DNA of 64,000 nucleotides, from contig OZ038381.1 of the NCBI GenBank assembly GCA_964036045.1, positions 128,967,708 through 129,031,707 of the forward strand. The letters run 5' to 3'. Source of the stretch: Eutreptiella sp. 'Long Island Sound 2002' (Eukaryota; Euglenozoa; Euglenophyceae; Eutreptiales; Eutreptiaceae). Positions 1 to 64,000 of this stretch are shown here, piece by piece. The notes below the pieces were generated by a model that did no database searches, was not told the DNA's origin, and saw only the letters and a program-made list of their open reading frames with translations. The position numbers and the translations under genes are program-made. The first letter of the stretch is position 1. Every line of letters begins with the position of its first letter.

Positions 1-1727
1 AGCGATACAGCGTGTGGATGCCTAGATTAGGCACATGCATCACGAGCACAGCGCATATTCTAACCCTACGTGCGCGCTGCGCGCTCCATCCGCATCACAT
101 ACCTTTCATTCCTGCTTTCGCCTGTGCAGAGCACGAGAGATGAACACCCGACCCCCCAACGAGCCCAGCGTTGACAACCCTAACGTTTTGAGGAACAACC
201 AACACGAACGCAATGCGTGAGTGTGAAGTGACACAGACATACCTGAGAGACGGGTTGTTGAACTGCTCTGTGGTGTGGGCTGATTTTGAATTCTTTACTC
301 TGAAGTTTATAAAAATTTTGATGCAACCGTGCAAAAACTTTCTCCTAAACTTTAAAAACTACGGCTCATACCTTCTTTTCCAAAAGCCGTTTTCGCTTGC
401 GCAACCCTTTTCTTGGCGTCCGCTTCGTTTGCGCTTGTCTGCGACTTTAAGTTATGTGTAAAAATGACGATTTCCCGCGTGGTTTCGTCGATTTTCAACG
501 ATTTCACTTGCTAAATCGCAACCCCTTCCGCAAAACCGCAGGAATCACTCCCTGCTGGTTCCACTTTCTATTTTTTTCAGCCCCTGGGGGTTTGTGTCCT
601 CCATTGGGAGTATTGCTCCGCCCTGGCCCTTGGTCAGGACGTTTACTAAAACGTTGTTTATACGGCGATAACCGTCCGCATTAGAGCGTTCGACTGTACC
701 CTAGTGGACAGACACATGTGCTCTGGACAGGGAGTCCTGGGTTCAATTCCCCCTGCCCCCACACTTTTTTTTTCCAAAAGTTTTCGCCTCACGCCGGCGA
801 CTTTTGAGGAATGCCCCTTCGAAGGGACATCATTCACGGTACATTACACTGTTTTTCAAGGGTCCCTACAGTGTGATAGGCTTCTATGAAGTGAGGAGAA
901 TGTTTCTGGTAAGTTTAATGCATTTTTTGAGGTAATTTTGGGAATATTTGAGCCTTTTTCCTTGGTCCTACTAGCTTAGCTAACTAGTACTCCAGGGGGG
1001 AGTAAGAAAAAGTCACTGCCATGTCTTTCTTGGAGGGCTTGATCCAGGCTAAGCCCCCCTTAAAACCCTTTGTTGATGCTGAGACAAACTTAAGTGTTTT
1101 TATCTCTCTTTTGTTGCCTAAAGTACACTTTCTCAAAGTAACTAGGGTTGTGACCCTAGCCCCCCCATGAAGTTCACCCCTACCACTCAACTGAGCGGAG
1201 GTACCTTCCTTCATGGAGGTCATACCAAAAAAAATCAGGCATTCCATGCTTGTGGGCCTTGGAGTCGAAGCCTAAGTGGTCTCCCACCCCAAGACCCCTA
1301 TACTCAATTGATTCTACCACTTATTGTGGTCCTACTTTGTAACTGTTTCTGAATTCAGTTGCTTGGCCAAGTCATTTTCTGTGTGGTCCTGACATCTTTG
1401 CCCCTCAGTCCTAACCAGCACCATTTCACCCAAAAGAGTGCACATGAAGTGCCTATTGCAACCTCTGAGGCTAGAGTCTGACCAATTTTCATATAAAACC
1501 TTTTGCTTTACCCATTTGTGATTGAATCTATGTTCATATACCTGCTTTGTCTATCTGCAGCCCTTCTGTGTTACACTGGATTCCAAAACCAATCATTGAT
1601 TTCATTGATTCGATCCATTTTCAGTCCTTGCTCTACTTGCTGCTTTGGTTTGGGGTTTTCAACTACAAAACCAACTTGCAGGAATACATCAAAAGACCTA
1701 GGGCATAATTCAAGGACATCTTTCTGG
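1..1727. repeat. Dispersed repeat, copy 1 (cut by the left window edge)
   Basis: Most of this stretch is repeated at 35118-36147. Positions 1-420 match 35118-35520, including the run around GCGCGCTGCGCGCTCC, and 1117-1727 match 35556-36147, including CTTTCTCAAAGTAACTAGGG. Copy 1 has about 690 bp (roughly 420-1110) that copy 2 lacks, so one copy has an insertion or the other a deletion. Both copies end at the same words, AAGGACATCTTT, and then run into unrelated sequence (element A pol here, an unrelated degenerate frame in copy 2). No protein is recognisable. It could be part of a long LTR or the non-coding end of another transposon. The true left end lies outside the window. Confidence 0.75.
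690..773 (+). promoter_or_regulatory. tRNA-like Pol III promoter remnant (possible SINE head)
   Basis: GGGTTCAATTCC at 739-750 matches the RNA polymerase III B box closely. A weaker A-box-like word (TACCCTAGTGGA) lies at 697-708, and a run of nine T at 765-773 could terminate Pol III. No full cloverleaf can be folded: the T stem is mismatched and the 5' acceptor strand is missing. I read it as a tRNA-derived SINE fragment or decayed tRNA inside the 690-bp block specific to repeat copy 1. Confidence 0.3.
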
Positions 1728-4395
1728 TCCTGTCCGGGACTGTGCCGATCCCTTTGTGGATGACATCATCATCGGGTCCGGCACGGAGAACATGTCCGAG
1801 GACGAGCTCATCGAAGCGCATGAGAAGGATCTGCGCCGAGTGCTCAGCGAGCTGGACAAGCATAACATGGTGTGCAAGCCCACAAAAGCCTCACTCTTCG
1901 TGAAGGAAGTGGAGTTCGCGGGTCACGTGGTTGGTCACGGGCAACGCCGTCCCATGCCTGGGAAGCTGGCGTCCCTGCACCACTGGGAGAAGCCCCAGAC
2001 CATCAGCGAACTCCGATCCTTCATGGGGTTCTGCAACTACTATTCGGGCTATGTCCGGATGTATGCAGAACTGTCGGGGCCGCTGCACAAGATGCTGCAA
2101 GTGGGCAAGTTCGATGGCCGGAAGGGGAGCAAGAAGAAGCTTGCCTGGACCCCTGAGGCTGAGGATGCGTTCAACCGCCTGAAGGAGCGACTCCTGGGGC
2201 AGTTGGGGCTGTTCCTGGTGGACCCGGACAAGGGATTCGTGCTACCGACAGACGCCTCGGACTATGCCGTGGGGGCAGTCCTCGAGCAAGTATGGGACGA
2301 TGGGACTCATGTTCCCGTGGCGTTTTGGAGCAGGATCCTGGCCGAGGGCCAACGTCGAACATGGACCGCGAGGCAGAAGGAGACATACGCCATTGTATGT
2401 GCGCTCAGGAAGTGGTCTGGCCACATCGGACTGCAGCCGGTGGTGGTTTGCACGGACCACCAGTCCCTACAGAGCTGGCACAAGGAGCATGTCGACACCC
2501 CCTCAGGACCAGCGACTAGGAGGGCTCGATGGCACGAGACGTTCGCCAAGTTGGACCTCAGCGTCGTGTACGTCCCGGGGAACGACAACACTGTGGCAGA
2601 CTGCCTCAGTCGATGTGCCTACCCCGCGGGCAAGGCTTGGATGGACATATCCAGCCATGGCGACGCCGAGGAGACCGAGGAGGCCAAGCGCATCATCGAG
2701 ATGGAGAAGGCCATGGAGCAAGAGGGAGTCAAGTGCTTTGTGGTGATGGCTAACCGTACGGACCTGGCCAAGTTCTGGGGTGCCCGCGTCCAAGCTATTC
2801 GAGAGGAAACCCTCGAGCACTGGATGGTGGCCCCTGTAGAGCTAGTCAGGTCGGTGCTCACAGAGGACTGGTCGGATGACTATGCGGCATCCGAGCACTG
2901 GAGAAAGTACTGGAATGCCGTGAGCGCCCCGTCGGACGACGAATGGCCCGAGGGCTTGACCGAGGATGGGGACACGTTGTTCCTCAAGGACAAGCTGCTG
3001 GTGCCCGAGAACCGAGTGGAAGAGCTCATTGACCATTGGCACAACGCCCAGCTCATGCACCCTGGCCGAGACAAGATGCAGCAGGACCTGCAGTGGCGTT
3101 TCAAGTTCCCTCCGGGGTACTACGCCATCCTGGATAGGTACTGCAGCGACTGTGCCGTGTGTCGGGCCACGAAGAGCCCCAACCACTCCACAGCGGGTAA
3201 CCCGGTGTACACGGCTATACCGGAGGCCCCTATGCGGTCCGTGGCCATGGATGTATTCGCCATGCCTGAGGTCACCGTGGACGGAGAGACCTACGACTGT
3301 GTCATCCTGGCGGTGGACAGGCACAGCGGGTATATCGTGGCAGTCCCGGGCAAGAAGTCCAAGAAGAAGGACAAGAAGGACAAGCATGGAGTGGGGCTGC
3401 AGGCCAAGACCGTCGCTAATGCCATGATCAGGCATTGGCTGACGATTTTCGATGTCCCAGCTGTCATCTGCAGCGATCGGGGCAGTCAATTCGTGGGGAC
3501 GTGGTTCAAGACGATGTGCAAGCACATGGGGATTCGGCACGCCAAGACCGTGGCATACCACAGCCGATCGAATGGCCAGGCTGAGGTGGCCGGGCGGCAG
3601 ATGTTCGAGAAGTTCCGCCAGCTGCACATCGACGAACCGGGCCGGAATTGGTATAATTCGCTGTGGAGAGTACTCCAAGCGTACCACGACCTTCCGGGAC
3701 CCACTGGATTATCGCTCCATCGTATCCTGTTCCTACGGGATCGAGTGTCACGCACTCTCCCGTGGTTGAACCATGGCAAAGTGGCCCGGGATGCGAACGC
3801 CATGATGGCTGAGGCGGACGACACGGCAGGCAAGGTGTGCAAGGCACTTCAGGACGAGCATGACAAGAGGGCCAAGTACTTCAAGCAGGGAAAGGTCCAG
3901 AAGTATGCTCTCCAAGACACCGTGTGGGTGGAGCGGCACCACAAGGATGTCCTGTCCAGGCATCGGCAGGCATCTTGGTATGTGCCGGGGGTAATCGTGC
4001 GGAAGGTCGGGCAGGATGTATATGCGGTTCGTGTGGGGGATAACAAGATCCTGGACCGCGACCACACCCAGCTTCGTCCCCGAGCACCAGACCCCAGCGG
4101 ACGTCCCGTCACCTTCGAGTTCACGGCCGGCGATGTGGACTCGGACGACGAGGGTGAGGACGACAACTTCACCGCCGAGAAGATCCTGGCGGACAAGCCG
4201 GACCCGGGGACGCCTGGGGGTAGGCTTTATAAAGTCCGTTGGAAGGGATTCGCCGCATCCAGGGATTCGTGGGAGCCTCCGAGCAGTTTTGTGCCGAGGT
4301 ACACCACGGTCTGGATGGACTACCTGAAGAAAAAGAACATTTCTTTGGATGTCAAAGACGTGTTGGTCCACTTGGTAGCTGCTGTAGCACCATAA
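1726..4395 (+). pseudogene. pol: Element A: 5'-truncated Ty3-type chromovirus pol (RT end, RNase H, integrase, chromodomain)
   Basis: The open frame enters at the reverse transcriptase active site, FVDD, at about 1753; everything upstream (gag, protease, RT fingers) is missing. Next come the RT thumb, an RNase H with TDAS and TDHQSL motifs (about 2245-2470), an integrase zinc finger of H-H-C-C type (about 3037-3160), and a DD35E core whose last two acidic residues (SDRG and GQAE) are 35 residues apart. A C-terminal chromodomain (about 4165-4290, YKVRWKGF) would steer integration to marked chromatin. The frame is otherwise intact for about 880 codons and ends in TAA. The 5' break lies where repeat copy 1 ends, so the repeat and the truncation are probably linked. 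A polypurine tract follows at 4782. Confidence 0.93.
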
Positions 4396-4781
4396 TGTAT
4401 CCCCCTTGGCATTTTGTTTGTTTCTGTAATTGAGGAGACAAGTGAGGGCGTTCATCCGGGGATTTTTCGGCCCTGATCGGCCATATACCCCCTTCACTCG
4501 ATCTCCACATATATATTTCATTGTGGTATACTTATTTAGGTCGACCGACGACGTTTCTCTATCCTTGATCCCCTTGGTCCATGTTGTAGATCAAGAGGAG
4601 ACCGAATATGGCGTAGGGCGCTGATTATCAGTGTCCTCACCCCTCCCTTGGGGCATGGGGGACGCCTACGACGTGTGTGGGGCCTCCATGTGTCCTTGGG
4701 ACATGGGGGGGGGGGGGGGTTGGAGCCCATTGGGGTCCTCCCGTCCTCTCTTCAATGACTTCCGAGCGGTAACAACGCTCT

Positions 4782-4794
4782 GAGAAGGGGGGTG
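4782..4794 (+). promoter_or_regulatory. Element A polypurine tract and 3' LTR start
   Basis: GAGAAGGGGGG (4782-4792) is followed directly by TGAAGCCGG, the form of a plus-strand primer tract abutting an LTR that starts with TG. It lies about 390 bp after the element A stop codon, as expected. The same junction (AAGGAGGGGGG then TGAAGC) occurs on the minus strand at 59138 and 63954, which supports the reading. The interval 4396-4781 is therefore the 3' untranslated region of element A. It includes a 13-base G run near 4708-4720. Confidence 0.65.
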
Positions 4795-7150
4795 AAGCCG
4801 GTTTGGACCCCCGCGGCCATCTTGGGGTCACTTGGGGTGTGTATCTATGTGCCGGCAAACCGCCATTGGCTGATATCATACTCTCCCGTCCACCTGAACT
4901 AACCCGATGTGATAGTGTGATAGGTTTGGCCATTCTGGCTACGAGCGGCCATATTCAGTACCGAGGCGCCGCCAGCGGAGATTTATATATCAGAATATCA
5001 GGAATCAACAGGGTTTTATTATCATAATGTTTCCGTAATTTTTCAGTCTTTCGTTCTGATGTTCAATGTATCGGCGACTGTCAGTTGGCTCGCGATTTTG
5101 CGTTAACCGATTGGTTAACTGTTATTTCCAGATATTTTGGCGGAAATCCCGATGAAGGGTCAGATTTCATCAGTAAAGGGTTCGTTGCTTCCGCAATTTT
5201 CTAAATATGCACTCGAAATTTTATTCTGAATTTTTCGCGATGTCGAAATCGGATTTTCGACTTCGACATCGCCGCACTTGATTTGGTCTTCTTCGAGTGG
5301 TCATACTCTTTTCCCTATGCCCGAATCAGGTTTCCCTTATACTTGCCACCCATTTGACTTGGAGATATAAGGGAAACAAAAGTGAATCGTGGGACCACTT
5401 TGAAGGGCCATATCTACGCGCGAGTGTGAGGAAAGAGAATAAGGAAGGTTGGGTTGCAAGCGCCTTAGTCTCAACTTAATTTAGGAAGCATCAAACGCCT
5501 TTGGTGGGTACACATGCCCAGTATAGCAAGGGATAATGTTCAAGAGGGTAGAAAGTGATAGATAACTCTTGGACCGTGCAACCGAATATTTTCTTGCGAC
5601 TTTCGAGTGTACCGCATGAGTGTTGGGGTTGCATAGATACTTTTCTTGCGTTCCTACGCATTTTTAACGTGAAGTTATGTCCATGGAGGGGCATCACATA
5701 TCATGGTGGGAGCCACTTTTGAGGGTATGTGTTATATGCATGGTATGTGTTTCGATATGCTCACGCCCATGTTATATATCTTCGTGTGGCCGAAGAGATG
5801 GGGGCCACACGTGACAAGGGCCTTGCCCATGTCCCAATTGTGGAATTCAAAGCGCTAGACTAAGTCTACCGCATATGTATTGCTCATGGTATGTTTGGCA
5901 AAGAGATCCATGAGTGCACTCTCATTTTCATGGGGCATGTAGATATGGGTGGCGAAGGTATCTCCATGCGCCCGATTGGGGATCCAAGTGGGGGACTTGT
6001 TCGTAAATGGTTCCAATCATTTGTGTATTGAACCATGAGCGGATATCATGGGTGAGCATAGATATATACTATCATGACAACTTTGTATTTGGACATATTT
6101 TCATGTTTTTGACCTCATTTTATGCTCATTTTTGTGTTTTATGTGCTCAACTGGTCGGCTAACAGTAAAGTGCCTAGAGATCCGTGGACTATGGTATGTT
6201 GCTTATATGTTGGCAAATGCTTCGGTGTTGCACCTCACCATATGCCGGATCACGTGATCACTTTGGCTTGGCACACGAGGCCTCACAAAATTAGGTCTCA
6301 AATTCATGAGTTGACTTGTGAAGCATGTCACGTACATAACCGGAGGGGTTTCGGAGCCAATGATGGGATATTCTTGGGCATGGATCTTTGGTTCATATCA
6401 CCCTTGTATATTACTTTCCGGTTTGACACATGCATGGAGCATTTGGGTAATTGCCGTATGCATTTTTGAGTATATTATTGAATATTGAGTACTATGGTGT
6501 GTTTTGCCTGATTTTGTTAGGTTGTGAGGTCATCTTCATGGGGCAGTTCTCCAAGCCCATTCGACTCCAAGTCCAACCAAGGTTATGTCAGGGTAGGGCA
6601 TGGTCCTGAGTGCCACTCTAGGCCATGACACGCCACCTCCCCTATTGGGCTAGGATTTAGAGGCTTGGGAGTGAACACATTCTTGGGGTTTGTGTAGTGA
6701 CTTATGACACATGGCATTCAGCCATCTCATTTGACCTGGTTCAGGGCAATACGTTGGTGAGTCAAGGGAAGGTCTTGAGTCCAGGGAATGAGGGGTGTAT
6801 GGCTGTGAATGTGTATGTTACCTCTTTCCCCAACTTTGCTTTATCTGTGTTCATATGCCAATTTCAGGGTTTCCTTCCTTGGTGCAATTCTTGTACATGC
6901 CCGCCACCGTGAGTCGACCGGTGCGCTGAACGGAAGCCCGCAGTGTGGATTGGATTGTGGATTGGCTTATTGCTGTATTTGTGGGATCTGGTTGCTGTTC
7001 AGGGTTGAAGGAGGATTGTATTTTATTTTCTATATTTTTGGATTTTGGACCCTGGAGTTTGAGGAATGCAAGCATTGATCCGGAGCAAGTCAGCCGGGAT
7101 TACAGGCGGAAGGGGCACAGCGGGGGCCGGTCCTGGTAGGGACCTTGTTT
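4793..7150. other. Element A 3' LTR (end not located) and unassigned spacer
   Basis: The first few hundred bases should be the 3' LTR of element A; I could not fix its 3' boundary. The rest, to about 7150, is moderately AT-rich with no reading frame that looks like protein and no RNA gene that I can recognise. It may include the LTR and leader of element B, but no match to the proposed element B LTR start (TGACAAGC) was found by eye. Confidence 0.4.
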
Positions 7151-7154
7151 AGAG

Positions 7155-7439
7155 GCTGAACGCCAGAAGATCCAAACACCCACCAGAAACCCCCAGAATG
7201 GGGATAAAGGTGGTAAAGGAGGTGGCAAGGTGGGTGGCAAAGGTGGACCCCCTAACCCCCAGAGGCGCTCTTCAGCGCCCGCTGCTACTCCCCCTCCTGC
7301 CGCAGGTGACCCCAAGAAGCGCCCAAGGGGGGATAACGCTTCCCCTGAGGGGAATAACTCGAAGAAGAGGCGACTGGCCTGGATGGCCAAGTTCCTCATG
7401 GCTGCAGGGGTGGTTGTCAAGTTCCCAGATGAGGAGTAG
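7155..7439 (+). pseudogene. gag: Element B: C-terminal part of Gag
   Basis: A short frame rich in Gly, Lys and Pro (GGKGGGKVGGKGG) is followed by two basic clusters (KKRPR and KKRRL) and a hydrophobic stretch. It ends at TAG (7437). The same frame then stays open to about 7505 and flows into the protease if one T in the TTTTTT run at 7501-7506 is skipped. That is either a +1 shift between Gag and protease, as some Ty elements use, or a one-base insertion. No zinc knuckle is visible. Assignment rests on its position in front of the protease. Confidence 0.5.
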
Positions 7440-9613
7440 GGGGGCGGCTCCGAAGAGGGGGACTTGGTTTTCTGGATCGTCGTGAAAATCGGGGATCAAG
7501 TTTTTTCGAGCGGTGCTTGACACCGGTGCAACACTTTCCATAGTGGCCCGGCGCCTGCTAAAAACATTCAAGAAAACTAAGACCGTGGCCATAAGAGTAG
7601 GGGATGGGCGTACCATCCATTCCTTGGGGCGGGTCGATGTGACTATATGCCTGGGCGACAAAACTTTGACCTAACACTGCAGAGTGCTGGACACCGACGC
7701 CTTTGACATCGTCATTGGTACCGACTTCCTACGAAGAAACCCTCAGGTAAAAATGCTGTCTCTCTAGCGCCCCTATTCTTTGCACTGCGACTTTGGCCAA
7801 GGGCTCTTCTCCGTACCTTTGGAGCTGTCAGGACGAAAATAGTCTGGGCTGCGCTACGCATCCAAGACTAACTATCGTACTGAAAACTACCAATTGGCCC
7901 GTCACGTTCTTGAGTATGGACTGGCGGCCCTTCAGGTAAACCTGGATGAGATCCAGGTGGAATTGTTTGCGAGCCAACAACAGCACATCAGGCAGTTGTA
8001 CTGCTCGAAACATTTAAACAACGCTTTCCGTTTCTTCTGGAAAGCAATGGCCCTAGCGTATGCTAACCCTCCCTTCTCCCTGCTCGCGAAGGTTCTAACC
8101 AAAATCGCTTATGACGGAGGAAGGGTTGTCATGTGCACCCATGACTGGGGCTGCTTTGGTGAACACGCTTACTAGCGCCCCATGCTAGATCGAATGACCG
8201 TGGGAAGAGTGCAACTCCCCGACGGTCCCATCTATGTGCCTGAGGACTCAGACACAGCTATGCAGGCCCCTGAGTGGGCCAGTTTCTTATCCGTTGTTGA
8301 TGGATCTCTCAATCCTGTACCCCCCTGTGACCTAGACCAGGTGCTACTGAAAGAGATCATGGCCGAAAATCGTGGCCTGACCCTTTCTGATCTCAAAAAC
8401 CGATCTCCTGAGCACCTATCTGCCACACTTACAGGGTGTGAATCTCCCGATGGCTATCTGGAACCTGCAGCTGTTAAGGAGGATGCTGACGACCAACTGT
8501 CTGAGATCGCCAGCACTATCCCTCCTGTTGATCCCAGCTGTGTTGACCTAAAACACAGTTCCTTCCTAGCCCAGCTCTTGCTGGAGGAGGTAGATCTAGA
8601 GTCAACCTCAGAACCCGCTTCCCCTGTTGGGAAGCCAGTGCTACACATGCAGCCTATGCACACAGGTGAACCCGTGGCCCGGAGTCCTGATGGTCTAGCG
8701 CGGCCTGCTTCTAATAACATGCCACTGTCTGAGCATGACACTCAGGAACTTCGACGGCTGTTGTACCTGAAGGCCGAAGGTATTGAGCGCCAAGAACGGC
8801 TACAATACCTCAGACAGACCTGGAAATCCTCCATCTGGTCTGAGGAGGACGATGATTCCTATGCGCTGCCTGATCCTGAGATACCGCTAGTGTATTCTTT
8901 GCACTATGGGCAGCAATGTTCCCCTGAGTGGGGCGATGGTTCTGTACCTGCCGATACTGCTGATCGGCAGAAACAGAAAGAACATGGAAAGAGCAACCTC
9001 CATGCTGAGGAGCATTTCCTGCAGAAACTGGAGAGTCTTAACCTTAAGCCCCGACTGAAGAAACTGCTGCTAACCTATGAGGAGGTGTTCGGCGCCTTGC
9101 CGCCCCCCCTCTCTTGTAAAAAACTGGTCCAGATGGACCTGAAACTGAAACCTGAATTTGAAAAGACGTGAGTGAGGCGTCGTCCCTATCCCGCTCCACA
9201 GGAACGGGTTGAAGAAATCGAGCGCCAGATCCAGGAATGTATTGATGCTGGCCCCGTTGAAGAATATAAGAAGGGGGACTACCCCCATCACTGCAGTCCC
9301 TGTTTCCTGGTTGCTAAACCAGGGTCGACTGCCCTACGACTGGTTGTTGACTATGGTGAGGTCAACGAGAAAACCCAGAACCACTCAGGGAGTATTCTTA
9401 ACATGGAAAATACCCCGGAGCGTATTGCCAAATGCAGGTACAAGACCAAAATGAACAAACGCAGTGGTTTCTGGCAGGTGGACCTAACCGCCGCAGCTCA
9501 GGAGCTGCTGGCTTTTATAACCCCTAAGGGTCGTGTCTTTAAGTGGAAGGTTATGCCTTTCAGGGTGGCTAATGCCCCAGCGCTCTTCCAGGAGCTAATG
9601 AACAAAATTTTGT
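7440..9613 (+). pseudogene. pol: Element B: protease and N-terminal half of reverse transcriptase, broken by insertion
   Basis: One frame runs from the aspartic protease (LDTGA, catalytic Asp at 7519; a second conserved strand VIGTDFL near 7710) through a linker of about 350 residues into the RT fingers (PYPAPQ..., LVVDY near 9342, FWQVDL near 9470, VMPF and NAPALFQ near 9550-9590). It is interrupted at 9614 by the giant LINE and resumes at 30611 in register. Within this half the frame never shifts but holds five stops: TAA 7672, TAG 7765, TAG 7840, TAG 8173 and TGA 9169. All could come from single transitions in Gln, Arg or Trp codons. A decayed copy. Confidence 0.88.
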
Positions 9614-9627
9614 ACATACTGAGGGGC
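9614..9627. repeat. Left target-site duplication of the giant LINE
   Basis: ACATACTGAGGGGC here is identical to 30611-30624. The left copy completes the element B codons before the break and the right copy starts the continuation, so the duplication arose when the giant element inserted. Confidence 0.93.
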
Positions 9628-9839
9628 GCACATAGCGAACGAGCAAGGGGCGCACATAGAGGAAGGGACACGGCGGGCACACGGCGAGCACAACACCGCA
9701 CCGAGACACCGGAGAGGGGAGCACCGGAGGACCAAGGAAAGAGCAGCACCACGCACCACGACACGCACGGCACAGGCACCACACACACCGCACACACCCA
9801 ACGAACCCCGACAACCCACCCGGCAGTGGGCGGGCAGAC

Positions 9840-12800
9840 GGGAGAGGGACAGCGCCTGACCCCAAGCGCCCCTCACCATGGTGGAAGGCACCCCCCCCGG
9901 GGACGCCTTTCCGCCACCCCCACAGCGAGCAACGCCGGCCCGCAAGGGCGCACGCTGTGGGGCCGGTGCCGGGCCCCCACGCCCACACCGACCGCACCCG
10001 GGACACGCGGGTCGCGGAACCCTGGCTGCACGCTCCGGAGGACGGGCAGCCGGGGGAGGGACAGCGCCTGGCACCAGGCGCCCCTCACAACGGTGGAGGA
10101 CAGCCCCCCCCGGGGACGCCCTTCCGCCACCCCCACAGCGAGCAACGCCGGCCCGCAAGGGCGCACGCTGTGGGGCCGGTGCTGGGTCCACACGCCCGCA
10201 TCGACCGCACCCGGGACACACGGGTCGCGGAACCCTGGCTGCACGCTCCGGAAGACGAGCGGCCGGGGGAGGGACAGCGCCTGGCACCAAGCGCCCCTCA
10301 CAACGGTGGAAGGCAGCCCCCCCCGGGGACGCCCTTCCGCCACCCCCACAGCGAGCAACGCCGGCCCGCAAGGGCGCACGCTGTGGGGCCGGTGCTGGGT
10401 CCACACGCCCGCATCGACCGCACCCGGGACACACGGGTCGCGGAACTCTGGCTGCACGCTCCGGAGGACGAGCGGCCGGGGGAGGGGCAGCGCCTGACAC
10501 CAGGCGCCCCTCACAACGGTGGAAGGCACCCCCCCCGGGGACGCCCTTCCGCCACCCCCACAGCGAGCAACACCGGCCCGCAAGGGCGCACGCTGTGGGG
10601 CCGGTGCTGGGTCCACACGCCCGCATCGACCGCACCCGGGACACACGGGTCGCAGAACCCTGGCTGCGCGCTCCGGAGGACGAGCAGCCGGGGGAGGGAC
10701 AGCGCCTGACACCAGGCGCCCCTCACAACGGTGGAAGGCAGCCCCCCCCGGGGACACCCTTCCGCCACCCCCACAGCGAGCAACGCCGGCCCGCAAGGGC
10801 GCACGCTGTGGGGCCGGTGCTGGGTCCACACGCCCGCATCGACCGCACCCGGGACACACGGGTCGCGGAACCCTGGCTGCACGCTCCGGAGGACGAGCGG
10901 CCGGGGGAGGGGCAGCGCCTGACACCAGGCGCCCCTCACAACGGTGGAAGGCACCCCCCCCGGGGACGCCCTTCCGCCACCCCCACAGCGAGCAACGCCG
11001 GCCCGCAAGGGCGCACGCTGTGGGGCTGGTGCTGGGTCCACACGCCCGCATCGACCGCACCCGGGACACACGGGTCGCGGAACCCTGGCTGCGCGCTCCG
11101 GAGGACGAGCAGCCGGGGGAGGGACAGCGCCTGACACCAGGCGCCCCTCACAACGGTGGAAGGCACCCCCCCCGGGGATGCCCTTCTGCCGCCCCCACAG
11201 CGAGCAACGCCGGCCCGCAAGGGCGCACGCTGTGGGGCCGGTGCTGGGTCCACACGCCCGCATCGACCGCACCCGGGACACACGGGTCGCGGAACCCTGG
11301 CTGCACGCTCCGGAGGACGGGCAGCCGGGGGAGTGACAGCGCCTGACACCAGGCGCCCCTCACGACGGTGGAAGGCACCCCCCCCGGGGACGCCCTTCCG
11401 CCACCCCCATAGCGAGCAACGCCAGCCCGCAAGGGCGCACGCTGTGGGGCCGGTGCTGGGTCCACACGCCCGCATCGACCGCACCCGGGACACGCGGGTC
11501 GCGGAACCCTAGCTGCACGCTCCGGAGGACGAGCGGCCGGGGGAGGGACAGCGCCTGACACCAGGCGCCCCTCACAACGGCGGGAGGCAGCCCCCCCGGG
11601 GACGCCCTTCCGCCACCCCCACAGCGAGCAGCGCCGGCCCGCAAGGGCGCACGCTGTGGGGCCGGTGCTGGGTCCACACGCCCACATAAACCGCGCCCGG
11701 GACACGCGGGTCGCGGAGCCCTGGCGGCACGCTCCAGAGGACGAGCGGCCGGGGGAGGGACAGCGCCTGACACCAGGCGCCCCTCACAACGGTGGAAGGC
11801 ACCCCCCCCGGGGACGCCCTTCCGCCACCCCCACAGCGAGCAACGCCAGCCCACAAGGGCGCACGCTGTGGGGCCGGTGCTGGGTCCACACGCCCGCACC
11901 GACCGCACCCGGGACACACGGGTCGCGGAACCCTGGCTGCACGCTCCGGAGGACGAGCGGCCGGGGAAGGGACAGCGCCTGACACCAGGCGCCCCTCACA
12001 ACGGTGGAAGGCACCCCCCCCGGGGACGCCCTTCCGCCACCCCCACAGCGAGCAACGCCGGCCCGCAAGGGCACACGCTGCGGGGCCGGTGCTGGGTCCA
12101 CACGCCCGCATCGACCGCACCCGGGATACACGGGTCGCAGAACCCCGGCGGCGCGCTCCAAAGGACGAGCGGCCGGGGGAGGAACAGCGCCTGACGCCAG
12201 ACGCCCCTCACAACGGTGGAAGGCACCCCCCCCGGGGGCGCCCCTCCACCACCCCCACAGCGAGCAACGCCGGCCCGCAAGGGCGCACGCTGTGGGGCCG
12301 GTGCTGGGTCCACACGCCCGCACCGACCGCGCCCGGAACACGCGGGTCGCGGAACCCTGGCTGCACGCACCGGAGGACGAGCGGCCGGGGGAGGGACAGC
12401 GCCTGACACCAGGCGCCCCTCACAACGGTGGAAGGCACCCCCTCCGGGGACGCCCTTCCGCCACCCCCACAGCGAGCAACGCCGGCCCGCAAGGGCGCAC
12501 GCTGTGAGGCCGGCGCTGGGTCCACACGCCCACATCGACCGCACCCGGGACACGCGGGTCACGGAACCCTGGCTGCACGCTCCGGAGGACGAGCGGCCGG
12601 GGGAGGGACAGCGCCTGACACCAGGCGCCCCTCACAACGGTGGAAGGCACCCCCCCCGGGGACGCCCTTCCGCCACCCCCACAGCGAGCAACACCGGCCC
12701 GCAAGGGCGCACGCTGTGGGGCCGGTGCTGGGTCCACACGCCCGCATCGACCGCCCCCGGGACACGCGGGTCGCGGAACCCTGGCTGCACGCTCCGGAAG

Positions 12801-13755
12801 ACGAGTGGCCGGGGGAGGGACAGCGCCTGACACCAGGCGCCCCTCACGACGGTGGAAGGCACCCCCCCCGGGGACGCCCTTCCGCCACCCCCACAGCGAG
12901 CAACGCCGGCCCGCAAGGGCGCACGCCGTGGGGCCGGTACTGGGTCCACACGCCCACATCGACCGCGCCCGGGACACGCGGGTCGCGGAACCCTGGCTGC
13001 GCGCTCCGGAGGACGAGCGGCCAGGGAAGGGACAGCGCCTGACACCAGGCGCCCCTCACAACGGTGGAAAGCACCCCCCCCGGGGACGCCATTCCGCCAG
13101 CCCCACAGCGAGCAGCGTCGGCCCGCGAAGGCGCACGCTGTGGGACCGGTGCTGGGTCCACACGCCCGCATCGACCGCGCCCGGGACACACGGGTCGCGG
13201 AACCCTGGCTGCACGCTACGGAGGGCGAGCGCGGCCGGGGGAGGGACAGCGCCTGACACCAGGCGCCCCTCACAACGGTGGAAGGCACCCCCCCGGGGAC
13301 GCCCTCCCGCCACCCCCACAGCGAGCAACGCCGGCCCGCAAGGGCGCACGCTGTGGGGCCGGTGCTGGGTCCACATGCCCGCATCGACCGCACCCGGGAC
13401 ACGCGGGTCGCGGAACCCTGGCTGCACGCTCCGGAGGACGAGCGGCCGAGGAAGGGACGGCGCCTGACACCAGGCGCCCCTCGCAACGGTGGAAGGCACC
13501 CCCCCCGGGGGCGCCCTCCCGCCACCCCCACGGCGAGCAACGCCGGCCCGCAAGGGCACACGCTGTGGGGCCGGTGCAGGGTCCACTGCCCGCACCGACC
13601 GCGCCCGGGACACGCGGGTCGCGGAACCCTGGCTGCACGCTCCGGAGGACGAGCGGCCGGGGAAGGGACAGCGCCTAACACCGGACGCCCCTCGCAACAC
13701 TGGAAGGCGCCCCCCCGGGGATGCCCATCCACCGCCCCCACACCGAGCAACGCAC
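9840..13755 (+). repeat. 5' array of about eighteen and a half 212-bp monomers
   Basis: The word GACAGCGCCTGACACCAGGC or a close variant recurs about every 212 bp, near 9847, 10058, 10272, 10484 and onward to 13668. That gives eighteen full periods and a partial last unit, with unit lengths of 211-214 bp. The first unit is the most diverged. Each unit has a C7-8 G4 run (GGCACCCCCCCCGGGG) and an alternating GC-rich core. Because 212 is not a multiple of three, the long open frames here on both strands are composition artefacts. By position this resembles the promoter monomers at the 5' end of rodent L1 elements, so a promoter role is inferred. Confidence 0.92.
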
Positions 13756-13825
13756 CAACGCACCAACGCACCAGCCACGGGACATCCGCACCCCGCCCCC
13801 TGCTCTTAGACACAGCGACATAGCA

Positions 13826-16800
13826 ATGGCGGAACCCGCGGCACCACGCAAGACACGCCCCCGATCTCCGACGCTGGACGAAGCACACGAGGTCATCAGG
13901 GCGCTGGGACTCAGAGACGGCGAGGGAGACCCCCCACAAGAGGACGCGGGCGCAGACTCCGACCTGGAGGCATTGCCGGAGCCCCCCGCGGGGGGCCACC
14001 CGCGGAGCCTGCGCCGCCGGCGGGCAGCGTATCCGCGATCTGCCCCGCGTGGAAACGGGGCCATTGCACCGGCGAAGGCTGGTGCCCCAGACAGCACCCC
14101 CAGCCCGATGCCGACGACGGAGCGTTGCCCGAGGTGAAACCCGCGGCCGCACGCGCCGCCCTACGCTACGGGGTGACGCAGGGCTGGATCCTGGATGAGA
14201 CCGCGCGCGGCAGCGTGAACATCCAGGAGGCCGTCGACCGCGTCACCCACGCGGGACAGGCGGCGGTGGCCCTGCACACCCGGGGCCGCCACGGTGGACC
14301 CGCAGAGGGGATCATTGTGGATCCCTCGGGAATGGTGCTGGTCCTGGCGGCGGACATGGCCCGAGGGGTGCTCCACGTGTCCCGCGTGCGGCGGGCGTGC
14401 CCACAGTGGACCATCCAGGTGTACACCCCCCCGCGGGCGTGGCCCTTTTCCACATGGGCGGTACTCGCCGTCATGTGGCACCTGGCACCAGAGGACGCCC
14501 CCACAGGGACCGCGGAGGACATCGCCCGGGACCTCCACACCTGGCCGGCCGACCAGGAATACCCCTGGCGCAGGCCCCGGGGCGGCCTCCCGGTGGCACC
14601 AGCGGCGGAGGGGCTCAGCCTCGCGGCAACCCTCCAACGGCACCCCGACAAGTATGCACGCCACTTCCTGCAGACGGGCACGGTCCCGGCCGCCCCGCCA
14701 GACTCCGAGTGGCGATGGGATGCAGGGGTGGCGCAACCACTGCCGGGCCCCTGGACCCTCCCGTTGTGGTACTTACCAATGGGCACCTTGGCCCACGCCA
14801 CCCAGGCCTTCAAGGGGGCTTTCCCGCAGCCGCCCCTCCCCGGCGTGGCCCTGCTCCGCAGCCTGCAGGCGGGGGCCGCCTGGGTACGGTGGAGGGAAGG
14901 GAAGGAACGCTCGAGCCCCTATTTCCCCATGGTCCAAGGCCAGGCGCTGATTCATGCCGAGGGCATGGGGACCGTGGAATGGGGGGCGATCGTGCCCGGC
15001 ACGGCGTGCAGGTGGATAACGGCGGCCGCCCCGCAGCCCATGCGGTCGCCGCCGGCGTGCCACCGCCTCCTACGGATGGTCCCCTCATTGGCCCCCCAGC
15101 ACGCCCTTACAAGGGACGTGTGGAAAGCCGTACTGAGCCACACCAGGGAGTGGCTGACGAACCCGGGTACGCGGTACCCGCCGGGACCGGTGCTCGAACA
15201 GCTCACGGCCCCCACACCCGGGGTCCTCCACGCCCTACACAGGGCGTCGGCCCTCACGAAGCAGCTCAACGACGAAGTGCTGGACCTGGCGCTGGAGCCG
15301 CTGCGGGTGCTCTACCCGCAGGCACACATCCCACCCGCGGGCACGTCCAACCGCCTAGGCCGCCTGGGGTTGCAGCGTCGCGTCGAGGCCGCGCACCCAG
15401 GAGGCGTGGTGGAACAGTGGCTAACGCTCCGCAATCCGTCCGCCGCGGAGGGCCACTGGTACCTGCACCAGCTCCTCTTCCAGCCACGGGCAGCCCCGGA
15501 ACACCGCCGGCAGGACCCGTACCACACGCACCCGGAGCGCCGGGGCGCGCAAAACTACCCGCAGCCAATCCCGCCCGCCCTCCCGCCGGGGCAGGGCCCG
15601 GAGGCGCTGCAGCGGGGCCCCCCGCTCGACACCGCCACCACGCTACAGCAGTGGGGAGGCGACGATGCGAGCGGTGCCGAACCGGACTGCACGAACTGCG
15701 GAGCGGTGGCCTGGATGGCAGCCTGCAGGCACCTCACCCGAGATACCACGGGACTCCGGCAGTACAGACCCACGGACCGCACGGCGCTGGCGTCCGCGGT
15801 CGCGGCCGTCACCATGGGTCCAGTGGCGGCGTGGCCGGCGCAGCTGCTGCCCCACGTCCCCTGCCGCGACACGCGGCCCCGTCGGCCGGCCGCGACACAC
15901 GAGCCGACGGCGCCCCTCACGGCGGAGCAACTATACGTCGTCGCGGCGGCTTTGCTAGCGGACGGCGGGGAAAGCTTCGTCCACCACCACGGCCCGGCGC
16001 AAATTGCGGGATGCATACAAGGGCCCCAGCGCGATGCACCAGACCCGTGGCATGCCACACTCCGCGGGCGCACCCGCGTCTGGGGTGCGGGCGATGGCGC
16101 ACCCCCGCCCGGGCCTAAGCAGGGGGAGGCGCTGGTACTGCAGACGGCAGGATACCAAGCCATCGTACACGGCCACGCCGGGGGGTACCGGTCGCACGTC
16201 CTGGCCGGAGGCCGATGGGCGGTCTGGCACAGCACCGCCAGGCAAGGGGCATTCCCGCCCCTGTCCCACGTCGACTGGCGACAGGGGCCCACCCAGGCCT
16301 ACTACATGTCGGCGGACCCCTGTCCGCTGGCGGTCCTGCTGCACACGGTCAGCGCCCCCAACAAGAGGCAGGAACCGGGGTGGGTCAACCCCCCCGCACT
16401 GGTGTGGAGCCCCGACCAGGAGGAGCATCTACGGGCCGCGTGGCAGGGAGACGCCATCAGGGCCACGGACGTCCCGGACCTCCACGCGGGGCCCATCACG
16501 CACGCCCGCCCAGCGGCTACCCTGGCGGTGGCCCAACGGGGGCAGCAGAACCCACAGTGGGTGGTCTGCATGTTCAGCCCGGCGGACGCGCACGTCGTCG
16601 TCTGCGACCCTGAACGCCTGCCGGGGCCCGAAGCCGTGATCCGCGTGACAGACTGCACACGCATGATCATCAAGGCGCTGCGGGAGGGCGAACACCACGC
16701 CCTCCTGCTCCAGGTCAGGCTGAAGGACAACGCCCGGGCGGCGAGGCCGGGAGTGTGGCCGGCAGCGGCGCACCCCGCCGACCTGGAGCTCCAGCTGGCG

Positions 16801-17520
16801 GTCCCGACCACGGTGTACCACTGGCTACAGGCCTTCCACGACCTGCGGTGGAGGGGCAAACCCGACCGCCAAATCGGCTCCACGCACTGGCAAACGTGGC
16901 TGCAAGCAGACGTGCAGCGCGACGCCATCCGAAGCCTCCGGCCCGCGCCCGCGACGCGAGCCCTCGATGCGGCGGCCCCGGGCCGCACGCTGGCACCACA
17001 CACGGTGCCGCTGGCCAACCTGCCCTGCGAACCAGCGGCGGAGGGCGCCATTCGGAAGTCGGTGCAGCTCCCCCCGGCACGAGGGGCCACGGAGCCGACG
17101 AAATGCCCCCTGTGTGCGGACAAGTACTACACCAGCGGGGCGATGCTGGAACACCTGGCGTGGCACGCGGTGCACGCTGCGGCCCCGGCGGACGACCAGG
17201 AGGCGGCCGCCAACATCCTGCAGGGGAGAGCACGGAGGTCCCCGTGGCACGCCCCGTACACCCGGCGCCCCCCGCCCCAGGCAGCCGACCACGCAGATGG
17301 GGGCGAGGAGGCACCCGGAGCGGCCCCGGGGGCCGGCGGTGCGGCCCCACCAGGGCCCATGTCCATCCCCGCGGGGCTGGCCCCCCTGGCCCCCCTGACT
17401 CCCCCGGTCCCCCGGGCCCCCTTGTGGGCCCCGCTGGGAACGGGCTCAGCGGATGCGGCGCACCCAGATGCCCTGGCGGCACCAGCGAACCCGGCGGCGA
17501 TGCCGACGCGGGATAGCTGA
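13826..17520 (+). CDS. Giant LINE ORF1: zinc fingers flanking a ULP1-like cysteine protease
   Basis: The start is ATG 13826 (MAEPAAPRK). The frame must shift by -1, or the sequence lost or gained a base, in the C6-G6 run at 13982-13995 to join the long frame that ends at TGA 17518. That long frame has no ATG before about 14332. The joined product is about 1230 residues. Visible features in order: a CCCH finger (C-x7-C-x5-C-x3-H, 14041-14097); a ULP1/SENP (C48) protease pattern with LNDEVL (about 15265), GHW (His codon 15454) and NCG (Cys codon 15697, followed by an RHL); a Gly- and His-rich segment near 16140-16240; and a C2H2 finger (C-x2-C-x12-H-x3-H, about 17104-17170). Family members remove SUMO or process proteins; here it could mature the polyprotein or act on host SUMO. 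The oxyanion Gln is not obvious. Nucleic-acid binding by the fingers is inferred. Confidence 0.8.
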
Positions 17521-20500
17521 CTCCAGGAGGACACGACGGGCGACGCCCTGTGGCTCCTCTCCTGGAACCTGCGCAACGGCCTCGTGCCGCCAGACCGGTC
17601 CCTCCGGGACACACTCCGGCGGCGCAGGGGGCCGGCGGCCTGCACCGACAAGGAGCACCTCATCACCGGCATGCTGCCCCAGGAGGGGGGCTTTGCCATC
17701 ATGCTCCAGGAAACGGGGATCGCCACCAGGGCGCAGGAGATGCACGTGGCCGCGGCGCTCCGGGACAAGGGGTACACCGCCTACTTCAGCAGCCGGCTGG
17801 CGGAGACGGGGGCCACCTCCACCTCGAGAGGGGGGGGCCTCCTCACCGCGGTCAGCAGCAAGTACGTGGCGGAGCACGAGGTGCTCAGCTTCACGGAAAT
17901 TGTCCCCGGGAAAGCCGCGGCCCTGGAGATCCGCACGGACGGGGGAGGCCTCACCCTCATCAACGTCCACGGGCCGCAAGCAGGTTGCTCCCCGTGGGCG
18001 GGACGGGCGGCGTTCTGGGCCGACATACAAATGTATGCCACGGCACGCAGCCTCGGCGGGAGACACCCGGTGATCATCGCCGGTGACACCAACATCTACA
18101 TGGATGTCCCCGCCAACCCGGCCACGGAGCATTTCCGAGCGGGCTGGGAAGCCTGCGGCTTCCGAAGAGCCGCGGCGGGCGGAGAGGAGGACATGACCCC
18201 CACGCTCCACCCGTCCCAGCACAGGGTGGACACTTTCCTGGTCAACGAGCCCCTCCTGCCGTGGTCCCTGCGGGGGAGCGTCTGGGCTCGCGGCATGGCA
18301 CACCCCCAGGTGGTCGGCTCGGACCACCTCCCGGTCCGCCTGGCCCTGCCGGGCCTCCTCAGCGCAGCGGGGCACGCGGCGATGCCCACCCCCTACAGCC
18401 ACACGGAAGGCCGCCTCCTCCCGTACGACGCCGAGGCCGCGCCCGTCCAACACTGCCTGTGGGCGGCGGTCACCGCCGCGCAGGATGAACCCTCACTGGC
18501 GCCCTGGCTGGGTCCCGCAGAGCAGCACGACTACGGGTCCATGCCCGCGGCTGCGGTGGACAAGGTGTTCGAACACCTCCACGCGACGCATGACGCCCTG
18601 GCACGCGTGGTGGGACGCCGGCAGCCGTCTCCGGCGGGAACGGACCCGGCGGAGGGGGACCCCCCGGAGAGCGGAAAGCAGCTCCAGGCAGCGGTCCCCC
18701 GCTATGACACCCTGGCAGCGCGCGCCCCGGCAGCGTACCAGGCGGACGCGGCCAGGCATGGCATCCGGTCCGAGGCGGCGCTCCGGCTCACGGAGGAACT
18801 GCAGAGTGTGTCGCCCGGGTTCCGCCCGACCACGCAGGGCCAGCTGCAGGAGGAGCTGGAGAGGCAAGCAGCCGCCCTCGAGGAGGACATTCGCCAGCTC
18901 CGCGCCCTCCTGGCGGCAGACCGCAAGCGCGCCATCAAGGAATTCTGGCGCCGCCACGCCCCCGACATCGCCCAGCGATGGAAAGCCGTGCGGGGAGCCA
19001 TAGAGGTAGAGGCCCCAGGCCCGTCAGGCCTCTGGAACGTGCGGGTTCCCAACACCCAAACGCTCCTCACGGAGGCCCACGACGTGATGTTCGCAGTTCG
19101 CGCCTTCTGGCGAGAACTGTATGACAAACGCCCGGTGGACCTCCCGGGTTTCCAGGCGGTCCTCGGCCGCCACGTCCCCCGGGTCCCTGAGGGAGCCTGG
19201 ACACAGGTCCAGCAGTACTCCATGCAGGACCTGAAGTCCGCCCTGGACAAGGCCGATGGCAAGGCCCCAGGCCCCAACCACGTGGAGGCCCGCTTCATCA
19301 AGGCCCTCCCGGCACCCGTCCAGTGGCTCCTGGTCCACTCCTACCGGGCCATCCTCCGCGGCGCCCCGCCACCGATGCACTGGAGGGACGCGCACATCTG
19401 GCTCAGCCCCAAGGTACCGGGCTCTGCCAGACTGGACGACTACAGGCCCATAGCCCTGGGCCAGCTGGACATGAAGCTGCTCACGGGCCCCCTCACCCAG
19501 CGCATCACGGAGGTGCTCACACGGCACGGGGTGGTCAGCGACTGGCAGCAGGGGGCCCTCCCTGGCTCCAACACAGGCCCCCCGCTGTTCATGGCGCAAC
19601 GGCAGCTCCAGCGGGGAAGGCCCAACTACGTCTTCTCCTTCGACGCCCGCAAGGCCTTCGACACCGCCCCACACGGCGCCCTCCACCTCATCCTGCGCCA
19701 CCTCTCCGTGCCGCCGGACGTCATTGACCTCCTGCTCTTCCTCCACACGTGCGCCAGGCTGCGCATCGTCACAGCACACGGGCTAACGCAGCCCGTCTAC
19801 ATGCTACGCGGCGTCCGGCAGGGCAACCCCGAGAGCCCCCTGCTGTACGCGCTCCTCCTGGAGCCTCTACTCAGGGCACAGGGGCACCGCCTGCGCCCGC
19901 CGGGGGGAGCCGAGCACGGCCTCATCCAGGCCTATATCGACGACTTGCTGGTGGTGGCCCACACGCTGCAGCACTTCGTCGAGGGCGTGGAGGCGGTGGC
20001 CGCGTACCTGGGGATGATGGGCATGGAGCTCAACCCCCGCAAGTGCGCCATGGCCACCACGGAGGGGGTCCCGGGCCTGCAGCTACGCCTCTGCCCCCAC
20101 CTGGAAAACCCGTGGTACTGGGTACCAGCGGCGGACTCCGTCCCCTACCTGGGACTCCAGCTGCAGCCGGACGGGGAGTTCTCCCTGCAGCGCAAGCACC
20201 GGCTACGCCTGGCGGCAGTGCACCACTGGTGCCTTAACACCCTCGCGCCACCGAAAGTGGTGCAGGACGTCATCCTGGCGATCCTCGGAGGGGTGACGCA
20301 GTACGTCGCCCCTTTCATCGCCGACGACTCCGACACTGCACGCCACCTGGACCACATCACGGTCCAGGTCGCGAAGGACAGGGCACGATACGCCTTCGAC
20401 GCCTCGCGGGACAGCCTGCAGGATGACCGGACCCTGGGGCTTACACGGGTGCCCACGCGGTGCCAGCAGGCAGCGGTGGCCCTCGTGGGCACACTCGTCC

Positions 20501-23500
20501 ACCACCGCGCAACTTCCGTGCGCGCGGAGGTCACCAAGATGTTCTGGGAGATAGCCGGCGCGCACGGAATATGCCCTGAGGTGCACCACCCCGTCCCGGA
20601 GTTCGCAACTCTGGCGGGAGGCGACTGGGTCCAGCGCATACCCCGGGCCCTGGCCGCCCTGGGAGTGGGGCTGTACAACCCCATCGAGTGCCCCAGGGCG
20701 GCTCATGTCCAACTACAGTCCCCGCCGGGCAAAATCGTCACGCTGCGCACCGCCAAGCTGCGACACCGCGACACGTGCCGCCTGACGGTGCCACACGCAA
20801 CGCCGTGGCATGGGCACCACGGGCCACGCCACCCCTTCCCCGACAACGACGATCCATGGCCGACGGCGGTGCGGGAGTGCCTCGACCAATGCGCCGATGA
20901 ACACCTCCATTATTGCCGCCATGAGCAAGGGCCCACCAACCACCCCGGGTGGCGCGATGCCCTGGCCCACCTCTTCCACACCACCGGCACGCGGGACCCC
21001 CGCCTGAGACTCGTCCACCCCACGAGGGCTAAGCAGGACGCCCACACCGGCCCACGGGTGACCCCAGACGGCCTGCACCTCCACGTCGGGGGCTACCGCC
21101 GCCGGAACGGCCTGTCCCCCCCCACGCGGGGGGCGGCGTACCACCCGCCAGCAGCCCTCATGTACATCCTCCGCGACGTACTCGCGGAAAGCGAGCACCA
21201 AGAGCCCAACGCGGACGTGGCGTGGCCAGAGCCTTTACGCCCCCGGCCCCACGCGCCGATGCCGTTGTGGCTGGTGACCACAGACGACCAATGCACCCAA
21301 GCGGCGGGACAAGCGCAGCTCCGGGCCGAGTGGGTGATAGTGCAAGTGGGGGCAGGCCAGCCCGAACCCCGTGGACTCCCCCGTGGCACCGCCCTACTGG
21401 TGGCTACGGGGGTGCCGCACGACCCACACATGGCGGTGCACGCGCTGGAGGACCGTCCGGAGGACACAGGACACTTGGTGGTACACCAGCGCGGGGGCCC
21501 GGCGTGGCTCAAGGAACATGTGACGGCGCTACGGTCCTGGGCAAGCACGGTCGCCGGAGCGGAGATCCGGCTGCACGACCACCCGGCGATCAGCCCAGGC
21601 GACACCAGGGCGCTGAGCATGGACCAACTGACCCACAGCCACCCCGACGTCCGGTGGCACTCCACCGACCTCAACGCGGGGTGGCTCAGCCCCACCGGAT
21701 ACTACTGGATCCCGGAGGCCTGGGGACACACCTCCTCTGACGCATCCGGGGGCGGACCCTGCAAACACGCCACCAGCGTCGCTCTCGCCGCCGACCTCAC
21801 CCGCACGTGGGCGGTGGCCATCTCGGGCACGGTGCCTGACGGAGAGGGGGTGGCCGCCTCCCTCCCCCTACACTACGGTGCACACAGACCATGGGTCCAC
21901 ACGGTGGACGCCGAGGTCATCCTCCACCTCCTGCGGCACGCAGATCGCGAGCGAACCACGGGGGTCCCCGCGGGCGCAGCGAAGGTGGTCAACCAGATGC
22001 CCCTGAGGTGGCTCCGGGACGGCCTGTGCGCGCGGGGGCAACACGCCGGGCACCCGTTCTGGTACGTCCGAGCCACCTCGCACCACAGTGACGCCCTACT
22101 GCACAAGGCGGACTGGGCGGCGTCCCAGGACACCGTCTTGCAGAACACGCCCCCGGACCCTGGCCACGCCCAACTCATCGTCGCCGGCCGTGACGGCCAT
22201 CTCGATCTACGGCCCCCCACGATGCGGGTGCTCGGCGAGGTCGCACAACGGGCGCAGACGGACCATGCGCTGACGCACCGGGGACACACGCCTCTGGGCG
22301 CGGCCCACGCCACGGCCTACGTCCACGCCCGGGACCTCACCGCGGCGGCCACCAACCGCCGGGCGCTGCGGGCCCGAGACGGCCACACGCCGGTGCAGCG
22401 CAGGCTCCGCGTCCGGAAGGAGCGGCTCTCCGGCGTCGCCATCGTCCCGCAGCCGTGCCTTTTCTGCGGCGGCCCGGAAGAGACCCCGGTGCACATGCAC
22501 GTGGGCTGCACCCACTCGCGGCTCCTCTGGCCCCACTACCGCCAGGCGGTGCACGAGGCGGCCCGCCACCTCCCACCTGGGGACAAGGCCCTGTGGGTGG
22601 CCTCGTGGCGCTCCGCAGGCGCCACGTGGACGGAGGTGTTCTGCTCCGGACTGGTGCCCGAGGACGCGGAGGCGCAGCTCCGCGCCATAACCCGATACGA
22701 CCCGCCGGGAGGGACCTCGGTGGACGACTTCCTCCACCACATGCTCCGGCTAGGGGATTTCGCGTGGGAGCTTCGCAACCACCGGCTGGAGCAACTCCTC
22801 CACGACCCCCTAAGCGCGGCGGCCCGGGCGCACCGGTGGCTCACTGCGGCGGAGGGCGACCACCCTCCCCCTCCCCCGCGCCCTGACAAGGACTTCGTAG
22901 CCTCCCTCCGTGTTGTGAATGGCACTCTGGAGTGCCCACTCCCAGAGGGCCCCCACCCGTATCAGGACCTGCCGGGGGGGTTCTCGAAGCACCTACAAGA
23001 CGCCCTTTTCCCACCGTGGATCATCGGGCGCGGCTCCATGACCGCATGGGAGGCGCGCATCGTGGGAGAGGAGTGGGCGCGGGAGTGGGACCGGTGGTGC
23101 GCCGCCACGCGCGCCCCGGAGACCCCTGCGCAACGATACGCCGCCATCCCGCTCCGGGGGTGGGGGCCGGACACCCGGCCGAGACCCACCATGGTCCGAG
23201 GGGCGGGACCTGACCACCCGTGGGACGCGGCGACAGGGGAATGGCTGCAGGCGGCCCCAGGGGCCGCAAACGGGATGGACCCGGGACGTATCCTCACTCG
23301 TCAGGATGCCCGTCCCGCCCCGCATCGTCCTTCACACCGCCAACGTGCTCCGGGCCACGGAGATACGCACGTGGGGACACGCTGCGGCCACCGTCCGGTG
23401 GCAACCCCCAGAGGACGGGGCCACCCAACTCACTGTGGCGCACTTCAAAGCGGGGGGACCGGTATACGACGACGCCCTGTCCCGGCTGGGCGACACCCAG

Positions 23501-23778
23501 GGGCCCTTACTCCTCATGCTCCCCACCGGTATCGCAGCCGCGCTGCGCCAGGAACTGGACGGCTGCGAAGGGCTGCGAGTGGGGTGGGAAGCGGTCGCGG
23601 ACAGCACCCTACTGGCCCTCCTCCACAGGGACACCGCGAACGGGTGCCAATGGGACGCGCTGACGCCCCACCTCACCGGGCGCCACGTGTACATGGCGAG
23701 CCCCCCCCAGGGGCACCCCCGCCCGTCGTGGGACGACCTCATCGCCGCCTTCCACGACCACGGGATCCTCCCCGGTGA
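17521..23778 (+). CDS. Giant LINE ORF2: APE endonuclease, reverse transcriptase, RNase H, CCHC
   Basis: The frame is the same as ORF1 and starts straight after its TGA. The first in-frame ATG (17671) lies downstream of the essential APE motif WNLRNG (17563-17580), so translation must enter by UGA readthrough or a non-AUG start. APE residues are all present: WN, QET (17707), GDTN (18082), RVD (about 18226) and SDHLP (about 18319). RT shows motif A FDARKAFD (about 19640), motif B RQGNPESPLL (about 19820), motif C YIDD (about 19933) and PYLGLQL. An RNase H pattern follows (SDAS about 21736, DAE about 21910, HxxxxxxKAD about 22080), then C-x2-C-x8-H-x4-C at about 22456-22515. No restriction-like endonuclease was seen. 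After about 23306 the frame turns Arg/Pro/His-rich and is probably not the native reading. It supplies target nicking and cDNA synthesis. Confidence 0.92.
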   Translation, partial: LQEDTTGDALWLLSWNLRNGLVPPDRSLRDTLRRRRGPAACTDKEHLITGMLPQEGGFAIMLQETGIATRAQEMHVAAALRDKGYTAYFSSRLAETGATSTSRGGGLLTAVSSKYVAEHEVLSFTEIVPGKAAALEIRTDGGGLTLINVHGPQAGCSPWAGRAAFWADIQMYATARSLGGRHPVIIAGDTNIYMDVPANPATEHFRAGWEACGFRRAAAGGEEDMTPTLHPSQHRVDTFLVNEPLLPWSLRGSVWARGMAHPQVVGSDHLPVRLALPGLLSAAGHAAMPTPYSHTEGRLLPYDAEAAPVQHCLWAAVTAAQDEPSLAPWLGPAEQHDYGSMPAAAVDKVFEHLHATHDALARVVGRRQPSPAGTDPAEGDPPESGKQLQAAVPRYDTLAARAPAAYQADAARHGIRSEAALRLTEELQSVSPGFRPTTQGQLQEELERQAAALEEDIRQLRALLAADRKRAIKEFWRRHAPDIAQRWKAVRGAIEVEAPGPSGLWNVRVPNTQTLLTEAHDVMFAVRAFWRELYDKRPVDLPGFQAVLGRHVPRVPEGAWTQVQQYSMQDLKSALDKADGKAPGPNHVEARFIKALPAPVQWLLVHSYRAILRGAPPPMHWRDAHIWLSPKVPGSARLDDYRPIALGQLDMKLLTGPLTQRITEVLTRHGVVSDWQQGALPGSNTGPPLFMAQRQLQRGRPNYVFSFDARKAFDTAPHGALHLILRHLSVPPDVIDLLLFLHTCARLRIVTAHGLTQPVYMLRGVRQGNPESPLLYALLLEPLLRAQGHRLRPPGGAEHGLIQAYIDDLLVVAHTLQHFVEGVEAVAAYLGMMGMELNPRKCAMATTEGVPGLQLRLCPHLENPWYWVPAADSVPYLGLQLQPDGEFSLQRKHRLRLAAVHHWCLNTLAPPKVVQDVILAILGGVTQYVAPFIADDSDTARHLDHITVQVAKDRARYAFDASRDSLQDDRTLGLTRVPTRCQQAAVALVGTLVHHRATSVRAEVTKMFWEIAGAHGICPEVHHPVPEFATLAGGDWVQRIPRALAALGVGLYNPIECPRAAHVQLQSPPGKIVTLRTAKLRHRDTCRLTVPHATPWHGHHGPRHPFPDNDDPWPTAVRECLDQCADEHLHYCRHEQGPTNHPGWRDALAHLFHTTGTRDPRLRLVHPTRAKQDAHTGPRVTPDGLHLHVGGYRRRNGLSPPTRGAAYHPPAALMYILRDVLAESEHQEPNADVAWPEPLRPRPHAPMPLWLVTTDDQCTQAAGQAQLRAEWVIVQVGAGQPEPRGLPRGTALLVATGVPHDPHMAVHALEDRPEDTGHLVVHQRGGPAWLKEHVTALRSWASTVAGAEIRLHDHPAISPGDTRALSMDQLTHSHPDVRWHSTDLNAGWLSPTGYYWIPEAWGHTSSDASGGGPCKHATSVALAADLTRTWAVAISGTVPDGEGVAASLPLHYGAHRPWVHTVDAEVILHLLRHADRERTTGVPAGAAKVVNQMPLRWLRDGLCARGQHAGHPFWYVRATSHHSDALLHKADWAASQDTVLQNTPPDPGHAQLIVAGRDGHLDLRPPTMRVLGEVAQRAQTDHALTHRGHTPLGAAHATAYVHARDLTAAATNRRALRARDGHTPVQRRLRVRKERLSGVAIVPQPCLFCGGPEETPVHMHVGCTHSRLLWPHYRQAVHEAARHLPPGDKALWVASWRSAGATWTEVFCSGLVPEDAEAQLRAITRYDPPGGTSVDDFLHHMLRLGDFAWELRNHRLEQLLHDPLSAAARAHRWLTAAEGDHPPPPPRPDKDFVASLRVVNGTLECPLPEGPHPYQDLPGGFSKHLQDALFPPWIIGRGSMTAWEARIVGEEWAREWDRWCAATRAPETPAQRYAAIPLRGWGPDTRPRPTMVRGAGPDHPWDAATGEWLQAAPGAANGMDPGRILTRQDARPAPHRPSHRQRAPGHGDTHVGTRCGHRPVATPRGRGHPTHCGALQSGGTGIRRRPVPAGRHPGALTPHAPHRYRSRAAPGTGRLRRAASGVGSGRGQHPTGPPPQGHRERVPMGRADAPPHRAPRVHGEPPPGAPPPVVGRPHRRLPRPRDPPR

Positions 23779-24217
23779 CACGTGGCAGGAGGTCCAGCGG
23801 AAGACGCTTGGCAAGGACTACCGGCGCCGCGTCCGCGCCCGCTTGTTGGAGATCCGGGACCCCCTCCGACAGAGGTGGGACGACCTCTGGCTCCGCCATC
23901 TCGACCCTTGGTCGCCGCCCTCCCACCTCCCGCACACCTGCCGACTCTGCGGAGAGTGTGACACGGTGTCCTCCGCAGCAGCGACAGGCGCCAACAGGTG
24001 CGAGCGGTGCACCCAGGTAGCCGCGTGCCCCTGGCCCGAACCTCCCGCAGGTCCGCGCAGGCGCACAGAGGAGGAGGCCTTGCGCCGGCGCATCGAGGGG
24101 GCACACACCCCCTCACACGAACAGGCGGGCCCCGCGGGCGCTGCCCTTCTATGGATCCACGTGCACCTGCGGGACCCCACATCCATTGCGCACCTGTCGC
24201 ACGTGTTCGCCCCCTAA
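23306..24217 (+). CDS. Giant LINE ORF3: unknown, with a possible zinc ribbon
   Basis: 303 codons from ATG 23306 to TAA 24215, in the +1 frame relative to ORF2 and overlapping its last 470 bases. The composition is protein-like here while ORF2's own frame looks non-native, so this is either a separate ORF or the true ORF2 C-terminus reached by a frameshift near 23300. Toward the end, CRLC and CERC (about 23940-24010) form a C-x2-C...C-x2-C pattern that could bind zinc. Before that is a basic helix-like stretch (KDYRRRVRARLLEIRD). I recognise no family. Confidence 0.7.
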   Translation: MPVPPRIVLHTANVLRATEIRTWGHAAATVRWQPPEDGATQLTVAHFKAGGPVYDDALSRLGDTQGPLLLMLPTGIAAALRQELDGCEGLRVGWEAVADSTLLALLHRDTANGCQWDALTPHLTGRHVYMASPPQGHPRPSWDDLIAAFHDHGILPGDTWQEVQRKTLGKDYRRRVRARLLEIRDPLRQRWDDLWLRHLDPWSPPSHLPHTCRLCGECDTVSSAAATGANRCERCTQVAACPWPEPPAGPRRRTEEEALRRRIEGAHTPSHEQAGPAGAALLWIHVHLRDPTSIAHLSHVFAP

Positions 24218-24256
24218 CCCCCACCCGCCGCCCCCCTTTGCAGAGCCCGCAGCACC

Positions 24257-25786
24257 ATGCCACGCCGACGGGGGGATGGGCCGGGACACGCCAGGGCCCG
24301 CCGCAGAGCGCAGGAGGCGGCCGTCCGGGGCCTGGTGGCGGACGCGGTGTCGGAGGCAAAAGGAGCGCACGCTGCCGCACGGTGCGACCTGGAGGGCAGT
24401 GCGAGGGCCTTCCTCAACGAGACCGCCCTCCCGGCCGTCCGCGCCCTGAACGGAGCGGGAGCCCCTACGTTGCTCCCGGCAATGCACCGGATCGTGAACG
24501 CCGTCCGGCCGGGGCTCATCAGCCCGGAAGCGGCCCTCTACGGGCACTGGATGGAGTGGCGCGAGTCCAATCGGTCGGGCCGGCCCCTGTCCATGGGGGA
24601 CGCCCTCCGGCTGACGGGAGCGGGGTCTGCCATGTCCCTCCGCAGTAGCGCCCCAGCCCTGCTGCACGCCCTCAGGACGCGCTACCCCGGGGACGCGGCC
24701 CCGTACCTGAACCAGGCGCGGGCCACGTACCCGGGGGGAGTGTCCGAGCTGGATGCGGCGCTCCACCTTCTACACCCGCCGGACGAGGACCTGGAGGTGG
24801 GCGAAATCACGGTGTTCGTGGAAGGCGCGGACGAGGCGCCCGCCCGCCCCCGGCCGACCAACCCGGTGTATGACGGCACCGGGCCTACCCCCCCGTACGC
24901 CGTCGTCTACGAGGCGTTCCCCAGGGAGCCCACTTGGTGCCCCGCCCTCCCACCGGCGACGCACGCGCCCCGCGGCTGGGCTAACCCAGACCTGTCCCCC
25001 CCCCTCTCCAGGACCAGGGGTGCCCACCACAGGGGGCAGGTCCTCTGGCAAGAGTGCCCTGGCACCCCCCTCCTCCTCCTCGTCGTCGCGTCCCGCGGGG
25101 GCTCGGGGCGGATCCTGGGGATCACCCCCACCCACCTCTATGGGGCCACACCTGTACCCCGCCCCCCCCTCCCGGCGCCCGCGGCGCGGGACGGAGTACA
25201 CACCTTCCTGCGCACACAGGAGGTCACCGCCGTTACGGGGGTCCATCTGGTGCGGCTGCCCCCGGCACCGCTCGACGACCCCCGGGGGCCGAGGGCCCTG
25301 AGCCCCGTCCCAGACTGGGAGCTGTGGCGCGACGCGTGGGCCGCGTGGCTCCCCCGCCTCCCCTCCCAATGCCGGTGGATGGCCGCGGACCCCCGGCCGT
25401 GCGGGGCTGACGCCACAGCCGGCCCCCCACCCCCTCCCCCCCCCCCCCCGCAGAGCACCACACGGCACTGCCCACGGCACGGCACTGATGCACCAGGAGG
25501 TAGTGGGAAGGGCGCGCCTGCCACCACGCATGCCTACCAGAGTGACAGTAATGGCAGACTCCGATGGGTCCCTCGGGCGGGACGACCGCCACCACCGCCG
25601 GTCCCGCTCCCGCTCCCCCGTCTCCTCCCCAGAGTGGACGGGGGAGACCCTCGCGGAGCGCGAGGAGCGGAGGCTGGCGGAGGCGGCGGTGGTCGGACCG
25701 CCGCCGCCGGCCCGGGAACCTGGGCCAGCCGAGACGGCCGCCCCCGCCGCCCAAGCGGCCAGCCCCGCCGCCCCGCCCCGCCCTGA
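24257..25786 (+). CDS. Giant LINE ORF4: unknown, basic N-terminus
   Basis: ATG 24257 follows the ORF3 stop by 39 nt in the same frame. The product opens with MPRRRGDG and more Arg/Ala-rich sequence, then about 360 residues of mixed composition with no motif I can name. After the 14-base C run at 25436-25449 the frame becomes a Pro/Arg/Gly stretch. If that run has changed length by one, the protein instead ends at TGA 25486-25488, which overlaps the ORF5 ATG as TGATG. I think that is the native end, giving about 411 residues. Function unknown. Confidence 0.65.
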   Translation: MPRRRGDGPGHARARRRAQEAAVRGLVADAVSEAKGAHAAARCDLEGSARAFLNETALPAVRALNGAGAPTLLPAMHRIVNAVRPGLISPEAALYGHWMEWRESNRSGRPLSMGDALRLTGAGSAMSLRSSAPALLHALRTRYPGDAAPYLNQARATYPGGVSELDAALHLLHPPDEDLEVGEITVFVEGADEAPARPRPTNPVYDGTGPTPPYAVVYEAFPREPTWCPALPPATHAPRGWANPDLSPPLSRTRGAHHRGQVLWQECPGTPLLLLVVASRGGSGRILGITPTHLYGATPVPRPPLPAPAARDGVHTFLRTQEVTAVTGVHLVRLPPAPLDDPRGPRALSPVPDWELWRDAWAAWLPRLPSQCRWMAADPRPCGADATAGPPPPPPPPPQSTTRHCPRHGTDAPGGSGKGAPATTHAYQSDSNGRLRWVPRAGRPPPPPVPLPLPRLLPRVDGGDPRGARGAEAGGGGGGRTAAAGPGTWASRDGRPRRPSGQPRRPAPP

Positions 25787-27572
25787 CGCGCAGGAGGCGG
25801 AGACCGCGGCGAGCCACGCCGCGGCCCCGGCCGCGGCCCCCGGCACACCGCCGGCAAGGGGGGCAGCCCCGGCGCAGGAGCCGGACGCGTCGCCGAGGGC
25901 TGCCGCGGCCGCGCAGGAGAGCAAGCAGGGCGCAAGAGGGGTTGCGACGGACCCTGCACGGGCCGTGGGCGCCTCGCCGACGGCCGCCGCGGCAGCAGCG
26001 AAGACCGAGAAGGATGTGCGAGAGTCTGCGACCGCGGCCACGGGCGCCTCGTCGGCGGCCGCCGCGGCGGCGAAGGAGAGTGCGGAGGGCGCGAGAGGGG
26101 CTGCGGCCCCCGGCACGCCGCGCAAGCGGGGGAAGAACCCCGCACGGGCCGCGGACGCCTCGCCGGCGGCCGCCGCAGCAGCAGCAGTGGGCAGGGAGAG
26201 CGCGAAGTACAGCGCCCACGCCAACCCCGCCCACACCCACACCAGCCCCCCCAAGCCGTACCCCCCCAAGCCCTTCCCCCCGGGGCGGGAGCGGCACGTC
26301 CGCCCCCCGGCGCGCGAGCGCTCGCCGCCGGGCGTCACGCTGCCGCAACTGCAAAGGCAGCGGGACGCCCGGCGAGTGGTCCAGGAAGGGCGCAGCGGCG
26401 AGGGGGAAGGGAGCGGCGGACGGCGTGACAGGCAGGGGGCAGGGGAGGGGTCGGGGCACGGGAAGGGCGCGCGGGAGCGCGGGCAGGGGGCCCAGGTGCA
26501 GGGGACGGAGCGAGGGGTGGTGGGAGAGCGAGCGGGCCGGGGCGTGGTGGACGAGAGGCGGGACCCGCGACTCGGGCAGGGGGCCGGGGAGGGGCCAGGG
26601 CACGGGAAGGGTGTTCAGGGGCGCGGGCAGGGTACCCAGGCGCAGGGGGCTGGACAAGGGGGGATGGGAGAGCGAGCGGGCCGAGGTGTGGGGGACGAGA
26701 GGCGGGACCCGCGACATGGGCACGGGACCGGAAAGGGGCCCAAGGGCAAGGGCAAGGGCAAGGGCAAGGGCCCCAAGGGACAGGAGGGACGGGGCACGGG
26801 AGCCCAGGGGGGAGGGCGGGGCGAGGGGAGGGGGGCAGAGGGCGGGGCACCCCCGCAGCCGGAAGTGCAGCCGGTGAGGTGCATCCCCCCCGGCATCCAA
26901 CAGATGCCGGCACACCACACCTACCACCACCACCACCACCACCACCACCACCTCTACAACATCGACCCTGACGCCGGCGAGCTCATCCCCCCCCAACCCC
27001 CACGACACCAGCACCAGCAAGCCCCCCCCGCGCCGAGGGCGGAGCCGGCGCGGGTGGCCTCGGCGGAGGGGGGACGGGGCGTGGCACCGGCGCCGCAGGT
27101 GCAGGAGCAGCGAGGGGGGCCGGCACAGGGGGCGGAGGAGAGCCGGCCGTGGAACGTGGACTGGGGCGCAGTCCCGGACCCGCTGGGGGGGGAGACCCTC
27201 CCCCTGGTGGGGGAAGTGTACGGGTGGTTGTGCTGGGCCAACCAGGGGACCTCCAGGAGGTCGCGGAACCGGCCCTTCGATGCCGTGCTCCTCCGGAGGG
27301 ACGGAGGACACCGAGAGGCACCCCCGGGGGGGTGGGCGGCACCAGAGGACCACGAGAGGGTCCTCAGGTCAGTGATCCGGGCGGCGTGGCCCGACAGGGA
27401 GCCGACGTGGCCGGCCTTCCTGGAGGGGGGAGCGGTGCTCCGCATCACGGATGCGGACGCCAACAACTGGCTCCCCCGGGCTTTGCGTAGCGCCCTCGCC
27501 CACTGGCGCTACCGCCGGCACAACCCGCCGCCGCCGCAGCCCCAACCCCCACACAAGCGGCGGCGCAAGTGA
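25488..27572 (+). CDS. Giant LINE ORF5: low-complexity RS/Ala/Gly-rich basic protein
   Basis: Open from ATG 25488 to TGA 27570 (694 codons); ATG 25551 (MADSDGSLGR) is an alternative start with a cleaner N-terminus. The order is: an RS-type patch (HHRRSRSRSPVSSPEW), a long Ala/Pro/Glu region with three imperfect poly-Ala blocks, an Arg/Gly/Gln-rich region containing a DNA-level repeat (GERAGRGV..DERRDPR twice, about 26520-26720), a (GK)n run, a run of about ten His (about 26925-26955), a more ordered C-terminal part (about 27140-27500) and a terminal KRRRK. It looks like an RNA-binding or nuclear-targeting accessory protein, but that is inference from composition only. Confidence 0.62.
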   Translation: MHQEVVGRARLPPRMPTRVTVMADSDGSLGRDDRHHRRSRSRSPVSSPEWTGETLAEREERRLAEAAVVGPPPPAREPGPAETAAPAAQAASPAAPPRPDAQEAETAASHAAAPAAAPGTPPARGAAPAQEPDASPRAAAAAQESKQGARGVATDPARAVGASPTAAAAAAKTEKDVRESATAATGASSAAAAAAKESAEGARGAAAPGTPRKRGKNPARAADASPAAAAAAAVGRESAKYSAHANPAHTHTSPPKPYPPKPFPPGRERHVRPPARERSPPGVTLPQLQRQRDARRVVQEGRSGEGEGSGGRRDRQGAGEGSGHGKGARERGQGAQVQGTERGVVGERAGRGVVDERRDPRLGQGAGEGPGHGKGVQGRGQGTQAQGAGQGGMGERAGRGVGDERRDPRHGHGTGKGPKGKGKGKGKGPKGQEGRGTGAQGGGRGEGRGAEGGAPPQPEVQPVRCIPPGIQQMPAHHTYHHHHHHHHHLYNIDPDAGELIPPQPPRHQHQQAPPAPRAEPARVASAEGGRGVAPAPQVQEQRGGPAQGAEESRPWNVDWGAVPDPLGGETLPLVGEVYGWLCWANQGTSRRSRNRPFDAVLLRRDGGHREAPPGGWAAPEDHERVLRSVIRAAWPDREPTWPAFLEGGAVLRITDADANNWLPRALRSALAHWRYRRHNPPPPQPQPPHKRRRK

Positions 27573-27711
27573 CGGCCCAGACGGCGGGCACGGGAGGGGG
27601 GGATGGGCCCCCTGACCCACGCCCCCCCCACGGTACGGCGCGACGTGCGGGGACGCGCCGCCACCCGCGGGAGGGAGTGCGGGGGCGCCAAGCGCGGGGA
27701 GGAACCGGCTG

Positions 27712-28507
27712 CCCCGCAACCTGCTAACCACTGACCGCTAACCATCAGCCACCCCCGGCCGGCCGGCGCCGCGCGGCAGCGGCCGGGGAGGTGAGGGCCC
27801 CGGCGAGGGCCTGCGCGGGCATCCAGCTCTCGATGGGGGGGGCGGATGACGGGCGCGACCCCTTGGCCGATGGCTGGCCCCCGGGACCAGGGCCGCCATG
27901 CCGCCCCCGCCCCCCCCCAACGCGCACGACGGAGCAGGAAGGAGGCCGCGCCCCACATGACCCTCCCGTAACCACGGCCCGCTCCGAGGTGACGGAGGGA
28001 GGGTGTCAAGTCAGATGAGGCCCCCAGGGGGGCGGTCCACGGGCCGCCCCTCACCCCCCCCACCCCGGGGCGGCATTTCAGCCCCGACCGCAAGCGCGCG
28101 CCGGAAGGGAGAGCACCGGCGACGCGGAGAGAGCCAGGTAGGAGTACCACAGGCCGCCGCCTGGAACGAGAGCAGGGAGGCCGCGGCGCGACACCCCCCC
28201 CCCCCCCCCCGCCCCCCCGCCGGCCCGCCGGCCGCAGGGGCCCCGGCCCCCACCCCCCGAGGCTGAAGGGACGGACCCCCCCGCCCGAGAGGGGAGCCGG
28301 AGTGTGACCCGCCCCGACGCCCCAGCCGCCGGCTCCAATGGGGGCCGCGAAGAGCAAGTGGGCCCGCGCCTGCGCACCGGGACGCCGCGCAGATCGTGCC
28401 CAGAGAAGCCGGGTGGGCGCGAACCGGAATGGTATGGGTGGCCACGCCCCCCATGGACAGCACGACGCCAAGGGACGCCCGCTTTGTTGCCTACCCAGGG
28501 AAAGCGG
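27712..28507 (+). repeat. Giant LINE 3' region, long direct repeat unit 1
   Basis: This unit starts at CCCCGCAACC followed by TAACCACTGACCGCT. It contains the words TTGGCCGATGGCTGGCCCCC, GGAACGAGAGC, GAGCCGGAGTGTGACCCGCC and CGCCCGCTTTGTTGCC. All recur in the same order in the following unit at an offset of about 796 bp at the start. No protein-like frame is present. Confidence 0.85.
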
Positions 28508-29487
28508 CCCCGCAACCCGATAACCACTGACCGCTGACCCTCACGGCCACCCCCGGCCGGCCAGCGCCGCGCGGCAACGGCCGGGAGATGAGGGGCCCCA
28601 GGGAGGGACCGCGTGAGGATCCGGCACTCGGTAGAGGGGGGCGGGGGAAGGGCGCGACCCCCCTGGCCGATGGCTGGCCCCCAGGGGTTGGGGCCGCCAA
28701 GCCGCCCTCCCCCCCCCCCCCCCTTTTTTTGGACGACAGGGGGTGTCGCCGGGGAACCGAAGGACCCCCCCAACTCCCCCCCCCCCCCCCCTCCCACACA
28801 GGCCAGCGAGCGGGGTGCCCCCCCCCCCCCCCCCCGCACCCACCCCAGCTGGGGAGCCACAGGCGGGGCCCTCCGCCCCCCCAGGGCCGGGGGGGCGCCC
28901 CCACCCACAGGAGGAACGGCGACACGGTAAGGGCAGCGGCGGCTGGACCTGCCCCCACGAACCCACACCGGCGTGCCGGAGCAACGCGCACAACGGAACG
29001 CGAAGGAGGCCGCGCCCCACATAACCCTCCCGTGACCACAGCCCACTCCGAGGGGAAAGAGGGGGGGTTTGCAGGTCAGCCGGGGCCCCCAGGGGAACGG
29101 TCCGCGGGCCGCCCCTCACCCCCCCACCGCCCCGGGGCGGCACGTCAGCCCCGACCGCACGCGCGCGCCGGAGGGGAGGGCCAGAAAGGGGTACCACAGG
29201 CCGCCGCCCGGAACGAGAGCGGGGAGGCCGCGGCGCGACACCCCCCCCGTGGCAAGGGGAATGGACCCCCCCGACCCGAGAGGGGGGCCGGAGTGTGACC
29301 CGCCCCCCCGCTCCGGCCGCCGGCCCACAAGGGGGCCGCGAAGAACAAACGGGCCCACGCCTGCGCACCGGGACGCCGCACAGATCGTACCCGGAGAGGC
29401 TGGGTGAACACGAACCGGAGTGGTATGGGGGGCCAGGCCCCCCATGGACAGCGCAACGCCAGTGACGCCCGCTTTGTTGCCTGCCCA
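28508..29487 (+). repeat. Giant LINE 3' region, long direct repeat unit 2
   Basis: This is a second copy of the preceding unit, about 980 bp because of expanded C runs and an extra C-rich block at about 28700-28930. The shared words keep their order up to CGCCCGCTTTGTTGCCTGCCCAGGGAA, after which similarity stops. The tandem duplication lies wholly in the 3' untranslated region. Confidence 0.83.
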
Positions 29488-30533
29488 GGGAAGGCAGAGG
29501 GACGGAAAGAGGCAGAGCGACCCCCCGCCCTACAGTCAGTCGGCGACCCGGTGGTGCTACTGCCCGCCTCTTACCCCAGTGCACGTCAGTCGGCGATCCA
29601 ACGCACCCCACCCAGCCCCCTCCCCAGTCCCGACCCCGGGCGCGTGGACTGCGCGTGGACGGCGCACAGCCCCACCCTCAGGGCAGGATACATAGCCGAC
29701 GTAAGAGACTCCCGCGGACGAGGGCACCCCCCCGGGGACGCCCAGCCGCCGCCCCCGCAACCCCAAGCCAAGTAGGGGGGAACCGGGACCGGACCGCCCC
29801 CCCCCAAGCACGCCAGACGGAGCACGGGACCGGGGCAGGACACGCGGAGGGGCACGGACCACATGGAACGGCCCTACCAGCGCCCAGTGCCGGGACCACG
29901 CGAGATGCGCGCGCCACACCACCCAGCGGGGAGCGGACACCGCGAGAGCGCGAGCGCACACACACGAAAAGGACACGCGGGGACCACCAGAAGGGCAACC
30001 GGACCGAGCGCGCGGAACGCACAGACCACCTGGAATGGCGTACCAGCGAGCGAGGGTAAGGGACACCCGGACGGGACGGCCCGCCACACGCAACGCGGGA
30101 TACGCGGGGCGGGAAGGGGGAAGAAGGGGAAACACAACACCAGGTACCGGCCCGAACCCCCCCGAACCGGCCGCGAGCGCCGCGCACACACAGACGGGAC
30201 ACTGCACCCGCCAAGGCAGTAGTGGCGCACAGCGCCACGCCCCAACCCCTAGGCTAGGCAGCCACCGCGCCAGCCCAAGGGGGTCCCACTGGCGACAAGC
30301 CAGTAGCACGGGCCCGGCGGCGCCGGTGCCCCGGGCGACCACGCATTAGGGGGGCGACGCAGTGGGTAAGCGCCCGCGGCCACGGCTGCGAATTGATCCA
30401 CTGACCGGGGAGTGGCGAAACGGGGACGCCGGGGAAGGACGGGGCTCCGAGCTCTGTGAACCCGGGGGACTCCGCCACCAGGCAGGAGGTGCGTCTTGGA
30501 GGGCCCCCCACTAGGACCCGGTGGGGAGGATAT

Positions 30534-30552
30534 CACCTGGCCCGACCAGGTG
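30534..30552 (+). other. 3' terminal hairpin of the giant LINE
   Basis: CACCTGG, loop CCCGA, CCAGGTG: a perfect 7-bp stem about 58 bases from the 3' end. Many LINE reverse transcriptases recognise a stem-loop next to a short 3' repeat, so this is a candidate template-recognition structure. Confidence 0.55.
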
Positions 30553-30589
30553 GCCCCCCGGGGCCGAAAGGCGTCTAGTACCCGCAAAA

Positions 30590-30610
30590 TCAAACCTCAA
30601 ACCTCAAACC
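30590..30610 (+). repeat. 3' tail, three units of TCAAACC
   Basis: Exactly three perfect TCAAACC units abut the right target-site duplication. A short tandem tail in place of poly(A) is typical of several LINE groups. Read on the other strand the unit is a rotation of TTTGAGG, seven bases long like plant and algal telomere repeats but not identical. Confidence 0.88.
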
Positions 30611-30624
30611 ACATACTGAGGGGC
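30611..30624. repeat. Right target-site duplication of the giant LINE
   Basis: Perfect copy of 9614-9627 (ACATACTGAGGGGC). It is directly followed by the continuation of element B's RT coding sequence. Confidence 0.93.
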
Positions 30625-33240
30625 AGGCCTCTAGTACAGGAGTTGATTTCTCGGGGTGCAGAAATGGAGGCCCACAACGACGACGTGAGTTTGGGTACTA
30701 ATACCCAAGAGGACCATGTCCTTCTCCTCCGTGAATTTTTCATTGTTTGTCAAAAAAATCATCTCCGAATCAAACTCGAAAAATGTGAGTTTATGAAAGA
30801 GGAGATGGAATATTTGGGCTTCGACGTAGGGTATGGCTGGTGGAAACCAGCCGCGTCTAAGATGCCGCCTCTACAGGACATGCAGATTCGCGATGACCCT
30901 AAGAAGGGTCTACAGGGCGTGAGGAGTTTTGTGGGCGTCTGTAATTTCTATCGGCGTCACATCCACAATTTTACCTACTCCTCTGCCCCCCCCACTGACT
31001 TAATCAAGAAAACTACTCCCTGGAGGTGGACCGCCAGAGAGGAGGAATGTTTCCAGGAGTTGAAGAAGAAAATTGCCTCCTCCAACTGCCTGGGAGTGCC
31101 CCGCCCTAAGGGCGAGATAGTCCTGATCACTGATGCCAGTGATGTAGGGGGGGGTGGAACGATCTACCAATGGCAGGAGCCCAACCCAGCCGAACTAACC
31201 CACAGCCATTATCGTACTAGTGGACTGAACTGTGATGGCTCGTTGAAACATGACTATCCTACCAGTGAGCGGCGGCTGGTGCCACTGGGACACTGGAATG
31301 GGAAATGGAACCAAGCGCGTTCCAATTACAGCACCTAGGACCAGGAACTCCTAGCCGGTATGTTGGTGCTTTCGTCACAATCCCGACTCCTGGAATCTAA
31401 CCCTATTGTCTGGCTATGTGACCAGGAACCTGTGAAGTCTTTTCAGAAGGGCCCACCACCAGAGAAAGCAAACCTAAAGCGGTGGTGGACTTACCCGAGC
31501 CAGTTCAGGCTGACAGTTCATCATATCCCCGGTATAAAAAATGAACTGTCTGACTATATATCGCGCAATAACTTCGATGCGCTTATAGGTGAGACCTCTG
31601 AGGCGCTCGCCAAAGAGGCTTTCCAGCGTATGGATGTCCAACTTGACCTGTCCATGCGCACTGCTGGAATCCTGGAGGGTTGGAATCTAACCGACTATCA
31701 GTCAGAGTATAAAGAAATTCTCCAAACTCTCAGCACTGGTCTGGAACCCCGTGTCATTGACGGGCACCAGTGGTATAAAAACAATCAGTACCTCTTCTAC
31801 GAGGACCGTCTTGTTGTGCCTGAGGCAGGGCTGGATGGGTGCCTACAGTGGTCCCATCTCAGTTCTGGTCATAATGGCGCTAATCGCTCAGTGGACTTCT
31901 TCCGTGAGTGTTTCTACTCTAGTCTAACCCTGACTGAACTGAGGTCTCGTATGCAGACCATTGTGGATGCTTGTGGCTGTCATGCCAGCAAGCAGAGCGA
32001 CGGTAGGGATAGGGGCCTGATTCTCAGCTTACCCATACCCCATTGTGCTAACTCTCTTCTCTATGTGGATTTCATCCACGGCCTACCACGCTTCGGCGGC
32101 TATGATAGTTGCCTAGTGGTCGCCTGTGGCCTATCTCGCTTCACCCGTGTGTTCCCTTGCAATCAGAAAATTACAGGTGAGCAGACTGTGAAAATGTTGG
32201 TCGAACAATGATTCGAACCCTATGGAGCACCTAAGCAGGTGCACTCTGATGCAGATGTACGCATCCGCAGTGACACTGGGTGGTACAAACGAGTGCTAAA
32301 TGCCCTCAACGTGGAGGTAACCACAGGTGTGCCCTATACCCACACGTCTAACCCTCTCTGTGAGAGACAGAACCGTGTGGTGGAGCAAAACCTAAGAATC
32401 CTGATGAAACAGGAGCATACCAAGGACTGGGTACGCCTAGTGCCCTGGGCAGTGCTGACCATGAACTCACAGCGGAGCTCTTCTACGGGTTGCACCCCCC
32501 ACGAACTGTTCCATGGAGGACGACCTGCTTCGTTCTTCAAGACCCCCTTTCCTGAGGACTTCAAGAGCCCTGTGGGAGACTGGCTGGAACACAAGCAGTC
32601 TCTGGCTAACCAGGCTGGGAATAACCTGAGACACATTTGTGACCGTGAACTGAGCTGACGGAACCGCCTACGGCAACCTGCCAGCTTCAAGGTTGGTGAC
32701 CTTGTTTTGGTTCACCATTCACGCCTACCCTTCTGGCCACGTAACTGCCTACAGGACCCTTATTTTGGACCTTATTGTATCATCAGGATAGATGGATCCA
32801 GGATCCATGTCAGGTGCAGTCCACGTCTAGGTGGTGAACTCCTATGTGCACCTAAACAGTTGAGGCACTATCACTTCCGTGACGATTTGTCCTGGGATGA
32901 GTGGCGCCTCAGCGACAGTGAGGTCGAGAGTATAGACCTAGAGAACGCTGCCAGTCCAGAGGAGGCAGACAAACTCGAAGAGATGACTGCCGATGAGATG
33001 GCAGTCGATGGTTACTACGTGGTTGCAGGTATTGCTCGCCACGACTATAAACAGGGCTGGAACTTCCTAACCCTGTGGGATGGCTATGGGTTATCTGAGG
33101 CGACCTGGGAACCTATGTCAGCCTTCATACAACCAGATGGGAGTATCAACCCCATCTTTCGCTCCTACCTCGTTGAGAACAGCGAGGGGCAGCTACTAAC
33201 CCGTGCTGAGACTCTGTCCCAGCGTAAAAAGAAAAACTAA
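30611..33240 (+). pseudogene. pol: Element B: C-terminal half of RT, RNase H, integrase, chromodomain
   Basis: This resumes the frame broken at 9613. The RT active site reads HNDD in place of the usual YxDD (about 30678). RNase H (TDASDVGGGG, about 31130), integrase zinc finger (H...H near 31850-31870; the C-x2-C is reduced to CGC near 31970) and a DDE core (VDF about 32068, SDAD about 32246, CERQ about 32360, 35 residues between the last Asp and Glu) follow. A chromodomain-like end (FLTLWDGYGLSEATWEP, about 33060-33115) identifies a chromovirus. The frame never shifts but has stops at TAG 31336, TGA 32209 and TGA 32656; Trp fits well at both TGA sites. It ends at TAA 33238. Not functional. 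Confidence 0.9.
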
Positions 33241-33624
33241 TTACCCTGTGTCAGTCTACTGACTGTGTTCTAACCTTACAGGTGCAATGAGCACTCTTGT
33301 GCAGACGTGCCTGTGTATGGGTCTAAGAGCAGTTGTCACAGTTGCCCCGCATTGCATTGCAGGACAGGACCATTAGCCCCCCGTGACAACCACTCCCTGG
33401 CCGAAGGCCATTGGTTTTTCACAGACCAGTGCTTACTGAGCACTGCACTGACCCTGTCTGTGCCCTGCAGTCCCATGCCTATGGTTTCCAGCGTGGGCCA
33501 GGTGGCCGCTTATCAGGTTTGCAGCCACCCAGTGAGTGTATGCCTTGTTGACCATGTGTTGCATGGGGACAGCCCTGATGTAATGACCTTGGGGAGCCAA
33601 CGAAGAACGGTGGCTTACTACACC

Positions 33625-33637
33625 AGGGGGGAATGAC
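33625..33637 (+). promoter_or_regulatory. Element B polypurine tract and probable 3' LTR start
   Basis: AGGGGGGAA (33625-33633) is followed by TGACAAGC, about 390 bp after the element B stop codon, the same distance as in element A. The 33241-33624 interval is the 3' untranslated region. Confidence 0.55.
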
Positions 33638-35117
33638 AAGCAAGGTGTTATGAGGCAAGGTGTGCCTTCCCTCCTTGGGGACAAGCGAGCCCACAGTTAG
33701 GACCTCTGATTGGTTCAGACCCATGGGGTTGTACCCTTCCTTACAGGGTTTACCTTACCCCTAAGTGTGCTACGTATGTCTGTGTGTGTCTCACTTCTCT
33801 CCCAGGCGTGGCTCCCGGAGACCGGGCTTCGCTGATGTCGGACCGAAGGTCCTAGTCAGTGACTCCTGCCACTCCTATGGCGCACAATTTCTGTGCTGGC
33901 GCCCATCCTTGGGGGAAGACGGCAAAAGCCCTCCCTACTAGAGGGGAGGGGTGGCCAAGTGTGCTAAGGGCATACAAAACGCCCATTTTTGCCCAAGGCC
34001 AAAAGCTAACGCACTCCCCTGCCCACGTGGAAAAGCACGCGGGACAGGAGACACCACTACACTACACTCACCAACGCCAGCACTGGCCTTCGAAGGCAGG
34101 GTGAGCACTCATCACTTAGACTCAACTCCTGCCAGGCCTGCTCACCCTAACACCTACACACGCTACTTGGTGTTGCTGTTGAAGGAGTCACGGGTCCTAC
34201 TGACCCTCCTGTGAGAAAGCAAGACAACACAGCGCTACTAAGTGGCTGTGGCCTAACAGGGACGCCACTACGCGTTTCCCTGTCAGGGCTTGGAGGGAGG
34301 GAGTGCTCAGCGTGCGTGCACAGCGTGGATGGCGATGAAGTCGGACTGCACTCACTACTCCTGGTTGAGTTGCAGTTATTTGTTTTTGTGATGCGCGCAG
34401 CATATTTTAGCACTGCCAAAGTGGGACTGCATCAATCACCCTTACCTTCCCACCTGTAAAGCAAAGGCCAATGACTGAGGTTCAAGACTGAGGAACCAAG
34501 ACAGCCTCCACGTGTTATACGCTTCTCAGGCTGCCCTATAATACGCTGTTCCTGAACCTCAGTACAAGCAAGCAAGCTTAAGGAACTCCACCCGTTCTCT
34601 TAAAGAACTTAGGTGGTAGGTAGGTGGAGCCCCTGGGTAACCTCAACAAGGGTTATACCGTGCGCACTTCGCGAGGCCTACCCTTTGATGCGTCATATGC
34701 ATGCACAGGTATGCACGATTTCTCCATTTCCTGCTGTTCTTACCTAATTTAACCCAACATAACCAATCACAAGCGTGACTCAACCAGGAGGTGAGCTCCT
34801 CCTTGGCTTACCTACCTTACTCACCACGCATCATGTGAATGCCGAGGAAAACACGAGCGCAAAAAGACCCTACGTCCTCAAACAAACCTACGGCGAATTA
34901 AAAACCACCCTAAGCGATTAATGCACTGTGTGTCATGCATGCTTCCCTTGTCTTGTTTCCTGCACAAAGTGGAGAGGGAGTGGCGCACTGCACAGCGCAA
35001 AACAAGCCTAAGCGTTTTAAGCAACCCTACTTTAGCGCTACGGCAACACAAACACGAGGAAGCACTTTCTTTTCTTACCTGTGAAGAGAGAACAAGGGTG
35101 AATTTGGGTACAGGGAA
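33634..35117 (+). other. Probable element B 3' LTR and unassigned sequence
   Basis: No protein-like frame. The stretch presumably opens with the element B 3' LTR; its end was not found, because no second copy lies in the window. It runs without a visible break into the dispersed repeat at 35118, whose left end is unknown because copy 1 is cut by the window edge. The repeat may therefore start earlier than 35118. Confidence 0.4.
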
Positions 35118-36147
35118 AGCGCCACAGCGTGTGAATGCCTCAATTAGGCACATGCATCGCGAGCACAGCGCATGTTCTAACCCTACGTGCGCGCTGCGCG
35201 CTCCATTCGCATCGCATATCTTTCATTCCTGTTTTGACCTGTGCAGAGCAAAGGAGAGGAGCACCCAAACCCTCAGCGAACACAGCGTTGACAGCCCTAA
35301 CGTTTTAACGAAGCAACCAACACGAACGCAATGCATGCGTGTGAAATGACACTGCCATATTTGAGAGGTGGGTTGTCCACCTGCTCTGTGGTGTGGGTTC
35401 GTTTTGGATACCTTTCCCTAAAGTTTATAAAAATTTTGATGCGACTGTGCAAAAATTTCCTTTAGAACTTTAACAACTACGGCTCATACCTTCTTTTTCA
35501 AGAGCCGTTTACGCTTGCGCAACCCTGCTTTTTTTTATCACTCTCTTGAAGCTTCTAGTACACTTTCTCAAAGTAACTAGGGTCATAACCCTAGCCCCCC
35601 ATGAAGTTCACCCCTACCACTCAACTGAGCGGAGGTATCTTCCTTCATGGAGGATATACCGAAAGAAAATAGGCATTTCATGCTTTAGGCCTTGGAGGTT
35701 AAGCCTAGTGGTCTCCCACCCAAAGACCCCTATACTCATTTGTCTCTACCACTCATTGTGGTTCTACTTTTTAACTGTTTCCGAATTCAGTTGCTTGGCC
35801 AAGTCATAATCTGTGTCTGGCCTAATTCCTATGCCCCACATTCCTAACCAGCTCCATTATATCCAAAAGAGTGCACATGAAGTGCTTGATGCTAACTTGG
35901 AGGCTAGAGTCAGGCCAGTTTTCACATAAAACCTTTTGTACTATCCATTTGTGATTGAATCTTTGTATCTATACCTGCTTTGTCTATCTGCAGCCCTTCT
36001 GTGTTATACTGGATTTCAAACTATTCATTGATTCGATCCACATCCTGTTCTTGCTCTACTTGCTCGTTTGGTTTTGGGATTTCACCATCAAAATCCTGCA
36101 GGATTGCATCAAAATCTATAGGGCACTAATCAAGGACATCTTTCCGC
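35118..36147. repeat. Dispersed repeat, copy 2
   Basis: Matches 1-420 and 1117-1727 of the window in the same orientation with scattered substitutions and a deletion of about 690 bp relative to copy 1. It ends at AAGGACATCTTT, exactly where copy 1 ends. No protein recognised. Confidence 0.75.
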
Positions 36148-36384
36148 GAGCAGTCAAGCACGGGATCCTGGTGCACACCAAGGTGCTGCCGAGCCGGACC
36201 AAGCTGGACTTGAGTGAGAGGACCATGAAGAAGTTGCTGCCGCGCTGAATTAGTGAGTGGATGCACATCCCTGTGTTGAGTTCCCAGATCACTGCTTCTT
36301 GGAGGATGTGTCTGGATCGGACTCCCATTGCCGGGAGTGTGGATGAGATTGAGATTCCAAGGGGGGTGATTTGTTTGGGAACCA
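36148..36384 (+). other. Degenerate coding-like segment, unknown
   Basis: After the shared repeat, one frame reads about 33 residues ending KKLLPR, meets TGA at 36246, and continues in frame for about 50 residues (SEWMHIPVLSSQ...). The composition on both sides of the stop looks like protein, but I recognise no family. It may be a remnant of a transposon protein. Confidence 0.3.
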
Positions 36385-36723
36385 GTGGTTCCAGAAGCCC
36401 CAGATTCAGAACCAGGAGAGGATGCTGAACCTGCCCCTGCAGCTGCCCCTAAGTTGGACGACCCTTTTGCAGTGGATGTAGCTGCAGCAGCAGCAGTAGT
36501 GCCACTCATCAGAAGGCGGACGACAGGGGGCGTAGCAAGGGAACGCGACTCGACCCGACCCGACGTGACGCGTCAGCGGGCAGCAAGCCAGCGCGACGCA
36601 AGGAACAAGCGCGCCGAAGTGAGGAAGAAGGCAGACGACAGCAGCGACGACAGCAGCAGTGACGCCGATGATGGGTGCGATCACTTTGATCTGTACGTGT
36701 CACATCACACAGACACATGCTAA
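36385..36723 (+). CDS. Hypothetical acidic/basic low-complexity frame
   Basis: 112 codons from ATG 36385 to TAA: Pro/Glu/Ala-rich start, an Ala run, an Arg-rich middle (RRRTTGG, RQRAASQRD), then a Ser/Asp run (DDSSDDSSSDADD) and a His-rich end. It lacks a recognisable domain and overlaps the preceding degenerate segment. It may be a fragment of a nuclear protein or chance. Low confidence. Confidence 0.25.
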   Translation: MVPEAPDSEPGEDAEPAPAAAPKLDDPFAVDVAAAAAVVPLIRRRTTGGVARERDSTRPDVTRQRAASQRDARNKRAEVRKKADDSSDDSSSDADDGCDHFDLYVSHHTDTC

Positions 36724-38325
36724 TTTATTTGCCACTGTGAGTTTTTTTGCAGACTCTGCAGTCAGCGGACTCTGCAGTTCGAGCCACGCCACATTTTTTT
36801 AACCCTATTTTTCAGTGTCAATATAGTATGCCCAGATCCGTGTGTACCAGTTTGTCCTTTTGGCCTGTGCCAGGTTCCCTTGGGCCTGTGGAAGGCAGCT
36901 TTGGGGCTTTGCAAGGCTGGTATGGGTCTGTGGAACGCTGTCCACTTTGGAAGGCTGCTTTGGGCCTGTGGATGGCACAATGCCTCTGCTGATGTACTGT
37001 CTGCTCTGCAGATGCACACAGGGGTCTGAGGATCAATTTTTTCACAGTGAGTGGACTCACTGCTCCTTTTTTTTTTGTGACATACTGGTGGGTCAGTGGT
37101 GGGAAGGCTGCCTTGCAGCCTAGTATACTTTGGATCAAGGCACAAACACTGTTGTAAAATATTTCTGTATTCAACATGCCTCCCTGCTACGTTGTGGTTT
37201 AATGTGGTTCATTGTTTGGGGAGTGGCAAAAGCAAGGTTTCATTTATAAAAGAAAAAATTTTGTAGAAACAAAATTTACAAGAAAACATTTGTGTGGGCG
37301 GAAGTTTGAAGAAAATCTTCAGTAGTATAGCATACGTGAAACAAAAAACAAAACAAACAAAAGGAAAAGTTGTTACATAAAACTTGACACATGGAAGCAG
37401 AAATGTTCAGAAAAACTTTGAACCTGGAAAAAATTTGAAATTTTAGTAGTTGGTAAAAAATTTTTATTACTGAAAGTGCTAAAGCAAAGAGGATGTTGGT
37501 GAATGTTAGGTGCTTTTCTGAATTTAGATACGAAAAGCACATCGGTTCTTCTGATTTTGGCACTAAAAAGTGGTTTCAAACCGCATGTTTCTAATTTTGG
37601 CTTCATTTGGAGTTTTGGACCGCCTTGTATGTCAAAGAATCGTGGCGCAAATGTGTTGTGCCGCTCTTACTTTGTTTCATGTGCGTGCTGTTTGCAATTC
37701 CGCATCCATCGATGGTTAGATGACTTATTCATGGGCTGGTAAGCCGAAGATATAGCGAAAACAAGGCTTCAAAACCCCACCATACCAGATGGCTGTGTAG
37801 GCTGCGGGGGGGGTGCAAAAAGGGAGGGTGGGTCGCGAGCCTCAACCAGGGAGGGGTGAAGAGCGGAGGGAGTTGAAATGACATATGTACATCTAGTGGA
37901 AGCTTTTGGGACCCTTGGGGGGGGCCAAGTGCCATATCTCAAAACCACCAACCCCCTTCAGCCCCCCTAATTCACCGGAGTACACCTTGAACTGATGCGC
38001 GTCGCGCAGAGTTTGGAGATTTTCTCGAAATTCTTGAAAGATGAGATGGCAACCAGCTGGGAATATCTTTTTTCAGGCTGTTTTTTAGGTGCACTATTCA
38101 GAATTTCGTCCAACCGCTGATTTCACACCTCAAATTTGTCGAACTTTCTTACCTTTAAGGACACCATTTTACCCCAAACCCACTAATTTGGAATCAGTTT
38201 TACTTAGACACACTTGAATAACTTTGTGCCACTATTTGGGTTCGACACTTTGGTTTTTGCATTGGACACCGTGCATCACTCTACAAGAGGTGGTAATAGT
38301 TCGTAAGCGTCGAGGTTCGTTTTTG
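36724..38325. other. Spacer without genes
   Basis: AT-rich in 37200-37700. Short imperfect repeats of GGGCCTGTGGAAGGC occur near 36876, 36925 and 36958, and GACTCTGCAGT is repeated at 36749 and 36769. Nothing else is recognisable. Confidence 0.5.
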
Positions 38326-38463
38326 TTTGGAAATGAATGACCTTGAACTTGTTTTCCTTGAAACTTATCCAATTTTCCTTCAAATAACCCAAAAATACAC
38401 CCCAAATGCAACCACAAAAGGCGACGGAAACATACTACGTGTTCGACGAAATCACGCGAGTGT
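38326..38463 (-). repeat. Inverted fragment of the 769-bp LTR-like repeat
   Basis: About 138 bp match, in reverse complement, the last part of the direct repeats at 50874 and 52861 (shared words include ACGTAGTATGTTTCCGTCGCC when read on the minus strand). Element C coding sequence starts right at its edge, so an insertion or rearrangement involving this family removed the 5' end of element C. Confidence 0.8.
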
Positions 38464-40068
38464 GGTATTTGGTGCCATGAACATTAGTGTCATTGACCTG
38501 CAGGACCCACAGGACAAAGCCCCCATGGCAAGTCCAGCCCCCACCGGGGTTTCTCAGGAGATCCCGCCGATACGACCCCGACAGTCCGCTGGGATACCGC
38601 GGAAACTGAGGCGGCCAGGCATATTCAAGAATGAAAGATACGACCTGCGCCCGCTATGGCGCGAAAAGTTGTGTGAATGGGCTGGAAGAGCTTTGGGGAC
38701 TACCTAGCCTCTCCAGCCCACACTCAGCCCCTTTGACCGCCTCGGAACTGTGAGAGGAGTGCGTGAGGAGGGTCGACAGTGGCGTGAGTGGGGTCAGGGA
38801 CGTGGGGGAAGAAGAGTGAAGAAGCGAAATCGGATTGGACTCTCACCCCCCCGTAAGACCAAGAAGGCACCGAAAGGGTATATGTGCCCTTGGGGAGGGG
38901 AGCATCATACTTTGTATTTGTTCCCGCCAGCTCGTGAGCTGCCGGAAACGGTGCAAAAGGTCATATGGGAAGGGGGTAAGGGGGTTACAGTGGTACCAGT
39001 CCGAAAGAGAGAGAAGTGGTTTCGGAGTTTAGGGGAGATTGCAGTGGATTGGTGGGACATACCGAAAGGGGAGAGTATTTTTTGGAATGGGAAGGGTAAA
39101 ATGCTCTCTCAGGAGGGTCACCTGCAGTACCGGGCTGTACTTTTCGATGCACTTGGTATTGAACAAGAGGGACTGAACCAGACCAGCTGGAAACAGCCCC
39201 TTGGTGATCCTGACCTCAAAGAGGTCCTCCATCAGGGAGCCTGGCGTCCTGAGGGTACCACTGCAGCCCCGGGCCTCGGCAAGAGACCCGTGGGCAAGAA
39301 GCGCCGGAACTGGAATGTCCTGGCACTGAAGAGGGCAAAGGAAGGGTATGGCCCCCCTGACTCGCCCGACATTGATTTTATTTATCCTGCATTCCACAAG
39401 CCCAGCTCACAGGACGACAGAAATGACCCCAATCGGCGATCCGAAGTGGAGTCATCGTCCTGGGACAGCCCTGCTGCCCTCAAACTCACCCTGAATCACC
39501 TCGAGAAGGTAGAGGCCTCCATCTCCAGCCAGAAAGTGGTAGATTGGATGATGGACCCCGTTGGCACTGAGACTGCCAATTGGGTCGATCACAGGACCCC
39601 CCCCCAGCAACTCTTCCACTCGAGAACTCCGTCAGTGCGTTCCGTCCTAGAGGCCGATGCCAAGGAGTTCTCAGACCCCCATCTTCAGAAGATGGTGGAG
39701 TCGTACCGCAGAAAGCTCCTTGATGAATTCAAGGACACAGTTTTCAATTCAGAGCGGAATAATTGGGAGGAGATCAAGGCCAATGCCAACAAGAGGGGAC
39801 CTGATGGGTGGGTCAAGCTGGAGCTGAAAGAGGGCTCAAAACCTGTGGCCTTCAGCCCCATCCGAGCAGTAGGTCTGCGGGAAGAGGCATTGAAAGAAAA
39901 GGTCCAAGGTTTTGAGAAAAGGAAGTGGATTGAGGGATCCAAAAGCCCTTGGGTGGCACGTGGGTTTTTGGTGCTGAAACCTGGGGTAAACAAGTGGAGG
40001 TTGGTCATTGATTATCGGTACTTGAATTCATGTCTCGAGGGACATGAATTCCCCCTACCGGTGATTGA
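38464..40068 (+). pseudogene. pol: Element C: end of protease region and N-terminal half of reverse transcriptase
   Basis: A frame continuous with the downstream pol: a Pro/Arg-rich linker, TAG at 38705 with protein-like sequence in the same frame on both sides, a long basic linker (GRRVKKRNR, GKKRRNWN), then RT fingers (PVAFSPIRAVGLREEALKEKV..., WRLVIDYRYLN at about 40000). A one-base deletion after 40068 (GAGACC for expected GAGGACC) shifts the frame; RT then continues from 40069. Gag and the protease core are missing because the inverted repeat fragment lies at 38326-38463. Confidence 0.85.
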
Positions 40069-43000
40069 GACCTCCTCCAGCGACAGCATGGGAACCATCT
40101 CTGGACCATCCTCGACCTTGAGGATGGGTTCCACCAGATGCCCCTCACGGAGGAAAGTCGTCCGCTGACGGCTTTCTGTACCCCGTGGGGAGTGTATCAG
40201 TGGAACGTCCTGCCCATGGGGGTGAAAGTGGGACCACAGGTCTACCAGAGAATGGTCTCCCACTGCATCAGGCACCTGCCTCCCTCGGTAAGGGCCTATA
40301 TTGATGATCTGCTTGTGGGTACGCCCCCCTCCAAGGCTTCCAGGGGTAAGGGTAAGCTCTTGGACAGTTGTGCCCTCGATTACGAGGCCATAACTGAGCA
40401 CTATGAGTTGGTCAGGAAACTTTTTCGATGCCTGGCTGACCACCATCTCCAAGTGAAGGAGGAAAAGTGCCACCTTTTCTGTCAAAGGGTTAAATATTGT
40501 GGTCACATCCTTCACCAGGGACGGAGATCCCCCGCCCCCGAGAAAGTGGCTGCAGTTCGTGACTGGACTGAGGCCATGATTCGTACCCCCAAGCAGATGA
40601 AGGGATTTCTCGGAGTATGTAATTGGTATTCCATTTACATACCCCAATATGCTTCCCTCGCTGCGCCCCTGATGGACAGCTTGAAAGGGAAGTATGAGAG
40701 AGCGCCTGAGGGAGGCAAATGCAAGGTCCCCAAGGACCGCAACTTCATTGAATGGACTGAGACCATGAGGCAGAGTTTCGCCAAAATCAAGGAGGCACTG
40801 TGCGAGAAGTGTGCATTGTATATCCCCAATGACACGGGTGAATATGCGATTCACACTGATGCCTCGGATTTTGGCATAGGCGGTGTGTTGGAGCAGCAAT
40901 TGCCTGATGGTAGCTGGGCTCCTTGCGCCTTCTACTCAAAAAATCTCGAAGGCCAGATCCGGTATGGTCCTGAGGGCGAAGCCCTGGGCTTTACCGGACA
41001 AAGGGCGTGGTCTGTGCGAGAAAAGGAGACCTACGCACTGGTGTCCTGCCTCCTCAAGTCCAAGAGCTGGATATCAGGGCGTAAGGTCACTGTTTTCACG
41101 GACCACAAGTCCCTCGAGTCATGGTACAAGGAGGATCTCCGTACCATGTCTGGGCTCCTGGGTCGTCGCGGCCGTTGGCATGAATTCCTTTCCCGGTACA
41201 ACATTGTTGTCGTATACAAGCCGGGTAAGGACAATGATGTCGCGGACGGGATGAGCCGGTGGGCCTACCCTGCGGGGCTGGCGGATGACACCAACTTCCA
41301 TGGTTCGGACGCCGACCTCAAGGGGTATGAGGACTGGGAAGCCCAAGAAAAGGCCCGAAATGATGCCCTCATTAATCGGCTGTCCATATCTTGCGAAGGG
41401 AGTGAGTCTGGACCCCCGTGCAGCCATACGGCCAAGTGCCATGGTCACTGCAGCAGGTACAGCAATCTGCGCGCGGCCAGCCACTACCCCTGCTTTCATT
41501 GTGAGTGCGCCAGCCTGGAAACGGCCGCTCCGGACAAGCTGGATGCCCAGAGGGCAGCTGATGCTCTTCTCTTTCCGAAATACAGGGCCCAGGTGACTCC
41601 GGACCCCCTTCCTGCTGATCGGCCACTCACTGCGGACCCCCCTCGGTGTCCTGATTGCCTGGATCACCATAAGATTAACACATGTGGTGTCCTGAACCTC
41701 CTGCAAAGTGATCCTGATGATCCTGACTATGGTTCTGAGGCTGAAGAGTCCGTGGGTCCTGAGTTCTTTGAGGATCCAGACCTCCATGGTATGGCCCATG
41801 TGATGAGGGAGTCTCCTCACGCTCCCCACGCCCTGATTGCTTCCGTCACATCGGTCAATGTGCCCCCACCGTGTAGTATCCTGTATGAGGATTGGGAACC
41901 ATACTACGCTGAGGACCCCAACCTGAAAATCCTGCTTGACTGGGGTATCAAGAAAAACATTGAGTATGGCATCTGCCGGTGGCATGAACCACAATGGGGA
42001 CACCCCCATATCAGGGTGGATGGTAGGGCAGTGGTTCCTGTGGCCATCCTGAGCAAGGTGATAGAAGCAGTGCACTACTTTGCACATCCAGGTACCCCCA
42101 AAATCCTGGAACTGTTCAAGCGACAGTTCCATGTCCGTAATCTGTCCGAGGATAACCTTCGGGACAGAGTGAAGGAGGTTGTGGATGCCTGTGTGGTATG
42201 TGCACAGTCCAAGGCACAAAGAGGCCCACATCCTGACTCATGTGAGCCCTTCCCCGTGCCCTCCTATCCCTTTGCATCAGTGGCAATGGACTTTGTATCC
42301 CTGCCTGAAGTTAAACATCCTGAAACAGGGGTGAAGGTGGACTATGCGATGGTTGTCGTGTGTCGGCTGACAGGTTATATCCTGGCCATTCCATGTAGAC
42401 AAGAGGGATTGACGAGCCATAAAGCCGCCGCCCTATTTCTGCACTATTGTGCCTTTTTTACTGGGATGCCCAGGGACATACATTCTGATAACCAGTCCAT
42501 CATCTCCTCAGAGTTCTTGGACGCCCTTTGTGGTCTGGCTGGCATTACCCAGGCCCAGTCCATAGTGTATAGACCACAGAGTAATGGGCGTGCGGAGCGG
42601 GTAGTCCAGTCTATTATCAATGCTTTGCGGCTATACTTGGTGTTCCGCAAGGTGGACTGGATCTATGCCCTGCCATTTGCCCTGTGGGGTCTGAATGACC
42701 TACCGGGCCCCATCGCACCCTACTCACCGCACCGGCTGGTTTTCGGCCGGGACCCTATCGGGTTTGGCGAGGTACCCCCCCTAACCGTGGATACCGGGGT
42801 GGAGGATGCGACCGAGTACTTCCGCAGGGCTCAGGACGAACGCCAGCTCATCCAATCAAAGTTGGTTGACCTTCATGCCCGGGAGTATCAGGCCTTCCTC
42901 AAAAAACACCCGTCTCTGCAGTTTCAGGAGGGAGACCGCGTATGGGTGCAAAATAGGACCGACCAGCCTGGCCTACACCCCAAGCTGGACAGGATATGGC

Positions 43001-43629
43001 AGGGCCCTGCAGAGATCCTCCGTAAGGTTTCCACGAATACATACTTAGTAAACCTGAACGGTAAGGAGGTCATTCTGTCGGTGGGAAGGCTAAAGCCCTA
43101 TATACCCCGACGGGATAGCGTGAACCCCCCCCTCCATCATTACTCGGAGCGTCGGGACCTCCACGACGACTCCTATGTTGTCGAGGACGTCCTGGACCAT
43201 GAGTATAGGGGTAAGGTTCGAGGGAAAGCGAAGAAGTCCAAACAGCCCTTCGAAGGCGGCAAACCTTGGTGGAAAGTCAAATACTGGGGTTTTGACCGGC
43301 CCGAATGGCATGATGTCACTGCTTTCCTGCACGACATCAATAAAGACTGGCTGGACTACAATCAGCGGCACCACATCACGGTGTCCACTGATTCCCTCAG
43401 GGAACTCAAGCTGTGGCTGGACCGACTGATCTGCTGTCCTGATGCCCAGCCTGAGGGTGTCTATGAACTGTCCTGCCTGGCTTCTAGTTTGGGGCTGAAT
43501 CAGGCAGATCCTCCACCCCCTGACATCCGCCTGGATGTCCCTGCAGCCCCTGAGCCGGTCTCTGGCCTACAGTGGGCAGTGAGTCAGGTGGCATCTATGG
43601 TATTTCCCTCTCTCTTTTCTTCCCTCTGA
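40069..43629 (+). pseudogene. pol: Element C: reverse transcriptase, RNase H, integrase, chromodomain
   Basis: After the frameshift the frame is intact for about 1186 codons. RT: LDLEDGFHQMPL (about 40111), YIDDLLVG (about 40300). RNase H: TDASDFGIGG (about 40855), TDHKSLESW (about 41098), DVADGMSR. Then comes an unusual His/Cys-rich insert (about 41390-41700; CSHTAKCHGHC, CFHCEC, CPDCLDHH) before the integrase finger (HYFAHPG...CVVC, about 42080-42210). The DDE triad is in VAMDF (about 42280), HSDN (about 42484) and GRAE (about 42590) with 35 residues between the last two. The chromodomain ends the protein (WWKVKYWGF, about 43265). Stop TGA 43627. Apart from the truncated 5' end, one frameshift and one TAG, the protein looks recent. 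Confidence 0.93.
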
Positions 43630-44409
43630 GGTATCTCTGGACCTGCAGGTCTGCAGTACCTCCCTTTCCTTCTCCTCCTGGGATATCTCTGGACTTGACG
43701 CCCTGGGGTATCTCAGAGTCCTGAAATGCATCGTGCAGGGGCGATGCGGGGCAGTAGTTGGGGTCATGTACCTGGATTGGCTTGGAGTGGCTCCGACCTA
43801 GAGTGCCAGCCAATGCAGTGAACCCCCAGCGCTCGCCTGGTCATGGGAATGGCTGTGACGAGCCGAGTCTAAACGGACATACAGCCCGGAATGAGCAGGG
43901 TGTGCGACTTGATTTTTCGGCCTTCGTGTGATTGAAGGCCAGGCGATTGCATGGTATAATGTGCAATAAGACTGGTGCGCAAGCACTGTCAAAGGGGACT
44001 GGCCTATGGGGAACCGAAAACGCCAGCAGGGTACGTTGGAGTGCTTTTGCATCGAGGTACCTGGTGTATGAGAATACCACCTTCCTGCTGGTTCCTCTCC
44101 CACCGCCAGCGCACATACGTCCGCACCGGGGTACGTTGAACAGCTCAGGACCATGACAGGACGAGGCCCCAATCTGTATCTGTGTTTGGTGCTGAATTTC
44201 AGGCAGTTTATAGTATTTTATTGTGTACTATCCCATCTCTCTTGTCCTGCCCGCCATTGCTGAGAATGGCTACCTTTTTCTATTTTTTCACCCGCTGATG
44301 GCAAGCGGGCCCTTTCACTCTTGTACATATGTGGAAGTGGGAAGCGGTGCTGCAGGTAGTCACCTGAGTTCTTGTGTACATAGTTTGCCCACTCGCCAGT
44401 TGGCCGTAG

Positions 44410-44674
44410 CTTTTTCTTTGAGAGTGGTCGCCAACTTGGTCCCCGGCGTTGAGCTGGGGAGGGGAGTGTAAAGCTGATGCAGCCACCTGTTTTTCATTGA
44501 GAGCAGGCGCCAACTGAGATCCTTTGTTGGTCTGGGGAGGGGAGTGTAAAAAACATTTGGCCGTTTAGGACAATTTTACACCCACCCGTCCCATCCCTTT
44601 GTATGTTTTGTGTCTGCCACCACCTGGTGGTTCCTTCCGCCTCAGTGGGTACACTGAGCTGGGGAGGGGAGTGT
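44410..44674 (+). repeat. Element C duplicated polypurine tract region and 3' LTR start
   Basis: CTGGGGAGGGGAGTGT occurs three times, at 44454, 44532 and 44659. The first two lie in tandem copies of a unit of about 78 bp (shared words TTGAGAG..GGCGCCAACT). The last is followed by TGTTTGGTGTCAGACAACCC, which I take as the LTR start at 44672. Each copy has the form of a primer tract abutting TGT. The 43630-44409 interval is 3' untranslated sequence. Confidence 0.7.
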
Positions 44675-47600
44675 TTGGTGTCAGACAACCCCCCAAAACC
44701 CCCGCCTATGTCCTCCACTACTCATCCTTTACCCCCCCTCTTCAGGTAACAGACTGTACTTTGTTTCCCACAACAAGTCCTCATGCCAAGTTCCCCGAAA
44801 CTTGAAATCTTTGGGAAACTTCAGGGGACTAGGCGCATTTTTTTGGTTTTTTGCGTCAATTGATAGGGAATGAAAATCCCTTCATATTTGTGGGCGAATT
44901 TCCGTGAAATTCGCAAACGTACAGGACCTGGATTTTGGCTTCGGCGCCTGCGTGAACCGGCGTCGCGCCAGTTCGCGCAACTACCGCCAGTTGGCGCCCG
45001 TGCGACCAAAATCGCGAAACCATGAACTGGCCTTTACGGAAATTTAACAAAGGCCAGCGACAGTGATTTGACCTCACTGTTGCTTCATTCAATGTCATAA
45101 TTATACAACGGATTCAAAAAACCGCATAGCGGTGAGGTAAAAATCGAAAACTGGGCATCGACATGATGCCCAGGCAAAATAAGATGCTGAGTAGGTCAAG
45201 GAGCTTCGCCGGCACCTTACGGTGCCTTTCATTTCCCTTGCCCCTCATTTGACTAGTTATGGCATGCCATTTTTATGCATTTCATAGGGTCACTTCAGCA
45301 GAGGATATCTTTGAGCCACTGCTTCTGTAACCTTTAAGGTAAAATGCATCGGAAAGCCATAAGTGTCTATTTCAATTGTATATTAAGTAAACTCGTGAGT
45401 TGCAAGTAGATTTGAAGTTATTAGTGATTTATTGACTTCGAGCCATAAAAATAGGATTCCAAGAATACCATGAATTGCCCCATGAAAAGAAAGGTATGCA
45501 TCTCTTCCCATGGTGTACACGGACCCAAAACACTTTGGGTCACTTTATTTTGACGTTTGGAATTCATTTAATAACCATGGTGGGTCAAGACATCCATGGT
45601 GGGGCTGCCATCCATGGCCCAAAAGAGCCATTTTTGGCCCTGGTATGGACCCACTTTGAGAGATTGGTGCGCGGAGCCATTGTGTCGAATTCCGCCAATT
45701 TCTCGACATGCATGTTTGTGCATGTGTCGGGTACATGTATGATCTTTTTCAATTGATTTTCGAACCGATGACGAAGTGTTGAATCAATTTCAATGACCTT
45801 CACCTGAACACATTTGTTTTCATGTGCTCAAAGTTGGACATGATATCTCTAACATATCATGGAGCCGGAAGTCAAGTAAAAGCTTGTTTTGTACGTACTT
45901 GATGCGTACTTCCAAAATATAGAAGAGTTTGACTCGCTTCGAGCCTCAAACATCTCCTTTTCGTAAAGTATTCTGAAACATTTTAACCTTTTTTCAGTAT
46001 GTCATTTTCATGTCAATTTTCACTCAATTTTTCCCACTCATGGGCTCACTTTCCGGGCTGGGTTCCCAAAGCCCGTGGAGAGTTTGAACCCAATTTATGT
46101 TTGTGCATGTTTGGGTATGTGTCTACGCTGCATTTCGTCATTGTTTGCATTATTTGCGGCCATGTACCGAGTTTGAGCATCAAAAAGATCGACTTCGTTT
46201 TCGACCTTTGAATTTCATGTCCTCACTTGTGGTGACCATGGAGATCCACTACCATGGAGTTTTTGTTCGAACTTTGGATCCATCGGGGTCTACCCGGTCC
46301 CTACTATGCATAAATGGTCGAGTCACTAACCCGTCAACGCTCGGCGGCTCGTTCCAGTCAATTTTGTGCAAGCAATTTTGAGTAAATTTCATGCCCAGGA
46401 AAAATTGCCCAGCATGCATGTCCAATTTTTCCCCGTGTATGTGCTCACCTGTGGAGCTCAAAACTCCGAGCCATCGTTGAGTTTTGACCTATAAATTGAT
46501 TCATTTGGGAGCCCCGACTCTCTACTCACGGAGGAAGATTTGTCTTATGAATTCTGAGCTGCCGGCGTCTCAGGGCACTCCGATTTCTAAAGCTTTTTAG
46601 AGATCTCAAATTTCATGTGTCCACTTCAGGGACTTGGTTTGTTGGGTTCTTTGGGTCAAATTCCCTTGTTCCTTGACCCTCATTCACTCCAAGGTGTATA
46701 CTTTGGGTATTGAGACTTGTTTGGGTATGCTTGATAACGTACTTGAGTCATTCGAACCTGTTTTGCCAAGCCTATGGCATAGTGGTTTTACATGGCTCCA
46801 ACCAGGTCTATACAGAGCCTTGAAAAACACCCTGTCATGAAGTCACTTTACAGGCTAACAGTAAAAGACCTATGAGGAGTTAGACCTTGGGGTCTTCTCC
46901 TATGTTTTAATGGTGCTCTCTACTTTTGCGTTGAGCATTTACTTGAAGCTTACTGGTACATAAGTTCACTATTTTGAATTTTACCAGGAATTTTGTCAAG
47001 AATTCCTAATTTCATGAGGTCACTTCAGGTCCATGGCAAAGCTAGGCCACAGGTCAGTTTTGGGCCAGCTTTTTGTCCATGGCCTACCAACAGTGTCTTT
47101 GGGTCATATTTGGGTCATTGGACTCTTGGTCTATCCTTGAAAGATCGGTCCAAGTCCATATGTCACTTGAATTTTGACTTGAATCCTGTGTGTAAAACAT
47201 GCTCATTTCTGGTTTTTCCTGCTTGTGTGCCCTGATGCCTGCAGTAAATCTCAGAGCCCATGTTGAGTTGTATCCTGCCCTCCTATGTGTGTCAGGGTGA
47301 AGGTCTTGGGTTCCCATAACTACCCTTGTTTCCGTATGGGACCCTGTCCAATTGCTCTGACTCCCTTTGTGCCATTTTGTCTTGTGTACATACTGTTTTT
47401 GTGGTTGCATGATGTATCTCTTTTCGTCACTTTAGGTACGAAAGGGCTACTTTTGTGATCGCTGCGCTCACTCTGAGTTTCAGCAAGGTTCAGACTTCTT
47501 GTCCAGTGCTGTGCCTTCGCTTGTGACTCGCTTGGCTCAGGGAAACGCGCCCGTACCGGCCCCGCTTACAAACCAGTGGGTAAAATAGCACCGGGAGTAC

Positions 47601-47694
47601 CATCACAAAAGTCTCCTAAGGGCTACGCCGGAGTACCTAGCCGAGAAGTGGTGCTCACAAAGACCCCCCCAACGAAGACAACTTCAGATTCGAC
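44672..47694 (+). other. Element C 3' LTR (end not located) and non-coding spacer before element D
   Basis: No protein-like frame, though a leader for element D must lie in the last few hundred bases. A motif of the form AATTTCATG followed by CACTT recurs at about 46213, 46611 and 47008, nearly 398 bp apart, which may reflect a very old tandem repeat. Otherwise nothing is recognisable. Confidence 0.4.
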
Positions 47695-50527
47695 ATGCAG
47701 GACTTGGACCCGCGAACCGGGGAGCTCGTCCCCTCCGTGGCAGCCCCCGCCCTCCGCATTACCGGCTCCGGGCCCCATGGGTCTGACTCAACAAGCAGCT
47801 CGGGGTCCGATGGCCAGCCGCCCCCGGCGTCCCCCGTACTCGTGGACCCAGCCCCCTATGCCTTCTCTGAGTGGGCTGAGGACCCCCAGGGTGGCCGCTG
47901 GCACTTCGCCGAGGAAATCGAGCTCAGCAACGACCTAGGCCAGCGGGCCTTTCGCATGAGGTCGGCCACCTTTGAGGCCGTCAACGTGCAGCAGCAATGG
48001 CAGGAGCTCGACGCCTTGGCCGCCCACTACCAAGGCTTCGCCGCCGAGTCCGCCACCGTGCAGCAGGAGACCGTGGCCTTCGTGAGCGACCTGAGCGGAA
48101 TCGTCCGCTCGCTCGCCCGGCACACCGACGCCGGGCTGACCCAGGCTTGGACCGAAGGGCACACCTTGCATAAGCGGGTCCGCCACCTTGATGACCAGCT
48201 TGGGCGGCTCAGTAGGTCTGGGGATGAGCTCCGGGCCGAACAACTGAGCTAGCTCAGTGTCCTCACCGCCCTCCAAGCAAACACCGCGGCCGCCGTCGCC
48301 GCCGCTGCAGCCGCCCCCAACCTTGCGACTATCAAGGCGGCCATGGAGGTGGAGATCAAGCGCGCCGTGGAAGCCCAGCTGGGCCCCCTCACCCAGCGCA
48401 TCAACGAGCTGAAGCAGCGGGAAGCCGAGCATCGTCGCGCTCTCCCGGGCTACGTCGACCAGCTCAAGGCCACCATGGCGTCAGCCGCCGCCGCGACCGG
48501 TTCTACCGCCGGTTCTACAACGACCACAGCGGATCCATCCATCCGCCCCCTCAAGACCAAGCTGGCCACCATGGAGGCAGAGCTGCAGCAAGTCCAGCTC
48601 ATCATGGAGAACGAGCGTCGCGCCGGATCCGAGTTCAGGCACAGTATACTTAATAGCATAAGCCTCATGACGACCGCGCCCATGACTCCAGCACAGCCCC
48701 CCTTGGGACCCATGCCCCCCCCCACAGATTCTGATTGCTTTGCAGATCAGGTCAGGGCCCAAGGGGAACGCCTGACCGCTTTGGAGAATCAGGTGGCAGG
48801 CTGCAATGAGCTCATAAAGGAGTTCAAGAGCCAGCTTGAGGGGCTGCAGGGTGGGGAGGGTGTTGAAGAAGGGCCCCGAGACGGTGCCTTTGCCATTCAG
48901 GGGGCCCATCATCCCGTACATACTCCAGATTTCAGTGGCCATTCTGAAATGGCTTGTCAAGTTGCTGATGTACATACTCACGTGCATGCGACGCCCCATC
49001 CCCATGTGCATGTGATCCCACAGCCGTATGTACATACACATGCGCCTTGTGCAGCCATCCATGCAGTGGAGACATCAGAATTACCGGATTATCACCCCCC
49101 CCAAGGGTTTACAGAAATGGGACCACCAGATTATCACCCCCCCCATGGTCCCCCAAGTGCAGAATTTCAGTTTCTCTGGACCCCCCCCTGGATATGCTCA
49201 TCAGCACACCCATCAGCATCAGCCATACTCCTCGACCCCCCCCCAAGCACATCAGTATTGTGCCGAGAGGCGTCACCTTCAGGGACTCCACCCTCGGCAC
49301 CTTGATGCACGGGGAAATTTTGACCCCAGGGTAATCCTGAGATGGCCGGAGGATGAGGAACTTCCGAAGGTCAAACCAGTACGGATTCCTGCTTGGGGTA
49401 TGGCCTTTGCTGAAGTTCCTGATGACCCGGCCCCGAGTCCCGTGAATAACCCCACTACCTTCAACCAATTCTGGGCAACCACGGGGCCAGGAGCCTATGG
49501 TCATCAGGCCACCCCCCACCTGGACCCCACATCCCTTGGGGACCTGCAGCGGGCCAACCTCCGTCCCAAGTGGGATGGAAAGGGTGAAACCGTGCACCAC
49601 TACCTCCTGAAATGGAGAAGGTGGGAACGGTCAGTGGGGCGTGCCCTGGGTGAGGAGGCCCGGATTGTGGAAATCCTGGCCTCCATACCCCCGAAGATCG
49701 CCGGCCCCATTGAGGACCGCCATCTCCGCCGATGCCTCTCCTACAAGGAGGTAAAGGAGGAGGTGGAATGGGAGGCGAGGAATAAGACCAATGTAGATCT
49801 CTTTAGGGATACCTACAGGAGTACTGTGGTGCCGGCTCATTGGACAGCATCACAACTCAGTGGAATCTTTGAGGATTTCTGCTATTGGGGCAAGAGGGTG
49901 AGGGGAGGACTCACCCTGGAGGACGCCAGCAAGGACTGGCTGGACGCCCTCCGCCTGCACTCTGACTTGACCCGAAAGGTCATTGCAGAGCAAACTGAGT
50001 GCGGCCGGTCATTTGACTATGTCCGGCTGTACCTGTTTGTGCAGGTCTACTTCCTGCAGCAGGAAAAAAACGATGAGCACCTGGCTCATTTGCGGAGGCG
50101 GCACCAGGGGTTCAAGGTGAACCAGCTGCAGGAAGGCCCCCCTGACGAGGGGTATTCCACATCGCCTGCCGGGGTCCACAACCTGTTGCAGGATCCTGAG
50201 TACCCCCCCACTGCACAGGGGGAGAGTGACAGCCCACCAGCGTCCCCTGACGAGGAGCTGGAAATCAATATTTTTGGGCAAGAAGTCACCAAGACTGGAC
50301 CCCCCTGTAGTTTCTGTGGCTTCAAGGGTCACAAGGTGGAGACTTGCTACCGCAAGCATCCCCACCTACGACCGCCCGCAGGGGCCAAAAAGAAGGGTCG
50401 GAAGGAGGGACCCCCCTGCACGGGTTGTGGCAGCACTTGGCACAACCCGGATCAGTGTTGGAAACTCCATCCACACTTGAAGCCCCAGCCAAAGAAAGCT
50501 GCCAAACCCCCCCCGAAGCGAAATTAG
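47695..50527 (+). pseudogene. gag: Element D: Gag with two CCHC zinc knuckles
   Basis: Starts at ATG 47695 (MQDLDPRTGELVPS). The N-terminal third is probably coiled coil (heptad-like QQQWQELDALAAHYQ..., INELKQREAEHRR). TAG at 48250 sits in frame, where Gln would suit. A frameshift lies between about 49137 and 49191, in one of two C runs. The second part has a capsid-like region (about 49540-50080) and two perfect zinc knuckles, CSFCGFKGHKVETC (about 50308) and CTGCGSTWHNPDQC (about 50419). It ends at TAG 50525, after which the protease follows in the same frame. Gag packages the RNA genome; this copy is damaged but recognisable throughout. Confidence 0.88.
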
Positions 50528-50873
50528 AGGCGTGAGCGGACGCGACGGGGCGTAGGCCCGCTCACAGGACGCCCAGGGTACCCCAGCCTGAGGGTTGACT
50601 GCCTGTGGGGTGTAAAATACGCGGTGCGCCTCGCGGTGGTACTCAAGGGGGATGAACAGGAGGTACTGAGACCGCCCCGATCAGCGGTAGTGGACTCAGC
50701 AGCCAGGAAAGGCCTGATCCTCCCAGGGACCTTCTTTTTGAAGTCCCCGGAGCCCCTGTCGTCGGCGCTGGACTTTCAGTGCATCATCGACACGGGTTGT
50801 GAAGCCATAGGGGTCATCGGATATGAGTTGGTACCAGATCTGGTCCGTACCAAGGCTGTCAGTCAAATATGGC
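50528..50873 (+). pseudogene. pro: Element D: protease fragment after an in-frame UAG
   Basis: Directly after the gag TAG the same frame reads RRERTRRG... and reaches an aspartic protease active site, IIDTGCEAIG, at about 50782. It is cut at 50873 by the LTR-like repeat. The arrangement gag-UAG-protease without a shift is the form used for readthrough by some retroelements. It could equally be a mutated Gln codon. Confidence 0.75.
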
Positions 50874-51642
50874 TGTAAGGTTTTCGTGCAACCTATATTC
50901 TCGCTTTTTTCAGTGCAAAATCCTGATATATGTACACCCACAGAAAACCACGATCCCAGCACTGTTTTGGACAGTGTTGGTATCAGTGGATCAGGAATTT
51001 CTGTAGTTTTACATTCATGGTGTTTTCACCATTTTCTGTACAATAAAACTGAGTTTTGGTCGGCGACGGCCAGTCCTGAGATCGCGCGCGCCGATCCAGA
51101 AATTGTCGATTTCTGACGATTTTTAAGATATTTCAATCAGTTTTATTGTTTAGATTAATTCTATATCAGTTTTAGACATAAGCGAATGTTACGGCACTAT
51201 TGCGGTGCCGATCCGTGCTAGTTTTTTTGGCCCAAGTAGGTCATGTTCGTGATTTTTTATAAAAACACAGGTTGCTCAGATCCTGAATGTAAGCACACCA
51301 AATGAAAGCCCATCAGTTGGGCTTTGCATGCATATGCTGATTGGGCTTCCAAATGCGTAGGTGCACCGGCACCACGCGCTGGGGGGAGACCCGTGTTCAT
51401 GTTGCGAATATGCATTGTTTTGCTCATATTTCATTGTTATATGTCCCCTTTTGTTCATATCTTCTTAGGACATGAAAGGGACCGTTTCGAAATCTCTCCC
51501 GTGATTTCGTCGAACACGTAGTATGTTTCCGTCGCCTTTTGTGGTTGCATTTGGGGTGTATTTTTGGGTTATTTGAAAGAAAAACTTGGATAAGTTTCAA
51601 GGAAAACAAGTTCAAGGTCATTCATTTCCAAAAATGAAAAGA
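50874..51642 (+). repeat. Element E left LTR-like repeat
   Basis: Starts TGTAAGGTTTTCGTGCAACC and ends ...AAAATGAAAAGA; nearly identical to 52861-53628 with a handful of substitutions and a one-base length difference. An inverted partial copy is at 38326-38463. Confidence 0.88.
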
Positions 51643-51937
51643 ATTTCTAAACGCCCTCAACGACGACGACAACGACGACGACAACGTTGAAGACGACGAC
51701 CACGACGACGCAAACATCGTCGACAAGATCTATGGAGCAATTGGTAAACCCCAAAATCATGTTCAAGAAGGTCCTTGGTGCCTACACCATTTGAGGAACA
51801 TTTGACTACTTTGAGCCCTATTACAAGGACATTGACGACCAAGGAGACCTTCAGCATCGCGCTGGGAGTGCGTAGCGCTGAAGAACAAGTTGCAGCGCGA
51901 TTCTCCCAATGGTGTCAGCGCGTGATAGTTTTCATTT

Positions 51938-52058
51938 GATTACTCCAGTTGGGTGCCATGGACAAAGTGCCATGGACCTTTGGATGGTTTTCAAGATCCG
52001 ATTACTCCAGTTGGGTGCCATGGACAAAGTGCCATGGACCTTTGGATGGTTCTCAAGA
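51938..52058 (+). repeat. 62-bp tandem duplication
   Basis: The unit starting GATTACTCCAGTTGGGTGCC occurs at 51938 and again at 52000, almost identical. Each unit contains GTGCCATGGACAAAGTGCCATGG, itself an internal short repeat. Confidence 0.9.
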
Positions 52059-52860
52059 TTATATCATGATCATTGGTGAGTTCTCAACCTCCAGCAAGGA
52101 CGACAGCGCTGCCCACATCCTGCAGATTACGAAGTGGTCAAGTTGGAAGTCAAAAATATGAGGATTTCAGAAAAAAAAATTCATGGTATGGGCCAAGAAG
52201 ATTGGTGACCTTAATTGTAATCATAATAACTATGGGCCATGAGAAATGGTCCTATTGGTTATTTCTGTATTATATTATACGATCAGTGGATGATTTTACA
52301 AACTGTGAATTTTTCTGATTTGCTTTGTGTTGTCTTTGGTTTTAGGGTCAGGACATCTCAGAAGTTCCTTTTTTCTATTTTTTGTTTGTTCACTATTTCT
52401 TTCCACTATTTTTCATTTTAAATTCTGTGCAGAAGTCATTTTTTTATGATTAATTTCTGTCCAGGATTGCAGAAATTTTACTGTGATTGAGCCTGGGGGT
52501 CAGAGGACCCTATGTGTGAGGCACTTGTGAGTGCCATGAGTGGTGTGTGTGTAGACATGTACATTACATGCGGGTACCGGAACCCAGCGGTGCCTCCTAA
52601 AATCCCAGGTCCGGGATCAAAGTAAAAATCTGTGTTTTTTTATTGCTCCTCGGCTTATCTTCATAGATTCAGCCACAGAAGCACCCATTCTCTGTGGGTA
52701 TTTCTGAGCTTGGGAGGGGAGTGCTAACCCGTGGAGCAATTCAGTTGCGTGGTTAACACCCGACCCAAATGCTTTGCATTTTTCCACCCAATTTTGTTGT
52801 CGCACTGCACCTTCTTTGTGCTTTTCAGCTTGAGATGTGTCTGAGGACTTGGGAGGGGAG

Positions 52861-53628
52861 TGTAAGGTTTTCGTACAACCTATATTCTCGCTCTTTTCAG
52901 TGCAAAATCCTGATATATGTACACCCACAGAAAACCACGATCCCAGCACTGTTTTGGACAGTGTTGGTATCAGTGGATCAGGAATTTCTGTAGTTTTACA
53001 TTCATGGTGTTTTCACCATTTTCTGTACAATAAAACTGAGTTTGGGTCGGCGACGGCCAGTCCTGAAATCGCGCGCGCCGATCCAGAAATTGTCGATTTC
53101 TGACGATTTTTAAGATATTTCAATCAGTTTTATTGTTTAGATTAATTCTATATCAGTTTTAGACATAAGCGAATGTTACGGCACTATTGCGGTGCCGATC
53201 TGTGCTAGTTTTTTTGGCCCAAGTAGGTCATGTTCGTGATTTTTTATAAAAACACAGGTTGCTCAGATCCTGAATGTAAGCACACCAAATGAAAGCCCAT
53301 CAGTTGGGCTTTGCATGCATATGCTGATTGGGCTTCCAAATGCGTCGTTGCACCGGCACCACGCGTTGGGGGGAGACCCGTGTTCATGTTGCGAATATGC
53401 ATTGTTTTGCTCATATTTCATTGTTATATGTCCCCTTTTGTTCATATCTTCTTAGGACATGAAAGGGACCGTTTCGAAATCACTCCCGTGATTTCGTCGA
53501 ACACGTAGTATGTTTCCGTCGCCTTTTGTGGTTGCATTTGGGGTGTATTTTTGGGTTATTTGAAGGAAAACTTGGATAAGTTTCAAGGAAAACAAGTTCA
53601 AGGTCATTCATTTCCAAAAATGAAAAGA
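52861..53628 (+). repeat. Element E right LTR-like repeat
   Basis: Second copy of the 769-bp repeat, directly preceded by the tract GGGAGGGGAG at 52851-52860, which marks it as the 3' copy. Confidence 0.88.
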
Positions 53629-53891
53629 TACAGTTTTGTAGCAATTCGTTCGGGTGGCGTTCCGAACTGCTGCATGTAGAAACCGCCAGGTGTTACGAAC
53701 CGCTGCAGGCACGAACTAAAACCGCGCACATGCGTTCCAGTTTTGGTCCAATTTGGGAAAGCAGAACAGAGCCTTTTATATCGCGGTCTGTTCAGCTTCT
53801 GTGGCTCAAAATAGTAATAATAATGATAATAGTAACAATAATGATCAATAACTTTGATAATTTTTCAGTTCTGCCTTCTTTGTCTTCAGTC

Positions 53892-54170
53892 ATGCTGCGC
53901 TTCCTCACAAAGGGAGGCCAGTCCGTGAACGACGCCCTGGTCGCAGTCGTAGAGGCTCAGAGGAAGAAGGAGTCTTGCAGTTCTAAGGCCCGTCAGTACA
54001 AAAGTTCAGCGCCCAGGACTGGGCTAGAGTGGACGCCGGCGCAAAAGTCCCTTTGCTGGCAACTGTTGCTGGAAGGAAATTACAACCACACAAGGGCGAT
54101 GGCAGAATTTAGATACGGCGACGTGGTGCTGCGCCGCTGTCTGCACTCCACCAAAGTGCAATTTCACTAA
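53892..54170 (+). CDS. Small hypothetical frame upstream of LINE 2
   Basis: 92 codons from ATG 53892 (MLRFLTKGGQSVNDALVAVV) to TAA. The composition is protein-like, with a basic stretch (EAQRKKESCSSKARQYK) and a WTPAQKSLCWQLLLEGNYNHTRAM segment resembling a DNA-binding helix pair. I recognise no family. It may be the first ORF of the LINE that follows or a fragment of something older. Confidence 0.4.
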   Translation: MLRFLTKGGQSVNDALVAVVEAQRKKESCSSKARQYKSSAPRTGLEWTPAQKSLCWQLLLEGNYNHTRAMAEFRYGDVVLRRCLHSTKVQFH

Positions 54171-54348
54171 CATCCGGTCGTATTTTGGATAGTTAGATAG
54201 CTAAATCAGGCCACTGGATGCTGTCGGCCTGGCCAGCCGCAAAAGGCGCCGTTCAGTGCACAAAAGCCACCGGATGCTGTTTTCTGGAATGAAGCTGGTA
54301 CCGCCTGAGGCGCTTTTGCGGTAAGGGGATTTTGGGCCGAATTTTTAA

Positions 54349-54981
54349 TACAAATCGAGAGGAAACTCTGAGGCCCAAGAGATTCCGGGGTTGTTGGTAC
54401 ATCGAGATGCTTTGGATGTTGAACAAGAGGATTTAATACTCACAAGATTGAGTGAGGAGGTCACTGATTGGGATTGCCCCACGAGGCGAAAATTCAAACA
54501 TTTCGGATTCGAGTTCAACTTGAAAGGCCAAAATGTTCAACCCTCAACTCCCATCCCTGATGTTTTATCGGAAGCACATCATATCGCTGCACAGCTCCTC
54601 TTGAACAGCGGGATTAATCAAACACTTGATCAGTGCACTGTCGCGGTGTATGAATCTGGTGTGGGAATAGATGATCACACTAAAACTCCGCTCCTAGGCG
54701 ATGCTGTTGTGACAATCGGGTCGCAGGGATCTGTTCTCATTGTTTTCACACCACACGATGAACGTGGCTCGCAGCCAACTATGTTCTATCACCTGCGTTG
54801 TACGGCTCTAGCCATGACAGGGGAGTGCTTAAAGAAATGGAAACATGGCATTGCGGCACGTTTGGAAGACGAATGGGAAGGAGAAACAGTCAAGAGAACC
54901 CAACGCACAGCACTGATTTTCCGCAATGTTCCTGAACCCCCGAATAAAAATGAATCACAATTGCTGCTTTGTCTTTGTTAA
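54349..54981 (+). pseudogene. AlkB-like 2-oxoglutarate/iron oxygenase domain, iron site altered
   Basis: The open frame has no ATG before the conserved region, so it is truncated or spliced. It shows the AlkB pattern: RRKFKHFGFEF near the start, GIDDHTKT where the family has H-x-D, a GSQGSVLIVF strand, LAMTGECLKKWKHGI holding the distal His, and RTALIFR, the R-x5-R that binds 2-oxoglutarate. In other AlkB proteins this fold demethylates nucleic acids or modifies tRNA (ALKBH8 is the closest in feel). Here the iron-binding Asp of H-x-D is Lys, so normal catalysis is doubtful. It lies about 930 bp upstream of the LINE 2 endonuclease frame; whether it belongs to that element is inference. Confidence 0.75.
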
Positions 54982-55148
54982 GTCGGCTGCGGATCATTCC
55001 ATGTCGCTTCCCGTTGGTGTGTGGATGTATAGCCTGACATCTCTCTTCAGTATTCTCTACCATGTCACACATGAGGTCAAGGGAGAGTTTCGTGCATGTC
55101 CACATCAAACTGCGGAGGCAGAATTAGAGTTTAACGACCCTCTTGAAT

Positions 55149-55178
55149 ATGCTTCGCTGAGTTGCAACAGCGAAGTAT
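55149..55178. repeat. Hairpin repeat, copy 1
   Basis: ATGCTTCGCTG, 8-base loop AGTTGCAA, CAGCGAAGTAT. The stem is 11 bp with one G-T type mismatch. The stem and a few flanking bases (AAT before, GTT after) are shared with copy 2, but the loop differs. Confidence 0.8.
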
Positions 55179-55642
55179 GTTACCCAGACCCCTATTTCAT
55201 GTGTAACATCCGTATCGGAGCCAGGGATTCTTCACGGTTACCTGGGCAAAACTGTAAGCACCGAGTTGGCCTCTGGCACATGTGTTTCGTGGCACTCTGC
55301 CTTGAGTTCTTTTTTTGTACTGTGTATATGTCTGTATTCAGCATCCTTCAACATCAAAGATGCGGGGCCCAGAGCGACCCCACAAATGAGCATGAATCCT
55401 GCCCCTTTTCAAGTTTCAAGTGCGTGTCTATGCATGCGCACAGTGTCAGCGATCGCAAGCAAGACCTAGATTCTGGCGAGTGAGACTGGCGCTCCTGCTT
55501 GCTGAATATCAGCCGTGTGTTTGTAGCTGTGATCCAGAGAAAGACAAACGTTCACCCCTCATACACACAGGCGTGTATAACTATCTTGCAGAAGTCCTGT
55601 AACTTCTGCGTACCAACTATGGAAAACTCATATGAGGAACAA

Positions 55643-55673
55643 TATGCTTCGCTGCAACGTAACAGCGAAGTAT
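55643..55673. repeat. Hairpin repeat, copy 2
   Basis: TATGCTTCGCTG, 8-base loop CAACGTAA, CAGCGAAGTAT. Same stem as copy 1 with another loop of the same length, about 495 bp downstream. It is too short for a typical MITE; a small mobile hairpin or a repeated RNA structure is possible. Confidence 0.8.
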
Positions 55674-55910
55674 GTTCCCCTTGCTCCTCTCTCAATGTTG
55701 GCAAAGGGGTATCTGCCCTCTGCGACTTTATAAATGTGTGTGGATGCTTTGAGAGCCGATCCTGCGTTTTGTGCACGAACTTCAAGTCGTCTAACCTCCT
55801 GAACCCCTTTTTATTCAAAGTTTTCCCTGTCTTTCAGCCTGAGAATTCCGGCTACGCCTGCCGTACACCTTCTCACAGCGTCCCCGCGCCGCCTCGTTAC
55901 ACCCTGTTTC

Positions 55911-58535
55911 ATGGCACCATCTCCAAGCAAGCGCCAATGGTTTTCTGCGGCACAGGTCCACCCATCCTGGGTTTTCCTCGCCACTGTCAAAGAAACCTCA
56001 GGCACGAACCGTCTTATTCCAGGCTATAGCCTTAGGGAAGCGCTTCAAACACTGGGCATTCCTGATGACAATATAACCCAGTTTCTTCAGCACACCCTTG
56101 ATCCCACCCCAGATCAAAGACCACTCGGTTACCCAGTGTTACACCCAGCCCCCCAGGCTGAAGTTGAGGTTGGACCACCTCCCACAGTTTCTAAGCCGAG
56201 ATGCTGTACTGCCCCACCCCCTGACGACCACAGAGAAATCAGGTTAGGATCACACAATCTGAATAAACAAAAACCGGAAGCCTTCATCCATGCTGACCTC
56301 CATGACGGCTGGGACGTGATGTACTACCAGGAAATCAATCACGCCCCAGAATTGCCGTTTGGTTGGTCATGCACAGGGGTACGTCCAAGGGTTTTCTCCT
56401 CCATCCGCCAAGCGGCTGAAGAAGGGACATGTATAGTGGTCTCCACTCGACTGGCGCCGTTCTGCTACGAGCTTAAATCCACAGTCCCAGGAGCCCTGTG
56501 CACTGCACTGTTGCACCTTCCTGGGATTCCTCCCATCCTGTTGGTTTCTGTGTATGCTCAGCCCCCGAGGCGTTCCGAAATCGAAAAAGCTCTCAACGAG
56601 CTGTTTTCAAGGTACCCCCGGTTCATAATCGGGGGTGACTTCAATGCCCAGCTCTCATGTCTTGATACCAACGGCAGGACCACCAACAGGTGGAATTGGC
56701 TCAGCATGCTGATTGAAAAAAAAACTGTCATTGATACCTTTCGCACCAAACACAAAAATAAGCTCGCGTACACGCGATACACATCGGCACTGCTCCAGTG
56801 CGACACACGAATCGACCTCCTTCTCGTCTCCACTGTCTTACAGTCAATGCCCTCTTGGAGTCTACTAGATGCTGATATAGTCGATTGTGACTGCACTTCT
56901 GATCACCACCCGACCACTTGCACCTTCCGCACCCCCTGTACCCCTGCCTACCCCCCCCCCCAATCTGGACGCACGTGTTTCAGGAGACTCACTCCAGACA
57001 AACAGAGTCAATTCCTATCTAAAGTACTTCCGCTGGAGGACTGGGCGTCTGGGTTGCTGAACCAGCAGGTATCCACAGATGGATTCTGCAAATTCGTGGG
57101 TCTTGCGACCAAGCACATAGCTAATGCCTTCCACAAAATAACTAAGCCCATGGTTAAGCACAAGGAGTCCAGGCTGGAGAGAGAATTTAAGCGCACACTT
57201 GCCTCTCTCCCCAACGACACCGACAGAAGGAAACAAACCCTTCGTCGGCTTCAAGACCTCAATGAAAAATGGCGCAGGGCAGTCGAGACCAAGCAGAAAA
57301 AACGTCTCCACTACAGCATGGTCCGGGGAAGCAAAATTAAAAGGGCGATTGATCAAGCGCTGAACCCACGCCACAGAGCACCTATCCACTTGTGGGACCA
57401 CTCCACGCGGCCTCCTACCCTTGTCTCTGAGCCAAGTAAGGTGGGTGATGTTTTTTCTCGCTGCTTGACACACCTGGGGGGCGATCCGGCCTTTGAAGTG
57501 TCACAAGATACCCTGGACCAGTTTCTTTCCAAGGTCCCCAAATGCCCACTTGCAACTAGAGCAAAGGAGATGGAGTTGCCCACACTGAGTTGGCTTTGCA
57601 ACATTACCATGGCTGCAAACCCTGCAAACCCACAGGGGATGACGAGTTCAACTATTATATTGTTTCTCTACTACCACACTCTCTCCAGGAGTTGCTCTTG
57701 CGAGCAATCCACCATGTCCTTCTCTGTGGACCCCTGATGAGTGGTCGAGAGCGAGGGTGTGCCTCCCTTTTAAAAAGGGGGACCCCAAGGAAGCAGCTAA
57801 TTACAGGCCCATCTGTCTGATACAGACTCTTGTTAAACTCTCCGCAGCCTGGCAGTGCCAGCTCCTTACCGGCGAGACCAGAACTCACCAGCTCCTACAC
57901 CTTTGTCAGCAGGGGGGTTTGCAACAGGACAGATGCGGCGACCATATCTATGATGTAGTCACACGCACACTACTGGGCCGGGGAAGACTCTATCACCGCT
58001 ACATCGATTTCAACAAAGCCTTCAGCTCAGTCCCGTGGAAGGCTTTGTGGACTGTACTGAGGGGCTATGGCCTTTCTGAAAAATTAATTGCCTCGATGGA
58101 ACGGCTTTACCACCATGCCTACGAGCAACCCCTAGTTGAGGGACACACCACTGCGGGCCACCTGCAGTTACGCGGTGTCAGGCAAGGCCGCCCCCTTAGC
58201 CCCCTTCTTTTCATTTTATGCTTGAACCTTATGTTTTTCTTTTTGGACTCGAAAATTAAATGGGGGTTAGATAAAAGCATTCATGCTTTTGCAGACGATA
58301 TCCTCTTTGGGGCTCAATTCAAAGAGGATATCCAGACAGTTTTTGAAGCCTTTGACGGCCCCGCCAGGGAATGGGGACTGGATATGAATGTGAGTAAAAC
58401 CGAGCTACATCTCATGCGCGGAATCACTCACATTGACATCTCCTCTCCTCATGGAGTTCGCATCTCTACCCGCGACAGACAAGGCTCCCCTCGTTCAGTT
58501 TATAATTACCTAGGAGTGTACTTTTATACTACCTC
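55911..58535 (+). pseudogene. LINE 2: APE endonuclease and reverse transcriptase, 5' part
   Basis: From ATG 55911 the frame encodes about 110 residues of linker and then an APE domain: HNLNKQ (about 56256), QEIN (about 56330), GGDFNAQL (about 56632), RIDLLL (about 56809) and SDHHPTT (about 56900), all catalytic positions present. The RT fingers continue in two other frames, with shifts near 57580 and 57735 (GDDEFNYYIVSLLP, then CLPFKKGDPKEAANYRPI). Motif A YIDFNKAFSSVPW (about 57998), motif B RQGRPLSPLL (about 58180), motif C FADD (about 58288) and YLGVYF (about 58508) follow. The element is then split at 58536 by a minus-strand LTR element and resumes at 60738. The clade is not resolved. Two frameshifts and a later stop make it inactive. 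Confidence 0.9.
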
Positions 58536-59137
58536 TGACGCGGGAGCCTGGGTGTGCGCCTTAGCACCTAGCTTTGGCGCTTTTTTAGTTGCTGCTGAGC
58601 ACCCAGTTTTAGACGGCACTCGTGAGGTTTTCATTGAAAATCCTTCGATGTTTCAAATTCACGATGATCTCCATAACCGTCAAGTGCTGCTTTTCCAAAA
58701 CTTCTCACTGGCGCTCCTCCCAAACTCCCTGGCAACACGGCGAAGACACGTGGTCCTTCTTGCTTTCACGCATTGCATGACAAACAGTTCTAAGAACCTT
58801 GCCCGGCTCTTCGCACCATGTCTCCTGCACATGAAACACATGCAGGGCAGGCAGGCGCAAATAGAGACTATTTGCGAGTATTTACATGCATACGCGGCGC
58901 TGCTCTTGGCCGCTCTTCACGTGCACGGACACATGTCTAATCTGTCCAGAATAACTCGACATATGCGGAAGTTAATAAAAATAATTATAAAAAACCTTGC
59001 CAAAAGCAGTAAAACTGCCATGCGCTGAGGCCATGCAAATCTCTGAAAATCATAAGATGTCACCATTCTGCGCTTACGGTCTGCAGCAGAGCGCGGCGAC
59101 TTCAGCGGGCAATCGCGGTCTCTCTGAACCCGCTTCA
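58536..59137 (-). repeat. Element F 3' LTR
   Basis: 602 bp, nearly identical to 60131-60733. On the minus strand it begins TGAAGCGGGTTCAG, straight after the polypurine tract at 59138-59153. Confidence 0.88.
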
Positions 59138-59525
59138 CCCCCCTCCTTAAGAGATTTGCCAAGGCGAGCAGTTCCATACACCTACGGCAGATGTATGGCC
59201 CCTTGTGGCGTCTCCACCTCGGTTTTTTTTTTTTAACTTTGTGACGACTCTTCGGCTTGTTTTCCGGCTGCCCCAGTGGTGGTTGTGTCCTCCGGCTTGT
59301 CGCAGCGCGAGCCTCTACCTGTTTTTCTGCACTCAGCACGTTCGGCGTTGGTGTGGCTTCTGGCAGCGCGAGCTCCTACTCGGCGTTCTGCTCTTGGCAC
59401 GCTGGACGCCTCCGTGGCCTCTGGCAGCGCAAGTTCACTCGGCGTTCTGCTGTCCGCATGCTCGGTCCCACGCTTCCTGAAGCTGTCGCGCAAGCTCTCG
59501 TTGTCTCCACTCGGTTGCCGAAGCT

Positions 59526-60107
59526 TCAACGCTTGACCCACTCCTCATACAAGGCGTTCACCGTAGCCATAGGAAAGTAGTCCGGCGTCCCTGGCACTGG
59601 ATAGTTCACGGGCTGCTTATACATTTGACGGTGCGCCACTGCACAGCGCTGTAGCTCCCACCAGGTCTTCAAATCCTCGCCAGGGTTCTTCCCCAGCCAC
59701 CTGGCCACATTGTACTCGATGACACTCCAGGTCAGGCGCTCCACGTTCTCCGTTGCACGCTCCTGTAGTACCGCCACGGCGCACACGAGTCTTTCCTCGG
59801 TAGGCTGCGCTGGCTTGGTCTCCGCGGACGTGGTCGGCGCTGGCTGGGGTCCCACTTGCTGGCTGGGCTCTGGCTTTGGCTCCGCTGGCTTGAGCTGCGC
59901 TGGCTTGGAGTTGGCTCCTTGACGCTTGGCTCGCTTCGCTTCGCGCTTGCGTTTGAGCTGGTCATCTCTTTGACGGAACCAGTCTTCACCGTGGCAGTTG
60001 CTGTCTTCGTGACTCTGCGCAGCAGCATGGCGTCCGGCCTGTTCACAAGCACTGCACGGCATTGACTTCCGACTGAGACACAAGGGCAGGCAAGGGGGAA
60101 CACTCAC
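59526..60107 (-). CDS. Element F internal protein, Gag-like position
   Basis: 193 codons from an ATG at 60107 (minus strand) to TGA, 24 bases after the 5' LTR. The N-terminus is Cys/His-rich (CSACEQAGRHAAAQSHEDSNC, too irregular to call a known finger). A very basic stretch (KRKREAKRAKRQG), Lys/Pro/Ala repeats (KPAQLKPAEPKPEP) and a more ordered C-terminus with several Trp (WSVIEYNVARWLG, LKTWWELQRC) follow. No family is recognised. By position and charge it could be a reduced Gag that binds RNA. Confidence 0.6.
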   Translation of the reverse strand: MSVPPCLPLCLSRKSMPCSACEQAGRHAAAQSHEDSNCHGEDWFRQRDDQLKRKREAKRAKRQGANSKPAQLKPAEPKPEPSQQVGPQPAPTTSAETKPAQPTEERLVCAVAVLQERATENVERLTWSVIEYNVARWLGKNPGEDLKTWWELQRCAVAHRQMYKQPVNYPVPGTPDYFPMATVNALYEEWVKR

Positions 60108-60130
60108 ATGTCCCGGTATTAAAACTGTTT

Positions 60131-60733
60131 TGACGCGGGAGCCTGGGTCTGCGCCTTAGCACCTAGCTTTGGCGCTTTTTTAGTTGCTGCTGAGCTCCCA
60201 GTTTTAGACGGCACTCGTGAGGTTTTCATTGAAAATCCTTCGATGTTTCAAATCCACGATGATCTCCAAAACCGTCAAGTGCTGCTTTTCCAAAACTTCT
60301 CACTGGCGCTCCTCCCAAACTCCCTGGCAACACGGCGAAGACACGTGGTCCTTCTTGCTTTCACGCATTGCTTTGACAAACAGTTCTAAGAACCTTGCCC
60401 GGCTCTTCGCACCATGTCTCCTGCACATGAAACACATGCAGGGCAGGCAGGCGCAAATAGAGACTATTTGGGAGTATTTACATGCATACGCGGCGCTGCT
60501 CTTGGCCGCTCTTCACGTGCACGGACACATGTCTAATCTGTCCAGAATAACTCGATATATGCGGAAATTAATAAAAATAACTATAAAAAACCTTGCCAAA
60601 AGCAGTAAAACTGCCAGGCGCTGAGGCCATGCAAATCTCGGAAAATCATACGATGTCACCATTCTGCGCTTACGTTCTGCAGCAGAGCGCGGCGACTTTA
60701 GCGGGCAATCGCGGTCTCTCTGAACCGGCTTCA
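60131..60733 (-). repeat. Element F 5' LTR
   Basis: 603 bp, second copy of the LTR, bordered on its outer side by the CCTC duplication at 60734-60737. High similarity to the other LTR implies a recent insertion. Confidence 0.88.
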
Positions 60734-60737
60734 CCTC

Positions 60738-60951
60738 CCACGCAGAGCACACGATGGCCTTTGTGAAGGCCGAAATTGATTCCTTCTATGCAGACCTCGC
60801 CCCTCTGGGGCTTACAGCTTCTGAGCTGATCATGCTCACCAATAAGCAATGAATACCCACTGTTGCCTACAGATTGTTAGCAGGCCCAGTCACCGACACT
60901 CAGCTGGATTCCCTGGAAAAATCTATTCGGCGCAATATTTCCCAGTACTGA
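60738..60951 (+). pseudogene. LINE 2: reverse transcriptase continuation (thumb region)
   Basis: In register with the part before 58536 once element F and one CCTC are removed: HAEHTMAFVKAEIDSFYADL, then LTASELIMLTNKQ, TGA at 60850, then IPTVAYRLLAGPVTDTQLD. This is the usual post-active-site LINE pattern (Q-x-IP..YRL). It ends at TGA 60949; nothing clearly LINE-like follows. Confidence 0.82.
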
Positions 60952-63852
60952 CGCGTTCCCGTTGGGGGCCTGGCCACGGGAAGCTGCGGTGACACGCACA
61001 AGCAAGCAGGCAGGCAAAGCACTGCGCTCACAGGGGCATCATTACGCTCGTGTCATGTGACAAAGCGTTCCAGGATCCTTGCCACTCTGGAACAAGGGAA
61101 CGAAAGTATGTACAGCAACACATCAGGATATGTACACATGGGGTTAAGACCCGACTGGGGTAAGGGCATCACAGGACAAGAGACACTCAGTCCTAACTCA
61201 TATCCCAATTCCAGGTCCGACCCTCCCAGTGGCTGGCAGGGGCGGGGGCTCAAACACAACCCATGCCCTACTCAGTCCGGACCCTGAAACCCTGCCAATA
61301 GGGGAGGTGTCCCGCCCAACCACAGGCGAGATCCTGGGAACGAAGGGGCTCCAAGGCCGACCAACAGTGGCTACCAATGCTCCCATAACGGCAGGTCCCA
61401 ACTCTCTTCTGAAACAGAGATATGGCCCCGCCATTATCCCCTAGGAGCTGGTAGCTGAAAATGGGCTGTTTCAGCCCAAACTGATATTAGCTCCGAAAAC
61501 TCCAAAATTGACCCCTCGTTTGGACCCGCCAGAGGTAGGGACGAGGCAACTGACCCTTTGCCCTTTGAGTACGAACTCCCTGGAGCCCTCACCCAACCTG
61601 GTTCCCTCTGAGGTGCTGGCATCTGGGCACCACGGGTTTGTCAAGTGGGGTCATGATGCCAAAATCACCGAAATTGGCGTCATTCCCACGCGTGGCTCGC
61701 CCCGCCAGGGCAAGGCCAATGGCTCACAGGATAGGAGGCAGGACCTAGGACCTATTTCCGAGTACACAACCTGAAATTGGGTCCGGGCTCCCTGTGGGCA
61801 TAGAGACATGGGGCCGCCAGTTGATCACACGGGGGGGGGGGGTGAAATTGGGGTCCCAAAAGGGGGTCATTTTGGCTGCTCAAAATGAGCCAAAATCCGG
61901 GGTATCTCCAATAGTATATCTCCACGCCGGCTTGGAGATCGGATCCCGCATTCCATACGCGATCCACCAGGAGTCCAATGGAGACTCCCATGCACTTAGC
62001 TTCCAGAAGTCTCCATGCCACTCGGCCTGGTGACAATCCCAATTGGGCCCACAAATGCCAAAATGGCAAAATTGTCCACACCAATATTGGGCTAGCACCT
62101 TGACGAAGGCTGCTCCGCTTCGCCCACGTGGTGTGCAAAAAATGGTGACCAATATCCATAACACCCATGTCATATATGGTCCATTGGTGCATGCGTCCGG
62201 CGTGCACAAGGGGGTTGAACATGGTGCACGGCGGGCAGAAAATGTGGAAAATTGCTCAAAATGGCCGAAAATGCGCACACTCATGGTTGGGGCAAATGAG
62301 GCACATGCCCGACTTGGACCGGAGTGTGCCATAGGATTGGTATCAAGTCATATGCGTCCAACATATCTTTTGGGCGTCGCTCAAACCCCTCCGGTTTTGG
62401 GAATGGCAGGGTCGCCAAGTGAGCCCATGATTTGGGATAGTCCCAAATCGCCAACATGGCGGCCACGGTTTGCCAAGCTTAAGAGGAGTTTTTTGCCGGG
62501 TCCAAGATATGTTGGGCACCGAAGTATGTACCCCAAAAACATACTTGGGTCATGATGTCAATTGAGCGCAACGTTGAGATACACGGTCGCCACTTGACGT
62601 CATGACGGGCAAAAAACAGCAAAATTGGCGAAAAGACACGCAAAAGTGCCTTGAAAAGTGCACAAATATATTATAATATCTTCGGCTTGGATTGAGTAAC
62701 CGACCAATCCTTCTAAACACAATGACTTGGCACCAATGACCTCCGATTCCACATATGTGCTCCACTTGGGGCGCTTTGGAAGGTCGCGTGCGCTGCCTTC
62801 CAAGTGGGCACATGGAAATATGGAATATTGCAAAAAACACACCTTGCTCGCAACGCATCGCTTCGGGAGCGCTCCACAAGCGTCCCTTCACGAAGGTTAG
62901 GCTTGCGAGTGTTGGTTGGGAGTACAATGAAGGGCCTCGTGCGATATGGGGTCCATTGGCGGGTTAGTCTTGGAATGGTGCACCCGCCAAATGGGCACGT
63001 GATATGACACCAAATATGGCATACAACTCTACCCTCGCCTTCTACACCCAACCTAGTGGCCTAGAATCAAAGTATGCCTATATTCTACAGTGACTTTGGT
63101 CCCTTAACGCGCATGCAAGTGCTTTGGTCGAAAATCGACCTCCTTTTGGAGAGCCGAATTTTAGCATGCACGCAAAATACATTGCCAATATATATATCGA
63201 GATCATATATGTACTATCCGGGGCAGACAACTGATATGCCCCGGAAGTAGAGGCAAGCATGGGTGGGGCAAATGCCAACTCAACATACTTCTACACGTAC
63301 TTGGACGCCAAGTACGTGAAAAAGCGCACTTCTTCGAGAACACTCAAAATAAATAACCCTTTGGGCCTATGGAGTTGGGATCCTTTGGCCTCATCCTATG
63401 ACTATGGGGGGCAAAACCTCATACACAGTGCCTATGAGGCACGTTAATTCGTCCTCGGGCGCTTGAACGCTCGTAGCCCTTGTTATTCCACTTGGGGGTT
63501 CAAAGCGCCTTTGGCTGCCCAGATTTTCTGAAAAAAATCTGGGACGCGATGCGTTCTATCAAGGTAAAAATTGCGGATCACTCAAAAACTGTTTCAGTCT
63601 TAACTTCAAGAAAGATCGTTCTACAGAATTATCTAATGCAGTGCACGGAACGGGCGACGTCTGGCGGCGATTTCACGACAATTAGAAATCGCGGTAGAAA
63701 TCGGGTATTTCACCGATTTCCGACCGTAAATCGCCTAAGACAATAAAGTTATGGTAATTCTACATTGATTTAATGGTTAAGGATCGGATTCCGGATCCCG
63801 CAGATTAGAGAACGGGGATATCCCGCTGACAGCCGGTGTCAACGGCTTCCGC
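60952..63852. other. Mostly non-coding tail region
   Basis: Contains the weak frame at 61229-61774 (separate entry), a G run at about 61831-61841, and two distantly similar blocks near 62100-62230 and 62880-63000 (GACGAAGGCT / CACGAAGGTT and GGTCCATTGG in both). No RNA gene or clear element boundary was seen. Confidence 0.45.
61229..61774 (+). pseudogene. Possible coding remnant with in-frame TAG
   Basis: One frame reads about 70 residues (TGEILGTKGLQGRPTV...), meets TAG at 61441, and continues in frame for 110 more (ELVAENGLFQPKLI...) to TGA. Pro/Gly/Thr-rich composition suggests a linker-type retroelement segment. No motif. Low confidence. Confidence 0.25.
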
Positions 63853-63854
63853 AC

Positions 63855-63936
63855 GGGTGCGACGGCTCACAGGCCTCCGGGCCATGGGCCATAACGGGTG
63901 TGACGGCTCACAGACCTCCGGGCCATGGGGCATAGG
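63855..63936. repeat. 41-bp tandem duplication
   Basis: GGGTGCGACGGCTCACAGGC... at 63855 and GGGTGTGACGGCTCACAGAC... at 63896 are two units of 41 bp differing at a few positions. They probably lie inside an LTR that begins at 63953 on the minus strand. Confidence 0.8.
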
Positions 63937-63949
63937 TTCTGGGTACCGC

Positions 63950-63968
63950 TTCACCCCCCTCCTTAGAG
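63950..63968 (-). promoter_or_regulatory. Polypurine tract and 3' LTR start of a minus-strand element at the right edge
   Basis: Read on the minus strand, CTCTAAGGAGGGGGG (63968-63954) is followed by TGAAGCGGTACC. This is the same junction as in element F and, on the other strand, element A. The body of this element must lie beyond the window; its 3' LTR runs leftward from 63953. Confidence 0.55.
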
Positions 63969-64000
63969 CAAACCCTGGGGGGCGCTCGATAACACCAAAG

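Follow-up and report, generated by a model that had tools for sequence, protein, structure and literature searches.

A 21-kb insertion in a Eutreptiella gypsy-type retrotransposon that is probably a giant APE-type LINE with accessory genes

In a 64,000-nucleotide stretch of contig OZ038381.1 from Eutreptiella sp. 'Long Island Sound 2002' (hereafter the window), the 20,983-bp block at 9628-30610, between two copies of a 14-bp target-site duplication, is probably one insertion of a giant APE-type LINE with ORF3, ORF4 and ORF5 as its accessory genes. This explanation is the best supported because the block has a target-site duplication, its removal restores a gypsy frame, its tail lies at the right end only, it encodes an APE endonuclease and a reverse transcriptase (RT) on one coding strand, and it has neither long terminal repeats (LTRs) nor an integrase. 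A single non-LTR insertion of about 21 kb was proposed in a preliminary description of this DNA, and the clean empty site, the high G+C content throughout, the codon usage in common and the lack of a second tail agree with it; the family of giant LINEs also proposed there is a conjecture. The features are collected in Table 1.

Table 1. Features of the inserted block and of its target, numbered by position in the window
Feature	Position	Strand	Remarks
Interrupted gypsy-type pol, left part (target)	8176..9613	+	in-frame TGA at 9169
Left target-site duplication, ACATACTGAGGGGC	9614..9627	.	exact sequence match
5' noncoding region	9628..13825	+	4198 bp; coding score computed from 13400 onward
212-bp repeat array	9839..13753	+	18.5 copies head-to-tail; repeat alignment
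Acceptor-like tract before ORF1	13787..13809	+	ends in TAG; 16/20 pyrimidines; 17 nt before ATG
ORF1	13826..17520	+	ATG 13826; TGA at 17518; coding score
ORF2	17521..23295	+	APE endonuclease, RT, RNase H-like motifs, zinc knuckle
APE (Exo_endo_phos) domain	17557..18327	+	Pfam E 1.1e-9; residues 13-269
Reverse transcriptase (RVT_1)	19432..20163	+	Pfam E 1.5e-22
RNase H-like D-E-D-H-D motif set	21727..22116	+	residues 1407, 1442, 1463, 1521/1522, 1531; motif reading
CCHC zinc knuckle	22456..22509	+	motif reading; after the RNase H-like part; zf-RVT sub-threshold, E 0.064
ORF3	23306..24217	+	303 aa; cysteine cluster in C-terminal half; no family
Acceptor-like tract before ORF4	24221..24243	+	ends TTTGCAG; 16/20 pyrimidines; 14 nt before ATG
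ORF4	24257..25400	+	ATG 24257; coding signal to about 25400; no family
Acceptor-like tract before ORF5	25431..25453	+	ends CCGCAG; 19/20 pyrimidines; 35 nt before ATG
ORF5	25488..27572	+	ATG 25488; 694 aa; no family
3' noncoding region	27573..30589	+	holds duplicated blocks 0.8-1.1 kb apart
3' tail, (TCAAACC)x3	30590-30610	+	sequence
Right target-site duplication	30611..30624	.	exact copy of the left one
Interrupted gypsy-type pol, right part	30625..33240	+	RT end, RNase H, sub-threshold chromodomain row; 3 in-frame stops

Boundaries of the insertion and its empty site

The perfect duplication reported earlier is exact at 14/14 positions, and its two copies are the sole matches to ACATACTGAGGGGC in the whole window when up to two mismatches are allowed. 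When we drew 3000 pairs of 33-nt segments from the flanks (pairs less than 100 nt apart being skipped), no pair had a common 14-mer, and the longest common word was 11. Excising the block and one copy of the duplication in silico gave an open 389-residue gypsy-type reverse transcriptase frame, which aligned to a different gypsy RT within the window (E = 6e-26, with three window proteins as the search set); the alignment with this sister gypsy crosses the joint at residue 152. The Pfam RVT_1 profile is likewise split by the block, with profile positions 7-141 on the left side (in 9172-9627, Pfam E = 8.6e-10) and 146-204 on the right. The 21-kb element appears to have inserted as a single piece into an older gypsy-type retrotransposon. 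The block has a G+C content of 73% compared with 51% in the flanks, and this holds along its length, at 68.5-77.9% in all 20 of the 1-kb windows between 10 and 30 kb as against 41-63% in 42 flank windows.

The simple-repeat tail of three TCAAACC is present as first described, and, with up to two mismatches allowed, a tail probe, TCAAACCTCAAACC, matched nowhere but at the right end. An LTR element or provirus was considered and rejected, since the 5' and 3' regions match over 40 bp at best, leaving no long terminal repeat, and no integrase family was found by Pfam in the frames scanned. As to the claim of a recent insertion, the perfect duplication speaks for it, and the ORF1 frame change and in-frame TGA described below weaken it. 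The claim that the size is real stands as far as the assembled insertion goes; the 3.9-kb repeat array and the duplicated 3' blocks may have grown after insertion or been miscounted during assembly.

Of the 18.5 copies in the array, 18 units were aligned and are each 92-99% identical to the consensus. In mouse L1, tandem 5' monomers of about 200 bp lie ahead of ORF1; the repeats of similar length stacked before ORF1 are a point of likeness, while composition and coding content differ. The 212-bp array may act as a promoter. At the other end, the duplicated 3' blocks are 74% and 83% alike by gapped alignment, and the 3' noncoding sequence totals 3038 bp with the tail. A search of 29900-30700 against Rfam for a structured 3' end, tRNA-like or other, gave no match at E-values up to 5, and folding of the last 191 nt of the element is no more stable than that of shuffled sequences (z = -0.55).

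One coding strand with five open reading frames

Coding signal extends from 13826 to 27572 on the forward strand only (13.7 kb), in the frames named in the preliminary description; it is to be amended in that the 5' and 3' noncoding regions make up 7.2 kb of the 21 kb. With a leave-one-out codon model each of the five ORFs had a positive score in its own frame and negative scores in both others, the weakest being ORF5 (0.212, compared with 0.335-0.409 for the other ORFs). Codon-usage correlations among the five ORFs were 0.85-0.97, and those between the ORFs and other sequences were 0.46-0.54 for the interrupted gypsy, 0.62-0.64 for gypsyB and 0.58-0.70 for an old LINE; third-position GC was 0.85-0.87 in all five. 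Because gypsyA also correlates with the ORFs (0.77-0.91) and scores as well as they do (0.360), codon usage alone is no proof of common descent. The extra proteins proposed earlier are borne out by the coding regions ORF3, ORF4 and ORF5, which lie on the same strand with the codon usage common to all five. From its layout, the block reads as one unit made up of a 5' region, a single coding strand and a 3' region.

The frames are less intact than first described. ORF1 begins at ATG 13826 in a different frame and switches at about 13997-14038, right after a C6/G6 stretch (13982-13995), and ORF1 and ORF2 are one frame split by the single TGA at 17518, after which the first in-frame ATG of ORF2 is at 17671 (residue 51). 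The coding signal of ORF2 fades at about 23296 with no stop there, the frame staying open to 23778 and overlapping ORF3; ORF4 likewise has none at the end of its coding signal, the frame being open to 25783 with a stop at 25784. The frame change in ORF1 near 14.0 kb probably makes this copy inactive. Stop codon reassignment, with TGA read as sense, was considered on account of the TGA between ORF1 and ORF2 and was rejected: TAG as well as TGA stops occur in the gypsy frame that the block interrupts, and both ORF5 and gypsyB terminate in TGA.

ORF2 has the APE endonuclease upstream of the RT in the same frame. Among ten PDB sequences matching the RT at E-values of 0.01 or less, four were LINE-1 ORF2, three the R2 retrotransposon, two were named reverse transcriptase-like protein and one RNA-directed DNA polymerase, the best matches being the two reverse transcriptase-like proteins. 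The D-E-D-H-D motifs, present in this order, mark a putative RNase H in ORF2; this part gave no Pfam match at E-values up to 10, and its AlphaFold2 model had a pLDDT of 29. ARAGORN called a tRNA-His at 21088-21157, antisense within the ORF2 coding sequence, which we took to be a chance match. By motif reading, ORF1 has a CCCH-type finger at about 14041-14097 and a C2H2-type finger at about 17104-17166 (a sub-threshold Pfam row, E = 0.019). A motif in ORF1 residues 581-867 is reminiscent of USP/OTU proteases, and we rejected this candidate: the AlphaFold2 model had a pLDDT of 39, the best Foldseek E-value was 0.53, and the USP-like chain that ranked fourth (E = 0.81, probability 0.08) was noise. 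A 212-residue piece of the candidate had no Pfam match, and ORF1 had no PDB match at E-values up to 10. ORF5 is Arg/Ser-rich near its start, with a low-complexity middle, and ends in TGA; Pfam gave no family match for ORF3, ORF4 or ORF5.

Proposed expression and alternative explanations

If the block is one LINE, the 212-bp array would supply a repeated 5' promoter and leader, from which a full-length transcript some 21 kb long would be made. ORF1, with its finger motifs, and ORF2, with its APE-RT, putative RNase H and zinc knuckle, would form a particle that nicks DNA and then carries out target-primed reverse transcription from the (TCAAACC)n tail; here it would have nicked the bottom strand between 9613 and 9614, inside the gypsy RT gene, giving the 14-bp duplication. 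ORF3, ORF4 and ORF5 would be accessory proteins of the same mobile element, and ORF2 would be translated by readthrough or reinitiation after the ORF1 TGA.

The messages of ORF1, ORF4 and ORF5 would probably arise by splicing to acceptors immediately upstream of each ATG, judging from the tracts in Table 1, that of ORF4 being placed after the ORF3 stop, which lies within CTAAC. At 16/20 or more pyrimidines, a threshold picked post hoc, nine acceptor-like sites occur in 13600-30610. Of four ATGs tested, three have such a site within 60 nt, compared with a background of 2.6% of positions; 6/9 sites lie away from a start, and a threshold of 17/20 or more leaves a site at only 1/4 starts. In a dinoflagellate paper that deals with trans-splice sites (PMC2488372), the acceptor is described as an AG that follows no simple consensus, so a pyrimidine tract is no dinoflagellate signature, and a scan of the DNA for the DinoSL motif gave no match. 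We tentatively raise a further possibility, which we hold to be doubtful, that the LINE is polycistronic: one 21-kb RNA would be both template and precursor of several mRNAs, spliced or trans-spliced at the acceptors before ORF1, ORF4 and ORF5, with ORF1-ORF2(-ORF3) as a giant readthrough product. If true, the element would resemble a virus in how many genes it carries and in how they are expressed.

A shorter LINE (5' region, ORF1, ORF2 and perhaps ORF3) might instead have carried along neighboring or captured DNA (ORF4, ORF5 and the 3' region) in a single event, or two elements might be nested. ORF4 and ORF5 had no match, fall outside the usual LINE repertoire and each have their own ATG and acceptor-like site, like independent genes; ORF5 has the weakest codon signal, and gypsyA demonstrates that another sequence of the same genome can have similar codon usage. 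Against this, ORF4 and ORF5 are close to ORF1-3 in third-position GC and codon usage, the tail motif is at the right end only, the outer duplication is perfect, and the raised G+C content runs through every internal window, all of which makes this alternative unlikely. We consider an assembly artefact, whether a chimeric contig or a collapsed array, very improbable, as both ends lie on one target-site duplication and a gene frame is regained once the block is removed, which a misjoin would not produce, and the window contains no N. The 3.9-kb array and long C-runs are difficult to assemble, and the ORF1 frame change follows the C6/G6 stretch, while that of ORF4/ORF5 sits beside a long C-run; errors may still lie behind the number of array copies and the frame changes of a single base.

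Hammerhead ribozymes are among Rfam's families, and the window as a whole had no Rfam family at gathering thresholds. This result, together with the APE domain, LINE-type RT, simple-repeat tail, target-site duplication and lack of LTRs, leaves very little room for another kind of retroelement, Penelope-like Terminon or virus-like, of which the size and extra ORFs are reminiscent (Terminons and giant gypsy elements; PMC6431247). A Terminon is further opposed by the target, which is internal to a gypsy element and is not a telomeric attachment, and by the presence of APE.

Relatives and known systems

A tblastn search with ORF2 found no relative in phages or plasmids. Searches of viral_contigs with ORF1-ORF5, the RT piece and the 27-nt core of the 212-bp unit confirmed no relative (5, 1 and 423 stretches fit the peptide pattern in three scans, and none encodes one), and the six pattern matches to ORF2 in the prokaryote genomes of genome_contigs included no relatives. 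As all these collections are of viruses, plasmids or prokaryotes, where a eukaryotic LINE is not expected, and were searched mostly with short exact peptides, the misses weigh little.

LINEs are viewed as compact, with one or two genes, and those with APE and RT are usually 3-8 kb. If the single-element reading is true, a 21-kb LINE with a 13.7-kb coding strand would mean that templates of 20 kb are within reach of target-primed reverse transcription and that accessory genes can be acquired by LINEs, as they are by gypsy elements and Terminons; expression of more than two proteins by a LINE, and the roles of the added proteins, would become testable. The element would be larger than any LINE known to us. 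It differs from APE-type LINEs with RNase H in its size (about 21 kb compared with 3-8 kb), its three extra coding regions and its 3.9-kb 5' array, and is like them in the order APE, RT, RNase H-like motifs and zinc knuckle, in its target-site duplication and in its simple-repeat tail. According to PMC4640811, RNase H is carried by I group LINEs and also by plant L1, Proto1 and Dualen, and some NeSL and Utopia LINEs have an extra Ulp1-like protease (PMC4640811); these last resemble our element as LINEs with an added protein domain, but theirs have a restriction-like endonuclease, and the genes added here are without a family match. Giant LTR and Penelope-like retroelements are named in a 2019 review of giant transposons (PMC6431247), which, among the matches listed, names no giant APE-type LINE. 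In the wider literature none of the matches listed, two sets of which are mostly unrelated text, names such an element, and prior publication is possible. Terminons, described in a section of that review as giant Penelope-like elements of up to 40 kb (PMC6431247), are likewise giant multi-ORF retroelements, but have a Penelope-like RT, no APE and a telomeric location. Rotifer LTR elements, in the relevant portion of PMC5408684, have a varied ORF3 and accessory ORFs after pol, reportedly expressed from spliced messages; the accessory ORFs after pol are the likeness to the element described here, whereas the rotifer elements have LTRs and an integrase.

Insertion site and ends

The 14-mer ACATACTGAGGGGC has only two exact occurrences in the window, one on either side of the giant element (the block we read as an APE-type LINE), and (TCAAACC)x3 forms the element's right end and is absent elsewhere in the window, so that both the flanking 14-bp duplication and the three-unit tail of the preliminary description were borne out. 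The duplication copies enclose 20,983 bp and split an RT, with the left flank matching RVT_1 profile positions 7-141 and the right flank positions 146-204 plus RNase H (Pfam). We read this target as probably gypsy, from sister elements carrying RNase H and integrase in the same order. Deleting the block and one duplication copy in silico produced an open 389-aa frame with the joint at residue 152, and BLASTP aligned its residues 92-334 with another gypsy of the window at 28% identity (E 6e-26, computed against three proteins). Since the frame is restored and the alignment runs through the joint, the element ends are right to the base. The interrupted gypsy is decayed, having TAG and TGA stops in its frame.

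Under the LINE mechanism, the position of the duplication would mean that the bottom strand was nicked first, between 9613 and 9614, with the second cut 14 bp from it. At the 5' junction AGGGGCGCACATAG is present twice, 24 bp apart, and the pair may be a mark of microhomology joining or a template jump.

Positions of features in the window
Feature	Position	Details
Gypsy-type pol fragment	1702-4395	RNase H and integrase rows, chromodomain; third-position GC 0.76
Target-site duplication, left	9614-9627	exact ACATACTGAGGGGC
AGGGGCGCACATAG, first copy	9622-9635	overlaps end of duplication
AGGGGCGCACATAG, second copy	9646-9659	
212-bp repeat array	9839-13753	18.5 copies
Coding strand	13826-27572	13,747 bp
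C6/G6 stretch	13982-13995	
Frame switch inside ORF1	13997-14038	downstream of C6/G6 stretch
ORF2 to ORF3 switch	23294-23297	10 nt upstream of ATG 23306
Switch ending ORF4 coding signal	25399-25416	
Stretch like 212-bp unit	29720-29759	40 bp, C-rich; 85-88% in the matches listed
Target-site duplication, right	30611-30624	exact ACATACTGAGGGGC
Inverted repeats	38326-38462 / 53481-53618 (also 51496-51583)	70-90 bp, 87-99% complementary, 13-15 kb apart
Second gypsy-type pol	38708-43629	RT, RNase H, integrase rows
Gag-like frame	49016-50524	two CCHC-like motifs (motif reading)
Direct repeats	50874-51173 / 52861-53160	98-99% identical, spacing 1987 bp
Older broken LINE	55803-59028	APE, RT
Direct repeats	58536-59077 / 60131-60673	98-99% identical, spacing about 1595 bp

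Both direct-repeat pairs are possibly LTRs or recent duplications.

Coding strand and unity of the block

Scored by codon log-odds models, each trained without the ORF in question, the expected frames of ORF1 to ORF5 gave 0.335, 0.409, 0.344, 0.349 and 0.212 per codon, and all ten other frame-ORF combinations were negative. With a model trained on all five ORFs, the comparison elements scored 0.360 (gypsyA), 0.147 (gypsyB) and 0.001 (old LINE) in their own frames, indicating that the model detects coding generally and not the giant element specifically. The single coding strand described earlier stands, but its five frames need amending: ORF1 switches frame internally, and ORF1 and ORF2 (the APE-RT frame) lie in the same frame, interrupted only by one TGA with CTC after it. 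Since the first in-frame ATG past this TGA is residue 51, within the APE domain, translation of ORF2 requires readthrough, reinitiation or initiation at a non-AUG codon, unless the TGA reflects decay; a single copy does not discriminate among these.

The 5' region (4198 bp) holds the 212-bp array, whose 18 aligned units are each 92-99% identical to the consensus; long frames are listed there because the repeat length is not a multiple of three, and no window inside the array's last part (13400 on, the range computed) scored above 0.12. The 3' region (3038 bp) contains internal duplicated blocks (74% and 83% identical), and 150-nt windows from 27650 to 30499 stayed at or below 0.10 per codon in all frames.

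G+C is 73.4% in the block and 51.4% in the combined flanks (1-kb windows: 68.5-77.9% in 20 from 10 to 30 kb, 41.2-63.3% in 42 of the flanks). Among the five ORFs codon usage correlates at 0.85-0.97; for their correlation with the interrupted gypsy the values are 0.46-0.54, for gypsyB 0.62-0.64 and for the old LINE 0.58-0.70, but gypsyA reaches 0.77-0.91. Codon usage, a G+C content that is high all along the block, the outer duplication and the absence of any internal tail favour one unit over a patchwork, as first proposed, while falling short of proof.

Candidate splice acceptors

Upstream of ORF1 a tract ends in CTCTTAG, and the ORF1 ATG is the next and first ATG. The ORF3-ORF4 gap holds, in order, CTAAC (which includes the stop codon of ORF3), a run of pyrimidines, TTTGCAG and the ORF4 ATG; the ORF4-ORF5 gap holds CTGAC, a C-rich tract, GCAG and the ORF5 ATG, again the first. 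Requiring at least 16/20 pyrimidines left nine acceptor-like candidates in 13600-30610, six of them away from the starts tested. Three of four ATG starts (ORF1, ORF4 and ORF5, not ORF3; ORF2 was omitted because it has no ATG start) had a candidate within 60 nt, compared with 2.6% of positions. The same three were found at thresholds of at least 15 (16 sites; 4.4%) and at least 14 (27 sites; 9.2%), and one of four at 17 or more (five sites; 1.3%). As the threshold was chosen after viewing, this association, and with it the putative acceptors ahead of ORF1, ORF4 and ORF5, is a lead, not a test.

Encoded proteins and likeness to known elements

Our best-supported claims are the insertion, its ends, the LINE enzymes and the single coding strand; the least supported are family status, accessory functions of the extra ORFs and the splicing model. 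No relatives and no second copy were confirmed in viral, phage, plasmid and prokaryote-genome collections, where a eukaryotic LINE is not expected. Neither Pfam nor NCBIfam assigned ORF3, ORF4 or ORF5 to a family; ORF3 had two sub-threshold Pfam rows (E 0.27 and 0.34), which were set aside. ORF1 has putative finger motifs C-x7-C-x5-C-x3-H and C-x2-C-x12-H-x3-H by motif reading, with C2H2 sub-threshold in Pfam. AlphaFold2 models without alignment, of part of ORF1 and of the RNase H-like part of ORF2, were both uninformative.

ORF2 carries APE and RT domains (Pfam). Pfam gave no RNase H match in it; by motif reading, residues 1407-1531 hold an ordered D-E-D-H-D set, which would fit RNase H, followed by a CCHC knuckle. 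NCBIfam returned sub-threshold rows for a group II intron RT and an exonuclease III. In a two-protein comparison, the RTs of the old LINE and the giant element share 27% identity (E 5e-14). Ten PDB sequences matched ORF2 at E <= 0.01: four LINE-1 ORF2, three R2, one 'RNA-directed DNA polymerase' and, scoring best (E 5.6e-17), two labelled 'reverse transcriptase-like protein', which we take to be R2 of silkworm.
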